Source of the DNA: a virus
Direction: 5' to 3' (one strand)
Virus record (IMG/VR): IMGVR_UViG_3300049740_002954
Coordinates: 1 to 64,000 of that record
DNA: 64,000 nt
In this document: positions 1 to 64,000 of the stretch, one piece after another
Numbering within the stretch: the stretch's first letter is position 1
How the letters are laid out: every line of letters starts with the position of its first letter
The notes under the pieces: generated by a model
What the model was told of the DNA's origin: nothing
The model's input: the letters and a program-made list of their open reading frames with translations, nothing else
Databases searched by the model: none
Program-made: the position numbers and the translations under genes

Positions 1-2
1 AT

Positions 3-257
3 GCAGAGTATAAAGTTGTAGATATTGATATTGGTAACGGCAATCGTAGTGGCACTGCAAAGCATTTAGTATGTTATTGCGAAAAAACCAAGCGAACATT
101 CAATAGCAACATCAAAGGTTCATTTGATTACCTCAAGGAAATCTATGATAATCGCAAAGATTATATTGGTCAATTAGCAACCATCAAATATTTTCAGCTA
201 ACTCCCGATGGTATTCCTCGCTTTCCTTATGCAATCGCATTTCGGAACTATGAGTGA
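3..257 (+). CDS. ATP-dependent DNA ligase, C-terminal part (cut by window edge)
   Basis: The open frame runs in from the window edge and ends at a TGA at 255-257; 84 residues are visible. They read as the OB-fold end of a viral ATP-dependent DNA ligase: a stretch ending in GQLATIKYFQLTPDGIPRFP followed by a short Arg-rich tail matches the conserved 'ATV-F-LTPDG-PRFP' ending of these enzymes. The lysine nucleotidyl-transfer site lies outside the window. Ligase would seal nicks during phage replication. The stop overlaps the start of the next gene (ATGAGTGA), suggesting coupled translation. Family call rests on the C-terminal motif alone. Confidence 0.7.
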   Translation, partial: AEYKVVDIDIGNGNRSGTAKHLVCYCEKTKRTFNSNIKGSFDYLKEIYDNRKDYIGQLATIKYFQLTPDGIPRFPYAIAFRNYE

Positions 258-465
258 TAAGTATGATCTTATAAATTGGGATACAAAAGAAACGCTACAA
301 ATCAATATAGACTTATCGAAAGATGATGCCTACCATGCTAACCAAAGGTTTCTCATCAATCAAATTCCCCAAAGATATGTAAAGCAACATATCAAAACAT
401 ATAAAAAACATATATCTTACTATAATATAAAACATATACTTGCAAATATACAAAATAATAAATGA
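250..465 (+). CDS. Small hypothetical protein coupled to ligase
   Basis: 71 residues, no recognised family. I start it at the ATG at 250, which overlaps the ligase stop codon (ATGAGTGA), rather than at an in-frame ATG at 208 buried in the ligase. The N-terminal half is acidic and the C-terminal half is basic with many Lys, His and Tyr residues, which could suit nucleic-acid binding, but nothing specific can be said. It is followed by a long AT-rich gap. Confidence 0.5.
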   Translation: MSDKYDLINWDTKETLQINIDLSKDDAYHANQRFLINQIPQRYVKQHIKTYKKHISYYNIKHILANIQNNK

Positions 466-634
466 TATTATGTATGATAAAATGTATTGAATATTAAAAT
501 ATAGTTATTTACAAAGGGAATTGATTAAAATAGGTAGTGGTTAGAAGTGGGGCAAAATGGGGCAAAAGGGGAGTGCGAGATTTAAATATATAAAAATATT
601 ATTATAATTAAGAAAAGCTAACAAATAAAAAATT
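466..634. other. AT-rich intergenic stretch with G-tract repeat
   Basis: No gene is seen. Positions 548-572 hold three GGGG tracts separated by CAAAAT and CAAAA, an unusual G-rich island in an otherwise 75-80% AT spacer. No clear promoter was found before the gene at 635; its leader contains AGCTAACAAATAAAA shortly before ATG. Confidence 0.4.
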
Positions 635-1057
635 ATGCAAATTACAATAGGAGATTATAGAATAAGAAGATATGATAAATTAAATTTATGTGTTGAAATA
701 AGAAAACAAAAACAAAAAGCCAAAAACCCATACGGACGAAATGGAAAAAAAGGTTCAGCGACAATTGAACAAAATAATTTATCAAATAAAGTTGAATATA
801 AGTATCATTTAATTGGATATTATAGTACATTAGATTATTGTTTAAAATATTTGATAGAACATTGCTTGACAAATAATGAAGAAATAAATAGTATAAAAGA
901 AATAAAACAACAAATAAGTGAATTACATGAAAAAATTAGTGAAATTAGTGCAGAGAATGATCGTGCAATCGAACAAAATATTTTATCAAATAAGCTCGAA
1001 GAAGGGCAAGATGGGGGCAGATCAGCAGAAGAGCTTGCAGATCGATACCTCAAATGA
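635..1057 (+). CDS. Conserved-type phage hypothetical protein
   Basis: 140 residues. The N-terminal ~70 residues have the pattern of small phage proteins that begin 'DYRI-xx-D-xN-L' and continue to a 'GYYSTLDYCLKYLIE' segment (about residues 61-75), then a predicted coiled-coil helix (85-115) rich in Glu/Lys. No catalytic motif is visible and function is unknown. There is no Shine-Dalgarno; the start follows an A-rich AAAAAATT leader like other leader-bearing genes here. Confidence 0.6.
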   Translation: MQITIGDYRIRRYDKLNLCVEIRKQKQKAKNPYGRNGKKGSATIEQNNLSNKVEYKYHLIGYYSTLDYCLKYLIEHCLTNNEEINSIKEIKQQISELHEKISEISAENDRAIEQNILSNKLEEGQDGGRSAEELADRYLK

Positions 1058-1147
1058 GCGAAATTCTCACGGATTTCCAAAGATTTACAGATAATTATAA
1101 CATAAGTCATTGATTTATAATAATTTATATAATATTATAATTTATTC

Positions 1148-1176
1148 TTGACATTTTCATTATACTAATCTAATAT
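1148..1176 (+). promoter_or_regulatory. Sigma-70-like promoter, leaderless geometry
   Basis: TTGACA at 1148-1153, 17-nt spacer, TAATAT at 1171-1176, then 7 nt to the ATG at 1184. Transcription is expected to start at or one base before the start codon. Confidence 0.75.
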
Positions 1177-1183
1177 TTAATAC

Positions 1184-1369
1184 ATGAATAAGCAAAATAC
1201 AGGCACTCCACATCCGAAAGTTCGTCCACCTCACAAAAAACCAACACTTTCTAACGAAGAAAGACTAACAATGCTAGAACAAATGGTGCAAAATGCACCA
1301 AATGACAAAACAAAACAAACTATTGAACAACAAATAATTGAATTAAAAAATTTATTAAATAATGAATGA
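1184..1369 (+). CDS. Small hypothetical protein, first of a coupled chain
   Basis: 61 residues. Pro/Lys-rich N-terminus (residues 8-20) and an amphipathic helix (22-60). It begins the only promoter-headed chain between 1184 and 2228, in which each stop overlaps or nearly overlaps the next start (here AATGAATGATGA). No homology recognised. Confidence 0.6.
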   Translation: MNKQNTGTPHPKVRPPHKKPTLSNEERLTMLEQMVQNAPNDKTKQTIEQQIIELKNLLNNE

Positions 1370-1568
1370 TGAATTGCAAAATATAAGTAGCCAAATATGT
1401 AATATCTTCGCAAATAAGATACAATCATTGACAGAAAAGCAAGCAGAACATTTAAATCTATCAAATAATAGTATGAATTTTTATATGCAGTTGCACGATT
1501 ACGATAAAGCAGTATGGAACGCAAGAGAAACCCTACGATACCTCAAGGAAATAACAAAAAATGGATGA
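1362..1568 (+). CDS. Small helical hypothetical protein, paralogue of the next gene
   Basis: 68 residues, predicted all-helical. It aligns by eye with the following product: both share an N-terminal I-x-N hydrophobic helix, then M-x-F-x4-D-x2-x-AV-x2-A-x2-L-x-YL-x-EI at the C-terminus (here ending NARETLRYLKEI). The two look like a tandem duplication. Start overlaps the upstream stop; stop overlaps the downstream start (ATGGATGA). Function unknown. Confidence 0.6.
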   Translation: MNDELQNISSQICNIFANKIQSLTEKQAEHLNLSNNSMNFYMQLHDYDKAVWNARETLRYLKEITKNG

Positions 1569-1779
1569 CTTTGACCCCCAAGCAATCAAAATGCTAGAGT
1601 TGAGCGAGTTAATTGTAAATAAAATTTCATTAAATATAAGTAATTTTGATACAGATCAAATAAGCAACCTCGAAACAATGCAAGAGAGCTTAGACTTTCA
1701 TCTTGAGCAAGACAATATAGATAATGCAGTCAATGAAGCAGAACACTTAAACAAATATTTAGACGAAATATGCATGTAA
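1561..1779 (+). CDS. Small helical hypothetical protein, paralogue of the previous gene
   Basis: 72 residues. The C-terminal half (about 40-70, ending NEAEHLNKYLDEI) matches the preceding protein in spacing and key positions (Asp, Ala-Val, Ala, Leu, Tyr-Leu, Glu-Ile). Acidic overall. Overlaps both neighbours by about 8-10 nt, so the chain is probably translated by re-initiation. Confidence 0.6.
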   Translation: MDDFDPQAIKMLELSELIVNKISLNISNFDTDQISNLETMQESLDFHLEQDNIDNAVNEAEHLNKYLDEICM

Positions 1780-1970
1780 GAAGAGAAATAGATCATATAT
1801 TAGATAATATGCTAGAAATAATTGCAAAAAATAAAACATCAAATAAACAAAATGATGATGACAAGGCAATGATCGAACATCTTGAACAGACCATCAACCT
1901 CAAAACGGACGATGGCAAGCGAGCAAAAGGAATGTGGACTGATTCGCCCGAATTTAATTATACAAAATAA
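1770..1970 (+). CDS. Small hypothetical protein
   Basis: 66 residues; helical N-terminus (VRREIDHILDNMLEIIAK) and a polar C-terminal tail. The ATG lies inside the last codons of the upstream gene (TGCATGTAA), again implying coupling. No recognised domain. Confidence 0.55.
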   Translation: MHVRREIDHILDNMLEIIAKNKTSNKQNDDDKAMIEHLEQTINLKTDDGKRAKGMWTDSPEFNYTK

Positions 1971-2101
1971 TGAATGAAATAATAATACATTCTATATTAC
2001 AAATGATAGGAGCATTTAGCGTATTATACTTTATACAAAATCAAACATTAAATATAATCGACTTAATTAAACAAAAATATGAAGCAAATAAATGTAAATA
2101 A
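1970..2101 (+). CDS. Single-helix membrane micropeptide
   Basis: 43 residues beginning MNEIIIHSILQ, with a hydrophobic stretch (about residues 4-24: many Ile, Leu, Phe, Tyr) followed by a Lys-rich tail. The start overlaps the upstream stop as TAATG. The coding claim rests on this overlap and on the next gene overlapping its end; a membrane-spanning segment is an inference. Confidence 0.45.
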   Translation: MNEIIIHSILQMIGAFSVLYFIQNQTLNIIDLIKQKYEANKCK

Positions 2102-2228
2102 ATATATGGTTGGGAAAAAGAAGCTCGGTAAAGGTCAGCATGGATCAAAGGGCGGAATGGGTGTTCCAACAGGGGCATTTGGCGGAAAATCCAAGTTCAA
2201 TAAAAAAAGACTTGACAATAAATCTTGA
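2079..2228 (+). CDS. Small basic Gly/Lys-rich protein
   Basis: 49 residues, strongly basic (about 14 Lys/Arg) with Gly-rich segments GKGQHGSKGGMG and GAFGGKSKF. Such composition suits RNA or DNA contact, but no family is recognised. The 3' end overlaps the -35 region of the next promoter (2212). Confidence 0.45.
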   Translation: MKQINVNKYMVGKKKLGKGQHGSKGGMGVPTGAFGGKSKFNKKRLDNKS

Positions 2229-2239
2229 TTTGCTATACT
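2212..2239 (+). promoter_or_regulatory. Sigma-70-like promoter, leaderless geometry
   Basis: TTGACA 2212-2217, 16-nt spacer, TATACT 2234-2239, 7 nt to ATG at 2247. The -35 lies inside the preceding coding region. Confidence 0.75.
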
Positions 2240-2246
2240 AGAGGGT

Positions 2247-2486
2247 ATGAACTATTGCGAAACAGAACACGAACAGATTGACTATCAAGCTCAACTCGTT
2301 AAGGAGCGAGATATGAACCCATGCGACATACATTGGGCTAAGTATCTATTACATGATGACGCAAGCCCAAGTGAGTCACCTCTTTATTTTAGAACGCTCA
2401 AGGGAGCATATACATGGGCACAAAACACAAATGATTTCGCACATGGCGAATGGAGTGTTTACGAAGTGGGTGGAAAGGTTTTATAA
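2247..2486 (+). CDS. Hypothetical acidic protein
   Basis: 79 residues, acidic and aromatic, with a C-terminal segment 'TLKGAYTWAQN...GEWSVYEVGGK' that looks like a compact alpha/beta fold. No known family. Its start is fixed by the promoter, whose -10 ends 7 nt upstream. Confidence 0.65.
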   Translation: MNYCETEHEQIDYQAQLVKERDMNPCDIHWAKYLLHDDASPSESPLYFRTLKGAYTWAQNTNDFAHGEWSVYEVGGKVL

Positions 2487-2493
2487 AAAAGGC

Positions 2494-2521
2494 TTGACAA
2501 ATCTGAATAGTCTGTCATAAT
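2494..2521 (+). promoter_or_regulatory. Sigma-70-like promoter with short leader
   Basis: TTGACA 2494-2499, 16-nt spacer, extended TGT-CATAAT ending 2521. The ATG at 2555 is 33 nt away, giving a leader of about 27 nt that contains TTAATTGCTTAAAAAATT, a leader motif shared with the genes at 13301 and 13927. Confidence 0.7.
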
Positions 2522-2554
2522 AGAATACATCAACCATTAATTGCTTAAAAAATT

Positions 2555-2731
2555 ATGATTAAAATACAAATTGAAGATTACTACGGAAATGATTTATGTA
2601 GCTTTGTCGCCAATCCTTTTGACGAAGAGAATGTTATTAGTGCATTTGGCAAGTTTGACGGATGCGATATTGCTGATCTTGATGAAGAAGATGGCATGAG
2701 TATTGTCCGTGTTCAACTTAACTATAAATAA
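2555..2731 (+). CDS. Small acidic hypothetical protein
   Basis: 58 residues with about 13 Asp/Glu and only 4 Lys/Arg, so very acidic (central FDGCDIADLDEEDG). Short acidic early phage proteins often act as DNA mimics or enzyme inhibitors, but that is only a possibility here. Own promoter and A-rich leader support expression. Confidence 0.55.
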   Translation: MIKIQIEDYYGNDLCSFVANPFDEENVISAFGKFDGCDIADLDEEDGMSIVRVQLNYK

Positions 2732-2745
2732 AAAAAGATAAAATT

Positions 2746-2970
2746 ATGAGTATTGCAAAAAACGCTAGAGCATCACAAGTTATGAGTGACATTAAGAACG
2801 GCAAACACACTCCTGTCAATAAACAGGGCAAGTTTGCGAATTACGGATCAATCCCCGAAGATAGTATCTATTATTCTACTATTTTGGCACAGAAAGCAGA
2901 CGCTGAACGCTTGGCGAGGATCGAGCGTAGTAAAGCGAGACTTGGTAGAAGATCATTTTTTGCATGGTAA
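2746..2970 (+). CDS. Small basic hypothetical protein
   Basis: 74 residues, basic (many Lys/Arg, with a C-terminal ERLARIERSKARLGRRSFF segment). It lies 14 nt after the preceding gene behind AAAAAAGATAAAATT, probably the same transcript. Another frame is open from 2786 but lacks a start context and is treated as a shadow. Confidence 0.6.
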   Translation: MSIAKNARASQVMSDIKNGKHTPVNKQGKFANYGSIPEDSIYYSTILAQKADAERLARIERSKARLGRRSFFAW

Positions 2971-3056
2971 AAGATGCAAATTTTGAGTTTCACATACTTA
3001 ATACAATAAATTATTAAATACAATATCATTTTGCATGATAAAACAAGCTAAACAAT

Positions 3057-3296
3057 ATGATTGAATCACTATCTCCTAATGTGTCAATGTTTGCAACAGA
3101 GCAAGAGCTTCGTAATGAGTTAACCACAAAAGAATATGTTTATGTTAAACTCGCGAAGTTAGACGAATTCGTTCAAGATTTGTATCACTGCACACAATAT
3201 CCAAATAACAAAGTAGTTGATGCAAATAATACAATCAAATACATTAAACAAATACAAGAAGACTTATTAAGAGTAAACCGAAATAATTGCAAATAA
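3057..3296 (+). CDS. Hypothetical protein
   Basis: 79 residues; shares the first residues MIES with the next gene. Predicted mostly helical (C-terminal NTIKYIKQIQEDLLRV). No convincing promoter was found directly upstream; a weak TTGCAT lies at about 3031. Function unknown. Confidence 0.55.
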   Translation: MIESLSPNVSMFATEQELRNELTTKEYVYVKLAKLDEFVQDLYHCTQYPNNKVVDANNTIKYIKQIQEDLLRVNRNNCK

Positions 3297-3299
3297 AAT

Positions 3300-3452
3300 A
3301 TGATTGAATCAAAAGACATTGTACTACAAATAAGAAAATTATTAGAAGATAAATTAGACTTAAAAATAAAAGATCATGGCTTATGGAGAATACAATGTTT
3401 AATACATGATGAAATAAAAGAAAAAAAAGAGTTGACAAATAATAAAGTATAG
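3300..3452 (+). CDS. Small hypothetical protein
   Basis: 50 residues beginning MIESKDIVLQIRKLLEDKL, helical and charged. Only 3 nt separate it from the upstream stop, and both products begin MIES, hinting at local duplication. The last codons contain the -35 and spacer of the strong promoter at 3432-3460. Confidence 0.5.
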   Translation: MIESKDIVLQIRKLLEDKLDLKIKDHGLWRIQCLIHDEIKEKKELTNNKV

Positions 3453-3460
3453 AGTATAAT
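3432..3460 (+). promoter_or_regulatory. Perfect consensus sigma-70 promoter for candidate ncRNA
   Basis: TTGACA (3432-3437), exactly 17 nt, TATAAT (3455-3460): a full match to the bacterial consensus, the best in the window. It points to a region with no credible same-strand gene until 3834. Confidence 0.85.
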
Positions 3461-3466
3461 AGAAGC

Positions 3467-3795
3467 ATAATAAGTTGAGAAACAAACTCAAATAAATCAA
3501 ATAAATTGATCTTTAACATTTTTTAGAATTTGGAAGTTCTCGACGGAGACTTCCTGTGGGTGACTGAATAAGCTCGTCGTGAGCGAGCTAAGGTACGCGA
3601 TTCTCTGTGGTGGAGTGCTAATGGGCAAATGTCTGAGGCAGGACAATACCAAGTCTAATCGTTGTAGGAAGTAGGTACTCAATGAACTGCTGTTCACGCC
3701 GAAAACTTGAGGGTATACAGGAATCCCTCCCCACTTCAATTTCTTAATCATATCCCTAGCCCACCCAAGTCCTACCCCTTGGGTGGGCTTTTTTA
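3467..3795 (+). ncRNA. Candidate structured early non-coding RNA
   Basis: About 330 nt lie between a consensus promoter and a strong terminator, without a plausible + strand gene. Base composition is near 47% GC against roughly 33% around it. Visible helices: GGAAGT/ACTTCC closing CTC-GACG-GAG (about 3531-3553), AGCTCG/CGAGCT (about 3570-3588), GAAC-TGCT-GTTC (about 3682-3693), TACTCAA/TTGAGGGTA around it, and GAAGT/ACTTC enclosing this arm (3669-3738). I looked for RNase P, tmRNA, 6S and group I intron core motifs and saw none. It may be a regulatory RNA or decoy; class unknown. Confidence 0.55.
3758..3794 (+). terminator. Intrinsic terminator
   Basis: A perfect 12-bp stem (AGCCCACCCAAG / CTTGGGTGGGCT) with an 8-nt loop followed by TTTTTT at 3789-3794. 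It ends the candidate RNA and lies just before the next promoter. Confidence 0.9.
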
Positions 3796-3798
3796 TGG

Positions 3799-3827
3799 TT
3801 GACAGATCAATCGATATCATTCATACT
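3799..3827 (+). promoter_or_regulatory. Sigma-70-like promoter, leaderless geometry
   Basis: TTGACA 3799-3804, 17 nt, CATACT 3822-3827, 6 nt to ATG at 3834. It excludes the upstream in-frame ATGs at 3783-3798 as real starts. Confidence 0.75.
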
Positions 3828-3833
3828 AGTATC

Positions 3834-4088
3834 ATGAAGACATTAAAAGACATACTTGCTAACTACGGATACATCAACTCAGCTCAACTCGCAGAAATTG
3901 CCGAGCATTTTCCACACATGAAAGTTGTTATTAAATGGGGTGGACTACCTCGCGATCGACTTCCTGCTTTTCAAGCTGTTGAAACGATCGAGCGAGTCGA
4001 ACGAGAAAATTTAGATTATTGCAGAGAAGTATTTCTTTGTGGTCAAGATTGCGACAATCTTCGCACAGCACTTCACATTGCATCCTAA
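3834..4088 (+). CDS. Hypothetical protein
   Basis: 84 residues starting MKTLKDILANYG. Helical N-terminus with repeated Ala/Glu, then VVIKWGGLPRD and a Cys-containing C-terminal part (Cys at about 63, 69 and 73). No family recognised. The start is set by the promoter 6 nt upstream. It probably shares its transcript with the glycosylase that follows after 18 nt. Confidence 0.6.
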   Translation: MKTLKDILANYGYINSAQLAEIAEHFPHMKVVIKWGGLPRDRLPAFQAVETIERVERENLDYCREVFLCGQDCDNLRTALHIAS

Positions 4089-4106
4089 CCTCAAACAAAA
4101 AAAGAT

Positions 4107-4682
4107 ATGATTAACCCAGCAGAAGTAACAAATTACAATAGAACACAATACGAATTAGAAGAATTTATTCTATTTTGTATTAATGTTGCAGGAAAGAAAA
4201 GTTCAATCGAAGCACCTAAATTAGAAGTGTTTATAGAGAGAGCAAAAAACATAACAAAAGAAACAACACCATTTAATTGTATAAGAAAATTAATTGAGTT
4301 GGGCCGGCTGCAAGAGATCATGCATTGGGCTAAGCTAAGTCCGTATGCCCAGCGATACAATTCTTATGTTTCTGTAGTTGCAATCAATGACCTCCAGACA
4401 GTTACCCTGAATCGCTTACTGCAGGTTCCTGGCGTAGGTCTCAAAACTGCCAGGTTTTTCTTGTCGCATTCACGAGAAGACTTTGACGAACCAATGCTGG
4501 ACACACATATCTTACGGTTCCTTCGCGATCAAGGATACAAGGACGCACCGAAAAGCACGCCTTCAAATGTAGGTATCTACAACTATTACGCCAATGTATT
4601 CAAGATGTTCGCTCGAACTCTAGGCAAATCAGTCACTGATCTTGATCTTGAAATTTGGAAGAAGTACTCGGGTACTGCATAA
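4107..4682 (+). CDS. HhH-GPD DNA glycosylase/AP lyase (endonuclease III-like)
   Basis: 191 residues. The helix-hairpin-helix QVPGVGLKTARFFL (about residues 108-121) carries the lysine used by bifunctional glycosylases, and MLDTHIL (about 131-137) supplies the catalytic aspartate of the GPD loop. The C-terminal Cys cluster of endonuclease III is absent, so no Fe-S cluster is expected. It should remove damaged bases and nick at abasic sites, or act on modified host or phage bases. The N-terminal 90 residues are AT-rich in codon use and less conserved. Substrate cannot be told from sequence. Confidence 0.75.
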   Translation: MINPAEVTNYNRTQYELEEFILFCINVAGKKSSIEAPKLEVFIERAKNITKETTPFNCIRKLIELGRLQEIMHWAKLSPYAQRYNSYVSVVAINDLQTVTLNRLLQVPGVGLKTARFFLSHSREDFDEPMLDTHILRFLRDQGYKDAPKSTPSNVGIYNYYANVFKMFARTLGKSVTDLDLEIWKKYSGTA

Positions 4683-4690
4683 AAAATTTT

Positions 4691-4768
4691 ATGGAAGTAA
4701 CAACAATAATAATAATCAGTAGTATCGTGGGCATCGTAAGACTAATCAGAGACGCTCGCGACTGGTGA
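4691..4768 (+). CDS. Membrane micropeptide, copy A
   Basis: 25 residues: MEVTTIIIISSIVGIVRLIR then DARDW. One hydrophobic helix with a charged C-terminus. It is too short to trust alone, but a second copy on the other strand at 10577-10663 encodes MEITTILIISSIVGIIRMVQ plus a different tail, with many synonymous changes, which strongly supports coding. It lies 8 nt after the glycosylase stop. Confidence 0.6.
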   Translation: MEVTTIIIISSIVGIVRLIRDARDW

Positions 4769-4778
4769 AAATTCCAAA

Positions 4779-4858
4779 CGACAAATAACCAAATAACAAA
4801 TAACATCTATTCAAATAATGAGTTAGCCAAATACAAAATACAAATACCCAAATAAGGT
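4779..4858 (+). repeat. CAAATA(A/C) direct-repeat array A
   Basis: About eight near-copies of CAAATAA or CAAATAC with 0-10 nt between them. No long protein is encoded. A similar array lies at 10332-10397, also beside a copy of the micropeptide gene and a stem-loop repeat. Possible protein-binding iterons. Confidence 0.5.
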
Positions 4859-4922
4859 ATAGAAAAATAAAATTTATAAAATTAGAAGAAAAAGTCAATT
4901 ATAATGTAAGTGATTGAATAAG

Positions 4923-4966
4923 AACGAGTTGTGGCACGCGCCCTGGGTTATTATCATAAGTCGTTA
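4923..4966. repeat. Dispersed stem-loop repeat, copy 1
   Basis: Arms AACGAGTT and TAAGTCGTTA flank a GC-rich centre (GCACGCGCCC). The most diverged copy of an eight-member family. It precedes the promoter at 5012. Confidence 0.55.
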
Positions 4967-5011
4967 TAATTCAAAGAGTTATGTGTTATATAAATTTTTT
5001 GAAAAAAAGTG

Positions 5012-5039
5012 TTGACACATGCTAAGAATCTGTCATACT
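5012..5039 (+). promoter_or_regulatory. Sigma-70-like promoter, leaderless geometry
   Basis: GAAAAAAAGTG then TTGACA 5012-5017, 16 nt, extended TGT-CATACT ending 5039, 6 nt to ATG 5046. An in-frame ATG inside the spacer (5019) would be untranscribed. Confidence 0.8.
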
Positions 5040-5045
5040 ATAGGA

Positions 5046-5444
5046 ATGATTAGGGCAAAGCCGAACGACAAAAAGTATGAGATTAACTTTAATCAGCCTG
5101 TCTACGCTTACAAAAACCTTCATAAAGATTGTTGGAGTATTCGTCAAGATGGATTAGTTAAGGCTCACACAAAAGAACTTTCTATGCACAGTTGCGTATT
5201 CAAGGTGAGCAAGCACGGAAGAGCAAGAGTGCTAAAAGAAAAACGCAAAAATGTTCATGCAGGTATTGAGGGCTACATTGAGCCGTGGTTTATGGGTAAA
5301 TGGATTGATTCGCATCCAACGGCTCGACCTGTCACTTACAATCCATACAAGTATAAGAATTTTGTTGACAAAGACACCGAGCAAATGGTAGACTATGCTA
5401 TTGCCGTAAGATTAGAACCTAAACAAGTATTAGCAGTATTATGA
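5046..5444 (+). CDS. Conserved-type phage hypothetical protein
   Basis: 132 residues. The pattern 'VYAYKNLHKDCWSIR..GLV..HT' early and 'GRARVLKEKRKNVHAGIEGY' (about 65-84) recurs in many unrelated phages as a small early protein of unknown role. Basic and beta-rich. It overlaps the next gene by ATGA. Start chosen from the promoter position rather than the upstream ATG at 5019. Confidence 0.7.
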   Translation: MIRAKPNDKKYEINFNQPVYAYKNLHKDCWSIRQDGLVKAHTKELSMHSCVFKVSKHGRARVLKEKRKNVHAGIEGYIEPWFMGKWIDSHPTARPVTYNPYKYKNFVDKDTEQMVDYAIAVRLEPKQVLAVL

Positions 5445-5674
5445 CACAAGCAAAAATCAGAGAAGACATTCTAAGCATAGTTCGAGGTAATCTTGCATGG
5501 GCGGATCCAATGTCCAAAGTATGCTTAGATCAACACGAATTGCATCCAAAAAAGTTTCCGATTGGCTCAACTTTTCAATCAGCCGAAGAAGTATTAGACG
5601 ACATCATTTGTGACTTGACATCTTTACGAGATGAGATTAGAATAGACTCATCTTTTCAATCAGCTCAACTCTAA
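5441..5674 (+). CDS. Hypothetical protein
   Basis: 77 residues, mostly helical and acidic, with a duplicated phrase SSFQSAQ/STFQSAE near residues 47 and 71. Start overlaps the upstream stop (ATGA). No known family. Confidence 0.55.
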   Translation: MTQAKIREDILSIVRGNLAWADPMSKVCLDQHELHPKKFPIGSTFQSAEEVLDDIICDLTSLRDEIRIDSSFQSAQL

Positions 5675-5687
5675 CAAAAGGAAAATT

Positions 5688-6113
5688 ATGGGATTAGATC
5701 AATACGCATACGCACGACCACCACGCAAACGGAATTCAGATGATGATGAAAATTTGTGCGAGTGGAGAAAACACAATCGACTACAAGGATACATGGAAAG
5801 CGTTTGGGAAAGCAAAGGTTGCCCAAACAGAAAAGTTGATGATGATGGAGAGATTATTGAAGACTTTAATTGTGTCGAGCTGCAACTAACAAGTTCAGAC
5901 ATTGATGAACTCGAATACGCAATCGACAATTTTGAATTGCCCGAATCAAATGGATTCTTTTGGGGTTCTGATTCTTACTTTTGGCACGATGAAGATGGAA
6001 AACCTTTTCCTGAAAACGAATACTATTACAAAGAACAAGACTTAAATTTTATTTCGGAAGCAAGAAAAATGTTTGACAAAGGTTATCGCATTTACTATAC
6101 TTGTTGGTATTGA
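5688..6113 (+). CDS. Conserved phage protein of the 'MGLDQYAYAR' type
   Basis: 141 residues. Begins MGLDQYAYAR, then a WRKHN-x-L-Q-G-Y-M block, a 'NCVELQLTSSDIDELE' block, NGFFWGSDSYFWH and a C-terminal GYRIYYTCWY. This order of blocks is widespread in phage genomes; no biochemical role is known to me. Very acidic. A partial ribosome-binding site (AAAGGAAAATT) precedes ATG. Confidence 0.7.
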   Translation: MGLDQYAYARPPRKRNSDDDENLCEWRKHNRLQGYMESVWESKGCPNRKVDDDGEIIEDFNCVELQLTSSDIDELEYAIDNFELPESNGFFWGSDSYFWHDEDGKPFPENEYYYKEQDLNFISEARKMFDKGYRIYYTCWY

Positions 6114-6115
6114 TT

Positions 6116-6316
6116 ATGGAAGAATTGCAAAACACTATTAACGATCTGCAAGCTCGACTAGCAATAGTTGGAGGAGGCAGGATCATCATTACTAGCGACC
6201 ATGTTTCGGTTCGTCTCGGAAAAGAGCATGAATACTTTGAGGTTCAAGAACAAAGTTCTTTTGACTCGCCAACCGAACCCGATGTTGAAATGTTCAAAAC
6301 CATGTATAATTACTAA
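6116..6316 (+). CDS. Small hypothetical protein
   Basis: 66 residues beginning MEELQNTINDLQARL, a short coiled coil, then a beta-rich half. ATG at 6116 follows the upstream stop directly (TGATTATGG); the in-frame ATG at 6101 lies inside the upstream gene and is not used here. Confidence 0.5.
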   Translation: MEELQNTINDLQARLAIVGGGRIIITSDHVSVRLGKEHEYFEVQEQSSFDSPTEPDVEMFKTMYNY

Positions 6317-6317
6317 A

Positions 6318-6533
6318 ATGGAAAATCAAAGCTACATTGAAGCAGTTTGCGAAGGCAAGCCATTAGAAAAGCCATCATACGATCAAGATTCAGATACTTG
6401 GAGCGTATGGTTTGAGGAGTCGGATACTCCTTATCATCCTTATTTTCACAGGGATTTAATCGAGGTTCAATTTGAATCTCAAACGGAAGCAGAGAGTGCT
6501 TATCACCACTATTCACAATCAAACGAAGGGTAG
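6318..6533 (+). CDS. Small acidic hypothetical protein
   Basis: 71 residues, aromatic and acidic (SDTWSVWFEESDTPYHPYF). Starts 1 nt after the upstream stop. No family recognised. Confidence 0.55.
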   Translation: MENQSYIEAVCEGKPLEKPSYDQDSDTWSVWFEESDTPYHPYFHRDLIEVQFESQTEAESAYHHYSQSNEG

Positions 6534-6535
6534 TT

Positions 6536-6700
6536 ATGAATAATTCTAAAATAGAAAAATTGCGTCAGCAAGTTCGTGAGATGGGTCACAATCTAGCAAT
6601 CATTGAGAAGCGTGGATTGCGTGGCAAGGATCATGTGGCGAAGAAAATCGCACACAATCTTTTGTTAGATCAGCTTTACGAGTTAGAGAAAAGAGTCTGA
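6536..6700 (+). CDS. Small basic helical protein
   Basis: 54 residues: MNNSKIEKLRQQVREMGHNL then a basic segment (IEKRGLRGKDHVAKK) and a Leu-rich helix. It starts 2 nt after the upstream stop. Last gene of the 5046-6700 unit; a hairpin and a stem-loop repeat follow. Confidence 0.5.
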   Translation: MNNSKIEKLRQQVREMGHNLAIIEKRGLRGKDHVAKKIAHNLLLDQLYELEKRV

Positions 6701-6710
6701 GTGATGTTAT

Positions 6711-6742
6711 GGGGCTCTTCGGGTCGAATCCCGTTGAGCCCC
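6711..6742 (+). other. tRNA-acceptor/T-arm-like minihelix hairpin
   Basis: A 7-bp stem GGGGCTC/GAGCCCC, a symmetric TT/TT internal loop, a 4-bp stem CGGG/CCCG and a TCGAAT loop. The 3' half resembles a tRNA T-arm plus acceptor stem, but D and anticodon arms are absent and the T-loop is one base short. No poly-T tract follows, so it is not an ordinary terminator. Confidence 0.55.
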
Positions 6743-6788
6743 AACGACTTACAAAACAGCCCTAGTCCGTGTGCCGGAACTCATTGAT
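6743..6788. repeat. Dispersed stem-loop repeat, copy 2 (inverted)
   Basis: Starts CAACGACTTAC and ends AACTCATTGAT, i.e. the family in reverse orientation, with AGCCCTAGTCCG in the centre. The 302-nt gap 6701-7002 otherwise holds the minihelix and two promoters (6832 and 6936). Confidence 0.6.
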
Positions 6789-6831
6789 AGATAAGCATTT
6801 ACAACTATTTTCATTTTATGCAAAAAAAGTG

Positions 6832-6859
6832 TTGACTCACCGGTATTTTCTGTCATACT
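6832..6859 (+). promoter_or_regulatory. Upstream tandem promoter
   Basis: CAAAAAAAGTG then TTGACT 6832-6837, 16 nt, extended TGT-CATACT ending 6859. No start codon nearby; it would give a ~135-nt leader for the gene at 7003. Confidence 0.65.
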
Positions 6860-6935
6860 AGTATTTATCAAGACGATAACCGCAAACAAAAAAAATTAGT
6901 CGAAACAAAAAAAACTTAATTGAAGAAAAAAAAGC

Positions 6936-6964
6936 TTGACAGATTAGACTAAATTTAGTACAAT
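6936..6964 (+). promoter_or_regulatory. Proximal promoter of the DUF932-like gene
   Basis: TTGACA 6936-6941, 17 nt, TACAAT 6959-6964; ATG at 7003, leader about 32 nt containing CAAAGCTAAAAATT before ATG. Confidence 0.7.
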
Positions 6965-7002
6965 TAACTCATCAAAGACAATAACTCACAAAGCTAAAAA
7001 TT

Positions 7003-7755
7003 ATGACAAATAGAATTAACCTCTCAGTATGTGCCACTAAAGAATCTTCTTTCGAAGACATCAAAGGAGTCAAGACTCCCGAAGCTACTGATTCTTGGCA
7101 ACCAATCGGTCACGCTTTCCTTGTTGATCGCGTTCAAAAACAAATGCAAGACAATGGTTGGGAAATCGTTGACACTTACCATTCTCTTCATCGCTTCGGT
7201 CAACGCTACTTCGGACTCTTTCATGTTAAGAATACAGGTCAAGACAATGACGAGCGAGGCACAATCGTTGGACTTCGTAACTCTCACGACAAATGCTTTC
7301 CTGCAGGACTTTGCATGGGCAACGCTCCATTTGTTTGTTCAAACCTTATCTTCACTAATGAGGTTGTGCTTGCTCGCAGACACACAAAGAACATCTTGAA
7401 TGATCTTTCACAAGTAATCGCTCGCACTCTCGGCAAAATGACTGAGACATGGGCAAGTGATGAGCAACGCATTCAAGCATACAAAGAGCATGAACTCGGC
7501 AACGAGCAAGCTCATGATCTTGTAATCCGTGCATACCAAAACGGAGCAATTCCAAAAGCAAAAATTGCTGATGTCGTTGAGCAATGGCATAAACCCGAAC
7601 ATGATGACTTCTCACCTCGTACCATGCACTCATTGTACAATGGTTTCACTCACATTCTCAAAGGTGGAATCACCGCTTTACCAAATCGTTCACTCGCATT
7701 GCATGGTGTTCTTGACTCGGAAGTCGGCTTGACTTCTCAAGTTGCAGTTTCTTAA
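7003..7755 (+). CDS. DUF932-like protein
   Basis: 250 residues. The core 'GLRNSHDKCFPAGLCMGNAPF-VCSNLIF' (about 87-115) followed by a basic RRHT segment matches the arrangement in DUF932 proteins of plasmids and phages (such as E. coli YfjQ: 'LLNSHDGTSSY...FRAVCQNGLV'). Biochemical role unknown. Two tandem promoters and a higher GC content with frequent CTT/CGC/AAC codons than the neighbours suggest strong early expression. The start is preceded by an A-rich leader without Shine-Dalgarno. Confidence 0.65.
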   Translation: MTNRINLSVCATKESSFEDIKGVKTPEATDSWQPIGHAFLVDRVQKQMQDNGWEIVDTYHSLHRFGQRYFGLFHVKNTGQDNDERGTIVGLRNSHDKCFPAGLCMGNAPFVCSNLIFTNEVVLARRHTKNILNDLSQVIARTLGKMTETWASDEQRIQAYKEHELGNEQAHDLVIRAYQNGAIPKAKIADVVEQWHKPEHDDFSPRTMHSLYNGFTHILKGGITALPNRSLALHGVLDSEVGLTSQVAVS

Positions 7756-7800
7756 TCATAACTAAACCTAAACCCAAACATTAACAACTATAATACTATT

Positions 7801-8031
7801 ATGAAAACACAGCCAAAACTACAAAATGTCGTTGATTCTCTCAAAGGTCGTTTCACCTCTCTTCTCGTCAAAAAAGGCGAGCAAAGAAAAGTGTTCTCCG
7901 CCAAGATTACAGGAGTGACTTCTCGCCATGTGATGTTCAAGGATACTAACGGAGGCAATCGTCGAGTCAATCGTCGCCATGTCCTTCGAGCCACTTGTGC
8001 TGACAAGACTTTTAAGAGGTCGGTGAGTTAG
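7801..8031 (+). CDS. Small basic hypothetical protein
   Basis: 76 residues, very basic (about 18 Lys/Arg). The central 'KVFSAKITGVTSRHVMFKDTNGGNRRVNRRHVL' region, read in two halves, suggests an SH3-like beta barrel that binds nucleic acid; this is inference. An intrinsic terminator follows 25 nt after the stop. Confidence 0.6.
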   Translation: MKTQPKLQNVVDSLKGRFTSLLVKKGEQRKVFSAKITGVTSRHVMFKDTNGGNRRVNRRHVLRATCADKTFKRSVS

Positions 8032-8055
8032 TGATAAGCTCCAAGCGAGCAACTG

Positions 8056-8082
8056 AGCCCCCCATTTTGGGGGGCTTTTTTT
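8056..8082 (+). terminator. Intrinsic terminator
   Basis: 8-bp stem AGCCCCCC/GGGGGGCT, loop ATTTT, then seven T (8076-8082). Confidence 0.9.
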
Positions 8083-8092
8083 GTATCTGATA

Positions 8093-8136
8093 GTCAACGA
8101 GTTATGAAAACTGCCTAGGGGATTTTTATATAAGTC
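8093..8136. repeat. Dispersed stem-loop repeat, copy 3
   Basis: GTCAACGAGTTATG ... CTGCCTAGGGGA ... ATAAGTC; the 3' arm is degraded. It sits between the terminator and the promoter at 8174. Confidence 0.6.
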
Positions 8137-8173
8137 AAGCAAAAACTTTTTTATTTTTTCTGCATTTTAGGGG

Positions 8174-8201
8174 TTGACATACGCATTTATTCTGTCATAA
8201 T
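8174..8201 (+). promoter_or_regulatory. Sigma-70-like promoter, leaderless geometry
   Basis: TTGACA 8174-8179, 16 nt, TGT-CATAAT ending 8201, 6 nt to ATG 8208. Confidence 0.8.
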
Positions 8202-8207
8202 GAAGTC

Positions 8208-8951
8208 ATGATTAAGACAACAATTCTCACTCAAGGAAACGCAAAGATAGTCAAAGGCGAAGAGCTTGGCTATGTGACAAAAGGCATCCACTTCGCTCCT
8301 GCTAGTCTCTCAGGCAATGAAGTTTGCCAATGGCGAAGTAAAGGTTGCACTGCTTCTTGTCTCAATACGGCAGGTCGTGGACGCATGAATTCAATCCAAG
8401 CATCAAGAATAGCAAAGACAAAGTTGTTCTTTGACAAACAATTCGATTTCCTTGCCAAGTTATCGAAAGAAATTTCTTCTTCAATCAAGTCAGCCACAAA
8501 GAAGGAAATGAATTCTGTTTTTCGTCTTAACCTTACGAGCGACATTTCTTGGGAATCAGTTTTCTTCAATGAAAGACAACCAAAAACAATTTTCGACAAG
8601 TTTCCGTCAATTCAATTTTACGATTATACAAAGTCATTCAAAAGAATGTGTGCTTTTCTTGACAAGCCTTTCACTAAAGATGAACAAAAATTTCCATCTA
8701 ATTACCATCTAACTTTCTCTCGTTCAGAAACAAACGATAAGAAATGTGAAATGGTTCTTGCTATGGGTGGCAATGTTGCCGTTGTGTTTCGCAATCAACT
8801 TCCAAAAACTTGGAAAGGTTATGAAGTTGTCAATGGTGATTCAAACGATTTGCGTTTCCTTGACAAACAAGGTGTGGTCGTTGGCTTAATCGAGAAAGGT
8901 ATGGCAAAGAAAGACGAAACAGGATTCGTGCAAGAAGGAATTGACTCTTGA
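8208..8951 (+). CDS. GP88-like phage protein
   Basis: 247 residues. The first 70 residues carry the signature of the phage gp88 family: LTQGNAKIVKGE, then 'GIHFAPASLSGNEVC', a Cys-x6-Cys-x3-Cys group and NTAGRGRMN (about 52-60), followed by an Arg-rich helix. The clustered Cys and basic residues suggest a metal-binding nucleic-acid protein. Exact function unknown. Transcribed from its own leaderless-type promoter; the promoter of the next gene lies within its last codons. Confidence 0.65.
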   Translation: MIKTTILTQGNAKIVKGEELGYVTKGIHFAPASLSGNEVCQWRSKGCTASCLNTAGRGRMNSIQASRIAKTKLFFDKQFDFLAKLSKEISSSIKSATKKEMNSVFRLNLTSDISWESVFFNERQPKTIFDKFPSIQFYDYTKSFKRMCAFLDKPFTKDEQKFPSNYHLTFSRSETNDKKCEMVLAMGGNVAVVFRNQLPKTWKGYEVVNGDSNDLRFLDKQGVVVGLIEKGMAKKDETGFVQEGIDS

Positions 8952-8976
8952 CAAAACAACTCAACTCAACTATTAT
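8948..8976 (+). promoter_or_regulatory. Sigma-70-like promoter, leaderless geometry
   Basis: TTGACA 8948-8953 (overlapping the upstream stop codon), 17 nt, TATTAT 8971-8976, 6 nt to ATG 8983. Confidence 0.75.
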
Positions 8977-8982
8977 TGTAAA

Positions 8983-9150
8983 ATGAATGATACTTATTAC
9001 GACTCAGCCGAAGAAATTAAACTTTCACAAAGCGAAGCTTTTAATGTGCTTGCTCAACATGGTTGCCAAGAACTTGATGAATTCTTTCAAGACATGGGTG
9101 ACAAAGAAGAGTATGATGCACAAAAAGTGTTGGAATGGTTAGGTTACTAA
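8983..9150 (+). CDS. Small acidic hypothetical protein
   Basis: 55 residues, acidic (DDTYY/DSAEEIKLSQSEAF; ends EYDAQKVLEWLGY). The true start is the ATG 6 nt after a -10 box; an upstream in-frame start at 8941 would place the promoter inside the gene. Helical; no known family. Confidence 0.6.
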   Translation: MNDTYYDSAEEIKLSQSEAFNVLAQHGCQELDEFFQDMGDKEEYDAQKVLEWLGY

Positions 9151-9208
9151 CTCATTGAATTCCAGGTAGTTACAAAACTGCCTAGGGCCGCTTGCGTAAG
9201 TCGTTGAC
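9151..9208. repeat. Dispersed stem-loop repeat, copy 4
   Basis: CTCATTGA at the stop codon, then GTTACAAAACTGCCTAGGGC and CGTAAGTCGTTGAC. Immediately follows the stop at 9150. Confidence 0.65.
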
Positions 9209-9251
9209 ATAAAACAATTAACAACTATTTTTAATTTTACGAAAAAAAGTG

Positions 9252-9279
9252 TTGACTTTCACTATCAATCTGTCACAAT
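9252..9279 (+). promoter_or_regulatory. Sigma-70-like promoter, leaderless geometry
   Basis: GAAAAAAAGTG then TTGACT 9252-9257, 16 nt, TGT-CACAAT ending 9279, 6 nt to ATG 9286. Confidence 0.75.
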
Positions 9280-9285
9280 TAAACT

Positions 9286-9399
9286 ATGATTAAGATTAGA
9301 AAAACCATTCTCTTCACCAAGTCAAGACCACACAAGGTCAAGGCAAAAGTGATTCACCGCAAACTCAAACACAAGGAGAAACTCGCCCATGTATCTTAA
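9286..9399 (+). CDS. Small very basic protein
   Basis: 37 residues beginning MIKIRKTILFTKSRPHKVK, with about 14 Lys/Arg/His. Short, but the promoter's -10 ends exactly 6 nt before the ATG as in longer genes, and the gene overlaps the next one. Possibly nucleic-acid binding. Confidence 0.5.
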   Translation: MIKIRKTILFTKSRPHKVKAKVIHRKLKHKEKLAHVS

Positions 9400-9634
9400 T
9401 GACCCAAGCCATCTACAAGTTCAAGACATTAGTTGCTCAACAATCGGCGATCATGTGATGGATTTTATTGATGAACGATTAGTTGAACCATTGATTCTTA
9501 ACAATCTAATGAACGCAGAAGAAGTAGAAGAATTATCTGTTGTTGGTGGAGCGATTAAGATTCTTGCAGAAAAAGCTCAAGCATACGACAATTTGTTTGA
9601 CAAAGACGGACAACTTCCTTATTCTTGTAATTGA
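9389..9634 (+). CDS. Hypothetical acidic protein
   Basis: 81 residues, acidic and helical (DHVMDFIDERLVEPLIL; NAEEVEELSVVGGAIKILAE). Start lies within the upstream basic micro-gene (11-nt overlap), implying coupling. Unknown family. Confidence 0.55.
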   Translation: MYLNDPSHLQVQDISCSTIGDHVMDFIDERLVEPLILNNLMNAEEVEELSVVGGAIKILAEKAQAYDNLFDKDGQLPYSCN

Positions 9635-9825
9635 TGAAACACTTGTTAACCAAATCAAATGACGGATGCTTTATCATTGTTCACTCAGAAGAGAAGACCG
9701 ACAAAAATGATCTGTTTATCTCTGAAGCGACATTCAAAAAAAACATTGAAACAAAAACATTCGTACAACACAAAAATCTAACTCACAATGAACAACCAAT
9801 CTACATCTACCATGAAGACCTTTGA
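9634..9825 (+). CDS. Small hypothetical protein
   Basis: 63 residues from the ATG at 9634, which overlaps the upstream TGA (TTGATGA). Mixed alpha/beta, 'DGCFIIVHSEEK'. No family. Overlaps the next gene by 14-38 nt depending on that gene's start. Confidence 0.5.
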   Translation: MKHLLTKSNDGCFIIVHSEEKTDKNDLFISEATFKKNIETKTFVQHKNLTHNEQPIYIYHEDL

Positions 9826-10174
9826 TGATTTAAACTTCACGCCTCACGCTCACGCAAAAGACTTGGGCGTCTCAGCCACCTTAACTCTCGACAATGGCTA
9901 TTCATTTAGTGTTGTCGCTAATACTGATGGTGGTGATCTGTTTTACGGCAATCACCCAAACACTTTTGAGGTTGCAATCTTCAATCAGCGAGGCGACTTT
10001 GTTCCACTCTCTGTTTCGGACGATGTGCTTGGTTGGCAAGTTCCACACCAAATCACTTCGCTAATGCATCAATTTGAGCTTGACGGAATCAAGCACGAAA
10101 AATTACTTCACGATCTTCGGAGAGACTTCAACGAAAAAGTAGTAGCAAAACACGCAGAGGAGGCAGAATTATGA
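9788..10174 (+). CDS. Conserved-type phage hypothetical protein
   Basis: 128 residues from 9788, or 120 from the ATG at 9812. The second start gives MKTFDDLNFTPHAHAKDLG, which resembles the beginning of a widespread phage family (F-DLNFKPHP, then NGY-SVV, then TFEVA and DDVLG), so 9812 is likely. Beta-rich N-terminal domain with helical tail. Function unknown. Confidence 0.6.
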   Translation: MNNQSTSTMKTFDDLNFTPHAHAKDLGVSATLTLDNGYSFSVVANTDGGDLFYGNHPNTFEVAIFNQRGDFVPLSVSDDVLGWQVPHQITSLMHQFELDGIKHEKLLHDLRRDFNEKVVAKHAEEAEL

Positions 10175-10347
10175 ACAGTTATCAAATACTAAAAAACGGT
10201 GAACCAATGGGCATACAAGGAACTTTTGACTACATTGTCAACGCAATACGAAACCTTGAATCGAATCTTGATCGAGCAACTCAACATTCACCTTTTACTA
10301 TTGAGCTAATAAATACTAAAGTTAAAATAACAAATACTCTTGTCTAA
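10171..10347 (+). CDS. Small hypothetical protein
   Basis: 58 residues beginning MNSYQILKNGEPMGIQGTFD. A true Shine-Dalgarno (GAGGAGG, 8 nt before ATG) precedes it, unusual in this window, and the start overlaps the upstream stop (ATGA). The end runs into the CAAATA array. Unknown function. Confidence 0.55.
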   Translation: MNSYQILKNGEPMGIQGTFDYIVNAIRNLESNLDRATQHSPFTIELINTKVKITNTLV

Positions 10348-10397
10348 ATACCAAATACTAAATAATCAAATACAAATACCAAATACACAAATACATC
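10332..10397 (+). repeat. CAAATAC direct-repeat array B
   Basis: Seven to eight copies of (A/C)AAATAC(C/T) over 66 nt; similar to the array at 4779-4858. The 229-nt gap 10348-10576 also holds stem-loop copy 5 and a hairpin, and no gene. Confidence 0.5.
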
Positions 10398-10472
10398 ATG
10401 CCATAGCAATGGAATAAGCACAAAAAAAGTAGAATAGTGCAGGAATTATATATTGTTGTAAGTATATTATTT

Positions 10473-10519
10473 TCAACGAGTTACAAAAAAACCTAGGGCC
10501 GGTTTCCTAAGTCGTTGAT
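10473..10519. repeat. Dispersed stem-loop repeat, copy 5
   Basis: TTCAACGAGTTAC, an A-tract, CCTAGGGCCGG and CCTAAGTCGTTGAT. It lies between convergent gene blocks, so it cannot be a promoter element for both; a 3'-end role fits. Confidence 0.7.
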
Positions 10520-10535
10520 GTTTAAAAGGTTAGGA

Positions 10536-10561
10536 GAGAGGGTTGACCTCACAACCCTCTC
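10536..10561. terminator. Hairpin between convergent units
   Basis: 10-bp perfect stem GAGAGGGTTG/CAACCCTCTC with a 6-nt loop. No long T tract on either strand, so a terminator or RNA 3'-stabiliser is only likely. Confidence 0.45.
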
Positions 10562-10576
10562 CCCTGTTATTATTGA

Positions 10577-10663
10577 CTAAAACTCTTCTTTTCCTAGTTG
10601 ATCTTGCACCATTCTGATGATTCCCACGATTGAACTAATGATTAGAATTGTTGTAATTTCCAT
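10577..10663 (-). CDS. Membrane micropeptide, copy B
   Basis: 28 residues: MEITTILIISSIVGIIRMVQ followed by DQLGKEEF. Paralogue of 4691-4768; 17 of the first 20 residues are identical or conservative although DNA differs at many third positions. It has its own strong promoter 8 nt upstream. Expected to be a single-pass inner-membrane peptide with a charged cytoplasmic or periplasmic tail. Confidence 0.65.
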   Translation of the reverse strand: MEITTILIISSIVGIIRMVQDQLGKEEF

Positions 10664-10671
10664 GTGCTTCT

Positions 10672-10700
10672 ATTATAGCAAAGGCGAGCAACCGAGTCAA
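10672..10700 (-). promoter_or_regulatory. Strong sigma-70 promoter of the micropeptide
   Basis: TTGACT (10700-10695), 17 nt, TATAAT (10677-10672), 8 nt to the ATG at 10663. Confidence 0.8.
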
Positions 10701-10996
10701 GCTTTTTCTTCAAAAATCTCACGCATGGACGGACTTATTGCAGTCATATCGTGCAAGTTTTCGTCATTATCGTAATCGTCATCCTCATCGGCTTTATCTT
10801 CGGCAGATGCGAATTCTTGGACTTGATCCTCGACTTCTTGTTTGGTTGCTTGAAGTAAACCATGCTCAACAACCAATTCTTGAGCGAGCTTTTCAGCTTT
10901 CAGATCTTCAATGAAAGAAGCAAGTGCAGGACTTACTTGTGCGTTTGTATTTTCGGCAATTCTGCGAATGTTTTCGAGTCTTTGTGATTCTGTCAT
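10697..10996 (-). CDS. Acidic helical hypothetical protein
   Basis: 99 residues beginning MTESQRLENIRRIAENTN. The C-terminal third is extremely acidic (DKADEDDDYDNDENL). Start chosen at 10996, 8 nt downstream of a -10 box, rather than an in-frame ATG at 11014 that lies upstream of the -10. Could be a DNA-mimic or scaffold-like protein; unknown. Confidence 0.6.
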   Translation of the reverse strand: MTESQRLENIRRIAENTNAQVSPALASFIEDLKAEKLAQELVVEHGLLQATKQEVEDQVQEFASAEDKADEDDDYDNDENLHDMTAISPSMREIFEEKA

Positions 10997-11004
10997 AAGA
11001 TTAT

Positions 11005-11033
11005 AGATTAGCAAGTTGTTTGTGGTTTTGCAA
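11005..11033 (-). promoter_or_regulatory. TTGCAA-class promoter
   Basis: TTGCAA (11033-11028), 17 nt, TAATCT (11010-11005), 8 nt to ATG 10996. An alternative TATAAT overlaps it. Confidence 0.6.
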
Positions 11034-11193
11034 GCAAAAACTTTTCAAAAGTTTTCTGTCCCTCGCGAGCTTCTTGAATTTCGTCAAGTTGGATTTGAGC
11101 ATTGATTACCATTTGCATGGCTTCAATGTTTCCTTCGTCAGCCACAGGCGTTTGTATTCTGATGATTTCTTTTAGTTCTTGTTCTTTTGTCAT
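11008..11193 (-). CDS. Small hypothetical protein
   Basis: 61 residues, helical, Gln/Glu-rich (IEAMQMVINAQIQLDEIQEA). Its 3' end contains the promoter of the next gene. No family. Confidence 0.55.
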   Translation of the reverse strand: MTKEQELKEIIRIQTPVADEGNIEAMQMVINAQIQLDEIQEAREGQKTFEKFLLAKPQTTC

Positions 11194-11202
11194 AATGATT
11201 TG

Positions 11203-11230
11203 AGTCTAATGATTTGATTGTGAAAGTCAA
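11203..11230 (-). promoter_or_regulatory. Sigma-70-like promoter, very short leader
   Basis: TTGACT (11230-11225), 16 nt, TAGACT (11208-11203), 9 nt to ATG 11193. Confidence 0.6.
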
Positions 11231-11233
11231 GCC

Positions 11234-11440
11234 TTATTGCCAAATTGTTTCGACATCGTCATGAATTTGGGAAAAGGTGATGTCTTGCTCTTCGGCAAGT
11301 ATTCTGTCAAGGTACGGAGATCGACCTGTTTTTCTGTCGATGTTCGCAGAACGAACTCGCGGATATTCTTGGGATGGGTTATCCCAAACTTTAACGCTGT
11401 AGTGGGTTGACCACTTTTTAATTCTAATTTTCTTAATCAT
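11234..11440 (-). CDS. Small basic hypothetical protein
   Basis: 68 residues beginning MIKKIRIKKWSTHYSVKVWD. Basic N-terminus, acidic C-terminus. The start at 11440 is chosen because the promoter lies between it and the in-frame ATG at 11509. Unknown family. Confidence 0.55.
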   Translation of the reverse strand: MIKKIRIKKWSTHYSVKVWDNPSQEYPRVRSANIDRKTGRSPYLDRILAEEQDITFSQIHDDVETIWQ

Positions 11441-11448
11441 ATGTTTTA

Positions 11449-11477
11449 AACTTAAACTATTTTTAATGCAATTGCAA
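11449..11477 (-). promoter_or_regulatory. TTGCAA-class promoter
   Basis: TTGCAA (11477-11472), 17 nt, TAAGTT (11454-11449), 8 nt to ATG 11440. It overlaps the 5' part of this transcript's upstream neighbour region. Confidence 0.55.
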
Positions 11478-11489
11478 GCACAAAGTGAT

Positions 11490-11675
11490 TTATTTTTCAC
11501 TTTCTGCAAAAGATTCTTTAATTTGTTTAAGAGTCCATATATGACCCCCCACGTCTTCGTATAGTGGGGAAAACTCGTGATCCTCTAGGATTCGTGGAGA
11601 AAACTCCGCGTCAATGTAGACACGCCCTACAATTCCGAGGACGTCTTCCATGTATTCTATTAATTCAATTTCCAT
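11490..11675 (-). CDS. Small acidic hypothetical protein
   Basis: 61 residues beginning MEIELIEYMEDVLGIVGRVY; acidic, with a C-terminal helix. No family. -10 box 6 nt upstream of ATG. Confidence 0.55.
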   Translation of the reverse strand: MEIELIEYMEDVLGIVGRVYIDAEFSPRILEDHEFSPLYEDVGGHIWTLKQIKESFAESEK

Positions 11676-11681
11676 ACTTAT

Positions 11682-11709
11682 AACCTAACACGTTTTAAAA
11701 AAAACACAA
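11682..11709 (-). promoter_or_regulatory. Promoter with leaderless geometry (weak -35)
   Basis: TTGTGT (11709-11704), 16 nt, TAGGTT (11687-11682), 6 nt to ATG 11675. Confidence 0.5.
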
Positions 11710-11791
11710 GAAAAAAGTTTAAAAGTTATTCACAAAATTCAATTTAAAGATTGGCACGAAACTTGTATAAACTTTTCTGTAAACGCTTGAA

Positions 11792-11841
11792 ACGCAACGA
11801 CTTCCGGAAAAACCGGAGGGTTGTTGCCCTAACTCGTTGAC
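11792..11841. repeat. Dispersed stem-loop repeat, copy 6 (inverted)
   Basis: Begins GCAACGACTTCCGG and ends CCCTAACTCGTTGA. An internal CTCCGG/CCGGAAG stem replaces the usual centre, a compensated variation that supports a conserved fold. Confidence 0.65.
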
Positions 11842-11869
11842 CATTAGGACTTTAGAAGTCCGTTTGGTC
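11839..11869 (-). terminator. Hairpin downstream of the gene at 11894
   Basis: Nested stem GACC/GGTC around GGACTT/AAGTCC with a 3-nt loop. It lies 25 nt after the minus-strand stop; there is no T tract. Confidence 0.4.
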
Positions 11870-11893
11870 GTGGAAGCCCCAGTCTATGTCGGG

Positions 11894-12040
11894 TTACTCC
11901 TCGAAGTCGAGGAGTGAGACCTTGTCCTGCAGGTCGCCGATTTCGTTGCGAATCGCAACGCGATCAGCAGAAGTGAGAACGGAGTCCGCGAGGACTTCGC
12001 GGAGGAGAGAGATTTTGTTTAGCATTTCTGTTTTAGTCAT
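11894..12040 (-). CDS. Small hypothetical protein
   Basis: 48 residues beginning MTKTEMLNKISLLREVLADS, a helical and acidic coiled coil. Locally higher GC and biased codons (CTC, GCG, GAG) unlike its neighbours. The start is fixed by a promoter ending 6 nt upstream. Confidence 0.6.
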   Translation of the reverse strand: MTKTEMLNKISLLREVLADSVLTSADRVAIRNEIGDLQDKVSLLDFEE

Positions 12041-12046
12041 ATAAGT

Positions 12047-12075
12047 AATCTAGCAAAGTTTTTCGGAAAAGTCAA
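12047..12075 (-). promoter_or_regulatory. Sigma-70-like promoter, leaderless geometry
   Basis: TTGACT (12075-12070), 17 nt, TAGATT (12052-12047), 6 nt to ATG 12040. Confidence 0.75.
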
Positions 12076-12093
12076 GTTTTTTTTAATTTTTTT

Positions 12094-12315
12094 TTATTCG
12101 TCCATAAGCCATTCGTCAAGTGCGTAAGTGTCAAGATCTGGATCTTTGTAGCTCGCTCCGTCCGGAGTTGTGGGTGTGTCCATCTCTTCGAGCTTGTTCG
12201 CAAGATCTTTATAGTTTACAAATCTGCGAGAAAGCTTGTAGAGAGCTTCGTCATTTCCTAGCCAAAGAGCAACATTCCAAGTTGCCCAATTTTTCCAACC
12301 GTTGTAATTTTCCAT
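12094..12315 (-). CDS. Phage protein of the 'GWKNWATWNVALW' type
   Basis: 73 residues. The start MENYNGWKNWATWNVALWLG matches a very common phage/plasmid family in which G-[WY]-x-N-x-x-T-W-x-V-x-L-W begins a short helical protein. Function unknown. Acidic C-terminus. Confidence 0.7.
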   Translation of the reverse strand: MENYNGWKNWATWNVALWLGNDEALYKLSRRFVNYKDLANKLEEMDTPTTPDGASYKDPDLDTYALDEWLMDE

Positions 12316-12321
12316 AATTTG

Positions 12322-12350
12322 ATACTGACAGGTTAAGGGTTAAAGGTCAA
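12322..12350 (-). promoter_or_regulatory. Sigma-70-like promoter, leaderless geometry
   Basis: TTGACC (12350-12345), 17 nt, CAGTAT (12327-12322), 6 nt to ATG 12315. It overlaps the end of the upstream gene. Confidence 0.7.
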
Positions 12351-12529
12351 GCAAAAAAAGGATGAATCTCAATTTGCCAAGGCATAAAGTTGAAGCGATA
12401 CTGAGAACGATACAACCTGCAAGTGATTAACTTGCCAAGGCTATCTTTGCGAGCGAAGCCCACGACTTGAAAGGTTTTACCCTTGTGTGTGCCATATTTG
12501 ACACGAACTACATCATTTAACTTAATCAT
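12347..12529 (-). CDS. Small KOW-like protein
   Basis: 60 residues beginning MIKLNDVVRVKYGTHKGKTF. The V-R-V-x4-H-K-G-K-x3-V-V-G pattern resembles a KOW motif of NusG/L24-type RNA-binding SH3 folds. Start at 12529 (after a -10 box), not the in-frame ATG at 12559. If the fold is right it might touch RNA or RNA polymerase; inference only. Confidence 0.5.
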   Translation of the reverse strand: MIKLNDVVRVKYGTHKGKTFQVVGFARKDSLGKLITCRLYRSQYRFNFMPWQIEIHPFFA

Positions 12530-12537
12530 ATACCTAC

Positions 12538-12566
12538 AAGGTAGCACAGTACGAAGCAAATTGCAA
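12538..12566 (-). promoter_or_regulatory. TTGCAA-class promoter with TACCT/AGGTA dyad
   Basis: TTGCAA (12566-12561), 17 nt, TACCTT (12543-12538), 8 nt to ATG 12529. TACCTTGTAGGTA forms a perfect 5-bp dyad over the -10 and start site, identical to that at 15802. Confidence 0.65.
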
Positions 12567-12627
12567 GAAAAAAGCGATAAAGTTATTCACAAAAGTGCAT
12601 TTTATTTTGTGGTGCAAGTTGTTGTTT

Positions 12628-12674
12628 TTCAATGAGTTACGAAAAAGCCTAGGGCCGAAGCCCTAAGTCGTTGA
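12628..12674. repeat. Dispersed stem-loop repeat, copy 7
   Basis: TTCAATGAGTTAC, AAAAAGCCTAGGGCCG, AAGCCCTAAGTCGTTGAT; AGGGC/GCCCT pairs inside the arms. It starts 4 nt past the stop of the nuclease gene at 12678. Confidence 0.7.
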
Positions 12675-12677
12675 TAC

Positions 12678-13301
12678 TTAAGAGCTTAGCTTGTAGCAAA
12701 GTTGAACTTGCCGAGCATTAGATTTGGAGTTTGAGTTATCATTCAAGTAGAATCGTGCAGTCTTTAACTTTTTGTTTTCTTTCTTGACTTTTTCTCTTGT
12801 ACCTTCAAAGCCTTTGATTGGATTTGATTTATCCTTTACAAAAGCTACAATTTTCTCCATATGCTCGAAGTCTGATTCGTGCTTGCAAGGTTCGATTTTT
12901 ATGATTTGCAAGTCGCAGACATTGCAAGGCTCTTGATCGTAAAACGCGACAATCAAAACAAGTCCGTCTTTTATCTTTTGCATTTTCTTCATTGCGTCAC
13001 CCATCAAAAAGACTTTGCGTTTCTTTTCGTAGAATTTGATTTCAATGTCGTGATGGAATTCTTTTGGCAAGTTGCTACGCTTGGCAACAGATTTGGGGAT
13101 GTCGCAAGCGTGTCCGTTTTGGTCGAACAGATTTCCGTTTTCATCTCTAAAATTAAAAAGTCTTGCAACTGCCATTTCTCCTGCCTTGCCGTGCTTCTTG
13201 TTTTGTGAGCCTTGAGCGTGGACAATTCCGTTTCTTATATCACGCAGAGATTGATTAACATATGAGTGGAGATGATTCAATTGATTTTGTGCAAGTTTCA
13301 T
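12678..13301 (-). CDS. Putative PD-(D/E)XK endonuclease
   Basis: 207 residues. GKAGEMAVARLF (about 39-50) followed by HHDIEIKFYEKKRKVFLMGD (about 83-102) gives the Glu, Asp and E-x-K arrangement of PD-(D/E)XK nucleases, in the style of type II restriction enzymes; a DQNGHACDIP insert separates them. The C-terminus is basic. Could cut host DNA or rival phage DNA. No partner methylase is seen. It shares an almost identical leader (AACTTAATTGCTAAAAATA) with the HNH gene upstream, so both are probably co-regulated. Confidence 0.6.
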   Translation of the reverse strand: MKLAQNQLNHLHSYVNQSLRDIRNGIVHAQGSQNKKHGKAGEMAVARLFNFRDENGNLFDQNGHACDIPKSVAKRSNLPKEFHHDIEIKFYEKKRKVFLMGDAMKKMQKIKDGLVLIVAFYDQEPCNVCDLQIIKIEPCKHESDFEHMEKIVAFVKDKSNPIKGFEGTREKVKKENKKLKTARFYLNDNSNSKSNARQVQLCYKLSS

Positions 13302-13337
13302 ATTTTTATATTTTTAGCAATTAAGTTTATAGTATTT

Positions 13338-13365
13338 ACTATATTCTATATTCTGCCCGTGTCAA
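13338..13365 (-). promoter_or_regulatory. Promoter of the PD-(D/E)XK gene
   Basis: TTGACA (13365-13360), 16 nt, TATAGT (13343-13338); leader about 30 nt with AACTTAATTGCTAAAAATA. Confidence 0.7.
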
Positions 13366-13378
13366 GCGTGAATGCAAA

Positions 13379-13927
13379 TTATTTTAAAAAATGATTGAAT
13401 GCACTTTCAAGTTTTCCTTTGTTAAGATTTTCTTTTCTGTCGCGAGGTACGAAGTTTGACCAATGATTTCCTCCACCGCTTTGTCTCTCTTTTACATGGT
13501 CGACATTCCAAGCGTTATCAACATTTCTATTTGTCCAATTATCCCATTGCTTGCCGTCTTCGAGCTGCACATCCAAGAATATTCTAAATTGATCGAGCGA
13601 ACAGCCCAAAGCCTCTTTATTTCCTCCGAGCTTGACAACCTTGTCGGAAAAGTTCTTTCTTTCCGCGTGGGTCGTTAACATTTTCACTTTCGGATCGTGT
13701 ACAATTTTATTTCTTATTCTTTTATATTTTTCTTTTATGTTTACAATTTCTTTCTTTTTTACTTCAATCATCTTTTTGAGATTTTCAATTGATTCAAGTT
13801 CTGCTTTGATTTGTAATTGCTCTGAGATTTTAAGCATATCTCCGAGATCGAGATCTGTTCTGTTATGATCCTTTATTTTGTTTCTTCCGTGATGTTTATT
13901 CCAAGCTTCAGATATTTTGACTTTCAT
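13379..13927 (-). CDS. HNH endonuclease
   Basis: 182 residues. A coiled-coil N-terminus (30-75) precedes the typical phage HNH module: GCSLDQFRIFLDVQL, then W-D-N-W, WNVDHVKERQSGGGNHWSN (about 141-159) and the final NLNKGK. The 'D-H' pair and the terminal Asn-x-x-Lys are in place. It should nick or cut DNA; a homing or host-degradation role are both possible. Separate promoter with the same leader as the neighbouring nuclease. Confidence 0.75.
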   Translation of the reverse strand: MKVKISEAWNKHHGRNKIKDHNRTDLDLGDMLKISEQLQIKAELESIENLKKMIEVKKKEIVNIKEKYKRIRNKIVHDPKVKMLTTHAERKNFSDKVVKLGGNKEALGCSLDQFRIFLDVQLEDGKQWDNWTNRNVDNAWNVDHVKERQSGGGNHWSNFVPRDRKENLNKGKLESAFNHFLK

Positions 13928-13962
13928 AATTTTATATTTTTAGCAATTAAGTTTATTCTTCT

Positions 13963-13991
13963 TTTATATATGTTTTATTTTTGTTTGTCAA
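13963..13991 (-). promoter_or_regulatory. Promoter of the HNH gene
   Basis: TTGACA (13991-13986), 17 nt, TATAAA (13968-13963); leader about 29 nt. The -35 overlaps the region just below the micropeptide stop at 14001. Confidence 0.7.
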
Positions 13992-14000
13992 ACATTATTT

Positions 14001-14081
14001 TCAATCTTCTGATAAAAGATCTGACCACATAACATAAAAGACAAAAGAGAAAGAAGAGATGAGAATTATTTCTAGTATCAT
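14001..14081 (-). CDS. Possible membrane micropeptide
   Basis: 26 residues: MILEIILISSFSFVFYVMWS then DLLSED. One hydrophobic helix with an acidic tail, similar in design to the two micropeptides at 4691 and 10577 but not clearly homologous. Preceded by CAAAAAAAT. Coding status is uncertain. Confidence 0.4.
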   Translation of the reverse strand: MILEIILISSFSFVFYVMWSDLLSED

Positions 14082-14097
14082 ATTTTTTTGAGTTGAG

Positions 14098-14253
14098 TTA
14101 TTTACTTGATGAGATCGGAGCATGATGCTTGCGACTTAAACGCTTTGCGATTTGCATGGCTTGGGTATGAGTTTTTGCGTTGTCTACAAGTTTGCCATTA
14201 TAGAGAACATTAAACCAACTTTGGAAGTTTGGGTTTCTGAATACATTTATCAT
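14098..14253 (-). CDS. Small basic hypothetical protein
   Basis: 51 residues beginning MINVFRNPNFQSWFNVLYNG, basic C-terminus (AKRLSRKHH). Preceded by AAAGGAAATTGCTAAA, which combines a weak Shine-Dalgarno with the GCTAAA leader element. Pattern 'F-VLYNGKLVDNAKTHTQAMQIA' suggests a small alpha/beta fold. Unknown family. Confidence 0.55.
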   Translation of the reverse strand: MINVFRNPNFQSWFNVLYNGKLVDNAKTHTQAMQIAKRLSRKHHAPISSSK

Positions 14254-14312
14254 TTTAGCAATTTCCTTTTTTAGATGTTATTCGTAAAGATTAAACTAGT
14301 TGAGGCGACCTG

Positions 14313-14537
14313 TCAAGCATTTCTTTCAACTGATTTCCAACCAAAGGCACGAACTTGATCCTCATGCCGAGCTTGTGGAAGCATGGACTTGAGCGTTTCA
14401 ATGCGAGCAAGAATCCACTTGCGAGTGTCGCCTGTGGCAGGTACAAACTTACGCAAGTCGTGATCGTAGTGGTCGCTATTAAGGCGAGCTTCGAGGCGTT
14501 CGATGTCGAATTTAATGTCTTCAGTTTTCGTAATCAT
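14313..14537 (-). CDS. Hypothetical protein
   Basis: 74 residues beginning MITKTEDIKFDIERLEARLN; a helical N-terminus and a 'DTRKWILARIETLKSML' helix. Helical hairpin likely. Leaderless-type promoter 6 nt upstream. Confidence 0.6.
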   Translation of the reverse strand: MITKTEDIKFDIERLEARLNSDHYDHDLRKFVPATGDTRKWILARIETLKSMLPQARHEDQVRAFGWKSVERNA

Positions 14538-14543
14538 ATTTAC

Positions 14544-14572
14544 AATCTAGTTTATTTTTCGGCAAATGTCAA
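14544..14572 (-). promoter_or_regulatory. Sigma-70-like promoter, leaderless geometry
   Basis: TTGACA (14572-14567), 17 nt, TAGATT (14549-14544), 6 nt to ATG 14537. Confidence 0.8.
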
Positions 14573-14600
14573 ACTTTATTTTACTTTTTTTTAAGTTTTT

Positions 14601-14825
14601 TTATCCGTTGTATTTGTAGTTTTTATCTTGCTCAAGAGCCTTTGCCCAAGATGCTGACTCCTCGTCATGTTGAATTGAAACGATCTTTGCATCTTTGCCG
14701 TAGTCGGCAAGTCTTTCGGCTTTGAATGTCTCAATGCATTTTACGCCTGTGGCAGTTGATCGCTCGATCTTGCCGTTGAAAGTGGATTCAATTATTATTT
14801 TCTTGTAGTTATTTGTCTTAATCAT
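14601..14825 (-). CDS. Hypothetical protein
   Basis: 74 residues beginning MIKTNNYKKIIIESTFNGKI. Alternating beta strands then a helix, about equal Lys and Glu. Unknown family. Start supported by the promoter. Confidence 0.6.
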   Translation of the reverse strand: MIKTNNYKKIIIESTFNGKIERSTATGVKCIETFKAERLADYGKDAKIVSIQHDEESASWAKALEQDKNYKYNG

Positions 14826-14831
14826 ATGTAC

Positions 14832-14860
14832 AACATAGCATGGGAAGTGCGAAAAGTCAA
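14832..14860 (-). promoter_or_regulatory. Sigma-70-like promoter, leaderless geometry
   Basis: TTGACT (14860-14855), 17 nt, TATGTT (14837-14832), 6 nt to ATG 14825. Confidence 0.75.
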
Positions 14861-14909
14861 GTATTATTTTACTTTTTTTAAAGTTTTTTTATATCGTAAG
14901 TCGTTAACA

Positions 14910-14956
14910 CTTAACAAGTTACATAAAAACCTAGGGCCGGAGCCCTAAGTCGTTGA
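14910..14956. repeat. Dispersed stem-loop repeat, copy 8
   Basis: TTAACAAGTTACAT, CCTAGGGCCGG, AGCCCTAAGTCGTTGAC. A second partial arm (GTAAGTCGTTAACA) lies at 14896-14909, so this site may be a rearranged double copy. Starts 12 nt after the stop at 14968. Confidence 0.7.
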
Positions 14957-14967
14957 CTGTGTGCTAC

Positions 14968-15276
14968 TTAGAACACAAGAGGATCGGGCAACTTTGTGTT
15001 ACTTGCGAACCAATCGGATGAGTCAATTACTTGACCGTTTAGAATAAGATCGAATTTGACTTGACAAACGCCCGCATTGGCTATGCCGTTCACGCGTTCG
15101 CGTGTGGTCGGTGTGTTCCAACCTGCGAGTGACCAACGCACGAGCCCGTCGGGATCGCGTTTGACAATCGCGTTGCCATGTAGCCAAACGGTCTTGCCGT
15201 CTGTGGAAGTGTTGCCAATTGTCTTGGCTTCACCGCGTTCAAATGCTTGTTTTATTTGTGCTGTTACTTTTCGCAT
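14968..15276 (-). CDS. Phage protein with 'LHGNAI...LAGWNTPTTRERVN' block
   Basis: 102 residues. The block around residues 33-65 (LHGNAIVKRDPDGLV, then SLAGWNTPTTRERVNG) recurs in many phage and plasmid proteins of unknown role. Basic and beta-rich. Locally GC-richer than the flanks. Confidence 0.65.
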   Translation of the reverse strand: MRKVTAQIKQAFERGEAKTIGNTSTDGKTVWLHGNAIVKRDPDGLVRWSLAGWNTPTTRERVNGIANAGVCQVKFDLILNGQVIDSSDWFASNTKLPDPLVF

Positions 15277-15282
15277 AATTTT

Positions 15283-15311
15283 ATTATTAACTATTAAAGG
15301 TTGAAAGTCAA
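15283..15311 (-). promoter_or_regulatory. Sigma-70-like promoter, leaderless geometry
   Basis: TTGACT (15311-15306), 17 nt, AATAAT (15288-15283), 6 nt to ATG 15276. Confidence 0.65.
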
Positions 15312-15314
15312 GTT

Positions 15315-15557
15315 TTATTTTCTGTCTGCAACTTCATTATGCAGAATGTTTTGCCATGCTTTGCGAGCTTGTTGCACAGCGTGCAAGGCGTCCATAATCG
15401 CCATGCCTTCGGTGATGCCAATCTTTGAGGCGTCAGAATTTGATTGCTGAGCCAAAAAGTTTAGGTTGCCTTCTGCTTTAGAGAGTGCGAGTCCAAGATC
15501 AAGCTTGGAGTCTAATTGTTTTCTAACTTGTGCGAGTGTGTTATTGTTGTCTATCAT
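15315..15557 (-). CDS. Helical hypothetical protein
   Basis: 80 residues beginning MIDNNNTLAQVRKQLDSKLD; entirely helical and Ala-rich. Possibly oligomeric. Unknown family. Confidence 0.6.
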   Translation of the reverse strand: MIDNNNTLAQVRKQLDSKLDLGLALSKAEGNLNFLAQQSNSDASKIGITEGMAIMDALHAVQQARKAWQNILHNEVADRK

Positions 15558-15563
15558 AGTATT

Positions 15564-15592
15564 ACTTTAAGAAATTTTTTGTGTGATTGCAA
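15564..15592 (-). promoter_or_regulatory. TTGCAA-class promoter, leaderless geometry
   Basis: TTGCAA (15592-15587), 17 nt, TAAAGT (15569-15564), 6 nt to ATG 15557. Confidence 0.65.
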
Positions 15593-15610
15593 GCAAAAAG
15601 TGAATTATTT

Positions 15611-15802
15611 TTAGCTTATCCATTCGACAAGCTCAAACTTCCGAGGCAGTCCAAACTTGGCAAGATCTTTATTTAGATCCTCAATTGTTGCGTGGTGTTC
15701 GCATTTCATCATTACATTTGAGCTGATCAGCTCGCCTGTCTTACGGTCAATTATATTTACTTTGGCAATGAAGCCGTTTACTTTACTATTTGTCTTAATC
15801 AT
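15611..15802 (-). CDS. Small hypothetical protein
   Basis: 63 residues beginning MIKTNSKVNGFIAKVNIIDR; beta-rich with 'KTGELISSNVMMKCEHHA'. Start at 15802 is chosen because the -10 and dyad lie between it and the in-frame ATG at 15820. Unknown function; first gene of the leftward block. Confidence 0.55.
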   Translation of the reverse strand: MIKTNSKVNGFIAKVNIIDRKTGELISSNVMMKCEHHATIEDLNKDLAKFGLPRKFELVEWIS

Positions 15803-15810
15803 ATACCTAC

Positions 15811-15839
15811 AAGGTAACATACAAGCAAGCGAATTGCAA
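15811..15839 (-). promoter_or_regulatory. TTGCAA-class promoter with TACCT/AGGTA dyad
   Basis: TTGCAA (15839-15834), 17 nt, TACCTT (15816-15811), 8 nt to ATG 15802; same TACCTTGTAGGTATATG block as at 12529. Confidence 0.65.
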
Positions 15840-16016
15840 GAAAAAAAACATAAAGTTATTCACAATTAGAGAGCCTAACCCTACCCATTAAATGAATTCA
15901 TTTTTAAAAAGAATAGAGCTATACAGCCGGGGGGTGCCTTTTTTCAATATCAAATCTAGTATAATAAATATTAACATATTCGCGGCATCAAAAAAAATCC
16001 GGACACCATTAAAAAA

Positions 16017-16029
16017 TAGTGTATTTATT
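16017..16029 (+). promoter_or_regulatory. GTGTA-class promoter motif before phoH
   Basis: TAGTGTATTTATT 10 nt before the ATG at 16039. The divergent 200-nt region 15840-16038 otherwise holds a TATAAT at about 15958 and a GC-rich CCGGGGGGTGCC near 15930, without a clear gene. Confidence 0.4.
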
Positions 16030-16038
16030 TTTAGTAAA

Positions 16039-16767
16039 ATGCCTCGAAGACGCAAAAAACCCGAAATAACGGACGAGCAGGAGATTCAGAAAATAGAAAT
16101 TGACTTGCATAAAACAAACATAAAGCTTAAAAAAATCAGTTTAACTGAAAAACAACTGGACTTATTAAAAATCATCTTTGATAAAGAATCAAAAATAATA
16201 TTTATCAGCGGTCCAGCAGGAACAAGCAAAACATATATAGCAATATATGGTGCATTACAATTATACAATATGAATAATGATCGCGGCATTACATATGTCC
16301 GAACAATTGCAGAAAGTGGAGAGAAGAGCCTGGGAGCCTTGCCTGGAGAGATGGCGGAAAAAATCAATCCATATATGATGCCAATGAATGAAAAACTAGA
16401 TGAATTATTAATTCCTGGCCAAGCAAGTATATTAAAAAATAAAGAAATAGTAAAAGGTATGCCAATTAATTATCTTCGCGGAGCAAGTTGGCTCAATGAA
16501 GTAGTTATCGCGGACGAATCACAAAACTTTACTTTTAAAGAATTAACTACATTAATGACAAGGCTAGGAAAAGGCAGCAAACTTATTATTTGCGGGGATC
16601 CTATGCAGAGCGATATTAATGGCAAAAGTGGTTTCGCGGACATGTATTCATTATTTAACGACGAAGAAAGTGTATCTAGAGGTATTCATTGCTTCCATTT
16701 CGGCGCAGAAGATATAAAACGCAGTGAAATTCTAAAATATATAATTAAAAAACTGCAGAAAAAATGA
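16039..16767 (+). CDS. phoH: PhoH-like ATPase
   Basis: 242 residues from the ATG at 16039 (MPRRRKKPEITDEQ); an in-frame ATG at 15892 would add 49 unconserved residues and skip the motif at 16017. Walker A GPAGTSKT is at residues 58-65 and the Walker B region EVVIADESQNF about 100 residues later, with GDPMQSD as motif III: the PhoH family, found in many phages. It is an RNA/DNA-linked P-loop ATPase whose role in phage is unsettled. It overlaps the next gene by 4 nt. Confidence 0.9.
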   Translation: MPRRRKKPEITDEQEIQKIEIDLHKTNIKLKKISLTEKQLDLLKIIFDKESKIIFISGPAGTSKTYIAIYGALQLYNMNNDRGITYVRTIAESGEKSLGALPGEMAEKINPYMMPMNEKLDELLIPGQASILKNKEIVKGMPINYLRGASWLNEVVIADESQNFTFKELTTLMTRLGKGSKLIICGDPMQSDINGKSGFADMYSLFNDEESVSRGIHCFHFGAEDIKRSEILKYIIKKLQKK

Positions 16768-17078
16768 ACCTCATAATAGATTCTCGTCTAAGCGAACCAC
16801 CTAGCGAGATATCTTGTTTTAGAGATGTTACATTATATGCAAAAACTTATATATTTGAGGATATATTGTTATATTGCCCAGAGGGCACAAGGAAAATGTA
16901 CTGGTCCTGGTTAAAAAACTATGGAGCACACGACTTCATATCAGATCTTATTTTGAATCATGAAATTGAGCATGGCTGCAAAATGGGTATAGGAGACTAC
17001 AATAATATTGTTGTCAAATCAATTAATTGCAATAACTTATATGAAATTATAGAAAGAATTAAATATTTTAAACGCTAG
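16764..17078 (+). CDS. Hypothetical protein downstream of PhoH
   Basis: 104 residues beginning MNLIIDSRLSEPPSEISCFR, mixed alpha/beta with six Cys. Coupled to phoH by a 4-nt overlap. No recognisable family. Its end overlaps the opposite-strand gene at 17068 by 11 nt. Confidence 0.6.
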   Translation: MNLIIDSRLSEPPSEISCFRDVTLYAKTYIFEDILLYCPEGTRKMYWSWLKNYGAHDFISDLILNHEIEHGCKMGIGDYNNIVVKSINCNNLYEIIERIKYFKR

Positions 17079-17361
17079 CAGTTTCTTTTTGCTCTTCTGA
17101 AACTTCTGAATTTTGTTGTGCTTGTTGAGCTTCTTGAGCATTAACTATAATTTTCCTAATTTGATCGTCATCCATTTCTTCAACCTTGGTTTTAGCTTGC
17201 TCTAGAGCTTTCTTTTGAACCAATTCAATTACGTTGTTTAGCGGCACTTGCATTAGTGCTTCTCCAAGCGTAGCATTGGAGATGAAATTATTCGCTAGCG
17301 TTACAGATATTTGTTCTCTTTCTTGAGAAAGGTTTTGCGCGTCGTCTTGTGTATTTGCCAT
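17068..17361 (-). CDS. Gln/Glu-rich helical hypothetical protein
   Basis: 97 residues, no Trp or Cys, low complexity C-terminus rich in Gln, Ala and Glu. Helical core 'LGEALMQVPLNNVIELVQKKALEQAKTK' read in parts. Looks like a small scaffold or chaperone-type virion accessory; not recognised. Opposite strand to its neighbours, convergent with 16764-17078. Confidence 0.55.
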   Translation of the reverse strand: MANTQDDAQNLSQEREQISVTLANNFISNATLGEALMQVPLNNVIELVQKKALEQAKTKVEEMDDDQIRKIIVNAQEAQQAQQNSEVSEEQKETASV

Positions 17362-17404
17362 ATTATTAATAATAAGTTAAATTGTTATTTTTTAAATTTT
17401 AATT

Positions 17405-17599
17405 TTAATTTTGTTGATATAGTGGATTTTGATTTGTTGATTGTGTTCTGATATTATACAGATTATGGAATATAACTTGTTGTTGTAATGTGCGGATTTC
17501 CTCGTGTTGATTTTGTATTAATTTATTTTGGTCCCACATAAACCACATCATATAAAATATTAGCAACAAAATACTTATAATACTTAAATGATCATTCAT
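17405..17599 (-). CDS. Small membrane protein with coiled-coil tail
   Basis: 64 residues. A hydrophobic helix at residues 5-22 (LSIISILLLIFYMMWFMW) followed by a Gln/Glu-rich coiled coil. Probably an inner-membrane protein such as a spanin/Rz-like or superinfection factor, but this is a guess. Upstream AT-rich spacer 17600-17638 separates it from the divergent fibre genes. Confidence 0.5.
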   Translation of the reverse strand: MNDHLSIISILLLIFYMMWFMWDQNKLIQNQHEEIRTLQQQVIFHNLYNIRTQSTNQNPLYQQN

Positions 17600-17638
17600 T
17601 AATATATAATAGTGTAAAGTAGTTTAGTTTCTAAAAAT

Positions 17639-17647
17639 GTGTATAAA
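17639..17647 (+). promoter_or_regulatory. GTGTA-class promoter motif
   Basis: GTGTATAAA, 6 nt before ATG 17654; another AGTGTAAAG lies at about 17611. Confidence 0.4.
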
Positions 17648-17653
17648 AATTAA

Positions 17654-19210
17654 ATGCATTGGAATAATACAAATATAACTGAGATTGTAACTCCATACGG
17701 AATAGATACTTGGTTAAATGGTACTTATGAGACTGGAGCTTTTTTTAATGTTTCTGCTACTTTAGATGATCCTTTGCAGGGTTATGTTGTTGCGAAAATG
17801 GTCAAAAGCGGTAGTCTAAAATCCGGGGGTCATGGTGAAACACTGACCAGTGCAAAATATCCAGCAAGTGGAGATGAAAGGGCTAGAGCAATTGGTTGGA
17901 AAAATTTATTTCCCAAAAATGGAAAGTTTCTAGGAGCTGAGCAAAACTGTTTCTGGGAAATATTATATATCAAACGACCAGGGCAAAGTGGTCATTTCAA
18001 TGAAAATATTCAATCTTTTACAGAGCCAGGTAAAAGAATATCTGGGTGTGTGTTATGTTTAGTTCCTATTGCATGGGAGAATAGTGATAGTTATACTACA
18101 ACAAATTCAAACTCATGTTTTTTAGGTATGGCTCCTGGAGAAATTATACCTGAATATTATAGATCAAAAGATAATGAAAATTTTTTAGAGATAGAGGTGG
18201 GGGACGTTTTATCCGCGCAAAAGATACATAGACTATCTTGTCCTCGCGGTTGCTTCGGGAGTTTTGAACAATCTTTAGGTACATTGCATTTATGCTTTTA
18301 CGGAAAAGATTCAAGTGTTCCAGAACAAGTATTATCTGATGATTTGGATTTTGATGGAATAAAAATAACAGATCTTCCGGAGATAGACAGCATCAATGAC
18401 AATCATAAATTTTTAGTACATTATACTAACAGCAATTCTTTAATTCCTGAAAGCATAAATCATATATTTTCACCAAATCTAAAAACAGTATTTTTCAACA
18501 AATCTATAAAAATTACTTCACCACCTTACAGTTTATCAAAAGTATCAGGTTCTTTTCTAGGCGTGAATTGGTACTGGATTTGGAATTCGCGGTCCAATGA
18601 GTGGATTAGAATAAATGGAAGCGTTAATAGTTTAGAGTGGTTTTATATTGACACAATTGAACAAAAAATAAATAAATCTATCAGTGGAGTTGATGATTCA
18701 AAAATACAAGGTTACATAATTTCTGTAAAAACAAGACTGCTTGATAATACTTATCAAATAGATTCAAAAGGTAATCCAATTGATGTTATCGATACAAACA
18801 AAAAAATTAGTAAGTCTCATAGTTACAATGCTTCAGAGGCTATATCTGCATTTATAATTCACGATAATAAGTCTAGCGAGACCCGGCGGGATGGTTATGA
18901 CTGGTACGATCTTCAAGGCTCTGACTCTAGAATGTATGACGAAAATATACCTTTTACGAAAAAAATATGTTTCGCTAAATTTGGAAAAAATACGACCCCC
19001 GTAACTTTTCGCGATAGGGTTTTAAATAAAAATAATGTTAACAAAGAGGGGGATATGGATTTTACCTGCGGTTCGGAGCAATTTATGTTGGGTTCCGCAG
19101 GAGACACAACCACAACATTAGCTATAGCTTTCACGCGAGATTACAGTGTGCCAGCTAAAAGAAGATTTATATTAGATATTTGTTGTGATGGATATATAAT
19201 TGAAAAATAA
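17654..19210 (+). CDS. Candidate tail-fibre/adhesin protein
   Basis: 518 residues, rich in Ser, Asn, Asp and aromatic residues, few Lys clusters, typical of virion surface proteins. Around residues 235-275 'IKITDLPEIDSIND...FLVHYTNSN' matches the ITDLPEL-type linker common in phage fibres, and the two following proteins carry similar openings. No enzyme motif seen. Promoter-like GTGTA motif at 17639. Stop and next start overlap (TAATGA). Confidence 0.5.
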   Translation: MHWNNTNITEIVTPYGIDTWLNGTYETGAFFNVSATLDDPLQGYVVAKMVKSGSLKSGGHGETLTSAKYPASGDERARAIGWKNLFPKNGKFLGAEQNCFWEILYIKRPGQSGHFNENIQSFTEPGKRISGCVLCLVPIAWENSDSYTTTNSNSCFLGMAPGEIIPEYYRSKDNENFLEIEVGDVLSAQKIHRLSCPRGCFGSFEQSLGTLHLCFYGKDSSVPEQVLSDDLDFDGIKITDLPEIDSINDNHKFLVHYTNSNSLIPESINHIFSPNLKTVFFNKSIKITSPPYSLSKVSGSFLGVNWYWIWNSRSNEWIRINGSVNSLEWFYIDTIEQKINKSISGVDDSKIQGYIISVKTRLLDNTYQIDSKGNPIDVIDTNKKISKSHSYNASEAISAFIIHDNKSSETRRDGYDWYDLQGSDSRMYDENIPFTKKICFAKFGKNTTPVTFRDRVLNKNNVNKEGDMDFTCGSEQFMLGSAGDTTTTLAIAFTRDYSVPAKRRFILDICCDGYIIEK

Positions 19211-19791
19211 TGAGTGCAAGAAATAAAAATTTAAAAGACGTACAAGTGGTTACTGCAGACATGCTTAATTTTGAAACAGATTATGTTTTGTGCTTCAATG
19301 AAGAGACTGGCCAACAAAATAAAATTTCTTTGAGTAATTTAACGCAGCAAATGAATTCTAGTTTTGTAGTTTTCCCCCAGCAATCTAAGTTAGCAGAACA
19401 AGCTTTCGGGTCCTCTAATCATTCATACCCTATTACTATTGATTTAAGTAGTTCGCGGTTAGATTCTAGTATTAGCAGCGTAAAAAATATATCTTCTGCA
19501 AATCTTCATTTCATCTTTTTCGCGGAGACCCAGGATGCTAAAAATATATATTTTAATTTTTCATATTATACAAATTCCAGCAGAAATGATAATTACAGAA
19601 CAGTTGTTAACATGATTCAAACAACAAGAAATTATAAGACAGTTAATGGGGATCCAATATTTATTCGAGAGGGTAGAGAATTTAACATTCCTGTTGTTAA
19701 TAATAAAATTTATTTGAGTTGCAGCAGTAATGTTGTTGGAGCCAAGGTTGAAATTGGCATGAATTGTTTATTTACAGGATTTACTGATTAA
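19210..19791 (+). CDS. Candidate fibre-associated protein
   Basis: 193 residues. Opens with LKDVQVVTADMLN then DYVLCFNEETGQQNKISLSN, the same linker type as in the upstream fibre candidate; the remainder is beta-rich (SSANLHFIFFAETQDAKNIY). Starts on the last base of the upstream stop. Probably a virion protein. Confidence 0.5.
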   Translation: MSARNKNLKDVQVVTADMLNFETDYVLCFNEETGQQNKISLSNLTQQMNSSFVVFPQQSKLAEQAFGSSNHSYPITIDLSSSRLDSSISSVKNISSANLHFIFFAETQDAKNIYFNFSYYTNSSRNDNYRTVVNMIQTTRNYKTVNGDPIFIREGREFNIPVVNNKIYLSCSSNVVGAKVEIGMNCLFTGFTD

Positions 19792-19793
19792 TT

Positions 19794-20501
19794 ATGAGTG
19801 AGAAGATAAAATTAACTGACATTTCAGATCAAACCTCAAAATATCGAGGTAAATTACAGTCTTTGAGAGATAAGAATCCAAATGACACGAAAAGTTTGAT
19901 AGTTGAGTCTGAGCAGTATGGAACATGCTTGGTATCTGAAGATAATTTTAGGCAGTTCTTTGGGGGAAATTCGACAAACTTTCATATACAATATCCTATG
20001 TATTCAAAGGGTGCACGAGAAGTCTCTGAAGGCATTATCCTGAGTCAAGAACAAACAATCAAAGATATTAAATTTAATTCAAACGAATTTAAAAGATTTA
20101 CGGATCTAAAAAAATTCTTAAAAGAAAAATCAACCAGCGCTGTAAACTCTCTATCTACCTTCAGAGAGCATAGAATTGACTTGACTTCTTACGGCGCAAC
20201 CAATTTCACTAAAGCAGGAGTTTTTAATTTCACAGCTGGATACAAACAAGCATACACTGCAGACTTGAAGCTTACTGCTCCCGAACAATCTCCCAAAAAT
20301 TTAACCAATATGGAGCTATATTTTGATGTAAGGTGGTATGAGAACGGAGAAGAAAGAAATAATCAATACATTTATAGTGGAAGCCAAAGATTTCATAGCT
20401 GGGAAAATGGTAGATTCACGCTACCAATAAGCGACCGAGCGTTAAGAATATCTCTCGCTTCTAGATTGGGTGTTACAATTCGGCTCGAAGGCTTTTATTG
20501 A
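19794..20501 (+). CDS. Candidate fibre-associated protein
   Basis: 235 residues beginning MSEKIKLTDISDQTSKYRGK. Same modular opening as its two neighbours, followed by a basic coil (about 95-125) and a beta-sandwich-like C-terminus (MELYFDVRWYENGEERNNQY). Three nt after the upstream stop. Its 3' end overlaps the opposite-strand gene at 20473 by 29 nt. Confidence 0.5.
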   Translation: MSEKIKLTDISDQTSKYRGKLQSLRDKNPNDTKSLIVESEQYGTCLVSEDNFRQFFGGNSTNFHIQYPMYSKGAREVSEGIILSQEQTIKDIKFNSNEFKRFTDLKKFLKEKSTSAVNSLSTFREHRIDLTSYGATNFTKAGVFNFTAGYKQAYTADLKLTAPEQSPKNLTNMELYFDVRWYENGEERNNQYIYSGSQRFHSWENGRFTLPISDRALRISLASRLGVTIRLEGFY

Positions 20502-20688
20502 TTTTAGAAGTTTTAATTCTTTCAATTTCTTCAGGTAAGATTTCAATAATTTTATCTACATCATCTTCCAACATAAGTTCTGCTGGCGTTGAACCGTCAA
20601 GTCTTTCGTTTTCAGTTTTTAACCATTTAGTTGATTGATATGAATTTAAATTTTTGCTAAGTATTTCTAAGATTGATTTCTGGGACAT
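20473..20688 (-). CDS. DUF2384-like (MbcA/ParS antitoxin C-terminal) small protein
   Basis: 71 residues. The segment STKWLKTENERLDGSTPAEL (about 19-38) followed by 'DVDKIIEIL' matches the toxin-binding domain of MbcA/ParS/Xre antitoxins (W-L-x-T-x-N-x-x-L-x-G-x-x-P-x-E-L). The usual N-terminal helix-turn-helix is missing. A free-standing antitoxin-like module could neutralise a host RES/ParT-type toxin. It lies antisense inside the structural block. Confidence 0.5.
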   Translation of the reverse strand: MSQKSILEILSKNLNSYQSTKWLKTENERLDGSTPAELMLEDDVDKIIEILPEEIERIKTSKINKSLRAEL

Positions 20689-20728
20689 ATAAATATTATA
20701 TGTGGTTAAATGGTTTTTTATAGATTTT

Positions 20729-20737
20729 GTGTATAAT
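20729..20737 (+). promoter_or_regulatory. GTGTA-class promoter motif
   Basis: GTGTATAAT with a full TATAAT (20732-20737), 5 nt before ATG 20743; no -35 match at 17 nt. Confidence 0.5.
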
Positions 20738-20742
20738 ATATT

Positions 20743-21177
20743 ATGGGACCGGTATTGAATACAATTATTGGAGCAGGAATAAAACTTGTCTGCAACTTAA
20801 TTAACGCTTGGCTAGAACAAAAAAGACAAGATCAACTTGCCCTTGCTGCAAGAGACGAAAAAATGCTCGAAGCTTTAATCAAAAGCCAAGAAAAGAATGC
20901 GAGTGACGACTTTGTAAAAGTTACTCGCAGAATCTTATTTATGTCTATTACTTTTACTATGTGCTTTTTAATGATATACTACGCATTTAATCCTCACATA
21001 GAATATAATATAATTGTGCCAAAGGGAGATCACGCAAAATGGGGATTTTTTGGATGGATATTTGGAGGAAAAGACTGGGATATGGTAAAAATGACAGGGG
21101 GGCTTATGCTTGCCTCTTTTATGGATCTTTGTTTCATGGTAATAGGTTTTTATGCAATCCCCAGTAAGAGAAGATGA
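20743..21177 (+). CDS. Two-helix membrane protein, candidate holin
   Basis: 144 residues. Short hydrophobic N-terminus, a charged helix (QKRQDQLALAARDEKMLEAL), then two membrane segments at about 64-86 (ILFMSITFTMCFLMIYYAF) and 122-142. Size, charge pattern and position before a lipoprotein suggest a holin or lysis-control protein, but no endolysin lies in this window. Overlaps the next gene by ATGA. Confidence 0.45.
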   Translation: MGPVLNTIIGAGIKLVCNLINAWLEQKRQDQLALAARDEKMLEALIKSQEKNASDDFVKVTRRILFMSITFTMCFLMIYYAFNPHIEYNIIVPKGDHAKWGFFGWIFGGKDWDMVKMTGGLMLASFMDLCFMVIGFYAIPSKRR

Positions 21178-21395
21178 TTAAATTATTACTTATATTAGCG
21201 CTTTTATTATCTTCTTGTTCTACAAAATTAATTCGTACAAATCAACAAATTGAGGCAAAAAATTTAAAACCTCAAAATCCAGTTCCAGAAGACATTGTAT
21301 TGGGTGTATATAATTATACAGATCCAGCAATATATTGCGGTTCGATTATATTGTTTATTTTTGTATTATGTTATTTGATTAAAAAAAGATTATGA
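21174..21395 (+). CDS. Small lipoprotein with C-terminal membrane segment
   Basis: 73 residues. MIKLLLILALLLSSC is a classic lipoprotein signal with lipobox LSSC (Cys 15). A second hydrophobic segment (SIILFIFVLCYLI) sits at the C-terminus, ending KKRL. A lipid-anchored plus transmembrane layout recalls u-spanins, which bridge inner and outer membranes during lysis. Overlaps both neighbours. Confidence 0.5.
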   Translation: MIKLLLILALLLSSCSTKLIRTNQQIEAKNLKPQNPVPEDIVLGVYNYTDPAIYCGSIILFIFVLCYLIKKRL

Positions 21396-21982
21396 ATTTA
21401 AGTTTAGAAATAGTTGGAGTAATAAGCGGCGTAGTTTCTGCGTTAACTGCATTATTTAGTATGTGGATAAAGGTAAAGATTGATGAACGAAAAAGTAAAA
21501 GATTGATTTATGAACCCAGCCTGCATCAAAACGTGCTAACTGCCCTAGATTTCATAAAAGAAAAAACTGGAGCAGATAGAACATATATAATGGAGTTTCA
21601 CAACGGAGAGCATTATTTTTCAGGAAAAAGTCAGCAAAAAATTAGCTGCACATATGAATCTGTAAATGAAGGTATAAGTTCAGAGGCAAACTCTTTACAA
21701 AATATTAGGATATCTAATTACCATTCTTTAATTTCAAAAATATCAAAAGGCGAAACATTTGAATTTCAAGATATATCTTTAATGAGGGATAGCATTTGCT
21801 TTAAACAGACGCTAGAAGCGAAGGGAGTTAAGAGTATATTTGCCCGACCTATTTCGACTTTAAACGGCAGAATCATCGGTATGCTTTTATTAGAATTTGT
21901 CAAAGAAGAGAGGAAGTGGGGGCAATCTTCAGAAAACTTTATTAGAAAACAAGCAAAAATATTAAGTGGCTATTTGATATAA
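21392..21982 (+). CDS. Membrane-anchored GAF-like domain protein
   Basis: 196 residues. A transmembrane helix (about 6-28) is followed by a domain resembling GAF sensors: ALDFIKEKTGADRTYIMEFH, NGEHYFSG, then 'GVKSIFARPISTLNGRIIGM' and LLLEFVKEERKW. Such domains bind small molecules or dimerise. In a presumptive lysis operon it could sense the infected state. Overlaps the lipoprotein gene by 4 nt. Confidence 0.5.
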   Translation: MNLSLEIVGVISGVVSALTALFSMWIKVKIDERKSKRLIYEPSLHQNVLTALDFIKEKTGADRTYIMEFHNGEHYFSGKSQQKISCTYESVNEGISSEANSLQNIRISNYHSLISKISKGETFEFQDISLMRDSICFKQTLEAKGVKSIFARPISTLNGRIIGMLLLEFVKEERKWGQSSENFIRKQAKILSGYLI

Positions 21983-22006
21983 TTTTTTTTTATATTATAA
22001 TAAGTC

Positions 22007-22333
22007 ATGGCATTTACCTACTGTCCGCACTGCGGTTTTAAAAACTTATACTCTATCCATCAGCCAAAATTTTGTGGTAGCTGTGGAGAGTCGATTGGCT
22101 CAAAAACTAATAAAACGTTAAACAAAAGATTTGCATTGTCAAGCCAAAAATCTAAAGCGAAAAACATAAGCATCGATGATCCAGATGGATCAGATGTTTA
22201 TGAGGTTCCGAATATATCAAAATTATCTTATTCTATTACTCACGACTCCAACAAGATGGACTTAAAAGACTTGATTCCGTTAGAAGAATTGGATGAATAT
22301 GATCAAAAAGAGTTAAATCAACAAGAAAAATAA
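22007..22333 (+). CDS. Zinc-ribbon protein
   Basis: 108 residues. The N-terminus has CPHC (residues 6-9) and CGSC (residues 22-25), a treble-clef zinc ribbon, followed by a basic linker and an acidic tail. It is encoded immediately before the sigma-like factor (1-nt gap) and may act with it in transcription; inference. Confidence 0.6.
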   Translation: MAFTYCPHCGFKNLYSIHQPKFCGSCGESIGSKTNKTLNKRFALSSQKSKAKNISIDDPDGSDVYEVPNISKLSYSITHDSNKMDLKDLIPLEELDEYDQKELNQQEK

Positions 22334-22334
22334 A

Positions 22335-23072
22335 GTGCCAGAAGAAGAGGGAAAGCAATTTTCATATTCAGACAAAGCTAAAGACATTGACGAGGAAATT
22401 GGGAAGCGGAGGAACAAATGGTTTCTTGATTCTCTTGCTTGGTTTAGCTTTGACGATGTCGAACAAATCATTAGGGCTCATATATTTAAAAAGTGGCATC
22501 AATGGGATCAAAGGAGACCTTTAAAGCCTTGGATTAATAAGATTATTACAAATCAAATGAAAAATATTTTGCGAAACAATTATAGCAATTTTGTGAGACC
22601 ATGCTTGAATTGCCCATTTAATCAGTCGGGACCGTCTCAAGACGGGCATTCTCTTTGCGGCTTTACTAAAACTGGATTACAAGATTCATCTTGCCCGCTG
22701 TACGCAAAGTGGGAAAAAACAAAGAAGTCTGCCTATCAAATTAAAATGCCTGTAGCTCTTGAGAATCACTCTCATGAAGTTTTCTGTATGCAAGATAAAT
22801 TCCTTGATATAGATCTTGCTCGAGACAAAATAAATAAAATGATGGAGAAAGAGTTGTCTAAGAAACAATTTATGGTATATGATTTATTATTTATTCAGCA
22901 TAAAGATGAAGAGTATGTCGCTAAACAAATGGGATATAAAACATCTGAGCAGGGACGAAAAGCTGGATACAAACAGATAAAAAACCTAAAAAAAATCTTT
23001 AAGCAAAAAGCTCAAGAAATCATACAGAAAGAAGATATTCTTCCTGAAAATTCACCTATAAAATGGACCTAA
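22335..23072 (+). CDS. Phage RNA polymerase sigma-like factor
   Basis: 245 residues, GTG start. 'FSFDDVEQIIRAHIFKKWHQ' then 'RPLKPWINKIITNQMKNILR' (about 38-80) is a sigma region-2 pattern (acidic D-x-E-Q, aromatic W, P-W-x-x-K-I-x-x-N, R). A C-terminal 'LSKKQFMVYDLLFI' and 'YVAKQMGYKT...KAGYKQIKNLKK' gives a region-4-like helix-turn-helix. Between them Cys 90, 93, 108 and 120 form a likely metal site, unusual for sigma factors. It probably directs host polymerase to late phage promoters. It overlaps the next gene by 10 nt. Confidence 0.7.
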   Translation: MPEEEGKQFSYSDKAKDIDEEIGKRRNKWFLDSLAWFSFDDVEQIIRAHIFKKWHQWDQRRPLKPWINKIITNQMKNILRNNYSNFVRPCLNCPFNQSGPSQDGHSLCGFTKTGLQDSSCPLYAKWEKTKKSAYQIKMPVALENHSHEVFCMQDKFLDIDLARDKINKMMEKELSKKQFMVYDLLFIQHKDEEYVAKQMGYKTSEQGRKAGYKQIKNLKKIFKQKAQEIIQKEDILPENSPIKWT

Positions 23073-24115
23073 ATCAAGAGCAAAAAGATATAATCTTAGA
23101 AAACTGTAAAAAAACAACAGACCTTTCTGAGTTAACTAGAATGGCGTTTCCTGATTGCGAAAAAATTGATGGAAGAAGCAAGCAGGGAAGAGCGGTTAGA
23201 GAATTCTTATCTACCAACCAAATACAATATGAGACAAGACACCTTGACCCTAAAGAAAGTATCATTTTATCCCAAGAGCAAAAAGAGTTTATAAATAATT
23301 CTATCGACCAAGGTATGGACTGTTTGCAAATTGCTTCAGTATTATTTCCTTCTGTAAGAGTAACTAAAAATTCTCAAGAATATACATGTGTTTATAATTA
23401 TGTCGAAAAAAGTGAAAACTTATCTCCCCCCATATCAGAGGATAGTGTTAATAAAAAATATTCTACCCCCAAAGCGGCTAGCAAAATTATAAAAAAAATA
23501 AACGACTCTTGCCAAAAAGACATAGAGGAATCTAAACTTAATGTTTCTGAGAGAAAAAGTATTGAATCTCTTGGAGCTTTTTTGGCCTCACCAAGATTTA
23601 TTCAAGTAATAAACACCTACGACAGTTCAGAGGATAGGGAGTTATTTGAAGCAGAATTTATTAGAGCCACTTGGGATAAGCCAGATCTAACTAGCGATGA
23701 AATAAATCTATATATCAATGTGTGCATGGACTATATTCATCTAAAAAATATACAGAATGCAATCAATAAACTTAATAGAATGTTTGATGAAGCAGAAGAT
23801 CAACAGGATTTGACTGTAAGATTAGCGGAGCTCTTAAAAACAAAAAGCGAAGAATACAATCAGTGCGAAAAAAGAATGGAATCTCTGATCCAAAAACTTC
23901 AGGGGGACCGATCAAAAAGAATTTCTAATCACCAAAGGCAAAATGCAAACATCCTGGCTCTTGTTCAGTTATTTCAAGAGGAAGAAGAAAGAAAAGTCAT
24001 GGTAAAAATTGCTCAACTGCAAAAACAGGCCGCCAAAAAAGAAGCTGACAATATAGAATCTATGCCAGATTGGAAGGCTAGGGTATTAGGTGTGTCAAAA
24101 GAAGATGTTCTATAA
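23063..24115 (+). CDS. Protein with duplicated N-terminal helical module; candidate small terminase-like
   Basis: 350 residues. Two N-terminal repeats, LNQEQKDIILENCKKTTDLS (from residue 3) and LSQEQKEFINNSIDQGMDCL (from about 69), each followed by 'L-x-x-x-x-FP' and a V-x-x-F/Y end, look like DNA-binding helical modules. The middle is helical and the C-terminus is a long basic/acidic coiled coil (ENATED by KIAQLQKQAAKKEADN). Its place three genes before terminase large subunit allows a packaging role, but no small-terminase motif is certain. Confidence 0.5.
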   Translation: MDLNQEQKDIILENCKKTTDLSELTRMAFPDCEKIDGRSKQGRAVREFLSTNQIQYETRHLDPKESIILSQEQKEFINNSIDQGMDCLQIASVLFPSVRVTKNSQEYTCVYNYVEKSENLSPPISEDSVNKKYSTPKAASKIIKKINDSCQKDIEESKLNVSERKSIESLGAFLASPRFIQVINTYDSSEDRELFEAEFIRATWDKPDLTSDEINLYINVCMDYIHLKNIQNAINKLNRMFDEAEDQQDLTVRLAELLKTKSEEYNQCEKRMESLIQKLQGDRSKRISNHQRQNANILALVQLFQEEEERKVMVKIAQLQKQAAKKEADNIESMPDWKARVLGVSKEDVL

Positions 24116-24467
24116 TTATAAAATTAAAAAAATTGAAAGAGTTATAGATGGCGACACTTTTGACGCATTTATTGACTTAGGCTTTAACACCTTGGTTAAA
24201 AAAAGAATAAGAATTTATGGAATTAATTGTCCCGAATGCAGAACTAGAAACAAAAAAGAAAAAGAGAAGGGGTTGCTCGCCAAAAAATTCTTACAGCAAA
24301 TTTTTGAAAGTTTTGAAAATTCTATATCTATTAATTCAAAGGGTATAGGAAAGTATGGTAGAGTATTAGCTGAAGTTAAAATAGATCAAATCAGAGAGGA
24401 AAAAGATGTTGCTGAATTTATGATAAGCAATGGTCATGCCAAAGAATATTATGGAGGAAAAAAATGA
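24105..24467 (+). CDS. Staphylococcal-nuclease-like endonuclease
   Basis: 120 residues from ATG 24105 (an ATG at 24090 is possible but lies deeper in the upstream gene). SNase motifs: RVIDGDTFDAFIDLGF (metal-binding Asp, about 12-27), RIRIYGINCPE (catalytic Arg and Glu, about 34-44) and KYGRVLAEV (second Arg, about 81-89). A compact Ca2+-type DNA/RNA nuclease without signal peptide, so it acts inside the cell, plausibly on host DNA or in packaging. Confidence 0.85.
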   Translation: MFYNYKIKKIERVIDGDTFDAFIDLGFNTLVKKRIRIYGINCPECRTRNKKEKEKGLLAKKFLQQIFESFENSISINSKGIGKYGRVLAEVKIDQIREEKDVAEFMISNGHAKEYYGGKK

Positions 24468-25381
24468 ATACCTGCCAAGAATGCTCCAAAGAGTTTTCGT
24501 CGGAAAGAGCTTTGCATGCCCACATAAAAGTTCACGGATTAACCTTGGCAGAATATTATACAAGGCATTTTCCAAGATTTAGCTTGTATACTGGAGAGCC
24601 TCTTGCGTTTAAAAATAAATCAGATTATTTTAGTAAAGATTTTGCTAATTATAACGAATTTAAATCTTGGATAGAAAGAGAAAGTGATTCTATTGTTAAG
24701 CCTTATATATTGCAAATGCTAAAAAAAAGAATAGAGTTGAAAGAATTAAATTTTGCACCCCCTCATGTAGAGTTAATAATTCAAGAAATGGCTACAGCTG
24801 AAATGTATAAGAAATATTTTGGTTCGTATAGTAACGCTTGTAGCGAAATAGAGTGCGAACCGATGTTCCCTAACGCTCTACCTCCTGAGTGGCATGATTT
24901 AGACGCGCAAGATATTGAAATTTTTGTAGATACTAGAGAGCAACAGCCGCTAGAGTTTAAAAATTCTTCCAATTTAAAACTAGAATTTGGAGACTATGCT
25001 GTCGGCGGCGAACACTACGACTATACTTTTGTAGATAGAAAGGGAGAACAAGACTTTAAATCTACATTGAGTAAAAATAATCTCGAAAGATTCAGAGAGG
25101 AACTTAAGAAGACTAAAGAATTTGATAGTTATATGTTTGTAGTTACAGAAAGCAACTTAGATACTATATATAAAAATAATAAATGGTCAAAACATAGATC
25201 TAATTTAAAATACATATATCACAATATGAGAGTTTTAAATCATGAATTCGCTGGGCATTGTCAATTTATTTTTTCAGGGAGCAGAGAAAAGAGTCAGGAG
25301 ATAATCCCGAAAATCTTGATGATGGGAAAAAAAATATGGAAGACAGACCTTCAATATTATATTGACAAAAATTTAATATAA
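24464..25381 (+). CDS. C2H2 zinc finger plus ERCC4/XPF-type nuclease
   Basis: 305 residues. N-terminal C2H2 finger CQECSKEF...HAHIKVH (about residues 4-24). From about residue 152 the XPF/ERCC4 nuclease core is plain: VDTREQQPLEF, LKLEFGDYAVG and FVDRKGEQDF, i.e. the G-D-(x)n-V-D-R-K-x-x-x-D signature. It should cut branched or single/double-strand junction DNA. Placed between an SNase gene and terminase, so a role in packaging or head-DNA maturation, comparable to terminase-linked HNH proteins, is plausible. GGAGG Shine-Dalgarno before ATG. Confidence 0.75.
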   Translation: MNTCQECSKEFSSERALHAHIKVHGLTLAEYYTRHFPRFSLYTGEPLAFKNKSDYFSKDFANYNEFKSWIERESDSIVKPYILQMLKKRIELKELNFAPPHVELIIQEMATAEMYKKYFGSYSNACSEIECEPMFPNALPPEWHDLDAQDIEIFVDTREQQPLEFKNSSNLKLEFGDYAVGGEHYDYTFVDRKGEQDFKSTLSKNNLERFREELKKTKEFDSYMFVVTESNLDTIYKNNKWSKHRSNLKYIYHNMRVLNHEFAGHCQFIFSGSREKSQEIIPKILMMGKKIWKTDLQYYIDKNLI

Positions 25382-27252
25382 TGACTTGGGAAACAGGAAA
25401 TCAATTATCAAGAAAAGAAGAGGCGGACTTAAATGAGCAAATTCTTTCTATGGAGGGATTTATAGAAGAACGCGAAGCAAAGGTTCTTTTGTATAAATTT
25501 TTGAGAGAAAATATTACTTTTACTGCCGATTTGATTAGCGGTGTTAAGCTTTTTCCTTTTCAACACATGGCGATTAAAGCAATGTTTAGTACGGATTACT
25601 TTATGGGAGTTTGGAGTCGGGGAATGAGTAAGTCATTTACCACCGCAATATATGCATATCTAGATGCTATACTTAATCAAGGCGTAGAAATTGGTATACT
25701 CTCCAAGTCTTTTCGACAAGCAAAAATGATATTTAAAAAAATAGAGGATATTGCGTCTAAGCCTGGAGCCCATTTTTTATCTCAATGCATTACTCATAAA
25801 TCTAAAAGCAATGATGAATGGCTGCTCGAAATAGGTAGTAGTAGAATTAGAGCTTTACCTTTAGGCGATGGAGAAAAACTGCGCGGTTTTCGATTTCATA
25901 GAATTATTATTGACGAGTTTGCTTTGATGCCCGAAAGAATTTATAACGAGGTTATTATACCCTTCTTGAGTGTTGTAGAAAACCCCACTCAACGAGAAGA
26001 GCTTTACAATCTTGAAACAGAGATTATAAAAAAAGGAGAGATGAAAGAGGACGAGCGACATATTTGGCCAAACAATAAACTAATTGCCTTATCTTCTGCA
26101 AGTTATAAGTTTGAATATATGTATAAAGCCTATGAGCAGTTTGAGGAATTAATTAATATCGGTAGTAATAAGCAGTCAGATGCGCATAGAACTATTATGC
26201 AATTCAGTTACGATTGCGCACCCAAACAGCTTTACGATCAAAACTTGATTAACCAAGCAAAATCTACAATGAGCCAAAGTCAGTTTGATCGAGAGTTTGG
26301 ATCTATATTTACAGATGATAGTAGTGGATATTTTAAGACATCTAAAATGGCAGCCTGCACTCTAAAAGATGGAGAGGCCCCAAATATAGAAGTGTGTGGA
26401 GAGGTTGGCGCTAAGTATATCTTAGCTTTTGACCCGAGTTGGGCAGAAAGTGAAAGTAGCGATGACTTTGCTATGATGGTATTGAAATTGGATGACGAAA
26501 AAAAGATAGGAACGGTTGTTCATAGCTATGCTCTATCTGGAGCTAATTTAAAACAACATATATTTTATTTTTATTATTTATTAACTCATTTTAATATTGT
26601 TTCTATTGTTGGCGATTATAATGGGGGAGTGCAATTTATTAATGCATGTAATGAAAGTAGTTTATTTAAAAAGAAAAAAATTAATATTGGATGTTTAAAT
26701 ACTAATTTTGATGATTTAGAACATTATCAAGATAAGCTAAAAGAAGGAAAAAAAGAATATAATTTAGAAACTAGAAATATTTGCTATTTAAGAAAGCCTA
26801 CTAGCCAATGGATTCGACTCGCAAACGAATTATTGCAAGCAAATTTTGATCACAAAAGAATTCATTTCGCATCAAGAGCTATTAATGATGCATATAACGA
26901 ACAAAGGAATAAAAAAATTCCAATACAAGATCTGCAATTTTTAAGAACATCTCAAAGTTTAGATAAGCAAACTAATGCTGCAAAAATGATTGATTTTGTG
27001 GAGCATCAATTTGACATGATAAACTTAATTAAATCACAATGCGCGCTTATTCAAATAACAACTTCATCTGGAGGCACTCAAACTTTCGACTTGCCTTCAA
27101 ACCTTAGAAGACAGACTGGGCCAGAAAAGGCTAGGAAAGACTCTTATTCTGCGCTTGTCTTAGGAAATTGGATGGTGAAATTATATTACGATATGACAAA
27201 TACTAAAATCGAAAAAGTTAATTATACTTTTACTCCCATGTTTATAAAGTAA
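25381..27252 (+). CDS. Terminase large subunit
   Basis: 623 residues. ATPase: Walker-A-like VWSRGMSKSFTTA at 77-89, Walker B IIIDEF at 175-180, coupling motif ALSSAS near 237. C-terminal RNase-H-like nuclease: ILAFDPSWAESESSDDFAMM from about 345 (first Asp), then GDYNGG and a third acidic site later. It drives DNA into the prohead and makes the headful or site-specific cut. Start overlaps the upstream stop (TAATG). Confidence 0.93.
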   Translation: MTWETGNQLSRKEEADLNEQILSMEGFIEEREAKVLLYKFLRENITFTADLISGVKLFPFQHMAIKAMFSTDYFMGVWSRGMSKSFTTAIYAYLDAILNQGVEIGILSKSFRQAKMIFKKIEDIASKPGAHFLSQCITHKSKSNDEWLLEIGSSRIRALPLGDGEKLRGFRFHRIIIDEFALMPERIYNEVIIPFLSVVENPTQREELYNLETEIIKKGEMKEDERHIWPNNKLIALSSASYKFEYMYKAYEQFEELINIGSNKQSDAHRTIMQFSYDCAPKQLYDQNLINQAKSTMSQSQFDREFGSIFTDDSSGYFKTSKMAACTLKDGEAPNIEVCGEVGAKYILAFDPSWAESESSDDFAMMVLKLDDEKKIGTVVHSYALSGANLKQHIFYFYYLLTHFNIVSIVGDYNGGVQFINACNESSLFKKKKINIGCLNTNFDDLEHYQDKLKEGKKEYNLETRNICYLRKPTSQWIRLANELLQANFDHKRIHFASRAINDAYNEQRNKKIPIQDLQFLRTSQSLDKQTNAAKMIDFVEHQFDMINLIKSQCALIQITTSSGGTQTFDLPSNLRRQTGPEKARKDSYSALVLGNWMVKLYYDMTNTKIEKVNYTFTPMFIK

Positions 27253-27261
27253 GTGTATTTC
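27253..27261 (+). promoter_or_regulatory. GTGTA-class promoter motif
   Basis: GTGTATTTC immediately after the terminase stop codon, 6 nt before ATG 27268. Confidence 0.4.
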
Positions 27262-27267
27262 ACATAA

Positions 27268-28866
27268 ATGGATCAAGAATTTAAATATACCACCACTTTT
27301 GAGAATACAGTTTTTGCTTCGAGCGATATAGAAAACTCTAATATAAGCAAAGCCTCTCTTGAAGCTTTAAAGCCATTAATCCCTAAAGATATTAATCTTG
27401 ATAAAAATATTGATATTATTGGTGTTGCTTTTAATGCTGCAGTTGTTAATAAATTTAATAAAAATGGAGATGGCATAGATAGCGAAGCTGCAGTAGCTGT
27501 AAAAGATTATTTCGTTCACAAGCCAACAAATATAGAGCATGACAGGGAAAAGATTGTTGGGCATATTGTTTCTGCGGGGTTTTCAAAATATGGTGGAGAT
27601 TCTGAGCTAATGAATGAAGAATCTGCTTTAATAGAAGATGGGGCTTATAATATAGCATTGGCTGCAGTTGTCTATCGAACAGCTAGCAAGGAATTTGCTG
27701 ATTTAGTTCTAAACTCTACAGATCCAGAGAGCGACTTTTTTCAAACCGTTTCAGCAAGCTGGGAAGTAGGTTTTAATGATTATGTAATTTCTGTAGGTGG
27801 GGATGATTTAAATGATTGCACGATAATATCAAACCAAGAAGAAATTAAAGCTTACTCGCCTTACCTTAAAGCTTTGGGTGGAAAGGGCTACTTAAGCGAT
27901 GGAAGAAAAGTTAATAGATTAATAGTTGGGGATATATACCCACTTGGCATTGGTTTTACTTCAAACCCTGCGGCAGATGTAAAAGGATTGGTGGCAGAAG
28001 ATAATAAACCACAAGAAAAACAAACCTCTAGGAATCAACCAATTAGCCAATTAATCACAAAAACTGAAAAAACTTCCCATTCCAATAAACAAAATGTAAT
28101 AAACAAAGAACTTAATAATATTATTATGGACAAAGATACAATCATAAATGAATTCCGAGCAGCTTTAGATGAAAAGCTTGGCAAGCAAGATTTCTCTGAG
28201 GAAAGTGTCGCAAGCATTTCTAAAGTGTTTATCGAAGCTATCCGAGAGAAAGGCGAACAGTATGTCGCCGATCTTGAAAAAGCTAAAGCTGAAAAAGAAG
28301 AAGCTGTTCAGGCTCAAAGCTCTCTTCAAGAAAAAGTGACTCAAGTAGAAAGTGAACTTGAAGTAGCCCAACAAAAGCTTAGCGCTTTAGAAGAAGAAAA
28401 TGCTGCTAGAGACGCACAAATCAGATTTAATAATCGCATGGATGTTATTAATGACGCATACGAACTTGATGAAGAAGACTCTAAAATCGTAGCGACTGAA
28501 TTAAATGATCTTGACGAAAGCGATGAAAGTTTCGCAGAGTTTCAAGAAAAACTATCAAAAATTTGGAAGCATAAAAACAAAGAGTTTATCGCTACAGAGC
28601 AAAAAGCTTTCGAAGATAGAGTGTCTCAAGAAGTAGAAAAGAGGATTTCTGAAACCTCGTCCGCTTCAACAGAAGAAGTTTCAGACCAAGCGTCTGAAGA
28701 AGCGTCAGAAGAAACAACTGAAGAATCAGAAGTTGAGGAAGTTCTCGACTCTCTTGAAGTTGAAGACGCTGCAATCGTAAACAATAATGAAAGTTCGTCT
28801 GATGGTGAGTCGCTTCGCGACCGCTTCGCAAAAACTTTTAAAGAATCAGTTAAAATTTCATACTAA
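27268..28866 (+). CDS. Prohead protease fused to scaffold
   Basis: 532 residues. The N-terminal ~260 residues resemble phage capsid-maturation proteases: 'FNAAVVNKFNKNGDGID', then KPTNIEHDREKIVGHIVSAG (about 91-110; His and downstream Ser as in the S78/U9-like proteases) and SDFFQTVSASWEVGF with a candidate serine. The C-terminal half is an acidic coiled coil (about 330-500) ending in a basic tail (SLRDRFAKTFKESVK), typical of scaffolds. Immediately precedes decoration and capsid genes. Catalytic dyad assignment is tentative. Confidence 0.7.
   Translation: MDQEFKYTTTFENTVFASSDIENSNISKASLEALKPLIPKDINLDKNIDIIGVAFNAAVVNKFNKNGDGIDSEAAVAVKDYFVHKPTNIEHDREKIVGHIVSAGFSKYGGDSELMNEESALIEDGAYNIALAAVVYRTASKEFADLVLNSTDPESDFFQTVSASWEVGFNDYVISVGGDDLNDCTIISNQEEIKAYSPYLKALGGKGYLSDGRKVNRLIVGDIYPLGIGFTSNPAADVKGLVAEDNKPQEKQTSRNQPISQLITKTEKTSHSNKQNVINKELNNIIMDKDTIINEFRAALDEKLGKQDFSEESVASISKVFIEAIREKGEQYVADLEKAKAEKEEAVQAQSSLQEKVTQVESELEVAQQKLSALEEENAARDAQIRFNNRMDVINDAYELDEEDSKIVATELNDLDESDESFAEFQEKLSKIWKHKNKEFIATEQKAFEDRVSQEVEKRISETSSASTEEVSDQASEEASEETTEESEVEEVLDSLEVEDAAIVNNNESSSDGESLRDRFAKTFKESVKISY
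28126..28866 (+). CDS. Possible internally initiated scaffold protein
   Basis: In-frame ATG at residue 287 of the protease gene, preceded by CTTAATAATATTATT, the same AT-rich context as real starts here. It would give a 246-residue scaffold (MDKDTIINEFRAALDEKLGK) alone, as in lambda C/Nu3 nested genes. Sequence context only. Confidence 0.45.
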   Translation: MDKDTIINEFRAALDEKLGKQDFSEESVASISKVFIEAIREKGEQYVADLEKAKAEKEEAVQAQSSLQEKVTQVESELEVAQQKLSALEEENAARDAQIRFNNRMDVINDAYELDEEDSKIVATELNDLDESDESFAEFQEKLSKIWKHKNKEFIATEQKAFEDRVSQEVEKRISETSSASTEEVSDQASEEASEETTEESEVEEVLDSLEVEDAAIVNNNESSSDGESLRDRFAKTFKESVKISY

Positions 28867-28878
28867 ATATATAAAATT

Positions 28879-29499
28879 ATGGCAAAAAGAATACTACCAT
28901 ACCGAGACTACAGTGAACACGACGTCGTAAACTTGTTCGCACTTGAAGTTGGAAGCGCAGACTCTCTCTATGATTGGGTCGAAGCTAGCAGCGGAAAGTG
29001 GGACGCAGGAGTTGTTGTTTCTGTAAGCGCGGGAGCTCTACCTGGTGAGGTTTCCGAATTGCGTGCATCAACACCAGATAATCTTCGTGATTATCTTGGC
29101 GCTAGCTTTGATGGCGTGCATATTGGATTCAATGGATACCCCGCTAACGGTATGACCGTTGCTCCTGCTTCTGCTGGCAGTCGAGGCCTTGGAATCACAC
29201 TTCGTGAAACCTTGGCTTTTGATGAGAATGGAGAAAAACTTCTCTATTATAAACAAAAACTAGATGAAGCGCAAGCGGTTCTTCCTGGTCAAACAGTTCC
29301 TGTATTGACTCGCGGATTAGTTCTTCTTGGCGCTGGAGCTATTGACGGTTCTGTTTCAGTAGGTGACGATTTAGAAGTCGCTGCTGGAGGAAAACTTGCA
29401 TCTCAAACCTCTGGGGCTACAGTTGGTTCTGTAGTCGCTATCGGAGAAGAAAGCGATGACTCCTCTGCAAAGAAATATCTCTGCAAAGTTAGCTTCTAA
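28879..29499 (+). CDS. Candidate head decoration protein
   Basis: 206 residues, Gly/Ala/Ser-rich, few basic residues. The C-terminal 'VGDDLEVAAGGKLASQTSGA' then 'SVVAIGEE...KYLCKVSF' pattern is that of capsid-decorating beta proteins, and it lies directly before the capsid gene (18-nt gap). Codon bias to highly expressed types fits an abundant virion protein. Precise family not certain. Confidence 0.6.
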   Translation: MAKRILPYRDYSEHDVVNLFALEVGSADSLYDWVEASSGKWDAGVVVSVSAGALPGEVSELRASTPDNLRDYLGASFDGVHIGFNGYPANGMTVAPASAGSRGLGITLRETLAFDENGEKLLYYKQKLDEAQAVLPGQTVPVLTRGLVLLGAGAIDGSVSVGDDLEVAAGGKLASQTSGATVGSVVAIGEESDDSSAKKYLCKVSF

Positions 29500-29517
29500 G
29501 AAAGGAATTAAAGAATA

Positions 29518-30645
29518 ATGAAAATTACTTTAGAAAGAACACCCGAGCAAGCCGAGCTTATTAAAGCTATGGCTTCTAAAAATCGTGATGTCGCTTATGA
29601 AGCTCAAACTGCATTAGCCGAATTTATTGGCCCAGTTTTGGCAGAAGTTGTTAATACAGCTCCTACTGTAAGCAATATGTTTTCAAGTCTTCAATTTAAT
29701 AGCGATGAAAGTCCAAGCATTCCTTTGGATCTTTATCACGATATTACTGACGAAGATTACATTCAAGTTTGGAGTCAATCAGTTCCTGGCGGACTTCCTA
29801 CAAATCAAGTCGCCCCTTCACAAAGCGAGCTTAAGTTCACAACTTATACTCTTGACAGTGCATTGAGCTTCGATAAGCGTTACGCTTCTCGCTCAAGACT
29901 TGACGTTGTTAGTAAAACATTCACGCGTATGGCACAAGAAATTCTTCTTAAGCAAGAAAAAACTTCTGCCAGCATGATTATGACTGCATTAGCCAAAGCA
30001 AGCTCAAACGGAGAACAGCATGTTATTCGTTCGGCTCAAAAAGGAGGCTTTTTGCTCTCAGATCTTAATAAATTATTTACTAAGGCCAAAAGAATTAATA
30101 CTTCTTGGACAGGTGGAACTCCTGCTGATCGCCGCGGACGCGGTATCACAGATCTTCTTGTTTCCCCTGAAATCGTAGAAGAAATTCGTGGATTAGCTTA
30201 TAATCCAATTAATACCAAAGGTGATAATACAGATATTCCTGGAACCGATAGTATGCGCGATGCAGTATTTAGCAGCGCTGGAATTCCAGAATTTTATGGC
30301 GTATCCATTCAAGAATATAATGAAATGGGTAATGGTCAAAAATGGAATACTATATTTGACACAGCTGCAGGTACAACAACCTATGACGACAATTATGCTG
30401 CTACTGGTGGAGGAGACCGTGCATTTGACGGTTCCGCTGGAAAAGAGCAAATTCTTGTAGGTGTTGATTTAAGTCGTGAATCTATGATTCGTGCAGTAGC
30501 TACAGACTCAGAATCCGGAGACGAATTCTCTCTAGTAGCCGACGATCAATTCGTAACACGCCAATCTAAAGTTGGTTATTACGGTTCTCTTGAGGAGGGT
30601 CGTATGATCATCGACGATCGTGTTTTACTTGGTCTTATCGTTTAA
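29518..30645 (+). CDS. Major capsid protein, HK97-like
   Basis: 375 residues; AAAGGA ribosome-binding site. Order of features fits an HK97 fold: N-terminal helix (EQAELIKAM), then SIPLDLYHDITDEDYIQVWS (E-loop region), a long spine helix (about 130-165) and C-terminal beta strands ending RMIIDDRVLLGLIV. Preceded by protease-scaffold and decoration genes, followed by a terminator. Preference for CTT, GGT, CGT codons fits very high expression. Confidence 0.85.
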   Translation: MKITLERTPEQAELIKAMASKNRDVAYEAQTALAEFIGPVLAEVVNTAPTVSNMFSSLQFNSDESPSIPLDLYHDITDEDYIQVWSQSVPGGLPTNQVAPSQSELKFTTYTLDSALSFDKRYASRSRLDVVSKTFTRMAQEILLKQEKTSASMIMTALAKASSNGEQHVIRSAQKGGFLLSDLNKLFTKAKRINTSWTGGTPADRRGRGITDLLVSPEIVEEIRGLAYNPINTKGDNTDIPGTDSMRDAVFSSAGIPEFYGVSIQEYNEMGNGQKWNTIFDTAAGTTTYDDNYAATGGGDRAFDGSAGKEQILVGVDLSRESMIRAVATDSESGDEFSLVADDQFVTRQSKVGYYGSLEEGRMIIDDRVLLGLIV

Positions 30646-30675
30646 TTTTACAATAAAATTAACGTTTTATAAAAG

Positions 30676-30706
30676 TCCACCCTGGGTAACTAGGGTGGAT
30701 TTTTTA
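30676..30706 (+). terminator. Intrinsic terminator after capsid gene
   Basis: 8-bp stem TCCACCCT/AGGGTGGA, 8-nt loop, then six T (30700-30705). Confidence 0.9.
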
Positions 30707-30738
30707 TTTTAATTATTTATAATAATATTATTAATTAT

Positions 30739-30747
30739 GTGTATAAC
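30739..30747 (+). promoter_or_regulatory. GTGTA-class promoter motif
   Basis: GTGTATAAC after the terminator, 19 nt before ATG 30767, giving a short leader. Confidence 0.4.
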
Positions 30748-30766
30748 TACATTAAAGATATAAATT

Positions 30767-31174
30767 ATGGCAAGAAAAAAAACAAAAAATAATCAAACGA
30801 GCTCAAGCTCATTTAATAAGGTTAAGTTAGAAGATTTAGAACAAACCAATGGCAAGAGTTATGAAGATCAAGTCGCTCAAGCTCGAGAGTTAGAGGAAGT
30901 GCTTGGTATCCCTAAAATTAATCCTTTTAAAACAAATGATAAAAGAGTTTTTCAGGAAATGCTTCAAGACATGAATTTAACTGACCTTCAGACATTCGCG
31001 GTAAAAGTTGGCGTTTTTCCTTCTGGAAATAAAACCGTTCTTAGGAATAAAATTAAAAAGGCTTTTGATTCCAGTTTATACGGAAAAGGGAGTGTTCAGG
31101 TTATGGGAGAACCTCTTAAGCTGGATCCAAATAACCCTAAACATAAAGAGGTTCTTGATTATCTAGGAGGATAA
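30767..31174 (+). CDS. SAP-like domain protein
   Basis: 135 residues, basic. Residues 68-98 (MNLTDLQTFAVKVG then SGNKTVLRNKIKKAF) have the spacing of a SAP domain (L-x-x-L-x-x-x-A-x-x-x-G...G-x-K-x-x-L-x-x-x-I), a small DNA-binding helix pair. Position after the capsid gene suggests a head or connector role touching DNA. Overlap with the next gene is absent (1 nt). Confidence 0.55.
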   Translation: MARKKTKNNQTSSSSFNKVKLEDLEQTNGKSYEDQVAQARELEEVLGIPKINPFKTNDKRVFQEMLQDMNLTDLQTFAVKVGVFPSGNKTVLRNKIKKAFDSSLYGKGSVQVMGEPLKLDPNNPKHKEVLDYLGG

Positions 31175-31175
31175 T

Positions 31176-31694
31176 GTGTCTGATATTTACCCAAATTCCT
31201 CTATAGGAAAACTAGCTCTAGAAATTTATGATCACGAGCTTGGTTTTGAGGCTACAGGACAAGCTAAAGTTAATGAAATTAATATAATATCAGGCTGGCT
31301 AGAGGGACATTTGGGAGAACTAAACAATTTAATATATACTCACTTTAGCGGATCAAGCCCTGAGAGCTTCAATCTTGAAGAGCAGGCAATACTCAAGGAA
31401 ATGTATATCTGTGAATATAATAGAAAATCCAACAGAAGGGTTTTAAGAGGTATAGATGGCTCTAGTGGAGAGTCAGATTTTCAGGTAATTAGAGAGGGTG
31501 ATTCGATGATTCAGAAGTCAAATAAAAACATTACTGCAAAAATATATCATGATGCATATCTACAATCTCATAAGCGAGTTCAAGATATGGTCTCATCTTA
31601 TAATTACTATGGAGCTAAACCTACACAAATAAACTCTGACCAAGTTGCTTTCACTGGAGACAGTTCAAATATAAGCAATTACTACTATAGATAA
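31176..31694 (+). CDS. Candidate head-tail connector/neck protein
   Basis: 172 residues, GTG start behind a strong CTAGGAGGATAAT ribosome-binding site. N-terminal helical segment 'LALEIYDHELGFEATGQAKVNEINIISGWL' (in parts) and a Tyr-rich C-terminus. Gene order after capsid suits a head-completion protein. No certain family. Confidence 0.5.
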   Translation: MSDIYPNSSIGKLALEIYDHELGFEATGQAKVNEINIISGWLEGHLGELNNLIYTHFSGSSPESFNLEEQAILKEMYICEYNRKSNRRVLRGIDGSSGESDFQVIREGDSMIQKSNKNITAKIYHDAYLQSHKRVQDMVSSYNYYGAKPTQINSDQVAFTGDSSNISNYYYR

Positions 31695-31695
31695 T

Positions 31696-32202
31696 ATGAA
31701 AGAAAAATCTCAATCAAATTCACAAGACTTAAACAAAATATGTAAATCTGAACTTTTTCATATATGGAAAAAAGCCAGACTGCTCTACGATTCCGTTAGC
31801 GAAGATACTAAAATGGAAGATTGGGTAAGGAAAAATATTACTAAGGCCTATGATTTAATAGATCAATCCTTAAGATATTCTGAGTATGAAAAAATATTTC
31901 CGAAACAAGACGAACAGAACTCTGAAGAAGAAACAAATAATTTTTTATCTAACGAAGATAAAAGATACCCCACTCCAGTCTCTGCAGAAACTGGAGACCA
32001 ATTTATTACTAGGTGCATTTTGGATGCAAATATGAAAAAAAGATATCCTGTTCAGGGAGATAGGTTTTCTGCATGCATGTCAATTTATCACGAAAACAAT
32101 CAAGGAGAGAAGCCTCATGGTAATCCAGGTGAAAAATTTAAAGATCCAATGCTAAAGCAAGAGGATGAGCTTGATAACCCTATTAAACCTTTACTTCCGT
32201 AA
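31696..32202 (+). CDS. Hypothetical virion-block protein
   Basis: 168 residues. Basic helical N-terminus, acidic linker (DEQNSEEETNNF), then 'YPTPVSAETGDQFITRCILD' and RYPVQGDRFSACMSIY, a Cys/Arg-containing block found in several phage prohead-protease- or portal-associated proteins ('E-x-x-x-x-FI-x-RC...F-x-d-x-x-R-x-A-x-C'). One nt after the upstream stop; converges on the clpC-like gene with a 20-nt overlap. Confidence 0.55.
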   Translation: MKEKSQSNSQDLNKICKSELFHIWKKARLLYDSVSEDTKMEDWVRKNITKAYDLIDQSLRYSEYEKIFPKQDEQNSEEETNNFLSNEDKRYPTPVSAETGDQFITRCILDANMKKRYPVQGDRFSACMSIYHENNQGEKPHGNPGEKFKDPMLKQEDELDNPIKPLLP

Positions 32203-34657
32203 TATCGTATTTAAGGGCGTCTCTAGATACTTTAAATTTAATTAGGCTTCCAGCTATTATTGATTCGTCTAAAATCAGACTAGATAAAACATTTTCTATG
32301 TTTTTCTGAATAATTCTTTTAATTGGTCTTGCCCCCATCTTTTCTTTAATCGCGAGAGAAGCGATATACTTGTATACGCTAGGAGTATATTCCATCTCTA
32401 TGTTTTTGATTGAGAGCTTTTCTGCAACCATATTTAATTCTAATTTAGCAATTTTTTCTATAGAAGATTGTTCAAATTCTTCAAAAACTATAATTTCAGT
32501 CAATCTATTTAGAAACTCTGGCTTAAAAAATGTTTTTAGTTCTGACTTTAATTTATCTTTATCAAGACCTGAAGTCTTAGCATTATCTTGAAATCCAATA
32601 AATGGTTTTGCTGCTTTTTCTGAGCCTATATTGCCAGTAAGAATAATCACTGTATTATTGAAATAAATTTTTCTTCCAGTATTGTCTGACACAAAGCCTT
32701 CTTCTAAAATTTGAAGTAGCACATTAATTACATCTGGATGAGCTTTTTCAACTTCATCAAAAAGAACTACGCTATAAGGATTTTTTCTGACTTTTTCAGT
32801 CAATTCTCCACCCTCTTCATAGCCTACATATCCAGGCGATGCACCAATAAGCCTAGAGGCGGATATTTTTTCTGAAAATTCGCTCATATCTAATTGTATT
32901 AAAGCGTTTTTACTTCCATATATAAATTCTGCGATACATTTTGCCGTATAGGTTTTTCCTAGTCCCGAAGCCCCAACCATTAAAAAACTACCAACAGGCT
33001 TTGAAGAATCTTCTAGGCCAGAGCGAGATCTGAGTATGCATTCTGAAATTTCAGAAATTGCTTGATCTTGCCCAATTATTTTTTTGTTAAGGTTTTTAAA
33101 TAAATTTACTAATTTTTTACTGTCTCCTTTTGAAATTTCTTTTACGGGCACTCCTGTTCTAGAAGACACAACTTCATATATATCTTTAGTGCGTACTTTA
33201 ATTTTATTTTTTATCGCTTTCGCGGCCCACTTCGAAATAATTCTGTCATACTTTTCAAGCAAATCCATTTGCTCTTCTGCAACCTGAAGTTTAGAGGCGC
33301 CAATAGCTTTTAGGTTTTGCTCTTTTTCTGCAAGCTTTTCTAGCTTTTCTTCAATTTCTATTGCAGATTGAGGTCTTTTAATATTTTTAATTTTTACCTT
33401 AGAGCCTGTTTGATCTAAAATATCAATTGCTTTATCTGGAAAATGTTTATCTCTGATATATTTCTCTGACAGATCTACTATTAGTCTCAAAACGCTGTCC
33501 CCGTAGTATATCGAGTGAAAATTTTCATATTTTTCTTTTACTCCTTTTAGAATTTGAAAGGTTTCTTCTTTTGAAGGTTCTTTAATTTTTATTGCTTGAA
33601 ACCTTCTGTCCATCGCGCCGTCTTTTAATATAGATTTTTTATACTCTACTTCTGTAGTAGCCCCAATGCATTTTATTTCTCCTCTAGCTAAAGCGGGCTT
33701 AAGGAGGTTTGCTGCATCCATGCTTCCTTCGGCACTACCAGCACCCATAAGAGTATGGATTTCATCTATAAAAAGAATAATGTCAGGGTTTTTTTTGATT
33801 TCGTCTATAATTGACTTTAATCTTTCTTCAAACTGCCCACGATATTTAGTTCCAGCAATGAGTAAACCAAGATCAAGGGAGTATACGATTTTATTCAGTA
33901 AGAAATCAGGGCATGCTCCTGTTACAATTTTGTTAGCCAAGCCTTCTACCACAGCAGTTTTTCCAACTCCAGGGTTGCCGAGAAGCATTGGATTGCTTTT
34001 AGTTCTTCTGCAAAGAATTTCACAAGCTTGATCTATTTCATGTTCTTTACCTATAATTTTATCAATTTTTTTGTTGATTGCCAGTACGTTCAAATTTGTT
34101 GCATATTTATCCAAAGTTGAAGATTTGCTAGCGGTTTCTTTTTTGACTTGCTCAGATTTGGCCTTAATAGCTTCATCTTTGCTTGGTATAGTTTTTGATA
34201 AATGCAGATATTCTCTGACTTCAGTTATAATATCCTCTTCTTGAATACCTATTTTTCTGAAAAAAGATGGCACATCAGACTCTTCATACTTCATTAAGGA
34301 TAGTAATATATGTTCAACGCCAATATACTCATGACCTAATTTTTCGCTAATTGAGCATGCAACTTTAAGCACTAAAGTAAAGTGTTCATCATAATCTGGT
34401 AGAGAATATTCAATAAAGAAGTCTTCTTCGCTTTGATCTAAAACCAAGGACTCTTCAACAAATTCTTTCAAGTAAGATTGCTCCACTCCTAGCAAAAATA
34501 ATATTTCAGTTAGTATGCCTGCATTTAAATTCAACATTCCGTAAAATAGGTGATTTAGACTAACCTTCGGGCTTTTGAATTTTATTGCGACTTTTTTTGC
34601 TTCGTTAATAGCTTGTTGAGCTCTCGGCGTAAAATTAGGTTTTGGGGTCATCTTCAT
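32183..34657 (-). CDS. clpC: ClpC-type Hsp100 unfoldase
   Basis: 824 residues, full length. N-domain repeats (8-150; LNHLFYGML and GVEHILLSLM), NBD1 Walker A GNPGVGKT 227-234 and Walker B LFIDEI 295-300, a short ClpC-size middle region (435-475), NBD2 Walker A GASGLGKT 562-569 and FDEVEKAHPD. KPFIGFQ (684-690) holds an IGF tripeptide in the position of the ClpP-binding loop, so it may recruit host ClpP. It could redirect host proteolysis or remodel virion proteins. GTGTA motif (34667-34663) lies 10 nt upstream of ATG. Confidence 0.9.
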   Translation of the reverse strand: MKMTPKPNFTPRAQQAINEAKKVAIKFKSPKVSLNHLFYGMLNLNAGILTEILFLLGVEQSYLKEFVEESLVLDQSEEDFFIEYSLPDYDEHFTLVLKVACSISEKLGHEYIGVEHILLSLMKYEESDVPSFFRKIGIQEEDIITEVREYLHLSKTIPSKDEAIKAKSEQVKKETASKSSTLDKYATNLNVLAINKKIDKIIGKEHEIDQACEILCRRTKSNPMLLGNPGVGKTAVVEGLANKIVTGACPDFLLNKIVYSLDLGLLIAGTKYRGQFEERLKSIIDEIKKNPDIILFIDEIHTLMGAGSAEGSMDAANLLKPALARGEIKCIGATTEVEYKKSILKDGAMDRRFQAIKIKEPSKEETFQILKGVKEKYENFHSIYYGDSVLRLIVDLSEKYIRDKHFPDKAIDILDQTGSKVKIKNIKRPQSAIEIEEKLEKLAEKEQNLKAIGASKLQVAEEQMDLLEKYDRIISKWAAKAIKNKIKVRTKDIYEVVSSRTGVPVKEISKGDSKKLVNLFKNLNKKIIGQDQAISEISECILRSRSGLEDSSKPVGSFLMVGASGLGKTYTAKCIAEFIYGSKNALIQLDMSEFSEKISASRLIGASPGYVGYEEGGELTEKVRKNPYSVVLFDEVEKAHPDVINVLLQILEEGFVSDNTGRKIYFNNTVIILTGNIGSEKAAKPFIGFQDNAKTSGLDKDKLKSELKTFFKPEFLNRLTEIIVFEEFEQSSIEKIAKLELNMVAEKLSIKNIEMEYTPSVYKYIASLAIKEKMGARPIKRIIQKNIENVLSSLILDESIIAGSLIKFKVSRDALKYDITEVKV

Positions 34658-34673
34658 TATAATACACTCTAAA

Positions 34674-37232
34674 TTATTTAACTTCAGACATTTTCATGTA
34701 TATCTTTTCGTCCATTATATTGATTGAGTCGAGAAAAACTATATCTTCGGCTTTTCTGCCATATGCAACAATTATATTTTTTTTGCACGGTGTTTTATGC
34801 TTCGATTCAAAATATCTATCGTAAAAATTGCCTCTACGAGAGTTCAATAACATTGCGTCATATCTTCCATGTTCATCAGAGATAGATAGCTTCATGTATT
34901 TATTTCCATTGCGAGAAGTTCTTTTTATGCAGTCGTCCACGACCCCAATAAATTTACCTTTTTCATCTGCATCCATAATAGATAGATCTCTAGAATCTTT
35001 TAATGCTTGATATGAGTCTATGAAGCAGGCTTTAAGGGAAGAGCTATGGCTGTATCCAAGGAGTTCTGTTTCGAAATACCAGTTTGCAAAATTTTGATAT
35101 TGTTTGTTTTTATCATAAATTTCTTTGTAGATATCATACTTTTTCTTAAAGGTTTTGAATCTAGACTCTTTCATTAAAGGTTTGCCATCATCACCCACCA
35201 AGTCTCCTTTTTTCGCATCAGCAATACAATTTAATAACTTATATTCATATTTTTCACCTAAAAGTATAAAATTTCTTTTTTCTCTATCGGTAAGGAGATT
35301 GAAAGCTTGAGCTTCTAAAACCATTAGTGATCTATTTGAGCCTTTACTCTCCAATGCTCCCGCTTGAATCAAAGCGCTCAAAACACCAATATTAAGTCCA
35401 GCTTGCTTTGCTGCGAGGAAAATATCGTACTTTGTTGGAGTTTCGCTTGAACGAAAATCTCTTAAAGACTGTAGAGACTTTTCACTAACACCTTTAATGC
35501 TGTTTAGGCCGAATCTGATGTTTTTTCCTTCGATAGAAAAATCCATACCTGATTTAGCTAAATCAGGAGAAAGAAGCTTTATTCCAAAATTAGATAATTC
35601 CTTGCACACTTTTGAAATTTCTTCTTGAGGAGACGGTTCGTACTTAGTCATTTTTAATAGCGACATAAAAAACTGCTGTGGGTAATTAAATTTTAAATAA
35701 GCTGTCCAGGCGGATAATGTTGCATATGCAAGAGAGTGAGATTTATTAAAAGAATAATTTGCGCTATCCTCCGCAACGCTCCATAAAATATGTGATATTT
35801 CTCTTGGTAAATTGTTTTGTTCAACTTTATCTTCGATTTTCTTTTTCCAGGCTGGCATTTGATCTACTTTTTTCTTTCCAACTATTCTCCTGAGCTGTTC
35901 CGCTTCATCGAGAGTAAAGCCGACTTTAACTGCCATTTGCATCAATTGCTCTTGGTAAAGAGGAATTCCTCCTGTATAATCCAATACATCACTAAAAAAT
36001 TCATGGATAACTTGCGCCTCTTCTGTTTCTGAGTAGGTTGCATAATTATCTAAAAACTCTAACGCACCTGGTCTTCCGATAGCTACCACTGCGCTCAGTT
36101 GCTCTAGGTCTTTTGGCTTGATTTTTTTGCAAACTCTATAGTTTGTATCTGATTCAAGCTGAAAAAGTCCATGGGGAGTTTTTAAAGATTGAAGTGGCTT
36201 GTATATATCTAGGTCGTTCAAATCTACAGATGAAATGTCTACGTCAATGCTATTGCAAACATCATAAATGACGCTCAAAGTTCTAAGTCCTAAAATATCA
36301 AACTTAACCATAAGTTCTGCAACCCAATTCATATCGTAACCTGTAACTAAAGCTCCATCATTAGACTTTTGAATGGGACAGATATCTTTAATTTTCTGAG
36401 AAGAAATAGCAATTCCACTAGGGTGAACGCCCGTGTTTTTGTTTAAGCCTTCTAATTTTAAGGCCACTTCAAAAACTTCAGGATTATTTGCTGTCCAGTC
36501 AGCGAATTTTTCACTTTCTTTTATGGCTGAAGAGATTGGCATAACTACTCCAAATTTCTTTGGAATTGTGTCGCTAACTTCGTTTACTTCTTGCTCGGAA
36601 AATTCACCTACAATCTTACCGCATTCTTTAATGCAAAGTTTACCGCTTAAAGTATTGAGGGTCAGAATTTTAGCTGTTCTAGATGGATGTTTTTTTTCGA
36701 TATATTCAATGACTTCAACTCTTCTTTCATACGCTATATCATTATCTACATCCGCTAAAAGACTCCCATCTAGATAAGTCGTGCCATTTTTTTCTATTTT
36801 CCTAGCTCTGCTTTTAGAGACAAAGCGCTCAAAAAATAAACTATATTTTACGGGATCTACATTTGTAACTCCGATAAGATATAAGACTAAAGATCCTGCA
36901 GCAGATCCTCTACCTGGGCCCGTTGGAATGTCATTTTCATGGCAATAGTTTAATATATCCCAATTAAGTAATATGTAATCTATAAACCCTAATTCGTCTA
37001 AGATTTTTAATTCTGATTTTGCTCGATCAAAATATTCCTTTTTGTTTTCAAATTTATCTATTCCTCTGTCATAGACTCCTTTGTGGCATAATTTACGAAG
37101 AAAATCAAAATTAGATATATCTTCTGACGCTTCAAGTATTTCATAGTATTTTTTTTCGATTTTAATTTCTGGCAGCTTCACCCCTGGAGGCGCACAGTCT
37201 TCATAGTTTGTAAATTGTTCTGTAAAATTCAT
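34674..37232 (-). CDS. dnaE: DNA polymerase III alpha, polymerase half
   Basis: About 852 residues from ATG 37232 (TAATG overlap with the exonuclease stop); an upstream in-frame ATG at 37250 is the alternative. The PHP domain is missing. Palm: GPGRGSAAGSLVLYLIGVTN (about 87-106), catalytic ADVDND (about 160), then GVHPSGI and GLFQLES; fingers and HhH follow (about 420-640) and an OB-fold near the C-terminus (VDDCIKRTSRNGNKYMKLSI). It synthesises phage DNA together with the separate PHP protein at 38376 and the exonuclease at 37232. Confidence 0.9.
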   Translation of the reverse strand: MNFTEQFTNYEDCAPPGVKLPEIKIEKKYYEILEASEDISNFDFLRKLCHKGVYDRGIDKFENKKEYFDRAKSELKILDELGFIDYILLNWDILNYCHENDIPTGPGRGSAAGSLVLYLIGVTNVDPVKYSLFFERFVSKSRARKIEKNGTTYLDGSLLADVDNDIAYERRVEVIEYIEKKHPSRTAKILTLNTLSGKLCIKECGKIVGEFSEQEVNEVSDTIPKKFGVVMPISSAIKESEKFADWTANNPEVFEVALKLEGLNKNTGVHPSGIAISSQKIKDICPIQKSNDGALVTGYDMNWVAELMVKFDILGLRTLSVIYDVCNSIDVDISSVDLNDLDIYKPLQSLKTPHGLFQLESDTNYRVCKKIKPKDLEQLSAVVAIGRPGALEFLDNYATYSETEEAQVIHEFFSDVLDYTGGIPLYQEQLMQMAVKVGFTLDEAEQLRRIVGKKKVDQMPAWKKKIEDKVEQNNLPREISHILWSVAEDSANYSFNKSHSLAYATLSAWTAYLKFNYPQQFFMSLLKMTKYEPSPQEEISKVCKELSNFGIKLLSPDLAKSGMDFSIEGKNIRFGLNSIKGVSEKSLQSLRDFRSSETPTKYDIFLAAKQAGLNIGVLSALIQAGALESKGSNRSLMVLEAQAFNLLTDREKRNFILLGEKYEYKLLNCIADAKKGDLVGDDGKPLMKESRFKTFKKKYDIYKEIYDKNKQYQNFANWYFETELLGYSHSSSLKACFIDSYQALKDSRDLSIMDADEKGKFIGVVDDCIKRTSRNGNKYMKLSISDEHGRYDAMLLNSRRGNFYDRYFESKHKTPCKKNIIVAYGRKAEDIVFLDSINIMDEKIYMKMSEVK

Positions 37233-37876
37233 TATACTTCTATTTCCCATATCATTTTTTTAAATACTTCGTAGTTAACTCTAATGTCATATAAAGCATC
37301 ATGCAATTTTTTCTCGTCAAAGTCAACATCAAAATCTTTACAGCATTGCTTTAAATTGCAGCTTAAGCCCCTCTCGATCAAATGGTTAAGTCGATATTGC
37401 CATGCTAAGAAATTATCATCTTTATCTAACTTAATTCTCTTTTTAAGCGCTTTTGCTAAACAAAGAGTATCCACAAGGTTTTTTGTATAACTAAAATCAG
37501 ATTTTGCATTTGAATCTATAAGTTTTCGATGTAGGTTATGCATATAAACATCAAAGCCAAGTAAGTTATGCCCAACCTTAAGGTAAGAGTCGTCATAAAG
37601 GTATTTCTCGAAGTGCTCTAGCGCAGCTTTGGGGCAAGAAGCTTTTTTCTTATATTTTGCTTCGGTAAACCCAGTAATCTTTGCTGCGTCAGGAGATACA
37701 TTTAGTTCGTCCCATTTTAACCAATAATCTTTTTGTTCAATAATTTCATTATTTTCTATAACAAGAAATGCTAACTGCCATGGTTTATTATTTGATACAA
37801 GATTTAAATTACATGTTTCATAATCAAACAGTAAATACTTTTTATTTTTTTGAAATCTAAGTAGTGATTCTTTCAT
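37232..37876 (-). CDS. DnaQ-family 3'-5' exonuclease
   Basis: 214 residues. DEDDh motifs: Exo I FDYETCNLN (residues 18-26), Exo II HNLLGFDVYMHN (about 107-118) and Exo III HDALYDIRVNYEVF (about 191-204). It is probably the proofreading subunit (epsilon-like) of the polymerase encoded by the overlapping downstream gene. No beta-clamp motif was searched for beyond the eye. Confidence 0.85.
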   Translation of the reverse strand: MKESLLRFQKNKKYLLFDYETCNLNLVSNNKPWQLAFLVIENNEIIEQKDYWLKWDELNVSPDAAKITGFTEAKYKKKASCPKAALEHFEKYLYDDSYLKVGHNLLGFDVYMHNLHRKLIDSNAKSDFSYTKNLVDTLCLAKALKKRIKLDKDDNFLAWQYRLNHLIERGLSCNLKQCCKDFDVDFDEKKLHDALYDIRVNYEVFKKMIWEIEV

Positions 37877-38379
37877 TTTAAGTCTTTTCTTTTGTTATTG
37901 CCATAGTTTATAAACAACTCCTTACCTTTTTTAATAGATTGATTGGTAGTATATTTAAAAACGAAATCATTGTAATCCAATTCGAAGTCCACATTGGCTT
38001 CGTTCGAATGGTTGTAGATCATACCATAACCCAAAACCACTGCGACTGAAAAAATACTCTCGAGATCTGAATAACCCAAGTCTTTTATTTCTTCTTCAAG
38101 ATCCTTTCTAAGATCTTCGTCGGGAATCATTGATTTCAATATAATTTGAAAATTAAGTCTTTCGTTTTCTTGGGGAGTAAGTTTTTCATTGTAAAACATA
38201 GAAAATACGTATCTGCCAAGCTCTTTGTCTTGAAGTCTTTTTGTTTTACCAGATATGATAAAGTGAGCCTCTTCAATCAATTCACCTTTCTTTAAGTCTT
38301 GCGACGCAAAAACTCCTCGGCCTCTTATTTTTGATTTTCCAATTTCTATTTTTGTTAAAGGTATTAAATCGTATTTCAT
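37873..38379 (-). CDS. SET-domain protein methyltransferase
   Basis: 168 residues from ATG 38379, which overlaps the upstream stop (ATGA). SET motifs are in order: GRGVFASQDLKKGELIEE (about 22-39), YNHSNEANVDF (about 129-139) and KKGKELFINYGN (about 154-165) with the Tyr of the pseudoknot. SET enzymes methylate lysines with S-adenosylmethionine. A target on the replication or transcription machinery of phage or host is an inference. Unusual placement between the two halves of DnaE. Confidence 0.8.
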   Translation of the reverse strand: MKYDLIPLTKIEIGKSKIRGRGVFASQDLKKGELIEEAHFIISGKTKRLQDKELGRYVFSMFYNEKLTPQENERLNFQIILKSMIPDEDLRKDLEEEIKDLGYSDLESIFSVAVVLGYGMIYNHSNEANVDFELDYNDFVFKYTTNQSIKKGKELFINYGNNKRKDLK

Positions 38380-39134
38380 TGTTGTTCTTTCCAGCTCTCG
38401 AAGCAAAATTCATTACTACCGAAATGATCTAGGTTTGGTTTTGATAGGGTTTTGTTTCCAAATGTTCTACCTGTTATACATTTGTATGTTTGTAGCGCCT
38501 TTACATCTTTTTTGTTTTTATAATATATACTCTTTGTTTTTTCTGTTTTTAATTTATTCAAACCAGCATATTGTTCAACTTTTTTAGAGACAAAGTCATC
38601 GAATGGCAAAGAATTATCTTCTATAAATAAAGTTGGCTTACAAAAGTCTAAGTCTGGAGTACAGTTTGAGAATTTAATTAAATTATTAAATATAAAAGAA
38701 TCATAAAATGGTATAGCCATACATAAATCTTTATTCTTCCAATATTTTTTTAATGTTTTTTTATCTACGCAATTAAAGTTCTTCGTGAAAGCATCGCTAT
38801 ATATGTTGTTTAGCAGCTTGCATCCGTTAGAATTTTTTACAAAGATAATAATCTTGTGAGAAGATTGCTGCTTTTCTTCTTTTGGGTTTATGGATGCATC
38901 TTCTTTCATATTGATTCTGAGGCCGAAAATTAATTGTATGCCAAGCGCATCCGCCTGCTTTTTTGCTTGAAGAAAACCTGAAAGAGAGTCTTCCACAAGA
39001 ATAACTTTTTTTAGATTATTTTCTGATGCAATTGCAAAAACGCTGTCTGATTTGCCTTCTTTGTGTGTAATTGGATCATCAAGCGTTAATATGCTTTTGC
39101 CTATAGAAAAGTGGCTTTTAAATAAAGGTAACAT
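38376..39134 (-). CDS. PHP half of DNA polymerase III alpha (split DnaE)
   Basis: 252 residues. It matches the start of DnaE: FKSHFSIGKSILTLDD (cf. H-x-H-S-x-Y-S-x-L), then LKKVILVEDSLSGFLQAKK, GIQLIFGLRINM, KNSNGCKLLNNIYSDAF and a C-terminal 'YKCITGRTFGN...NEFCFESWKE' corresponding to the end of the PHP region. Metal-binding residues are mostly lost, so the domain is likely structural, joining polymerase or exonuclease. Own leaderless-type promoter. Head of the 39.1-34.7 kb operon. Confidence 0.75.
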   Translation of the reverse strand: MLPLFKSHFSIGKSILTLDDPITHKEGKSDSVFAIASENNLKKVILVEDSLSGFLQAKKQADALGIQLIFGLRINMKEDASINPKEEKQQSSHKIIIFVKNSNGCKLLNNIYSDAFTKNFNCVDKKTLKKYWKNKDLCMAIPFYDSFIFNNLIKFSNCTPDLDFCKPTLFIEDNSLPFDDFVSKKVEQYAGLNKLKTEKTKSIYYKNKKDVKALQTYKCITGRTFGNKTLSKPNLDHFGSNEFCFESWKEQQ

Positions 39135-39140
39135 GCCTCT

Positions 39141-39169
39141 ATTCTATAACAAAAAAAGTTAAATGTCAA
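39141..39169 (-). promoter_or_regulatory. Sigma-70-like promoter, leaderless geometry
   Basis: TTGACA (39169-39164), 17 nt, TAGAAT (39146-39141), 6 nt to ATG 39134. Confidence 0.85.
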
Positions 39170-39203
39170 GGTCTAAAAAGTTATTAACACACGGTATTTC
39201 ACA

Positions 39204-39232
39204 TTGACATCTACAGCTAAAAATGTTAATAT
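39204..39232 (+). promoter_or_regulatory. Promoter of nrdA
   Basis: TTGACA 39204-39209, 17 nt, TAATAT 39227-39232; 12 nt to ATG 39245, leader about 6 nt. Divergent from the promoter at 39141. Confidence 0.75.
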
Positions 39233-39244
39233 TTTAAACATCAT

Positions 39245-41662
39245 ATGGATATAAAAGTAAAAAAACGAAACGGACGACTTCAAAAGTTTATAGTAGAAAA
39301 AATTAATGCAAATGTAGAGCGCGCATGTGAGGATGTATCAGATGTGTCAGTCAGCGAGATTGTATTAGACGCGCAGTTGCAATTATACGATAAAATTACC
39401 ACAAAAGAAATTGACACAGCTTTAATATTGAGCGCTAGAGAGAAAATAGAAAAGGAGCCCAATTACAGTTACGCAGCCGCGAGGTTATTGTTGAATACGG
39501 TATATAAGGAAGTCTTTAAAGAGGGGGTCGACTCTGACATTTTCCGACTGCAATATAGGAAAAGTTTCGTTCAGGGTATAAAAAAGTTAGTTAAAAGCGA
39601 AAAACTTAATAGCAGAATGCTTGAGTATGATTTAAGTAAATTGTCAGAAGCCATTAGAATCCGAAGAGATCTTTCTTTTAAATACTTAGGGATACAAATT
39701 CTTGCTGATAGATATTTCATTAGGGAAGAAGGGAAAATAATGGAGGCCCCTCAGTCTTTTTGGATGAGGGTGGCTATGGGCTTAGCTCTCAACGAAGAGA
39801 ATAAAGAAGAGTGGGCCATTAAATATTATGACATGTTTAGCCAGTTTCTTTATACCTCTTCAACTCCCACATTATTTAACAGTGGCAGTGTGAGATCTCA
39901 GTTAAGCTCTTGCTATTTAAATACCTTTGATGATAGTATTGATGGAATTTTTGACGGAGCTTGGCAAGAAGCTCGAAAAAGCAAATATGCAGGCGGCCTT
40001 GGTTTAGATGTAACTCCTTTTAGGTCAACTGGTTCGCATATAAAAGGTACAAATGGAGTATCTAGCGGCTTGGTTCCTTGGCTTAAAATATACAATGATC
40101 TTTTAGTTGCTGTAAATCAAGGAGGAAAACGCCCGGGTGCTGGATGCGCTTATTTGGAACCTTGGCATTTAGACTTTGAAGATTTCTTGAACCTAAGAAG
40201 AAATACTGGAGATGATAGATTAAGATGCCATGATATGAATACTGCCTCTTGGCTACCTGATGAATTTATGCGCAGGGTTCAAAATGAAGATGTTTGGTAC
40301 TTTTTTGATCCAAAAGAGTCTGGGCTGCATAATTTGTTTGGGGCGGAGTTTGACAAAAAATATAATGAGCTTTGCGACAAAGCTGAAGAGGGTTTAGTAA
40401 AAAATTATAGAATAACCACAGCAAAAAACCTTTGGAAAAAAATGCTCAAGGTATTATTTGAAACTTCTCATCCATGGAACACTTTCAAAGATCCATGTAA
40501 TATTAGATATACGAATCAACACGAGGGCGTGGTTCATAGTAGTAATTTATGCACAGAGATAACCCTTCATACAAAGTCTTCTACGTACAAAAAGGGCGAA
40601 AAGACAAGTATTGGAGAAACAGCTGTTTGTAATCTTGGCTCAGTAAATTTACTAAATCATTTAAATGATGATAATACTCTAGATTATGATAAATTAAAAA
40701 ATACAATACATACTGCTATTAGAGCTTTAGATAGTGTTGTAGATCTTAACTTTTATCCAACTAAAGAAGCAGAGAATAGCAATTTAAAACATCGCCCTAT
40801 TGGTTTGGGTATGATGGCATTACATGATATTTGTCACAGAATGAATATTAATATTGATAGCGATGAAGCTGTACAATTTAATGATAAATTGTTTGAGTTT
40901 TATTCGTATCACGCTATTTATGCAAGCTCTTTATTGGCCAAAGAAAAGGGTCGATATGAAACTTTCGAGGGTTCATTGTGGAGTCAAGACAAGCTCCCAA
41001 TTGATTCCTATGCAGACCTAATGAAATACAAGGGCAATCAGTTTAAGGCTAAGACTACTCTTGATTGGGGTGTCGTTAGAGAAAGTATCTCACAAAATGG
41101 TATGCGCAATAGTAATGTTATGGCTATTGCTCCCACAGCTACTATTGGTTATATCAACGGCGTAGAGCAAAGTATAGAGCCCAATTTTTCTGTATTATTT
41201 GTATACGAAAATAAGAGCGGTAATTTCTTTATTACTAATCAACATTTTATTAATGACATGAAGTCTGCCGGACTGTGGAATGGTGAGGTGGCTAAACTTA
41301 TAAAAAGTGTTGATGGAGACCTTTCATTATTAAATGGCGATATTCCATCTGAATTAAAAGAAAAATATAAAACGGCTTTTGATCGTGATATGTTTAAATT
41401 AATCGAATGCAATGCAGTTCGTCAGAAATGGATTGATCAAGCGGTGAGTTTTAATCTATATAATAAATCTACTTCATTGAAGTATTTAAATGATGTTTAT
41501 ATGTCTTGTTGGGAGGCAGGTTTAAAAACCACATATTATCTCCGCAATAGAGCGGCCTCCAAGGTAGAGAAGTCTCACGCAGAAGAAACTAAAAAAGAAG
41601 AGCCTTCTGCTTGTAGTATTGAAGCTATGAAAAATGGAGGTGCTTGTGAGAGTTGTCAATGA
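39245..41662 (+). CDS. nrdA: Class I ribonucleotide reductase, large subunit
   Basis: 805 residues. ATP-cone at the N-terminus (1-95), then STPTLFNSG and QLSSCYLN (first redox Cys), active-site NLCTEI (about 438-443; Cys between Asn and Glu), second redox Cys in ETAVCNLGSVN, and PTATIGYINGVEQSIEPNFS. The C-terminal CESC is the thioredoxin/glutaredoxin-reducible pair. It makes dNDPs for phage replication with NrdB at 43261. The next two genes separate it from nrdB. Confidence 0.95.
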   Translation: MDIKVKKRNGRLQKFIVEKINANVERACEDVSDVSVSEIVLDAQLQLYDKITTKEIDTALILSAREKIEKEPNYSYAAARLLLNTVYKEVFKEGVDSDIFRLQYRKSFVQGIKKLVKSEKLNSRMLEYDLSKLSEAIRIRRDLSFKYLGIQILADRYFIREEGKIMEAPQSFWMRVAMGLALNEENKEEWAIKYYDMFSQFLYTSSTPTLFNSGSVRSQLSSCYLNTFDDSIDGIFDGAWQEARKSKYAGGLGLDVTPFRSTGSHIKGTNGVSSGLVPWLKIYNDLLVAVNQGGKRPGAGCAYLEPWHLDFEDFLNLRRNTGDDRLRCHDMNTASWLPDEFMRRVQNEDVWYFFDPKESGLHNLFGAEFDKKYNELCDKAEEGLVKNYRITTAKNLWKKMLKVLFETSHPWNTFKDPCNIRYTNQHEGVVHSSNLCTEITLHTKSSTYKKGEKTSIGETAVCNLGSVNLLNHLNDDNTLDYDKLKNTIHTAIRALDSVVDLNFYPTKEAENSNLKHRPIGLGMMALHDICHRMNINIDSDEAVQFNDKLFEFYSYHAIYASSLLAKEKGRYETFEGSLWSQDKLPIDSYADLMKYKGNQFKAKTTLDWGVVRESISQNGMRNSNVMAIAPTATIGYINGVEQSIEPNFSVLFVYENKSGNFFITNQHFINDMKSAGLWNGEVAKLIKSVDGDLSLLNGDIPSELKEKYKTAFDRDMFKLIECNAVRQKWIDQAVSFNLYNKSTSLKYLNDVYMSCWEAGLKTTYYLRNRAASKVEKSHAEETKKEEPSACSIEAMKNGGACESCQ

Positions 41663-41931
41663 CGAATCGACATAAACATCTTAAGGCTTTTAAAGAAGCG
41701 ATACTTAGATCTAAAATAATAAAAAAAGATCTTTTGAGAATAAATAATAAAATAGGAAATTTAAATTACGCAAAACATAGGAATTGCGCGGAGTCAGCCT
41801 ACGTATCAACTCTTGAAGAAATTATTAATCAAGGAAAAAAATATTTAAGTTTAAACCCCGAGTCTGACGAATCAATTAGAGTCGCTATAGATATCGATAA
41901 ATACTATACAGAGCTAACAAACATGCGATAA
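41659..41931 (+). CDS. Small helical protein coupled to nrdA
   Basis: 90 residues from ATG 41659, which overlaps the nrdA stop (ATGA). Basic helical N-terminus ([20 protein letters not shown]), acidic C-terminus. No family recognised. Its tight coupling hints at a link with nucleotide metabolism, but there is no direct evidence. Confidence 0.6.
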
Positions 41932-41934
41932 TTA

Positions 41935-41943
41935 GTGTATATT
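41935..41943 (+). promoter_or_regulatory. GTGTA-class promoter motif
   Basis: TTAGTGTATATT, 5 nt before ATG 41949. Confidence 0.45.
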
Positions 41944-41948
41944 ATTGC

Positions 41949-43223
41949 ATGAATGATAAAGATTATGTTCTTCCAGACATCGAAGTTGAAAAAGTATATT
42001 CTGCGTTTGGCGAGATAGAAGGTTGGGGCCCAAAGCAATTAAATTTATCTAAAATTTGGGAAAAATACACAGGAAATGGAATTACTATTGGGGTAATTGA
42101 TACAGGGTTGCCTGTGCATAGAGATATTAACGATAACGCTTTGCCTGGAGAAAGTTTTGTTGATGGGGAAGAAATAGAAGATCTTCACGGGCATCAAACT
42201 CACTGCGTAGGGATTATATCTGCAAAAGATAATGATGAGGGTATGATTGGTGTCGCTCCAAAAGCAAAATGTTTATGCATAAAAGGGCTAAGCAATTCGG
42301 GCAGAGGTAGTTCTGCTGGAATCGCAAAAGCGCTTGAATATTGTTTAGATAAAAATGTTGACTTGGTTAGCATGTCTCTAGGTAGTCCTTTTCCATCTAC
42401 TCAAACACATGAAGTTATTAAAAAATTATATGCAAAAAATATTCCTGTAATTTGTGCCGCAGGAAACTCTGGTAACGCAGGGGTAAATTATCCGGCCGCC
42501 TTCAAAGAATGTATAGCTGTGGCAGCGTACGATCAATTTCAAAACATTGCTTATTTTTCTTCAAAAGGTGGAGAGGTTGATGTAGCTGCCCCTGGGGTAA
42601 AAGTATATAGCACGTATTTAAATAACGCATATGCTTCAATGAATGGAACTTCTATGGCCTGCCCTTTCGTTGCTGGTGTCGTAGCGCTTTTAATTTCTAA
42701 ACTCAGAGCAGAAGGAAAAGATTATACTGTTGAGTCGATTAGAAAAATATTAATTGAAACTGCAGACGACAAGGGGGAAGAAGGGAAAGATAATTCTTGG
42801 GGTTATGGAATAATTGATCCCGATTCAATTTTACTTAACACTCCAGATTTAAAGCCAGAACCTGAGCCAGAGCCAGAACCTGAGCCAGAACCTGAGCCAG
42901 AACCTGAGCCAGAACCTGAGCCTGAGCCAGAACCTGAGCCTGAACCTGAGCCAGAACCTGAGCCAGAACCTGAGCCAGAACCTGAGCCAGAACCTGAGCC
43001 AGAACCTGAGCCAGAGCCTGAGCCAGAGCCTGAGCCAGAACCTGAGCCAGAGCCTGAGCCTGGACCTAAGCCCAAAAAAAATAAAAAAATTATTATACCG
43101 ATTATAATTGGTATATCTTTAGCTATTATAGCTGGAGTTATATTCCTAAATGATAATGAAGAGGTTCCCGAAATAGATTGGGATCAAAAATTTCTTGACG
43201 AAAAAAATAGTAATCTAAATTAA
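41949..43223 (+). CDS. Subtilisin-like serine protease with PE-repeat stalk and C-terminal membrane anchor
   Basis: 424 residues. S8 triad: Asp 51 (IGVIDTGLP), His 82 (HGHQTHCVG) and Ser 235 ([12 protein letters not shown]), with oxyanion Asn in AAGNSG. No signal peptide; the N-terminus resembles intracellular subtilisins. Then 34 Pro-Glu dipeptides (303-370), a Lys-rich patch and a single membrane helix (about 380-400) with a short acidic tail. Likely tail-anchored with a stiff stalk, protease facing the cytoplasm. Lies between nrdA and nrdB. Target unknown; envelope or anti-defence role possible. Confidence 0.85.
42855..43058 (+). repeat. PE-encoding tandem repeat
   Basis: 204 bp of GAGCCAGAACCT-like 12-mers coding for 34 Pro-Glu units. 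Prone to expansion and contraction; an antisense Gly-Ser frame is a by-product. Confidence 0.9.
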
Positions 43224-43225
43224 AA

Positions 43226-43254
43226 TTGACATCGTTGTATTAATTTGGTATTAT
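43226..43254 (+). promoter_or_regulatory. Sigma-70-like promoter of nrdB, leaderless geometry
   Basis: TTGACA 43226-43231, 17 nt, TATTAT 43249-43254, exactly 6 nt to ATG 43261. Confidence 0.85.
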
Positions 43255-43260
43255 TATTAG

Positions 43261-44274
43261 ATGGAAACTAAAACAGGAGAACTATTAACAGAAAATATTG
43301 CTGGAGTAAATAGAATTTTACCTCACAAGCATAAATATGCGTGGGATTTATTTCTTAAAAGCTGCGCGAATAACTGGATGCCTACTGAAATCAGTATGCA
43401 AAATGATATTAAACAGTGGAAAAACAATGAAATCACAGAAGATGAAAAACTACTCGTTAAACGCTGCCTTGGATTTTTTGCAGGATCTGAGTCTTTGGTT
43501 GGCAACAACCTTCTTCTTTCGGCTTTTAGATTTATTACTGATGCTGAGTGTCGTCAGTACATACTTCGTCAAGCTTTTGAAGAAAGTCTTCACAATCTCA
43601 CGGTAGTATATGTCTGCGATAGCCTCGATCTTAATATAGAAGAGGTTTTTGCTGCATATGAAACAATTCCAAGTATTAAGGCTAAAGATGATTTTTTAAT
43701 GGAAATTACAAATGATATCAGTAGACAAGATTTCAATCCTCATACGACCGAGGGAAAGCAAGAAATTTTAAGAAACTTTTTAACTTATTGGATTGTATGC
43801 GAAGGCACTTTTTTCTTTAGTGGATTCGCAATGCTGTTAGCGTTAGGAAGACAAAATAAATTACAAGGAATTTCTGATCAAATTAAGTATACCTTGAGAG
43901 ATGAAAGCTCTCATATTGCTTTTGGAACTTACTTAATTAATACTTTAATAGATCAAAACCCAGAAATTTGGACCGAAGAAATTCAAAACGAATTTGTAGA
44001 GCATATGAAAAAAGCCGTTGAGTTAGAAATTGCTTATGCTCATGACGTACTTCCAACAGGAATTCTTGGTCTAAATGCAGATATGTTTGTTGATTATATG
44101 TATTATATTGGAAATCGAAGATTAGAAGCTATAGGTTTAAAATATCGTTTTCCAAGTGATAAAAACCCTTTTCCTTGGCTAAGTGAGGTTGTGGATGTTC
44201 AAGCTATGGGCAATTTCTTTGAACGTAGAGTTAGAGAGTATCAACAAAGCGGCGCTTTAGAAGACGATTTTTAA
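43261..44274 (+). CDS. nrdB: Class I ribonucleotide reductase, small subunit
   Basis: 337 residues, usual length. Helix-bundle motifs: FFAGSESLVGNN (first metal-ligand Glu), RQAFEESLHN (Glu and His), CEGTFFFSGFAM (Glu) and LRDESSHIAFG (Glu, His). The radical tyrosine of the canonical enzyme is not obvious by eye, and the C-terminal QQSGALEDDF is the acidic tail that docks on NrdA. Separate promoter from nrdA; a terminator follows 27 nt after the stop. Confidence 0.93.
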   Translation: METKTGELLTENIAGVNRILPHKHKYAWDLFLKSCANNWMPTEISMQNDIKQWKNNEITEDEKLLVKRCLGFFAGSESLVGNNLLLSAFRFITDAECRQYILRQAFEESLHNLTVVYVCDSLDLNIEEVFAAYETIPSIKAKDDFLMEITNDISRQDFNPHTTEGKQEILRNFLTYWIVCEGTFFFSGFAMLLALGRQNKLQGISDQIKYTLRDESSHIAFGTYLINTLIDQNPEIWTEEIQNEFVEHMKKAVELEIAYAHDVLPTGILGLNADMFVDYMYYIGNRRLEAIGLKYRFPSDKNPFPWLSEVVDVQAMGNFFERRVREYQQSGALEDDF

Positions 44275-44300
44275 TTTACAAAACTCCAAAAGAAACCAAA

Positions 44301-44328
44301 AAAAAGCCCCCAAATGGGGGCTTTTTTT
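44301..44328. terminator. Bidirectional intrinsic terminator
   Basis: Stem AGCCCCC/GGGGGCT with AAAT loop, A-tract on the left and T-tract on the right, serving nrdB (+) and the DUF1501 gene (-). It overlaps the DUF1501 stop codon. Confidence 0.9.
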
Positions 44329-45610
44329 ATCCTAGAATATCTAGTAGAGGATCGCCTTTATGGGCGATTGTGAATGGTCTTCCCGAAGGAGAGTATTGAT
44401 AATCATTTAAAGGTAATCCTAAAGTATGTGCAATTGTTGCATTTAAATCCTCTGGCTTGATTGGTTTGCCTTCTACTGGCGACCTTCCTGTTTTATCGGT
44501 TTCTCCATAAGTTATTCCTCCTTTAACTCCTCCTCCAGCAAGAAAAGCTGTAAAGCAATAGGGCCAATGGTCTCTTCCATCTCTACCATTAATGTTTGGA
44601 GTCCTTCCAAATTCAGAGGTTAAAACGACTAAAGTTTCTGAGAGAAGACCTCTTCTGCTTAAATCAAAAAGTAATCCACTTAAGGCTTGGTCTATATCTG
44701 CACAGTTTGCTGCAACTCTTTCAAAGTTGTTGTCATGAGTGTCCCAACCCCCTCTAGTAACCTCAACATACCTAACGCCATTTTCAACCAGTCTCCTGGC
44801 CAATAAGCAACCTTTTCCAAAATTAGTTTGTCCATAAAGATTGCTAGTGGATTCTGACTCCTTGGTAATATCAAATGCATTGAGATCATTGCTGTTCATG
44901 AGCTTAATTGCGTCTTTATATAAATCCGTATAAGCTCTTACTTGTTTTTGCGGAAAATCGGTGGCAAAATTTTGATTTAATTCTTCCGCAATAGATATTC
45001 TGCTTTGGAAATGCTCGTGGTCTAAATACGATGCCATTTTGCTGTTTGCCAGTCCCGCGTTAGGATTATTAATTGGTAAAGCTCCATATTTAGATTCAAG
45101 AAATCCTGCTCCACCTCCACCTCCACCAATTTTAATATTAGTTGGTATAGTTCTATTGATTGGGCCCGCAAGCTTTGAGACCCAACTGCCAAATGTTGGA
45201 TGCACAATGGTACCTCTTTTAAGGTAGCTTGTATGCATAAGATAGCTTGCTTGTTCGTGCGCTCCTTGGCTAGTATTCATGGTTTTAATGATTGCTCCAT
45301 GATGCATAAGTTGCGCAGTTTTCGGAAGGTTTTCTGACAAGATCACTCCGTCAGCACTAGTTGGGATAGATTTTGTTGGGCCTTGAATGTCTGGCGCATC
45401 AGGCTTTGGTCCAAAAGTATCAAGGTGAGACATGGCTCCTGCCATATTCAGATATATAACGTGTCTAGCTGTTGGTATGCGAGACGCAGTCTCAAACGCG
45501 CTAACGCTGTTATGTATATACGCTCCGGCCATCGGCATTAAGCCGACCCCAAAGCACGCTTTTGCGGCATGCGCAATAAATTCCCTTCTTCCTAATTCGT
45601 CTATTTTCAT
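44327..45610 (-). CDS. DUF1501 protein with twin-arginine signal
   Basis: 427 residues. Residues 6-30 (LGRREFIAHAAKACFGVGLM) form a Tat-type signal. The remainder is a DUF1501 (sulfatase/alkaline-phosphatase-like) protein: RHVIYLNMAGAMSHLDTFGP, then GGGGGGAGFLES, VEVTRGGWDTHDNN (about 286-299) and LTSEFGRTPNINGRDGRDHW. Such proteins are abundant in PVC bacteria, usually beside DUF1549/DUF1553 genes as here. Role unknown; periplasmic. Rare in phages, so probably acquired from the host, though base composition now matches the phage. Confidence 0.85.
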   Translation of the reverse strand: MKIDELGRREFIAHAAKACFGVGLMPMAGAYIHNSVSAFETASRIPTARHVIYLNMAGAMSHLDTFGPKPDAPDIQGPTKSIPTSADGVILSENLPKTAQLMHHGAIIKTMNTSQGAHEQASYLMHTSYLKRGTIVHPTFGSWVSKLAGPINRTIPTNIKIGGGGGGAGFLESKYGALPINNPNAGLANSKMASYLDHEHFQSRISIAEELNQNFATDFPQKQVRAYTDLYKDAIKLMNSNDLNAFDITKESESTSNLYGQTNFGKGCLLARRLVENGVRYVEVTRGGWDTHDNNFERVAANCADIDQALSGLLFDLSRRGLLSETLVVLTSEFGRTPNINGRDGRDHWPYCFTAFLAGGGVKGGITYGETDKTGRSPVEGKPIKPEDLNATIAHTLGLPLNDYQYSPSGRPFTIAHKGDPLLDILG

Positions 45611-45631
45611 AATTTTATTTGGTTTTAGTTT

Positions 45632-47902
45632 TTATTTTATAAATATAAATTCGTGAGTATTTATTAAAGTCCAGATTATTTCTTTATATACCTCTTTTTT
45701 ATCTTTTAATGACGATTTAAATAATGATATTTCTTTTGCGGATGGATTTCTATTTAGTATACATTTAAATCCAACTTTAATTTTGTCGTCCAAAGATTGT
45801 TGAGATTCTATAGCTTTTATAACTTCAAAGTTTTTATTTCTTAATAATCTTGTTTCTACAAAGCCGTTGAGTAAATTAAGTACCTGTGTTGCAGACGCGC
45901 TTTTGTTTGAATTTTCGATCTGCTCCCTGTCTGAACCACCAAACTCACGAATAAGGTGTCCTACGGGCGCAGGAGAGGGTAATTCAGAAGCTCTTACAGA
46001 ATTCCGGTCTTTTACAAAGTTTTGCTTATAGTCATCTTTCTTTGCTTGTTGTTGAGATTTGAATTTATCAACACAAGATTCGCAGCAAAACGCAACTGTC
46101 TCTCCGTTTTCATTTAGAGCTAGCAGAGTTGGATCAACAGCTCTTCCAGGTTTGATTGGACAATCTATGTTAATTGGATCTGTAAATTTTGGCTTATTTG
46201 CGATTTTTGGCCTTTCTGTTTTATTGATTTTGGCCATAAGATCTTGAAATAATTCTTCGCCAGTCATTGCTGAGAAGTTTTGAAAGTCTTCATAGCCTTT
46301 TGTGTTTTGCTGAAGTTTTCTAGAATCTATATCGTTAAATGTTAAATTTACCAACGAATCCCAAACTTGTTCGCCGCTCATTCTTTCAAGCATTGGTCCT
46401 TGATAAAAATATGGAATAGCATTATGAGATTGTTTTTCAGTATTTGGACCTGCAACAATCCACTTTACATCTACAGGCATAGACTGATCTTTATTGTCTC
46501 TTGGGATAACATCTCTTATTACAGATTCACGCTGAAAAGTTTTTGTATTATATAACACTCTTAAGAATTCTTTTAGGTCATAATCTAAGGCTACCATAAC
46601 TTTTTCTAAATGCAACTGAAGTTTTGGGTCTGTAGCCAATGTATCGTCAAACATATTATCGATTGGCTCAATTAGAGCTAATCCAAAAGCTTCCTTCCAT
46701 AACCTATTTACAACAACAGCTGTAAATCTAGGATTGGAATCTGTTGCGAGCCAATTTGCATATATTTCCCTCGAGCCAGCTTGAGGAGCTTTTGTCTTAA
46801 TATCAATTTCTTTTCCAAAAATTGTTTTTCCAGATAATGTTTCGCTTGGCTTTGCGTTGTCGTATTGATAGTCATTTGGTAAATTAATTTTTCCTGAACC
46901 CAGACTATCTAAGCCTGTTTGAAGAATGTCTTGAATGTTCCTAGATTCATTTCTTAGTTGTCTAGATTTTTGCGCCTCACCTGATTGCTCGAGTTTTCTT
47001 TGTTCTGTGTTGACCAATCTGTTAAACTGACCTAAATTATCAACACCTCTTCTTCTTAAATTTGTTGAGCCGCTTGTAAATGCGGCCATTTCATAAAATT
47101 GTTTTTGTGTCCAGCGATCAAATGGATGATCGTGGCACTGGGCGCATTCAAGACTGGTTCCAAGAAAAATGCGAACTGTATTAGCCATATTGTCTAAGGG
47201 CATGTTTACATCTCGCGCAAAATAACTAACTCCTTCATTACCCCTTTCCCATAAAGCTCCAGATGAAGAAAGCATTTCTCTTACCCAAACATCATATGGT
47301 CTATTGTTTGATATAAATTCTTTTACATAATTTTTATATGGTATACCTGATACTCTATTATTTAATCTATCTTTTATTCTTAATATATCAGCCCAAAAGT
47401 TAAACCAATGACTTGCATACCCTTCGCTACCTAATAGTTGATCTATTAATTTTGATCTTTTGTTTTTGTCTTTACTATTTAAAAAGGTGTCTACTTCCGT
47501 TAATGACGGAGTTCTTCCGATAACCTTTAAATAAGATCTGCGTAAAAAAGTAGAATCATCAACTTCTTTATTTGGTCTAAGATTATATGATCTTAATTTT
47601 GTTTCAATTAAACTGTCAATATATCTTGCGTGCGTATTTAGATCATTATCTGATAGCGGTTTTTTCAATTTAGGTAAAGCTTCATGGCTAGGCGGAAAAT
47701 TGTTTTTGATATAAGCTTGATTATCTTCTGTCAAGGAATCTATTGCTATTCTGAATAATTGCAAGTCACTTGCTCTTTTTATTAATGCGTGAGTGGCATT
47801 CGCTTCAAGAATATCTCCTTTTAAGTCTTTTCCGTTATTGAAATATAACGTATCTCCAAAACAATAAAAAGATGAGATTAATAATAAAAGTAGTTTTTTC
47901 AT
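45632..47902 (-). CDS. DUF1549/DUF1553 (PSD1-type) protein with metal-binding insert
   Basis: 756 residues. Sec signal (MKKLLLLLISSFYCFG). DUF1549: FLRRSYLKVIGRTPSLTEVD (about 123-142), WFNFWADILR and LGTSLECAQCHDHPFDRWTQ (about 258-277; CxxCH-like site). DUF1553: NPRFTAVVVNRLWKEAFGLA (about 389-408). Near 606-640 an insert CPIKPGRAVDP...AFCCESCVDKF resembles a YHS/TRASH metal site. Operon partner of DUF1501, 21 nt upstream. Periplasmic; function unknown. Confidence 0.85.
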   Translation of the reverse strand: MKKLLLLLISSFYCFGDTLYFNNGKDLKGDILEANATHALIKRASDLQLFRIAIDSLTEDNQAYIKNNFPPSHEALPKLKKPLSDNDLNTHARYIDSLIETKLRSYNLRPNKEVDDSTFLRRSYLKVIGRTPSLTEVDTFLNSKDKNKRSKLIDQLLGSEGYASHWFNFWADILRIKDRLNNRVSGIPYKNYVKEFISNNRPYDVWVREMLSSSGALWERGNEGVSYFARDVNMPLDNMANTVRIFLGTSLECAQCHDHPFDRWTQKQFYEMAAFTSGSTNLRRRGVDNLGQFNRLVNTEQRKLEQSGEAQKSRQLRNESRNIQDILQTGLDSLGSGKINLPNDYQYDNAKPSETLSGKTIFGKEIDIKTKAPQAGSREIYANWLATDSNPRFTAVVVNRLWKEAFGLALIEPIDNMFDDTLATDPKLQLHLEKVMVALDYDLKEFLRVLYNTKTFQRESVIRDVIPRDNKDQSMPVDVKWIVAGPNTEKQSHNAIPYFYQGPMLERMSGEQVWDSLVNLTFNDIDSRKLQQNTKGYEDFQNFSAMTGEELFQDLMAKINKTERPKIANKPKFTDPINIDCPIKPGRAVDPTLLALNENGETVAFCCESCVDKFKSQQQAKKDDYKQNFVKDRNSVRASELPSPAPVGHLIREFGGSDREQIENSNKSASATQVLNLLNGFVETRLLRNKNFEVIKAIESQQSLDDKIKVGFKCILNRNPSAKEISLFKSSLKDKKEVYKEIIWTLINTHEFIFIK

Positions 47903-47907
47903 ATCAT

Positions 47908-47936
47908 ATTATTACACTATTTTGATTGCTTGTCAA
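47908..47936 (-). promoter_or_regulatory. Promoter of the DUF1549 operon, leaderless geometry
   Basis: TTGACA (47936-47931), 16 nt, TAATAA (47914-47909), 6 nt to ATG 47902; a GTGTA motif (47917-47913) overlaps the -10, so both promoter classes coincide. Confidence 0.7.
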
Positions 47937-47958
47937 GAAATTTTCATATTAATTAAGT

Positions 47959-47985
47959 AAAAAAGCCACCCATTTCTGGGTGGCT
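47959..47985 (-). terminator. Intrinsic terminator
   Basis: Minus-strand stem AGCCACCC/GGGTGGCT with 6-nt loop followed by six T; ends the unit 49367-48017. Confidence 0.85.
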
Positions 47986-48016
47986 GCATGAACATTAATT
48001 AGATAATTAAAGTCTG

Positions 48017-48247
48017 TTAGTCCTTTTGCTTAAAAAGGGCAACGATAAGAAGTAATGTGATTACTCCTGCGAGCGAAGCTCCGTCTCCAACGAAACCTGT
48101 GACTACCTCTTGAAGGTTGCCAATGACGTTAATAGGTGCTCCTTCGCCAAACACAACTTGTGCGACGACGAGCAATCCGATAATAGAAAGCAGAACACTT
48201 GTAACTCCTCCTGCGTAACTTTTGATTGTATCTATTGTATTTTTCAT
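48017..48247 (-). CDS. Small two-helix membrane protein
   Basis: 76 residues with membrane segments at about 15-33 (VTSVLLSIIGLLVVAQVVF) and 55-72 (ASLAGVITLLLIVALF), ending KQKD. Gly-rich hinge between. Phage holins and pilin-like coat proteins look alike at this size; no family recognised. Seven nt after the outer-membrane protein gene, so co-expressed. Codon usage is biased as in abundant proteins. Confidence 0.6.
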   Translation of the reverse strand: MKNTIDTIKSYAGGVTSVLLSIIGLLVVAQVVFGEGAPINVIGNLQEVVTGFVGDGASLAGVITLLLIVALFKQKD

Positions 48248-48254
48248 AGTAAAA

Positions 48255-48902
48255 TTAGAAAGAGAATGTTAGTCCAGCAGAAATAACATCTGCACTATCA
48301 ATAGAATCAGAGTCTACTCTATCGTAAGAGAGGTTTCCCGATACAGTTTCGGATAATGATTTTGATAGTTCTACCCCAATTCTGTGGTAGTCATTATCTT
48401 CAACGCCATATCTATCTGCATTTCCAAGGGCGCCAGAAAGCTCAAGATTAGCAAAAGAAAGATCAAAACTATGTGAAACTCCTAGTTCTAATACATAATT
48501 ATCTTCACTAGTATCTCTTTGCACTAGAAAAGATGGATTTAAAATAGAATTAAGACTTAATTCTAAAACCGCATCAAGCTGACTTGCTCCACTGACGATT
48601 TCTTCATGCTCAAGGCCTACGTAGGCATTGAGTAGATCTCCAAGACTGCTTGACACTCCTCCGGAAAAAGTATAAATACTTTGCCCATCAGACAATTCAT
48701 CTACAGCAGAAGCAGAGCCTTCAACGGAAAGCGCTCCTACATCTTGACTATAAGACACAGAAGCTGAGAGATGTTCGTCTGCTAGAATAGATCCTTTCGA
48801 GAAAGAATCTGTTCCATATCCTAGGGATACGGATCCAGCATGAACCGCGTTAATAAGTAGTGCTGCTGCAATAGCAGTAACTGTTAGTATTTTAGTTTTC
48901 AT
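48255..48902 (-). CDS. Outer-membrane beta-barrel protein
   Basis: 215 residues from ATG 48902. Sec signal (KTKILTVTAIAAALLINAVHA, cut near residue 22), then alternating polar/apolar strands of 9-11 residues (about ten), many Ser/Asp turns and a C-terminal aromatic 'VISAGLTFSF', the BAM recognition signature. Phage-encoded outer-membrane proteins can block receptors (superinfection exclusion) or alter permeability. Start chosen because it begins the signal peptide; an in-frame upstream start at 48926 is unlikely. Confidence 0.75.
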   Translation of the reverse strand: MKTKILTVTAIAAALLINAVHAGSVSLGYGTDSFSKGSILADEHLSASVSYSQDVGALSVEGSASAVDELSDGQSIYTFSGGVSSSLGDLLNAYVGLEHEEIVSGASQLDAVLELSLNSILNPSFLVQRDTSEDNYVLELGVSHSFDLSFANLELSGALGNADRYGVEDNDYHRIGVELSKSLSETVSGNLSYDRVDSDSIDSADVISAGLTFSF

Positions 48903-48916
48903 AATTAAAACGATTA

Positions 48917-48945
48917 ATGATAACACATAAATCCATTAATGTCAA
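48917..48945 (-). promoter_or_regulatory. Promoter of the outer-membrane protein gene
   Basis: TTGACA (48945-48940), 17 nt, TATCAT (48922-48917); 14 nt to ATG 48902, leader about 8 nt. It lies at the 3' end of the Hsp20 gene. Confidence 0.7.
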
Positions 48946-49367
48946 GTAATTTTTATTCTTGTCGAATTTTTATTCTTTTTTCTTGGTATTGTTATACTAA
49001 GGATTCCATTATCTGAATTGGCAGATATATTTTTTGCATCTAAATCATCGCTCAATTTAAAGGTATTTTTGAATCCATCTAAAAATATCTGTTGCTGAAT
49101 ATATTCTCCTTCGACAGAATCTTCTTTGGGGGCGTCGTAGCTAACAGATAATTGATTGTTTTTATAATTAATATTAATTTCTTCTTTCGGTACTCCTGGT
49201 ACTTGAAGTTGAATAAGTATTTCGTTTTCTTTAGATAGAATGTTTGATTGCACTGGATATTCATTTAATGAATGCGAGTACAATAGATCATCTAGTAAGG
49301 AATCTATTTTGAATGAGGCATAAGGGTTTTTATTGTTTGTTTTTGTGTTTTTAAAAAAATAAGACAT
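48942..49367 (-). CDS. Small heat-shock protein (Hsp20)
   Basis: 141 residues. Alpha-crystallin domain from about 45 to 135: ILIQLQVPGVPKEEININYK, 'QIFLDGFKNTFKLSDDLDA' and GILSITIPRKK (about 121-131), then the C-terminal I-x-I anchor (IKIT). Holdase chaperone; Hsp20 genes occur in several aquatic phages. It might protect replication or assembly proteins. Confidence 0.9.
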   Translation of the reverse strand: MSYFFKNTKTNNKNPYASFKIDSLLDDLLYSHSLNEYPVQSNILSKENEILIQLQVPGVPKEEININYKNNQLSVSYDAPKEDSVEGEYIQQQIFLDGFKNTFKLSDDLDAKNISANSDNGILSITIPRKKNKNSTRIKIT

Positions 49368-49424
49368 AATTATAATTGTTAAGGGTTAATTTTGTATTGT
49401 ACTGTATTGCATCTGTCATGCCAA

Positions 49425-49988
49425 TTATTTTTTAAATAAAAATGGACGCCACTCATCCCTCTCTCTTTGAAAGGGGTGGAAGAAAGGATAAGGGTTTGAG
49501 GGCTTTAGTTCTTCACCTTTATAGTTTTTATAAGGATATATTGTTGACTTTTTAGAATTGCAAGGCTGGCATGTAAGAGTGACATTATGACTCTCTTTTG
49601 TCCCACCTTTGCTTTTTGGGTATATATGTTCGATTGTCATTTGTTTAATATCGTACTTTTCTCCACATATTTGACATCGTTTGTTATATCTTTTGTATAG
49701 ATATCTTAAATTTGGTTTATCTGAAGTCTGATAAACCCATTTTGCAGAAGTTAATAAAATTGTGGGGACAGGATAAATTTGATTAGAAGAAGTCATAAAT
49801 GGTTGATTTTCATAATAGGTTGCTCTTTGAGGGTTGATCCATTCTTCCCACGTTAAAGGTTCTCCAGAAAAAGATAAAGCTTTAACAGACATAACTTTTG
49901 AATTTTTTGATCCACAGGAAATTAATTTCCTAACTCCTTCTCTAGCACTAGTAATATTAACTGGAGTCCAAAAATGAGATAATATCAA
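49425..49988 (-). CDS. HNH endonuclease with unusual start
   Basis: 187 residues if started at the TTG at 49988. HNH core: RCQICGEKYDIKQ (Cys pair), EHIYPKSKGGTKESHNVTLT and CQPCNSKK (about 104-146); the N-terminal ~95 residues resemble the extra domain of cyanobacterial-type HNH proteins (ILSHFWTPVNITSAREGVRK). There is no ATG. A 14-codon ATG frame (50029-49985) ends in TGA overlapping the TTG, suggesting re-initiation; alternatively the frame reads back in-frame to about 50037 with an ATT start. Confidence 0.75.
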   Translation of the reverse strand: MILSHFWTPVNITSAREGVRKLISCGSKNSKVMSVKALSFSGEPLTWEEWINPQRATYYENQPFMTSSNQIYPVPTILLTSAKWVYQTSDKPNLRYLYKRYNKRCQICGEKYDIKQMTIEHIYPKSKGGTKESHNVTLTCQPCNSKKSTIYPYKNYKGEELKPSNPYPFFHPFQRERDEWRPFLFKK

Positions 49989-50037
49989 GACAAGTCTGTC
50001 TTTAGCGCTACAGAGGAATGGATTTTCATTACTAATT

Positions 50038-50274
50038 TTAACCTAAACTAATTTTTAAAAACCCATTTTCGTCATGCCATAAAACTCCAGAAACTGCAGG
50101 GTCTTGTTGTGGTAAATCTAAAAATTGTATCTGTGCGCTTCCACTAAGTCCGGGGTAAGCGCATAAAGCTTGTCCGCTATTAATATACATTTCACCCTCT
50201 TTTGAAGAAAGAGTTACTGGGTTTTCTTGGTCTGAAATAAGTTTTACTTTTGGTATATGAACTATATTGTTCAT
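50038..50274 (-). CDS. Candidate virion protein
   Basis: 78 residues, beta-rich. The C-terminus DPAVSGVLWHDENGFLKISL has the 'DP-V-G-LW-D-G-L-K-S' ending common to many small phage structural proteins. Overlaps the upstream gene by 4 nt (ATGA). Confidence 0.55.
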   Translation of the reverse strand: MNNIVHIPKVKLISDQENPVTLSSKEGEMYINSGQALCAYPGLSGSAQIQFLDLPQQDPAVSGVLWHDENGFLKISLG

Positions 50275-51425
50275 TTTTCATGAGTATAGCCCATTTTTTT
50301 CATCTTGAGATGCTCTTCAAAAGTATTCGCTTTGTAACCTTTTCCTGTTTTTGGATCATACATCATGTGGGGTTTGAAGTTTTTCTTATCATCTTCTTCT
50401 GCAGACTTCGCTTTTTCCCAAGCTTTTTTTTGAGGGCGATCTTTATCTCCAGGTTTCGCAGGTTTATAGTTTTTACCCATGCGTTTTTTCTTTTTTCGAA
50501 TATTTTCCCAAAGGCCGGCTTCTGTTTCGTCTTCTGAGTTTGCGTTTTTTTCACCTTCATCTTCTTCTCCTTTGGTCATTTTGGTGACGCTTTTTTTACT
50601 CCACATTTTACAGCTCCAATAGCGAGCTTTTGTTTTGGGCCCTGGGTTTGCGCAATTATGACGAGCTCTAAAATTTTTGCGACGACTTGGATCATCGCGC
50701 TTAATTTCCATATTTGGGTCCCCAAAATTAACTTTGACAACATTCCCCTTTTCATTTTTAACATAAACAGAAAACTTTTTAGGTCCACCTGGCGTCCGAA
50801 ATGGCTTGTTTAACTTTTTACCTTTATTTGCTTCAGCTGCCCAGCTTTCTTCATCGATATATTCTTCAAAGCCAAGCTCATCTACATCAATAAATATAGT
50901 ACTCCACATTTCTTCCGTAAAATCTGGATCTTCTTGAAGTTGGTGGTTGTGTATATCCAGTTTCGCTTGAATTAAATCTTCTTCTGAAAAGAAATTTTCT
51001 TCTCTTACCCCATCATCAATGAGTACATTTGCAGAGGCTTTAGCGATATCTTGATCAGCTTTTCTGTAGGAATCTTTAACTTTTCCGCCTCTAACCATTT
51101 TTAAGAAAGTGTTAACTCTTGCCATTGCCCATTGCCCCCTACTTTTACCAGGTCTATGACTTGATGAAAAAGCTCCCGCTCCTCTCCTATATACTTTTTT
51201 AAGCTGGGATAATGTTACTTTTTTCTTGCTTTTTAAATTGTGCTCTTTAACTTTAGACTTTAAAGATTCTAAAACTTTATCGGAAAATGTTATTTTTCCT
51301 CCATCTTCTCCTGCACTACCTGGCTTGTTTTTGCTCGAGCCCTTGCGTTTTTCTGATTTTTTTGCGGGGGTTTGCGCTGAACTTTTTGGTCCCGGACGTT
51401 TAGCTGATTTAGATTCGTTTTCCAT
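50271..51425 (-). CDS. Basic phage protein with DUF5872-like and 'ARHNC' blocks
   Basis: 384 residues, about a quarter Lys/Arg. Disordered basic N-terminus (1-50). Block 1 (about 68-110): VTLSQLKKVYRRGAGAFS then PGKSRGQWAMARVNTFLKM resembles DUF5872-type viral segments. Block 2 (about 234-268): FGDPNMEIKRDDPSRRKNF then ARHNC...KARYWSCKMW, found at the end of phage prohead or structural proteins. Likely a virion or DNA-associated protein; function unproven. Confidence 0.6.
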   Translation of the reverse strand: MENESKSAKRPGPKSSAQTPAKKSEKRKGSSKNKPGSAGEDGGKITFSDKVLESLKSKVKEHNLKSKKKVTLSQLKKVYRRGAGAFSSSHRPGKSRGQWAMARVNTFLKMVRGGKVKDSYRKADQDIAKASANVLIDDGVREENFFSEEDLIQAKLDIHNHQLQEDPDFTEEMWSTIFIDVDELGFEEYIDEESWAAEANKGKKLNKPFRTPGGPKKFSVYVKNEKGNVVKVNFGDPNMEIKRDDPSRRKNFRARHNCANPGPKTKARYWSCKMWSKKSVTKMTKGEEDEGEKNANSEDETEAGLWENIRKKKKRMGKNYKPAKPGDKDRPQKKAWEKAKSAEEDDKKNFKPHMMYDPKTGKGYKANTFEEHLKMKKMGYTHEK

Positions 51426-51427
51426 AA

Positions 51428-52465
51428 TTATTTGTTACACAATAAATTGTAATCATGTTCATACATTTTTTGTATTAATTTGTTAAATTTTGTTTTTCTT
51501 TTCCACCCTAATTCGTTTTCAGCTAAACTTGGATCTCCGCATAATTCGTGAACTTCTGCTGGGCGATAGAATTTTGGGTTAACTTGGAATAGTATTTCTT
51601 TATTATCTGTGAAATATTTTTCTTCTTCATTTTTTCCTGATTTAAAGTATTTAATCCCCGCGCAACTTAGAGCGCCTTCCAAAAATTCTCTTACAGTGTG
51701 CATTTTGCCGCTTCCAAGAACATAATTTTTTGGATAATCTTGATTAAGCATTAACCAAACTCCCTCCATAAAATCTTCTGCGTCACTCCAGTCCCTCTTT
51801 GCTTCGATATTTCCCAGCGAGAGAGGTGTGATTTTATGATTACTTTCTATTTGAGTTTTTATCTTTGCTATCGCGTGCGTTATTTTTCTGGTAACAAAAT
51901 CTAGTCCCCTCCTTGTTCCCTCGTGATTAAACAGCCAACCTTGTATGGCGTATAAGCCATAAGATTCTCTATAAACTCTTACAATATGCCTTGCGGCGCA
52001 TTTTGCTGCGCCATAAGGAGATTGTGGTAATAAAGGGTGGGTTTCATTTTGAGGAGAAAAAACTACATCACCAAACTCTTCACTGCTACCGGCATTATAA
52101 AATCTACAGTGGGGAGAAAATCTTCTAATTGATTCTAATATATGTAGCACTGCGCTAGAGTCTGTTTCCCATGTTTGTATAGGGTAATTCCAGCTGCCTG
52201 CGACAAAAGATTGTGCGGCGAAGTTTATAAAAAAATCTGGTTGTAAATTAATGGTTATATCACGAATACTATGAGCGTCATTTAGATCCATGTCTATTAA
52301 TTCAAATCTAGGTTCATCTTCTAGATGTAAAATATTTTCATGGTTTTTTACGCTTAATCTTCTCGCTGTGCCGTATATTTTATAATTCGTGTTTTGCAGG
52401 AGGTAGTCCACCATATGACTTCCATCTTGCCCAGTTACTCCTGTAACTATAACTTTTTTTGTCAT
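51428..52465 (-). CDS. gmd: GDP-mannose 4,6-dehydratase
   Basis: 345 residues, full length. Rossmann motif TGVTGQDGSHM (8-18), 'NFAAQSFVAGSW', catalytic Ser/Thr-Tyr-x3-Lys in AGSSEEFG and SPYGAAKCAA, and GNIEAKRDWSDAEDF for nucleotide-sugar recognition: the short-chain dehydrogenase GMD. It converts GDP-mannose to GDP-4-keto-6-deoxymannose, the first step to GDP-fucose, GDP-rhamnose or perosamine. No fucose synthase (GMER) is present in the window, so the host must supply the second step. Serves the GT11 gene nearby. Confidence 0.93.
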   Translation of the reverse strand: MTKKVIVTGVTGQDGSHMVDYLLQNTNYKIYGTARRLSVKNHENILHLEDEPRFELIDMDLNDAHSIRDITINLQPDFFINFAAQSFVAGSWNYPIQTWETDSSAVLHILESIRRFSPHCRFYNAGSSEEFGDVVFSPQNETHPLLPQSPYGAAKCAARHIVRVYRESYGLYAIQGWLFNHEGTRRGLDFVTRKITHAIAKIKTQIESNHKITPLSLGNIEAKRDWSDAEDFMEGVWLMLNQDYPKNYVLGSGKMHTVREFLEGALSCAGIKYFKSGKNEEEKYFTDNKEILFQVNPKFYRPAEVHELCGDPSLAENELGWKRKTKFNKLIQKMYEHDYNLLCNK

Positions 52466-52466
52466 T

Positions 52467-53180
52467 TTAAAATTTAAAGCCTACATTTATTTTTTCTTCT
52501 ATTGCATCTTCTACAGAAAGCTTTCCAAAGCTATCTTCATCATGCTCATTGTTTGGTTTGCAGATTTGATTCTCGTGCCTTCTATATGAAAATAATGGTT
52601 CATTGATGATTTTAAATTTATAACCGCTTGTGATGGCCTGCTTCCAAAGAAGCAAATCTTCTTCGGGTATATCATTTATCCCGTACCTATTGAAAGGGTT
52701 TTGCCAAAAATTTTTACTATAAGCGACTCCTGGGTGGCCGATTACATTATGGTCGATCATTAAATTTCCAAAAATACTTCCATAGCCAGACATGTTTCTA
52801 TACGCCGTAATTTCGCTTTCTTCGTTTACCTCAAAAAAATCTGAAGATACAATGTCGTAACCTTTTTTTAGTACTTTTAATTGCTCTTGCACTCTGGATC
52901 TTTCATAAAAATCATCAATATTTGTATTGAATACGTAATCACAGCCATCTTCAAAAGCTTGGTCTATAATAAAATTCATGGCTTCTGCATGATTTTTTAG
53001 TTTTTTATTAAAAAACGTCGATCCTTCCACAAACTTATGAGAGTCTGATCCGTAATTGATTTCGTAAAAATTTAATTCATTGTAGGTTTGATGCTTTATT
53101 GAGTTTACGCATTGGTCGATCCATTTCCTGCTACATATTTTTGTTGCGTTTTTGTGAAAAAATACTACTCCTATTTTCAT
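52467..53180 (-). CDS. Glycosyltransferase, GT2/GT-A like
   Basis: 237 residues from ATG 53180 (TAATG with upstream stop). GT-A pattern: MKIGVVFFHKN, 'W-I-D-Q-C-V-N-S-I-K-H-Q-T' and NTNIDDFYERSRVQEQL (about 85-101; D-D for metal/nucleotide), then WKQAITSGYKFKIIN and SYRRH. Family 2-type inverting transferase; sugar unknown. Confidence 0.75.
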   Translation of the reverse strand: MKIGVVFFHKNATKICSRKWIDQCVNSIKHQTYNELNFYEINYGSDSHKFVEGSTFFNKKLKNHAEAMNFIIDQAFEDGCDYVFNTNIDDFYERSRVQEQLKVLKKGYDIVSSDFFEVNEESEITAYRNMSGYGSIFGNLMIDHNVIGHPGVAYSKNFWQNPFNRYGINDIPEEDLLLWKQAITSGYKFKIINEPLFSYRRHENQICKPNNEHDEDSFGKLSVEDAIEEKINVGFKF

Positions 53181-53950
53181 TATATTTGTTTCCATTGTTT
53201 AAGTTTTATGTCAGAGTCATTTGTTTGGTCTCCGAACCATTTTTTTGGGCACACTACTTTTTTATTTTTGTTTTGATTTAGCCATGCGCCCCACCAGCTA
53301 AAGCTACTATTTGCTATGATATTATCCTCGCACAGACTCATGTATTTGAGATCTTGTATGTTTGTGTTATTTTCCATAAATATAGATTTTTTAAAATGTA
53401 AATTTTGCTTGCACCAGTTTATGTCGTCTGAGAATATAAATATATTACCTTTGGGCTGAATTATATCAAGTGCTTTATTATAGTAATCAATCGATTGAAC
53501 TGGGTGAACATGTTGAGCTTTTAAATAGTCGTCGCGACGAACATGAATTGAGCAAGAGTTTTTAAAATCAAAATTTTTTGTTTCGGGCCAAAAAAATGAA
53601 TTTATTATTTCGTTTTTTGAATCAGAAAAATATTTTTCGCTTTGCCAGTATCCGTCAAGGATATAGTTTTCTTGCGGGTTGAGCTTTAATTTTTTAAATT
53701 TAAAATCATCAATTATTGTGTGAAAATTTTGTGAGCCTAGGCTTTTAATTAATTTATTATCTGCAACTTTTGCTTTTGTGGATAAAATGTCATTTAATAG
53801 GTAATGCCTTTGTGTGGTTTTGATATAATTAAAGTTTTGATCAAAAAAAGACAGATCAAAAAAGACTTCGTGTTGCTTAGATAGATTTTTACCACAAGCC
53901 CACTGAAAGAGTTGATTGCATAGACCTCCTTGTATTTTAAGTAAAATCAT
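53180..53950 (-). CDS. Alpha-1,2-fucosyltransferase (GT11)
   Basis: 256 residues, typical bacterial GT11 length. Motif I GGLCNQLFQWACGK (8-21; cf. GGLGNQMFQYA), motif II SIHVRRDDYL (about 133-142; HxRRxDY) and motif III NSSFSWWGAWLN (about 212-223). It transfers fucose from GDP-fucose to galactose, creating an H-type (Fuc-alpha-1,2-Gal) epitope. Downstream of GDP-mannose dehydratase in the same operon. Confidence 0.9.
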   Translation of the reverse strand: MILLKIQGGLCNQLFQWACGKNLSKQHEVFFDLSFFDQNFNYIKTTQRHYLLNDILSTKAKVADNKLIKSLGSQNFHTIIDDFKFKKLKLNPQENYILDGYWQSEKYFSDSKNEIINSFFWPETKNFDFKNSCSIHVRRDDYLKAQHVHPVQSIDYYNKALDIIQPKGNIFIFSDDINWCKQNLHFKKSIFMENNTNIQDLKYMSLCEDNIIANSSFSWWGAWLNQNKNKKVVCPKKWFGDQTNDSDIKLKQWKQI

Positions 53951-54560
53951 TTATTTTTCTGTAATTAAAAATTTTAAAATCTTTACTGTAAATTTCATTT
54001 ATTATATCTATAGATTTGGGGCTGAGTGCGTGCGTTTTTTTTGGAGAATTCATTTGATGGGGTAGTTCTTGGGTGATTCCATATTTGATTTGGAATTTTT
54101 TAAAATCTTCATGCAACTTTTCGAATCTAATTATCATATATTCCGGTTCATAATAAAGGTGTTGTGGGGAAAGATGGCAGCCATCAAGTATAGGTTCGCA
54201 CTCAAAAAACTTCGGCAGCTTAGAAACAAAGTCTTCGAATGATTCAATGCGAGGTCGATAGGTGCCGCAAGCATTAAAAAAATGCTTTATTTTTCCGCAG
54301 GAAGTTCCGAAATTATATACAGAAATTAATCTATCATAAGGGTTTCTAATAAACGACACTTTTTCGTAGCTTTCAAAGTTAGGTATGTTTTCCCTCATGA
54401 ATTTTACAGTTGCGTGTTGAGCCCATATTCTATCTTTGCGACCAAAGAAAAAATGCGGGTTAAATGCATGAGAAGAGGTATCATAAAACAGTGATTCTAC
54501 TGATGTTCCGGCGGTTTTCCCTGGATGAAGTAAGATTATTTTTTTATCCTTAATTATCAT
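53937..54560 (-). CDS. Carbohydrate sulfotransferase
   Basis: 207 residues. The PAPS 5'-phosphosulfate loop LLHPGKTAGTSVESLF (10-25; cf. HIPKTAGTS) and the 3'-phosphate motif FIRNPYDRLISVYNF (about 69-83; cf. RNP-x-x-R-x-x-S-x-Y) are both present. It should move sulfate from PAPS to a sugar hydroxyl, acidifying the surface glycan. Overlaps the fucosyltransferase gene by 14 nt. Confidence 0.8.
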   Translation of the reverse strand: MIIKDKKIILLHPGKTAGTSVESLFYDTSSHAFNPHFFFGRKDRIWAQHATVKFMRENIPNFESYEKVSFIRNPYDRLISVYNFGTSCGKIKHFFNACGTYRPRIESFEDFVSKLPKFFECEPILDGCHLSPQHLYYEPEYMIIRFEKLHEDFKKFQIKYGITQELPHQMNSPKKTHALSPKSIDIINEIYSKDFKIFNYRKINDFT

Positions 54561-54566
54561 CTGAGG

Positions 54567-55091
54567 TTAAATTTCATAAGCCACCAAAATATCATTAGGA
54601 GCATGCCCATCTTCATAAGTGAGTTCATATTGAGCGTTTATTTCGTAAAGCTTCTTAAAAATATCATCTTTAAAGAATCCATGTTTTTCGTTAGGCTTTT
54701 CCCAGCATCTCATGTCATCTATAATAATGGTGTGATTTTTTATTTGATGGTTTTTTATTACATCTAGTTCTTGTATTAAAGGCGCCCAAAAATCCCCTAT
54801 ACCTGTATCTCCACAGGAATAATGTCCATCTAGCCAGAAAGTAGATTTGCAATTTATAGATTTTAATATATCAGGCAAAACTTTATAGGAATCTCCGAAT
54901 ATTACTTCTACATTTTTATGATTTTGAAATCTTTGACAGCATAAAGAATAATATTTCGGGGATATCTCTATGGATATTATTTTGCTAAATCCATATTCAA
55001 GCGCTGCAAAAATTCCATCTCCGGTATAAGACCCCGTCTCAATAAATACTTCATTTACGTGGTTTTTAAAAACGTTTCTTTTGTCCTTCAT
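54567..55091 (-). CDS. Class I SAM-dependent methyltransferase-like
   Basis: 174 residues. ETGSYTGDGIFAALEYG (about 18-34) is the SAM-binding motif I, followed by ISIEIS (motif II Glu) and VIFGDSYKVLPD. WLDGHYSCGDTGIG and IIIDDMRCW resemble TylF/sugar-type O-methyltransferases with metal-binding Asp residues. It may cap a glycan; target inferred from neighbours. Confidence 0.65.
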   Translation of the reverse strand: MKDKRNVFKNHVNEVFIETGSYTGDGIFAALEYGFSKIISIEISPKYYSLCCQRFQNHKNVEVIFGDSYKVLPDILKSINCKSTFWLDGHYSCGDTGIGDFWAPLIQELDVIKNHQIKNHTIIIDDMRCWEKPNEKHGFFKDDIFKKLYEINAQYELTYEDGHAPNDILVAYEI

Positions 55092-55096
55092 AATTT

Positions 55097-55789
55097 TTAT
55101 TTTCTTATTTCATTATGATCTTTGTCCAAGGCTAAAAGCCTGGGGGTAAAAGGGGGTTTTAAGCTTTCTCCATAACAATAACCTGGATCTAATATTCTTG
55201 TTGGAGGATTATCAATAAAATATCTATTCATGTGGGATTCGTCGTGCCAAACAGCTATTATATTTTTATTTATGTCTTTATTAATGTTGTTTGATAGGGT
55301 TTCTGACATTTTGATGTACTCTGTAGATTTTCCGCCATTAAACCCTCCTGCAAAATACTGCATATCCTCAAACTCAAAAACGCATGCTAATGAATTTGGG
55401 TCGGTCTCTGGCGTGCCTCGAGTTCCGCAATATCCTGGGTGCTGAGTTGCAACTCTATCGCTTAATATTTCGGGCCCAACAATATCACAAAATTTCATAT
55501 CTGCATCGCAGTAAAACAAATAATCATAGTTTAATAACTTTTCTTTTTTTGATTGAAAAATTTGATACCTGCCTAGCGTCATCCATGGCCAAGGTTTATG
55601 ATTGACCCTAATAATATTGATTTTTCGATCGGACTTGAGCGTTAGGTCATGATGATCTGTGAATAGAATATATTCTACATTAAATTTTGTGAGAAAAAAT
55701 TTATCTGCGCTTTCTATTAGTTGAGTTGCAAAGTCAATATATTTATTTGTTGCAATAATTAGAAGAGCTATTGATTTACTAGCATCCAT
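55097..55789 (-). CDS. GT6 (histo-blood-group ABO-type) glycosyltransferase
   Basis: 230 residues, short soluble form as in bacteria. GT6 landmarks in order: HKPWPWMTLGRYQIF (about 64-78), the D-x-D site YLFYCDADMKF (about 89-99), ATQHPGYCG, YFAGGFNGGKS (about 145-155) and VWHDESHMNRYF (about 181-192), ending LALDKDHNEIRK. GT6 enzymes are retaining alpha-1,3-Gal/GalNAc transferases; bacterial and mammalian members act on H-antigen-like acceptors. GT6 genes are known in a few bacteria and in cyanophage P-SSM2. Confidence 0.88.
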   Translation of the reverse strand: MDASKSIALLIIATNKYIDFATQLIESADKFFLTKFNVEYILFTDHHDLTLKSDRKINIIRVNHKPWPWMTLGRYQIFQSKKEKLLNYDYLFYCDADMKFCDIVGPEILSDRVATQHPGYCGTRGTPETDPNSLACVFEFEDMQYFAGGFNGGKSTEYIKMSETLSNNINKDINKNIIAVWHDESHMNRYFIDNPPTRILDPGYCYGESLKPPFTPRLLALDKDHNEIRK

Positions 55790-56429
55790 ATTTAACCATT
55801 CTTCCTTCTATATCACTGTAATCTTCGGCTTGGATTCCGCATCTTTTAAGTAAATACCATTTATTTTGCAGCGTCTGAAACCGCTTCCAGGTTTGATCAA
55901 TTGCGTAATCCAAGGGGTCGCCTCCTAATTGAAGTTTATTAATAGAGTTTTGTATGTGAGGTTGAATCGTATCGCAAAAATCAATTTTAATTAAGTAAGC
56001 AGAGGTTGTTTGCACTTTGTTAGAAAAAAGAATTATTTCCGAGTCGTCTAAAGGTTTAGCTTTTACAACATCACCGACCGAATCGTTGTAGGAGAGTTGG
56101 CATATATTAAAATCTGAAAAATGAGCATAAAGATATTCCAGTCTTTTGTAGAAACTAGATGAAGATATAATCGGTATAAAATCATCTTCCATAATTAAAA
56201 CTGTTGAATATTTTTTTAATTTACAAATTCTATAGATGTCTAAGTGAGATTGAGCGCAACCAATAGCTCTTAAGCCTGCGCTATCAAAATCAGAGGTATC
56301 TACGGCGTTAAATCTCGTAACCATAGATCGTTCAATGTTTAGAAAAGGTATAACATTTTCGATAAAATGTCTATTCCTGTCTTTTCTCTTTTCTAAATTA
56401 ATATAAAAGCAATGATCGAAATATTTCAT
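55779..56429 (-). CDS. GT25-family glycosyltransferase
   Basis: 216 residues. FDHCFYINLEKRKDRN at the N-terminus, GCAQSHLDIYRICK (about 57-70) and VLIMEDDFIP (about 77-86) are the hallmarks of the LPS beta-galactosyltransferase (LgtB-like) GT25 family. Probably adds galactose to a glycan chain. Overlaps both neighbours by 4-11 nt. Confidence 0.82.
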   Translation of the reverse strand: MKYFDHCFYINLEKRKDRNRHFIENVIPFLNIERSMVTRFNAVDTSDFDSAGLRAIGCAQSHLDIYRICKLKKYSTVLIMEDDFIPIISSSSFYKRLEYLYAHFSDFNICQLSYNDSVGDVVKAKPLDDSEIILFSNKVQTTSAYLIKIDFCDTIQPHIQNSINKLQLGGDPLDYAIDQTWKRFQTLQNKWYLLKRCGIQAEDYSDIEGRMVKYGC

Positions 56430-57079
56430 ATTAAAGCACTAGCTACCGCCATATCTTCGCATCCTCCCATAAGGTTTTTAAAATCCAGAAAAAGATTTTT
56501 TTGCTTTAAGATTTTATCAATTGACTTTTTTCCAAGACAATAACATCCTCCCGCCCAGTAATTCATTGGCCATTTGTTGGCGCCGAGCTTAGATAACAAG
56601 CTCTCTGGCATTACCGAAAGTTTTTTGCTATTAGCCCAGCTTTTAAATTGTTTGACAGTATTTCCCATAATTGGAGTTAGTCCATTGTATTCTCCTATAA
56701 CTCCAGTATTATAATATTTATGTATAAAGTATTCAAAAGAAAAAAGATGGCTGGTTTTATTGTGTCTATTTTCGATAATGTTAGAGTCAATTTTTAAAAG
56801 ATAATCAAAATCAAAAAGCTCCCTGCAGGCTTCAAGCATTTTGTAAGTTTTCATGCATAAGTTATTATAAGATTCTTGCGTATTTAGTTTTAGGCAATTA
56901 CCTTGTAATATGTATTTTTTATTTATTAACGGGTCTGCAAATATATTTAATATTCTATTATTAGAATTGATTGAAACATCTTTATACCAGTTTGTGTCTT
57001 TTAATTTATTTAATGAATCAATATCTTTTTCGCAGGTATATATGCAAATTAATATTTTATTTGTGGATAAAGTAGACAT
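56426..57079 (-). CDS. GT31-like glycosyltransferase
   Basis: 217 residues from ATG 57079 (ATG 57130 lies inside the upstream gene). 'LNTQESYNNLCMKTYKMLEA' then DYLLKIDSNII (about 95-105) and WAGGCYCLGKKS, EDMAVASAL match the order of beta-1,3-galactosyltransferase (GT31) motifs (Y-x-N-L-x-x-K-T, K-D-D-D, EDV). The DxD is partly altered (K-I-D-S-N). Overlaps the next gene by 4 nt. Confidence 0.6.
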   Translation of the reverse strand: MSTLSTNKILICIYTCEKDIDSLNKLKDTNWYKDVSINSNNRILNIFADPLINKKYILQGNCLKLNTQESYNNLCMKTYKMLEACRELFDFDYLLKIDSNIIENRHNKTSHLFSFEYFIHKYYNTGVIGEYNGLTPIMGNTVKQFKSWANSKKLSVMPESLLSKLGANKWPMNYWAGGCYCLGKKSIDKILKQKNLFLDFKNLMGGCEDMAVASALI

Positions 57080-57836
57080 CTTTTCTGTCGTTTTGATATT
57101 TTTTAAATTCGCTGCATACCGGTTCTCCAATAATAAAATTATAATCCCTTAACAAATATCGAAATGCATATTGTCCGCAAAACATGTCTGCAGTATCAAA
57201 CTCTGGGCTACCTATACTTTTTCTGAAAGAATTATATATTTCTAGGAAATTTAAAACTTTATTGCGTTTACCCCCAACAACCCCCATGTTTATGAGATCT
57301 AGATTATTTTGATTCAGCAAGAACCAAACTTTATCATTTAGTTCGAAGTGATTATGAAAAGACATATATGGGAAGTCGCATAACTTAATAGAATCTTTGC
57401 ATAGGAAAAGATCTATATCTTTATAGTCTTCAATTAATTTTGAGGGGTTTTGTACAACTTTTACGTCTGAGCAATCTGTTAGAAATACATTTTCGTATGA
57501 AGTGTTATTTTCAAGATATTCTTCATAGCACATCCATCGGTAGTCTAAGTTTGACCAATTGGATCGCTTTACTTTTACAAAATTAATTTGATCAGTAGAA
57601 TATTCATTTATAAAATCTTTAGATAGCTGATCGTAAAAGATTACCCCTTTGCTACTCGACCTTAAAATTGAATGGTACCATGTTTTTATATAATCAAAAC
57701 TATTTTGATCAACAAAGCCGTTTTCGTTCCTCCCAATAACATGTAAGTCCTGTTCGGAGTTTGGGTGCTTTTTGGAGCTAAAGTAAGATGTTAATACTAG
57801 TGTTTCCACAATAACATTTCTGCCATTTTCTCGCAC
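57057..57836 (-). CDS. Putative GT-A fold glycosyltransferase
   Basis: 259 residues. VFLTDCSDVKVVQNP (about 118-132) gives a D-x-x-D nucleotide-sugar site, and INMGVVGGKRNKVL (about 183-196) matches the acceptor loop of GT-A enzymes; the C-terminus has FCGQYAFRYLL. Not assignable to a CAZy family by eye. Overlaps the Nudix gene by 40 nt, so the true start may be slightly downstream. Confidence 0.6.
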   Translation of the reverse strand: MRENGRNVIVETLVLTSYFSSKKHPNSEQDLHVIGRNENGFVDQNSFDYIKTWYHSILRSSSKGVIFYDQLSKDFINEYSTDQINFVKVKRSNWSNLDYRWMCYEEYLENNTSYENVFLTDCSDVKVVQNPSKLIEDYKDIDLFLCKDSIKLCDFPYMSFHNHFELNDKVWFLLNQNNLDLINMGVVGGKRNKVLNFLEIYNSFRKSIGSPEFDTADMFCGQYAFRYLLRDYNFIIGEPVCSEFKKYQNDRKDVYFIHK

Positions 57837-58189
57837 ATTGGTAGGGGCAAGCAGTTTTTTTCAATTTTAAAATACCCCCACTCAGTATGCTCAAAAGCAT
57901 CTTTCGCCTCTGGTTCTGGAAAGAGCAAGTCTTGCATATCTATTTTAAAGGCGTAAAAATTAGAACTTTGATTAATCGAAAATTCACCAAGAAAATCAAG
58001 AGGTTGACTTAATGCTAGATTTGTCTCTTCATAAACCTCTCTGATCGCTGCTTTCTCAGCCGATTCTCCCCTCTCTATAATTCCGCAAGGAATACTCCAA
58101 AAGCCTTGAAAAGTTTCAAGTTTATAAGATCTTTTTCCCAGTAAACCCATGTTTCCAAACTTAATTAAAACTCCAGCAGCATGCTTCAT
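57797..58189 (-). CDS. Nudix hydrolase
   Basis: 130 residues. Perfect Nudix box: GIIERGESAEKAAIRE then VYEETNL (about 36-58; G-x5-E-x7-R-E-x-x-E-E-x-x). It hydrolyses a nucleoside diphosphate linked to another group; given the neighbours, a nucleotide sugar such as GDP-mannose is possible, as is dNTP or NAD clean-up. Two nt after the nuclease gene upstream. Confidence 0.9.
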   Translation of the reverse strand: MKHAAGVLIKFGNMGLLGKRSYKLETFQGFWSIPCGIIERGESAEKAAIREVYEETNLALSQPLDFLGEFSINQSSNFYAFKIDMQDLLFPEPEAKDAFEHTEWGYFKIEKNCLPLPMCEKMAEMLLWKH

Positions 58190-58190
58190 G

Positions 58191-59267
58191 TTAATTTAAA
58201 AAATCATCAATTTTTTCGCGAGTATTCCAGTGTGGGCAGCCTTCATAGTCTAACTTAATTATCTCATCACCTTCTTCAGGTTCAAGTTCGTGTTTGCAGT
58301 CAATAAAAGCGGTTTTTTTAATATTTCCTTCTGAATCTTTTAATGCGTAATACTCCATAGGTTTTCTATATGGACAAATAAATGCTTTAATGGGTTGGCC
58401 ATTTTTATCTAAAACGGGTTGACCTTTTGAAACCTTGTACCCATCTTTTCCGCAAGCAAGAGGCCCTCCAAAGGTTCCGTCTTTGGGGAAATCTTGTTTT
58501 GCTGCAAAATTACTTTTAGCCGAATTTTCATCAAAATTATCTAAATAATTTTGAAACTGCGTTAATTGGTACTCAAAACCCTCCAACTCTTCGGGTGTAA
58601 TTTTATCCATTCGCAAATAGCCTTTTCCGTAGTTGCCCAGTAAATCTTTATCTAAATCAAATCTTAGAAACAAAAATTCACTCTGCGGGCTAGTTTCAGG
58701 CATCAAGTGTTTAACTGCTAATGAGTATATTAAATTTTGCAAATTATCGGTTATTTCTTTTCCCTTAAAAACAGATTTACTACTTTTGAAATCTCTAATA
58801 ATTACAGAGTTATCCTTGTATACAAAAAGTTTATCTATGTATCCTCTGATTGCATACCTTATGCCTTGTTCTTTTTTTTCTATTTCTAAATCAAAAAATT
58901 GCTCTGATTCTGACTTGATTGGTTTTTCTTCGCTATCACCAAAAAAATCGCACCTCAGTCCGTTTACGATCATCTCGTCAATCAACTCAAGGTTTTCGGA
59001 ATCATTAACCGAAAGCTCTTCAGCTTCTTTTTTGACTTGAGCTGAAACAATTTCTGTATTCCATATTGTCCCCTCCTTGATTATTTTATTAAACTCTCTT
59101 TTATGCTTTGTTCCTAGTAATTCAAATACATTGTGACAAATAGTTCCTCTGCTTGAGCCGTCGTTTCCTGAATCGGGCAGTTTTAGTTTGTAGTTGCACC
59201 AATATGTCCAGCTGCAAGTTTGCGCAGTTTTTATTCTGCTTGCAGACAACTTTGTCATTTCATTCAT
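58191..59267 (-). CDS. RecB/Cas4-like PD-(D/E)XK nuclease with Cys cluster
   Basis: 358 residues. LSASRIKTAQTCSWTYW at the N-terminus, RGTICHNVFEL (His of motif I, about 35-45), GYIDKLFVYKDNSVIIRDFK (about 142-161; catalytic D...DFK) and QNLIYSL (Q-x3-Y). One N-terminal Cys (16) plus three or more C-terminal Cys (FICPYRKP, DCKHE, GCPHWN) could bind an Fe-S cluster as in Cas4/AddB. Likely a 5'-3' or end-processing nuclease for recombination-dependent replication. Confidence 0.8.
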   Translation of the reverse strand: MNEMTKLSASRIKTAQTCSWTYWCNYKLKLPDSGNDGSSRGTICHNVFELLGTKHKREFNKIIKEGTIWNTEIVSAQVKKEAEELSVNDSENLELIDEMIVNGLRCDFFGDSEEKPIKSESEQFFDLEIEKKEQGIRYAIRGYIDKLFVYKDNSVIIRDFKSSKSVFKGKEITDNLQNLIYSLAVKHLMPETSPQSEFLFLRFDLDKDLLGNYGKGYLRMDKITPEELEGFEYQLTQFQNYLDNFDENSAKSNFAAKQDFPKDGTFGGPLACGKDGYKVSKGQPVLDKNGQPIKAFICPYRKPMEYYALKDSEGNIKKTAFIDCKHELEPEEGDEIIKLDYEGCPHWNTREKIDDFLN

Positions 59268-60300
59268 TGGTTATAAGTTTTCTATTTTTTAATAAATTTT
59301 TGGGCAACGATTTATGTATCTGATTTATTTTTTCTAATATAAAAGTTCTTTGCTTTTGTTTGTTGGTAGATGATAATTTATTCTGCCATGTTTTAAAGTC
59401 TTCCGCGGACATTTCTCCGAAATCTTTTTTTATTGGCAGGCATATAGAAATTTGATCTGGACTATAAAAATTTAGTAATTTTAAATAATTTTTGATGCTT
59501 GCATTGAGGCCTCTGTTTTCGGGAGAATTTAAATCATTATTTAACGAAAGCACTATCTCGTCAACGTTTAGCGAAAGTGGCAAGCAGACAAGCTTAGAAG
59601 ATATATCTAAACCAAAAGTAACTAAAACGTTATTGAATCCATTTTGGTTTAAGTTGAGCATATCTCCTATACTCTCTACAAAAATGATTGTTTTTGTTTC
59701 CGCTATAGATTTAAAAACTTCTTGGTTTGAATAAAGAGGGTAAACCCAGTCTTTTTTTCTTCCTATATGTTTCCACTTTGGGCGCCCGCCTATGCTGGTC
59801 ATATCTCTGCCTGAAAAACCATGGATTTGTTTGTGTTCGTTGTGAATAGGGAAAACGAATCTTTTATTTAATTTACCTGCAGTTGCGAAACCTCCTTTTA
59901 GTGAAACTAAAATTTCTTTAGAGATACCTTTGTCAGTGTAAAATTTGTAGTGGGGTAAAAGTTTTGATAGATCTTCTTCTTTATATATTTCTTCCATTTC
60001 TATTTTCTCCTGATTGTACGATTGTCTTACATAGCAGTCTCCAGTATGCTCTTCAGATATATAACCTTTTAAGATTTTTGGGTCATTGGTTCCTAATGTA
60101 ATTTCTATTAATCTTTTAAATGGGGAAAATTTATTATTCTCAACATGATCTTTCCAGACGCCTGAATCTTTATAGATTTGAATTGCTGTTCTATTGTCCC
60201 CATTTCTAAAAATAGCATTAGTCTGCCAATAAGATCCTCTATCGGATAGTTTATAACCTAGACTAATTAATGATTCTTTGATTTTTTCTTGTGAGATCAT
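59260..60300 (-). CDS. DnaG-like DNA primase
   Basis: 346 residues. Core: KRFVFPIHNEHKQIHGFSGR (about 142-161), Toprim IIFVESIGDML (about 191-201) and later LSLNNDLNSPENRG in place of D-x-D. The N-terminal domain that normally carries the zinc ribbon is present in outline (SYWQTNAIFRNGDNR) without Cys. The canonical C-terminal helicase-binding part is short. It makes primers for the helicase/polymerase set and overlaps the helicase gene by 4 nt. Confidence 0.85.
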   Translation of the reverse strand: MISQEKIKESLISLGYKLSDRGSYWQTNAIFRNGDNRTAIQIYKDSGVWKDHVENNKFSPFKRLIEITLGTNDPKILKGYISEEHTGDCYVRQSYNQEKIEMEEIYKEEDLSKLLPHYKFYTDKGISKEILVSLKGGFATAGKLNKRFVFPIHNEHKQIHGFSGRDMTSIGGRPKWKHIGRKKDWVYPLYSNQEVFKSIAETKTIIFVESIGDMLNLNQNGFNNVLVTFGLDISSKLVCLPLSLNVDEIVLSLNNDLNSPENRGLNASIKNYLKLLNFYSPDQISICLPIKKDFGEMSAEDFKTWQNKLSSTNKQKQRTFILEKINQIHKSLPKNLLKNRKLITNE

Positions 60301-61811
60301 ATATTTGGAACTTCATCTAAAAAACTTTCTACAGCTTCAACTCCCTCAGAGTCAATATGATCTACTAGATCTTGCAGGTCACCTCTTTCTTCTAGGCTGA
60401 AATTTTCCATATGAAGATTGATATAGTTTTTTCTTTTTGATCCATCTGGCATTTCAACTGGCTGCAATGCCCTGTGAACGTCTTTACCTAGCCATCTATA
60501 TTTTAGGCATATAAGTTTGTGGGTTCCAAAACCCTCTGGTTCAGACTGTATTTCGTCCATTGTTTTTTGCCGCAAAAGAAATAAGTGCGAGCAGAATTGG
60601 GTGATTTGGTCTGACAGAGACACAATACTCTCATCATCTACTATGTTTTCTGAGTTCCTGTTATTTGTAATTCCTAAACGATTACTTTGAACACTTGTGA
60701 GCATAGCAACACATGGATTATCGTTGAAGCATAGTTCTTTTTGAATAAGCTGTTTGAATTTATCAACCATTCTACCCACCGTTTCCCAGCTACTTGCTCC
60801 ATTCTGTCTTTCGTATGTAGTTTTTATATAATCAAAACTAAAGATCATCTTATTTCCTCGTCCAATTTCTGAGAAATAAAACCTTCGAATTATATTTAAC
60901 ATGCTATCAATACTATGGCCTGCAACATTGTAATAGTAGAATTTTAAATTTTTAATTTTGTTCCAGGTTGACCTTACGCTTTGAACAACTTCTTCTCCTG
61001 CCTGACGCCATCTCCCTGTCTCTAGGAGGTGCATTGGGACTCTTGATATGGCCGAGCATTGTCTGATTATTAATTCTTCTTTGCTCATCTCTCCATTATC
61101 AAAATGAAGGACAGGAACGTTATCGTTTTGACTTGAGACTTTAGTGCAAAAATCCATACAAAATTGTGTTTTCCCAACTCCAGCTCTGGCAACAACTACT
61201 GTAATGTTTCCAGGTCTTAATAGTGACCCATAAAGCTCGTTAACTCTTTGATGTGGGCCCATGAGACCAAATTCATCTATAGGGTTATTCCCTCTTTCTT
61301 CTATAAAGTCTTCCATTTCTTCAAATAGATTTTTCGGCATATCTGACCCAATCTCATATAAGTTAATTTTTGAGTTATGAATTTTATCCGCTTCAGAAAC
61401 TATGTTGTCGAAAGAAGCGCTTGATGGCATGCTTTTCATAGTTTTCGCAACCTCTAACGAGCTATTGTGAATCTCTCTTCTTACTGTTAGTTTTTTAAGT
61501 TCTTTTGCAGATTTTATAACTCCGTCTTGAGATATCTGTCTTAGTGATAAAGCCTTAATATAATCAGATATATTTATATTATCTTCAAACGATATGTTTA
61601 ATGATTTTACTTCTTGAGCCAATAACACTTCATCAAGCGACTCTTTTTTCTCTAAAGACTGGCGTAGTACGCAAAAAATTGTTTTATTTACGCTAGAGTT
61701 TTCACTAAAAAAATCATCTTCATTAATAAAAGATGCGATTAACGGATAAGCGTCTGGATGCTTAATTAAGCCTGCTAGCAGGTGCTGTTCTATTTCGTAT
61801 GAGAATACCAT
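60297..61811 (-). CDS. DnaB-like replicative helicase
   Basis: 504 residues. N-terminal DnaB domain (1-110: EQHLLAGLIKHPDAYPLIAS), RecA-like core with Walker A ARAGVGKTQFCMDF (about 208-221), H1a DNGEMSKEEL, and Walker B MIFSFDYIKT. Unwinds the fork 5'-3'. Transcribed from its own leaderless-type promoter as the first gene of the 61.8-58.2 kb unit. Confidence 0.9.
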   Translation of the reverse strand: MVFSYEIEQHLLAGLIKHPDAYPLIASFINEDDFFSENSSVNKTIFCVLRQSLEKKESLDEVLLAQEVKSLNISFEDNINISDYIKALSLRQISQDGVIKSAKELKKLTVRREIHNSSLEVAKTMKSMPSSASFDNIVSEADKIHNSKINLYEIGSDMPKNLFEEMEDFIEERGNNPIDEFGLMGPHQRVNELYGSLLRPGNITVVVARAGVGKTQFCMDFCTKVSSQNDNVPVLHFDNGEMSKEELIIRQCSAISRVPMHLLETGRWRQAGEEVVQSVRSTWNKIKNLKFYYYNVAGHSIDSMLNIIRRFYFSEIGRGNKMIFSFDYIKTTYERQNGASSWETVGRMVDKFKQLIQKELCFNDNPCVAMLTSVQSNRLGITNNRNSENIVDDESIVSLSDQITQFCSHLFLLRQKTMDEIQSEPEGFGTHKLICLKYRWLGKDVHRALQPVEMPDGSKRKNYINLHMENFSLEERGDLQDLVDHIDSEGVEAVESFLDEVPNI

Positions 61812-61817
61812 AGCAAC

Positions 61818-61846
61818 ATGGTATCAAAAAAGCCTGTTTATGTCAA
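61818..61846 (-). promoter_or_regulatory. Sigma-70-like promoter of the helicase, leaderless geometry
   Basis: TTGACA (61846-61841), 17 nt, TACCAT (61823-61818), 6 nt to ATG 61811. The -35 overlaps the end of the upstream gene. Confidence 0.8.
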
Positions 61847-62118
61847 GAAGTTTCTTCGTCTCCAGGATCTTTTGGGAAATTTAATTCTATTTCTTGTGCA
61901 GAAAGTTGTTCAATGTATTGCTGCATCGCCTGCCTTAAGCCAAGCTCTACAATAGATGATCCTGTTTTTGTTATTATCGAAGGAGTGCCTTGTTGGTTTA
62001 CGTAGGCTAATATAAAACCGCTATCTCCTCCGTTAGATCCGGAGAATTCAAATAATTGAGATAATATACTTTGCGGTATTTCGAATTCACTTAGATTATC
62101 GGGATCAATATTACTCAT
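61843..62118 (-). CDS. Hypothetical protein
   Basis: 91 residues, acidic, beginning MSNIDPDNLSEFEIPQSILS. The centre 'GFILAYVNQQGTPSIITKTG' then a Gln-rich helix. No family. A GTGTA motif (62134-62130) lies 11 nt before ATG. Confidence 0.6.
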   Translation of the reverse strand: MSNIDPDNLSEFEIPQSILSQLFEFSGSNGGDSGFILAYVNQQGTPSIITKTGSSIVELGLRQAMQQYIEQLSAQEIELNFPKDPGDEETS

Positions 62119-62137
62119 ATAATATTATTTACACTAA

Positions 62138-62548
62138 TTATAGCGTAACTCCAAAATTTTTAAATAGTTTTTCTTCTAAAATATCACCGTCATATATTTC
62201 TACTAACTCAATATCATTCAATTCGCAAAATTTTAATTTATCGTTATCTCTCTTTAATTGATTAATGTAATTGATTTTATTTTTGCCGTGAAAAAAAGGT
62301 ACATATTTTGTGTGCTGTTTGCCTTGAACTTCTACCGCTATTTTTTTATTTGCGTTATAAAAATCTAAAGAAAGCTTGGTTCCTGCAACCGGAAACTCTT
62401 CAAACACTATATGGTTTTGCCAGTATCTTTTTAAGAATTGTTTTGCTTCAAATTGAATTTTACTTCTGCTTGGTGCGTCCCAATCTATTAAATAATTTTT
62501 AGCTTTTTTTACTGTTCTTTTTGCTCCGAATAAAGTTTTAAATCGCAT
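62138..62548 (-). CDS. Putative PD-(D/E)XK (Vsr/DUF559-like) nuclease
   Basis: 136 residues. LSLDFYNANKKIAVEVQGKQ (about 59-78) followed by H-T-K-Y gives the Asp...E-V-Q-G-x-x-H pattern of small Vsr/DUF559-like nucleases, then 'RDNDKLKFCELNDIELVEI' as the typical C-terminal helix-strand. Probably a nicking or repair endonuclease near recA. Overlaps recA by 11 nt. Confidence 0.65.
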   Translation of the reverse strand: MRFKTLFGAKRTVKKAKNYLIDWDAPSRSKIQFEAKQFLKRYWQNHIVFEEFPVAGTKLSLDFYNANKKIAVEVQGKQHTKYVPFFHGKNKINYINQLKRDNDKLKFCELNDIELVEIYDGDILEEKLFKNFGVTL

Positions 62549-63644
62549 TAGTTAAATCTTTAAAATCTTTATACAAGAAAGAGCTAACATCTTCATTTTC
62601 TTCAAGAAAATCTATTAATCTTTGTTCTCCTTGGAATTTATCATTTATAGTAAATTTTTTATCTGAGAGCTCTTGAATTAAAGATTCTGAAATTGAAATC
62701 CATGCACCTTTTTTTTCAATAAGCTTAAAAAGATATAACATGTCTAAAATTTCTCTGGCTCTCCATACAGACTTGCCATCTTTTTGTCCATATTTAATTG
62801 GATACCTAACAGAAGACCCTGTTTTTTCATTTACGCTTTTTCTGAATTTTATTTTACAATAATGACCTATCGGTTCACCTTTGTCTTCTAGCTTTGAGGC
62901 GGTGGGGTTCTTAAATATTAAATCTGCATTATATCTTTCTTCGAATTCAAGAATAAAATTGGCGTAGTGTTTTATTGCGTTTCCGCCTGCCTGCTTAACT
63001 TTTGGGCCTCCTCTTGAGGCATATGGATTTGTGGCAACCTCTACTCTGACCTGGCTCGTTAGGATCATGGTGTGACCCATTTTTGTAATTGGAAGCACCA
63101 TTTTTTTTAAAAATACTGATGTAATTAAGGCTCCACCTGCAACTTGCTCTGATTCTGCGAAAGGTTTGTCTATATCGTTAACTCTGCATAAAGCATCAAC
63201 GCTATCAATAATAAACATGTATTTTCTTTTGTCTTCGTTGTTAAAAACTAATTCTCTTATTAATTCAAAAACTTTTTCAAAAACATTGCAATCGAATACA
63301 AAAAACTTATCGGAGCTTGTATCTATCCCCGATCTTTCAACCATTTCTGCACTAAACCTACCTTCGCTTTTTATATAAATCACCATGCCATCTTTAGAAA
63401 ACATGTCTTGGAAGTTCTTTGCAAAAGCCATAGCGCAACTAGTTTTTCCTCCTTCGTTAATTCCTGTAAATCTATGAGCGCCGCTTGGGAGGCCTCCGCC
63501 TAGCGCTATATCTAAGTTTAGGCTCCCGCTTGGAATTTTATAATCTTCTGCATTATAGAAATTGTAATGGTACTTTTGATTATCTTTGTCTGATAAAAAT
63601 TTAGCTATTTGTTCGGTTGTGTTTATTTCTTTTGTTTTACTCAT
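62538..63644 (-). CDS. recA: RecA/UvsX recombinase
   Basis: 368 residues. GGLPSGAHRFTGINEGGKTS (about 50-69) with Walker A GINEGGKT, a Walker B FIIDSVDAL (about 143-151), L2-like GGPKVKQAGGNAIKHYANF (about 212-230). It promotes strand exchange for recombination-dependent replication and repair. Operon neighbour of nucleases and helicase. Overlaps the upstream gene by 8 nt. Confidence 0.93.
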   Translation of the reverse strand: MSKTKEINTTEQIAKFLSDKDNQKYHYNFYNAEDYKIPSGSLNLDIALGGGLPSGAHRFTGINEGGKTSCAMAFAKNFQDMFSKDGMVIYIKSEGRFSAEMVERSGIDTSSDKFFVFDCNVFEKVFELIRELVFNNEDKRKYMFIIDSVDALCRVNDIDKPFAESEQVAGGALITSVFLKKMVLPITKMGHTMILTSQVRVEVATNPYASRGGPKVKQAGGNAIKHYANFILEFEERYNADLIFKNPTASKLEDKGEPIGHYCKIKFRKSVNEKTGSSVRYPIKYGQKDGKSVWRAREILDMLYLFKLIEKKGAWISISESLIQELSDKKFTINDKFQGEQRLIDFLEENEDVSSFLYKDFKDLTNAI

Positions 63645-63984
63645 CTAAGAATTGTCTTAATGTTTTGTTTGTTTTATTTATCACAAAATCTTCTCCTGTC
63701 TTATTTGACAGTATGATATCTTTTTTTTGAGGAATTTTATAGTTAAACTCTTTATATTTTTTTCTAAGCTTTTTGAGTCCCTTTTCTGTTTTATAAAACA
63801 GAAGCGAATTAACTTTATGAAGCCTAACCTTTTGCCAGAAAGTCATGTTGGGAAACTTATCAAGAAGATAATTTAATATTTTCATTTCTCTGGACCAAAA
63901 AGACCTGAGATTTTTATCTTTCTTGTCTAGATTTGGGTCTGCGACCAGTTTCTTTATAAAAGTTCTTTTGTTTATTTTCTGCAC
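63637..63984 (-). CDS. Hypothetical basic protein
   Basis: 115 residues, strongly basic (Lys-rich: KKLRKKYKEF), GTG start at 63984. TATACT at 63997-63992 ends 7 nt before the GTG, so this gene also fits the leaderless pattern; the -35 lies beyond the window. Likely DNA-associated; family not recognised. Confidence 0.6.
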   Translation of the reverse strand: MQKINKRTFIKKLVADPNLDKKDKNLRSFWSREMKILNYLLDKFPNMTFWQKVRLHKVNSLLFYKTEKGLKKLRKKYKEFNYKIPQKKDIILSNKTGEDFVINKTNKTLRQFLDE

Positions 63985-64000
63985 AAAAGACAGTATATAT

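Follow-up and report, generated by a model that had tools for sequence, protein, structure and literature searches.

The late promoters of phage T4 consist of a single -10-like element, TATAAATA, which is read by the sigma factor gp55. In phage phiEco32, the sigma factor gp36 reads the single element tAATGTAtA, and transcription starts 6-8 bp downstream of it (PMC8948821). Leaderless transcripts have been described among the middle and late transcripts of the Thermus phage phiYS40 (PMC3594737, citing Sevostyanova 2007), and the leaderless genes of Deinococcus-Thermus and actinobacteria have a -10 element adjacent to the ORF (PMC12340547, PMC3160421).

Here, we have analysed a window of 64,000 nucleotides, i.e. 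the whole stretch of viral DNA under study, together with related viral loci. Its promoter architecture would, with high probability, yield leaderless or near-leaderless (0-3 nt) mRNAs for the first genes of many transcription units in both of two promoter classes, one of the σ70 type and one with a single GTGTA box. Like phiYS40, these phages would express many genes as leaderless mRNAs; however, phiYS40 infects Thermus, in which leaderless genes are common, and its reported leaderless class is middle/late, whereas in the present phages, a non-Thermus clade, the TTGAC promoters of early and replication genes are also leaderless-spaced, and a -35-less GTGTA class and a phage sigma factor are found. 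With phiEco32 they share a phage sigma factor and a single-element promoter without a -35 and with a similar core (xTGTA), but leaderless placement is not described for the gp36 promoters in the available part of PMC8948821, whereas GTGTA is spaced to the ATG here. A -10 element a few nt before the ATG and the lack of an SD recall Deinococcus-Thermus and actinobacteria; those, however, are bacterial chromosomes, and the Deinococcus motif works without a -35, whereas the early class here keeps TTGACA. The T4 late promoters are likewise single -10-like elements read by a phage sigma factor, but T4 genes carry SD leaders (42 motifs vs 5), whereas SD motifs are nearly absent genome-wide here (9 vs a background of 4), and the leaderless-spaced starts are not preceded by one.

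A preliminary description of this DNA had listed sixteen starts with a TTGAC(A/T/C) box, a 16-17 nt spacer and a -10 element ending 6-7 nt before the ATG. Inspection of the sequence located the boxes at all sixteen, with spacers of 15-17 nt (Table 1); the -35 is TTGACA at 11 starts, TTGACT at four (9286, 12040, 14825 and 15276) and TTGACC at one (12315). The -10 ends 6 nt before the ATG in 13 of the 16, the full range being 5-9 nt, with 7 nt at 2247, 5 nt at 47902 and 7-9 nt at 1184. The last promoter scores best with a spacer of 15 and a distance of 9, and its alternative, TTGACA-17-TAATAT, gives 7. Besides early genes, the sixteen include the core replication genes NrdB (43261), PHP (39134) and the helicase (61811). 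On the other hand, the consistent exclusion of upstream in-frame ATGs can apply only to the two of the 16 genes that have one (3834 and 5046).

Table 1. Promoters, GTGTA boxes and sigma-operon genes in the window (distance: nt from the -10 end or the GTGTA box to the ATG).
Feature	Elements	Distance	Coordinates	Strand	Remarks
ATG 1184	TTGACA promoter		1148..1186	+	
ATG 2247	TTGACA-16-TATACT	7	2212..2249	+	
ATG 3834	TTGACA-17-CATACT	6	3799..3836	+	
ATG 5046	TTGACA-16-CATACT	6	5012..5048	+	
ATG 8208	TTGACA-16-CATAAT	6	8174..8210	+	GP88-like gene
ATG 8983	TTGACA-17-TATTAT	6	8948..8985	+	
ATG 9286	TTGACT-16-CACAAT	6	9252..9288	+	37-codon ORF; weak
ATG 12040	TTGACT-17-TAGATT	6	12038..12075	-	48 codons
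ATG 12315	TTGACC-17-CAGTAT	6	12313..12350	-	
ATG 14537	TTGACA-17-TAGATT	6	14535..14572	-	
ATG 14825	TTGACT-17-TATGTT	6	14823..14860	-	
ATG 15276	TTGACT-17-AATAAT	6	15274..15311	-	
ATG 16039	GTGTA	20	16019..16041	+	PhoH-like; start codon uncertain
ATG 17654	GTGTA	15	17639..17656	+	
ATG 20743	GTGTA	14	20729..20745	+	
ATG 22007	TTGATA-16-TATAAT	5	21974..22009	+	sigma-operon promoter
108-aa protein			22007..22333	+	CxxC pairs; first gene of sigma operon
Phage sigma factor			22335..23072	+	putative GTG start; region 2; Cys cluster (conserved); C-terminus region-4-like
ATG 27268	GTGTA	15	27253..27270	+	conserved gene adjoining terminase
ATG 30767	GTGTA	28	30739..30769	+	leadered exception
ATG 34651	GTGTA	16	34649..34667	-	ATP-dependent protease gene
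ATG 39134	TTGACA-17-TAGAAT	6	39132..39169	-	PHP; DnaE operon; kept in relatives, 51-84% identity
ATG 39245	TTGACA...TAATAT	12	39204..39247	+	NrdA; conserved short-leader exception
ATG 41949	GTGTA	14	41935..41951	+	subtilase
ATG 43261	TTGACA-17-TATTAT	6	43226..43263	+	NrdB; conserved
ATG 47902	TTGACA-17-AATAAT	5	47900..47936	-	PSCyt2/PSD1 gene
ATG 51425	GTGTA	15	51423..51440	-	within end of preceding gene
ATG 61811	TTGACA-17-TACCAT	6	61809..61846	-	DnaB-like helicase; conserved, 36-64% identity
ATG 62118	GTGTA	16	62116..62134	-	conserved, 38-54% identity

Promoters were called with an E. coli σ70 matrix, and T4 served as a control matched in GC and length. The best σ70-like promoter lay 4-8 nt before the ATG for 12 of 25 predicted promoters, against ~0.3 (0.2-0.45) in shuffled sequences and 0 of 23 in T4 with the same matrix; the spacing is thus far tighter than random in the shuffle comparison that the preliminary description had called for. 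Furthermore, a gene-blind scan of 38 promoters found ATG at exactly +6 nine times (0.6 expected), GTG never and TTG once. In ~160 related viral loci, the -10/ATG spacing has stayed the same under a changing spacer sequence (PHP, NrdB and DnaB genes), and only ATG, not GTG or TTG, is enriched as the start codon. Upstream regions of orthologs down to ~36% protein identity keep the boxes with scrambled sequence between them and consistent N-termini. In an unbiased pentamer ranking of the relatives, TTGAC occurs 136 times at 34-38 nt before the ATG (16.1 expected), and in nine large relatives the TTGAC pattern was counted 400 times vs 147 in the reversed control. The raw whole-genome hexamer-to-ATG enrichment was not conclusive, as the signal is drowned by ATGs in coding sequence, and tests anchored on starts or on promoters were used in its place; an apparent TTGAC peak at offset 27 vanished once ORF starts were required, and KT254133 was used as a GC-rich control only. 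Start-codon misassignment or chance in AT-rich DNA, for which one might cite the very short ORFs at 9286 and 12040, is contradicted by the gene-blind statistics, the shuffles, the T4 control and the ortholog conservation, and is almost certainly not the source of the spacing.

The uniformity first claimed for the design was, however, overstated, as roughly one in two of the genes with a promoter has a leader, in some cases a short one: 13 of 25 such starts have the -10 element 9-69 nt away, e.g. 33-38 nt at 2555, 7003, 13301 and 13927, with intermediate gaps of 12 nt at 39245 and 14 nt at 48902.

Nevertheless, the idea of a system-wide feature was correct and even fell short, because a second class, missed by the preliminary description, is placed in the same way: a GTGTA box without any -35, 14-17 nt before the ATG of structural and other genes. 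In the unbiased ranking, GTGTA is the top-enriched pentamer at 13-18 nt before the ATG in relatives (295 seen vs 7.3 expected). In a gene-blind test its enrichment is specific to ATG, GTG and TTG not being enriched, and almost every one of 14 records shows an excess of the pattern; such placement near starts is absent in T4 and in host-like genomes. No conserved -35 was found upstream of GTGTA in relatives, in keeping with a single-element promoter. The box of the 27268 gene, whose product is probably a portal or capsid protein, is kept in nearly all of the 64 orthologs listed (41-79% identity). In the protease gene, an in-frame ATG at 34657, only 10 nt after GTGTA, blurs the start.

It is very unlikely that GTGTA is instead a translational signal or a phage-regulator binding site in the leader of longer transcripts. 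Such a role would suit the many boxes that lie near the ATG where little space separates the gene from its upstream neighbour (0-39 nt at 169 of 296 sites), but the offset of the box to the ATG equals that of a -10-type element, it shows no complementarity to the canonical anti-SD, each of the divergent genes 66331 and 66409 has its own box, and at 47902 it overlaps the -10 of the TTGAC promoter, which makes that promoter dual. In relatives of the 30767 gene, moreover, the box lies 28-39 nt from the ATG with an SD-like AAGGAAAAAGG in the leader, which fits a promoter rather than a translational element, and the phages encode a sigma factor.

This sigma factor matches PF04542 (region 2) with an E of 2.6e-6 in the genome search, although the protein scored alone gives 21.8 bits, just under the cut-off. 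A Sigma70_r2 match was found in all 14 records searched, 13 of them over the cut-off, and 29 of 31 members are assigned to the PHROG 'RNA polymerase sigma factor'. PF04545 (region 4) is over the cut-off in none, and the C-terminus looks region-4-like in the alignment. A structure model of modest confidence (pLDDT 69) matches mostly ECF and other sigma chains in Foldseek, none reaching 0.001, with alignments to ECF sigmas covering 200+ columns. We have considered a programmed frameshift into the ORF, since most members lack an ATG. A GTG start, present in 32 of 43 members examined, would be simpler, but in relatives this GTG shares bases with the codons that specify the AT-hook of the preceding gene, so that a frameshift may still apply. 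Relatives of the 108-aa protein end in an AT-hook-like KKRGRPRK, which is missing here. The sigma-operon promoter is conserved, with 5-9 nt from -10 to ATG in most of 29 relatives. As the operon thus has a σ70-type promoter of its own, with a gap of 5 nt to the first ATG in the window, a cascade from host sigma to phage sigma appears likely, and by parallel with phiEco32 gp36, the phage sigma factor is most likely the one that reads GTGTA.

Taken together, the tight spacing, ortholog conservation, ATG specificity and near-absence of SD motifs support the leaderless reading as far as sequence analysis goes. Early and replication genes would be served by host-σ70-type promoters (TTGAC-16/17-TATAAT-like), and because their -10 ends 6-7 nt before the ATG, RNA polymerase would be expected to initiate on the A of the ATG. 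The GTGTA promoter would serve a second, probably late, set of genes (head/packaging-linked, protease and others) and be read by the host RNA polymerase with the phage sigma bound, the latter presumably made from its σ70-type promoter. A 70S ribosome, or a 30S subunit with initiator tRNA, would begin directly on the 5'-terminal AUG, and for genes further down an operon, weak signals of an SD-like or A-rich kind, or coupling, may serve. We infer the exact 5' ends, the sigma-GTGTA pairing, the timing and the host. Alternatively, transcription may start a few nt upstream, giving ~2-10 nt leaders on which ribosomes initiate without an SD at A/U-rich sequence, as they do in other SD-poor bacteria. 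The varying distances (5-9 nt for TTGAC, 14-17 nt for GTGTA), the conserved 12 nt gap of NrdA (a ~5 nt leader) and host-like genomes that lack an SD signal anyway would agree with this, but the mode of exactly 6-7 nt equals the usual length of the σ70 discriminator, and the enrichment is confined to ATG without GTG or TTG, so that we regard such short leaders as unlikely.

The phage group is uncultured and apparently marine, and its host is probably an SD-poor marine member of the Opitutales. In five Opitutales genomes (~1.2 Mb), the leaderless σ70 signal is weak, 8 vs 2.7 in one and near background in the others, and the cultured Opitutales phage P8625 has 2 vs 0.4 leaderless-spaced promoters, few counts in all. 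A 16S end from which to read the anti-SD was not found in host-like MAGs, nor were bS21 or S1-domain proteins, which could retune ribosomes, in the phage. No close relative of the window's DNA, terminase or capsid/portal-like protein was found in the phage collection, and no cultured relative close enough to give the host.

The novelty first claimed for phages has to be qualified by phiYS40, a published precedent (PMC3594737); as far as we have found, leaderless promoters across a whole phage clade have not been reported earlier. It is fairly likely that large uncultured phages of an entire clade use leaderless initiation as the default for many unit-first genes, with σ70 early and GTGTA/phage-sigma programmes matching an SD-poor host. 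If true, this would be a phage system, defined by its sequence, where the first genes of both promoter classes are as a rule translated without a leader, and one that lies beyond the actinobacteria, Deinococcus-Thermus and the archaea. It predicts start sites and the AUG requirement to the single base, points to a sigma factor and a promoter suitable for in vitro tests, and offers a signature that is easy to scan for in metagenomes. It also helps to fix gene starts in these phages and gives a hint as to their host.

The phage is AT-rich (34% GC) and encodes terminase, DnaE, DnaB, RNR, PhoH and an ATP-dependent protease; its IMG/VR record totals 81,074 bases, of which the window covers 1-64,000, and the remainder (64,001-81,074) was also read. 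Genes were called by a simple script and are named by the coordinate of their start codon. All 16 starts listed in the preliminary description have TTGAC(A/T/C) and a -10-like box, separated by a spacer, in the positions that it gives. The -10 box ends 6 nt before the ATG at 13 of these, 7 nt at 2247, 5 nt at 47902, and 7-9 nt at 1184, depending on the hexamer chosen. An E. coli sigma70 matrix, which was not trained on the present data, assigns promoters to 25 starts; in 12 of them the -10 box lies 4-8 nt before the ATG, vs 0.2-0.45 in mononucleotide shuffles and 0 of 23 in a T4 control of equal GC and length. A gene-independent scan of the phage yielded 38 promoters, 9 of them with an ATG exactly 6 nt past the -10 box (0.6 expected), and no enrichment of GTG or TTG at that distance. 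Since the shuffles, the T4 control and the gene-independent ATG count all support tight spacing, the leaderless proposal survives the comparison with shuffled controls on which it had been staked.

Genome-wide use of this design is thus upheld, but its uniformity is not, as about half of the promoter-bearing starts lack leaderless spacing. The -10 box lies 33-38 nt upstream of 2555, 7003, 13301 and 13927, 12 nt from 39245 (NrdA) and 14 nt from 48902. The first four belong, together with 635 and 3057, to a group whose leader is A-rich and contains a GCTAAAAATT-like sequence, which may be another translation signal. In these six early genes the leaders are ~20-33 nt long, with the GCTAAAAATT-like sequence before the ATG and no Shine-Dalgarno (SD) sequence. 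The evidence that upstream in-frame ATGs are consistently excluded, as had also been claimed, is thin, because only 2 of the 16 genes have such an ATG.

Orthologs of PHP (51-84% identity), NrdB (91-98%) and DnaB (36-64%) nearly all keep the TTGAC box, the -10 box and the short distance to the ATG, with differing bases between the conserved boxes; agreement of their N-termini shows the start codons to be correct. The 160 related loci with DnaE or capsid/portal-like relatives, obtained from two scans of viral contigs, remain partly dependent on one another after removal of identical upstream stretches. Across them TTGAC peaks 35-36 nt before the ATG, no AGGAG peak precedes the starts, and a -10 box lies 4-8 nt away at 113 starts (shuffles, 6.0). 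With all pentamers ranked, TTGAC is the top one 34-38 nt before starts in the relatives (136 vs 16.1 expected), and TTGAC-N27-31-ATG occurs 400 times in nine large relatives vs 147 for the reversed control.

A second, probable promoter class carries a GTGTA box, of which the 81 kb genome has 31, 11 of them 14-16 nt before a called ATG. In the relatives no other pentamer is as enriched in the interval 13-18 nt before starts (295 GTGTA vs 7.3 expected), and no conserved -35 element was found upstream of GTGTA. Independently of gene calls, ATG follows GTGTA by 14, 15, 16 and 17 nt in 132, 94, 69 and 59 cases (19.9 expected per position), with GTG and TTG flat at these positions and no such placement in T4 or host-like genomes. 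Nearly all orthologs listed for 27268 (41-79% identity) retain the box while the bases after it vary. An instructive exception is 30767, where GTGTA is kept 28-39 nt from the ATG, with an SD-like AAGGAAAAAGG in the leader, as would suit a promoter but not the less likely alternative of a translational signal. The boxes precede terminase-adjacent, protease and other genes, a gene content which suggests a late class. At the protease gene (34649-34667, minus strand) most relatives have GTGTA-N5-ATGAAR-ATGAC, with two candidate ATGs, and a divergent gene pair (genome 66331-66423) has one GTGTA box on each strand.

The ORF 22335-23072 (+) matches Sigma70_r2; a match of this kind is present in 14 of 14 records searched (13 above cut-off), and 29 of 31 aligned homologs match PHROG 1740, 'RNA polymerase sigma factor'. 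Four cysteines of its protein are conserved, and the C-terminus resembles region 4 but stays below the PF04545 cut-off. Among the Foldseek matches of the AlphaFold2 model (mean pLDDT 69), sigma chains of the ECF and other types predominate, led by 6koo_F (E 4.4e-3, probability 0.99). The operon promoter (see table) is kept in relatives, mostly 5-9 nt before the ATG. Within the region 22007-23072 (+), the sigma gene itself lacks an ATG. A GTG is common in these genes and, in relatives, overlaps the codons for the AT-hook (KKRGRPRK) at the end of the upstream gene; in the present phage that upstream gene stops before the AT-hook. The sigma gene may start by GTG, coupling or frameshift. The simplest reading would be a cascade from host sigma70 to the phage sigma to the GTGTA genes. 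A published parallel to this predicted pairing is phiEco32 gp36, which reads tAATGTAtA, with starts 6-8 bp downstream (PMC8948821); with that geometry, GTGTA promoters would start at about the A of the ATG.

Other features of the window
Feature	Position	Strand	Remarks
Sigma operon promoter	just before 22007, where the operon begins	+	TTGATA-TATAAT, 5 nt before ATG
SET-domain protein gene	37873-38406	-	within DnaE operon
Subtilase	41949-43223	+	C-terminal repeat matches acidic repetitive protein model PARP, below model cut-off
HSP20 gene	48942-49367	-	
Glycan cluster	50271-57836	-	nucleotide-sugar epimerase, glycosyltransferases families 6, 11, 25, galactosyltransferase, sulfotransferase

Three very similar terminator-like hairpins (10490-10513, 12648-12667 and 14928-14951, minus strand), of the form TTAGG...GGCCCTAGG and mostly with a T run downstream, follow minus-strand early genes.

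The host is probably a marine member of the Opitutales (Verrucomicrobiota), judging from sequence: the PSCyt2/PSD1 gene (45632-47902) is closest to this group (~45-63% identity). A DUF1501 gene adjoins this DUF1549/DUF1553 gene (44327-47902, minus strand), a pairing typical of Planctomycetes/Verrucomicrobia chromosomes; homologs occur in many related phages (DUF1501 in 27 loci, PSD1 in 20). No SD signal was detected in the five marine Opitutales genomes tested, and some Verrucomicrobia have been reported to be SD-scarce (PMC10783764). In several PSCyt2/PSD1-gene homologs of the presumed Opitutales hosts, the sequence 35 nt upstream of the ATG resembles TTGC or TTGAT, but the leaderless signal is weak genome-wide in these genomes.

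Genes with the -10 box adjacent to a leaderless start are common in Deinococcus-Thermus (PMC12340547), phage transcripts were described in 2017 as 'often leaderless' (PMC5312081), and leaderless expression is known in Thermus phage phiYS40 (PMC3594737). The literature covered, mostly open-access papers, yielded no published phage clade with this two-class arrangement. Leaderless phage expression is thus already known, and what would be new is the predicted clade-wide arrangement of two promoter classes.
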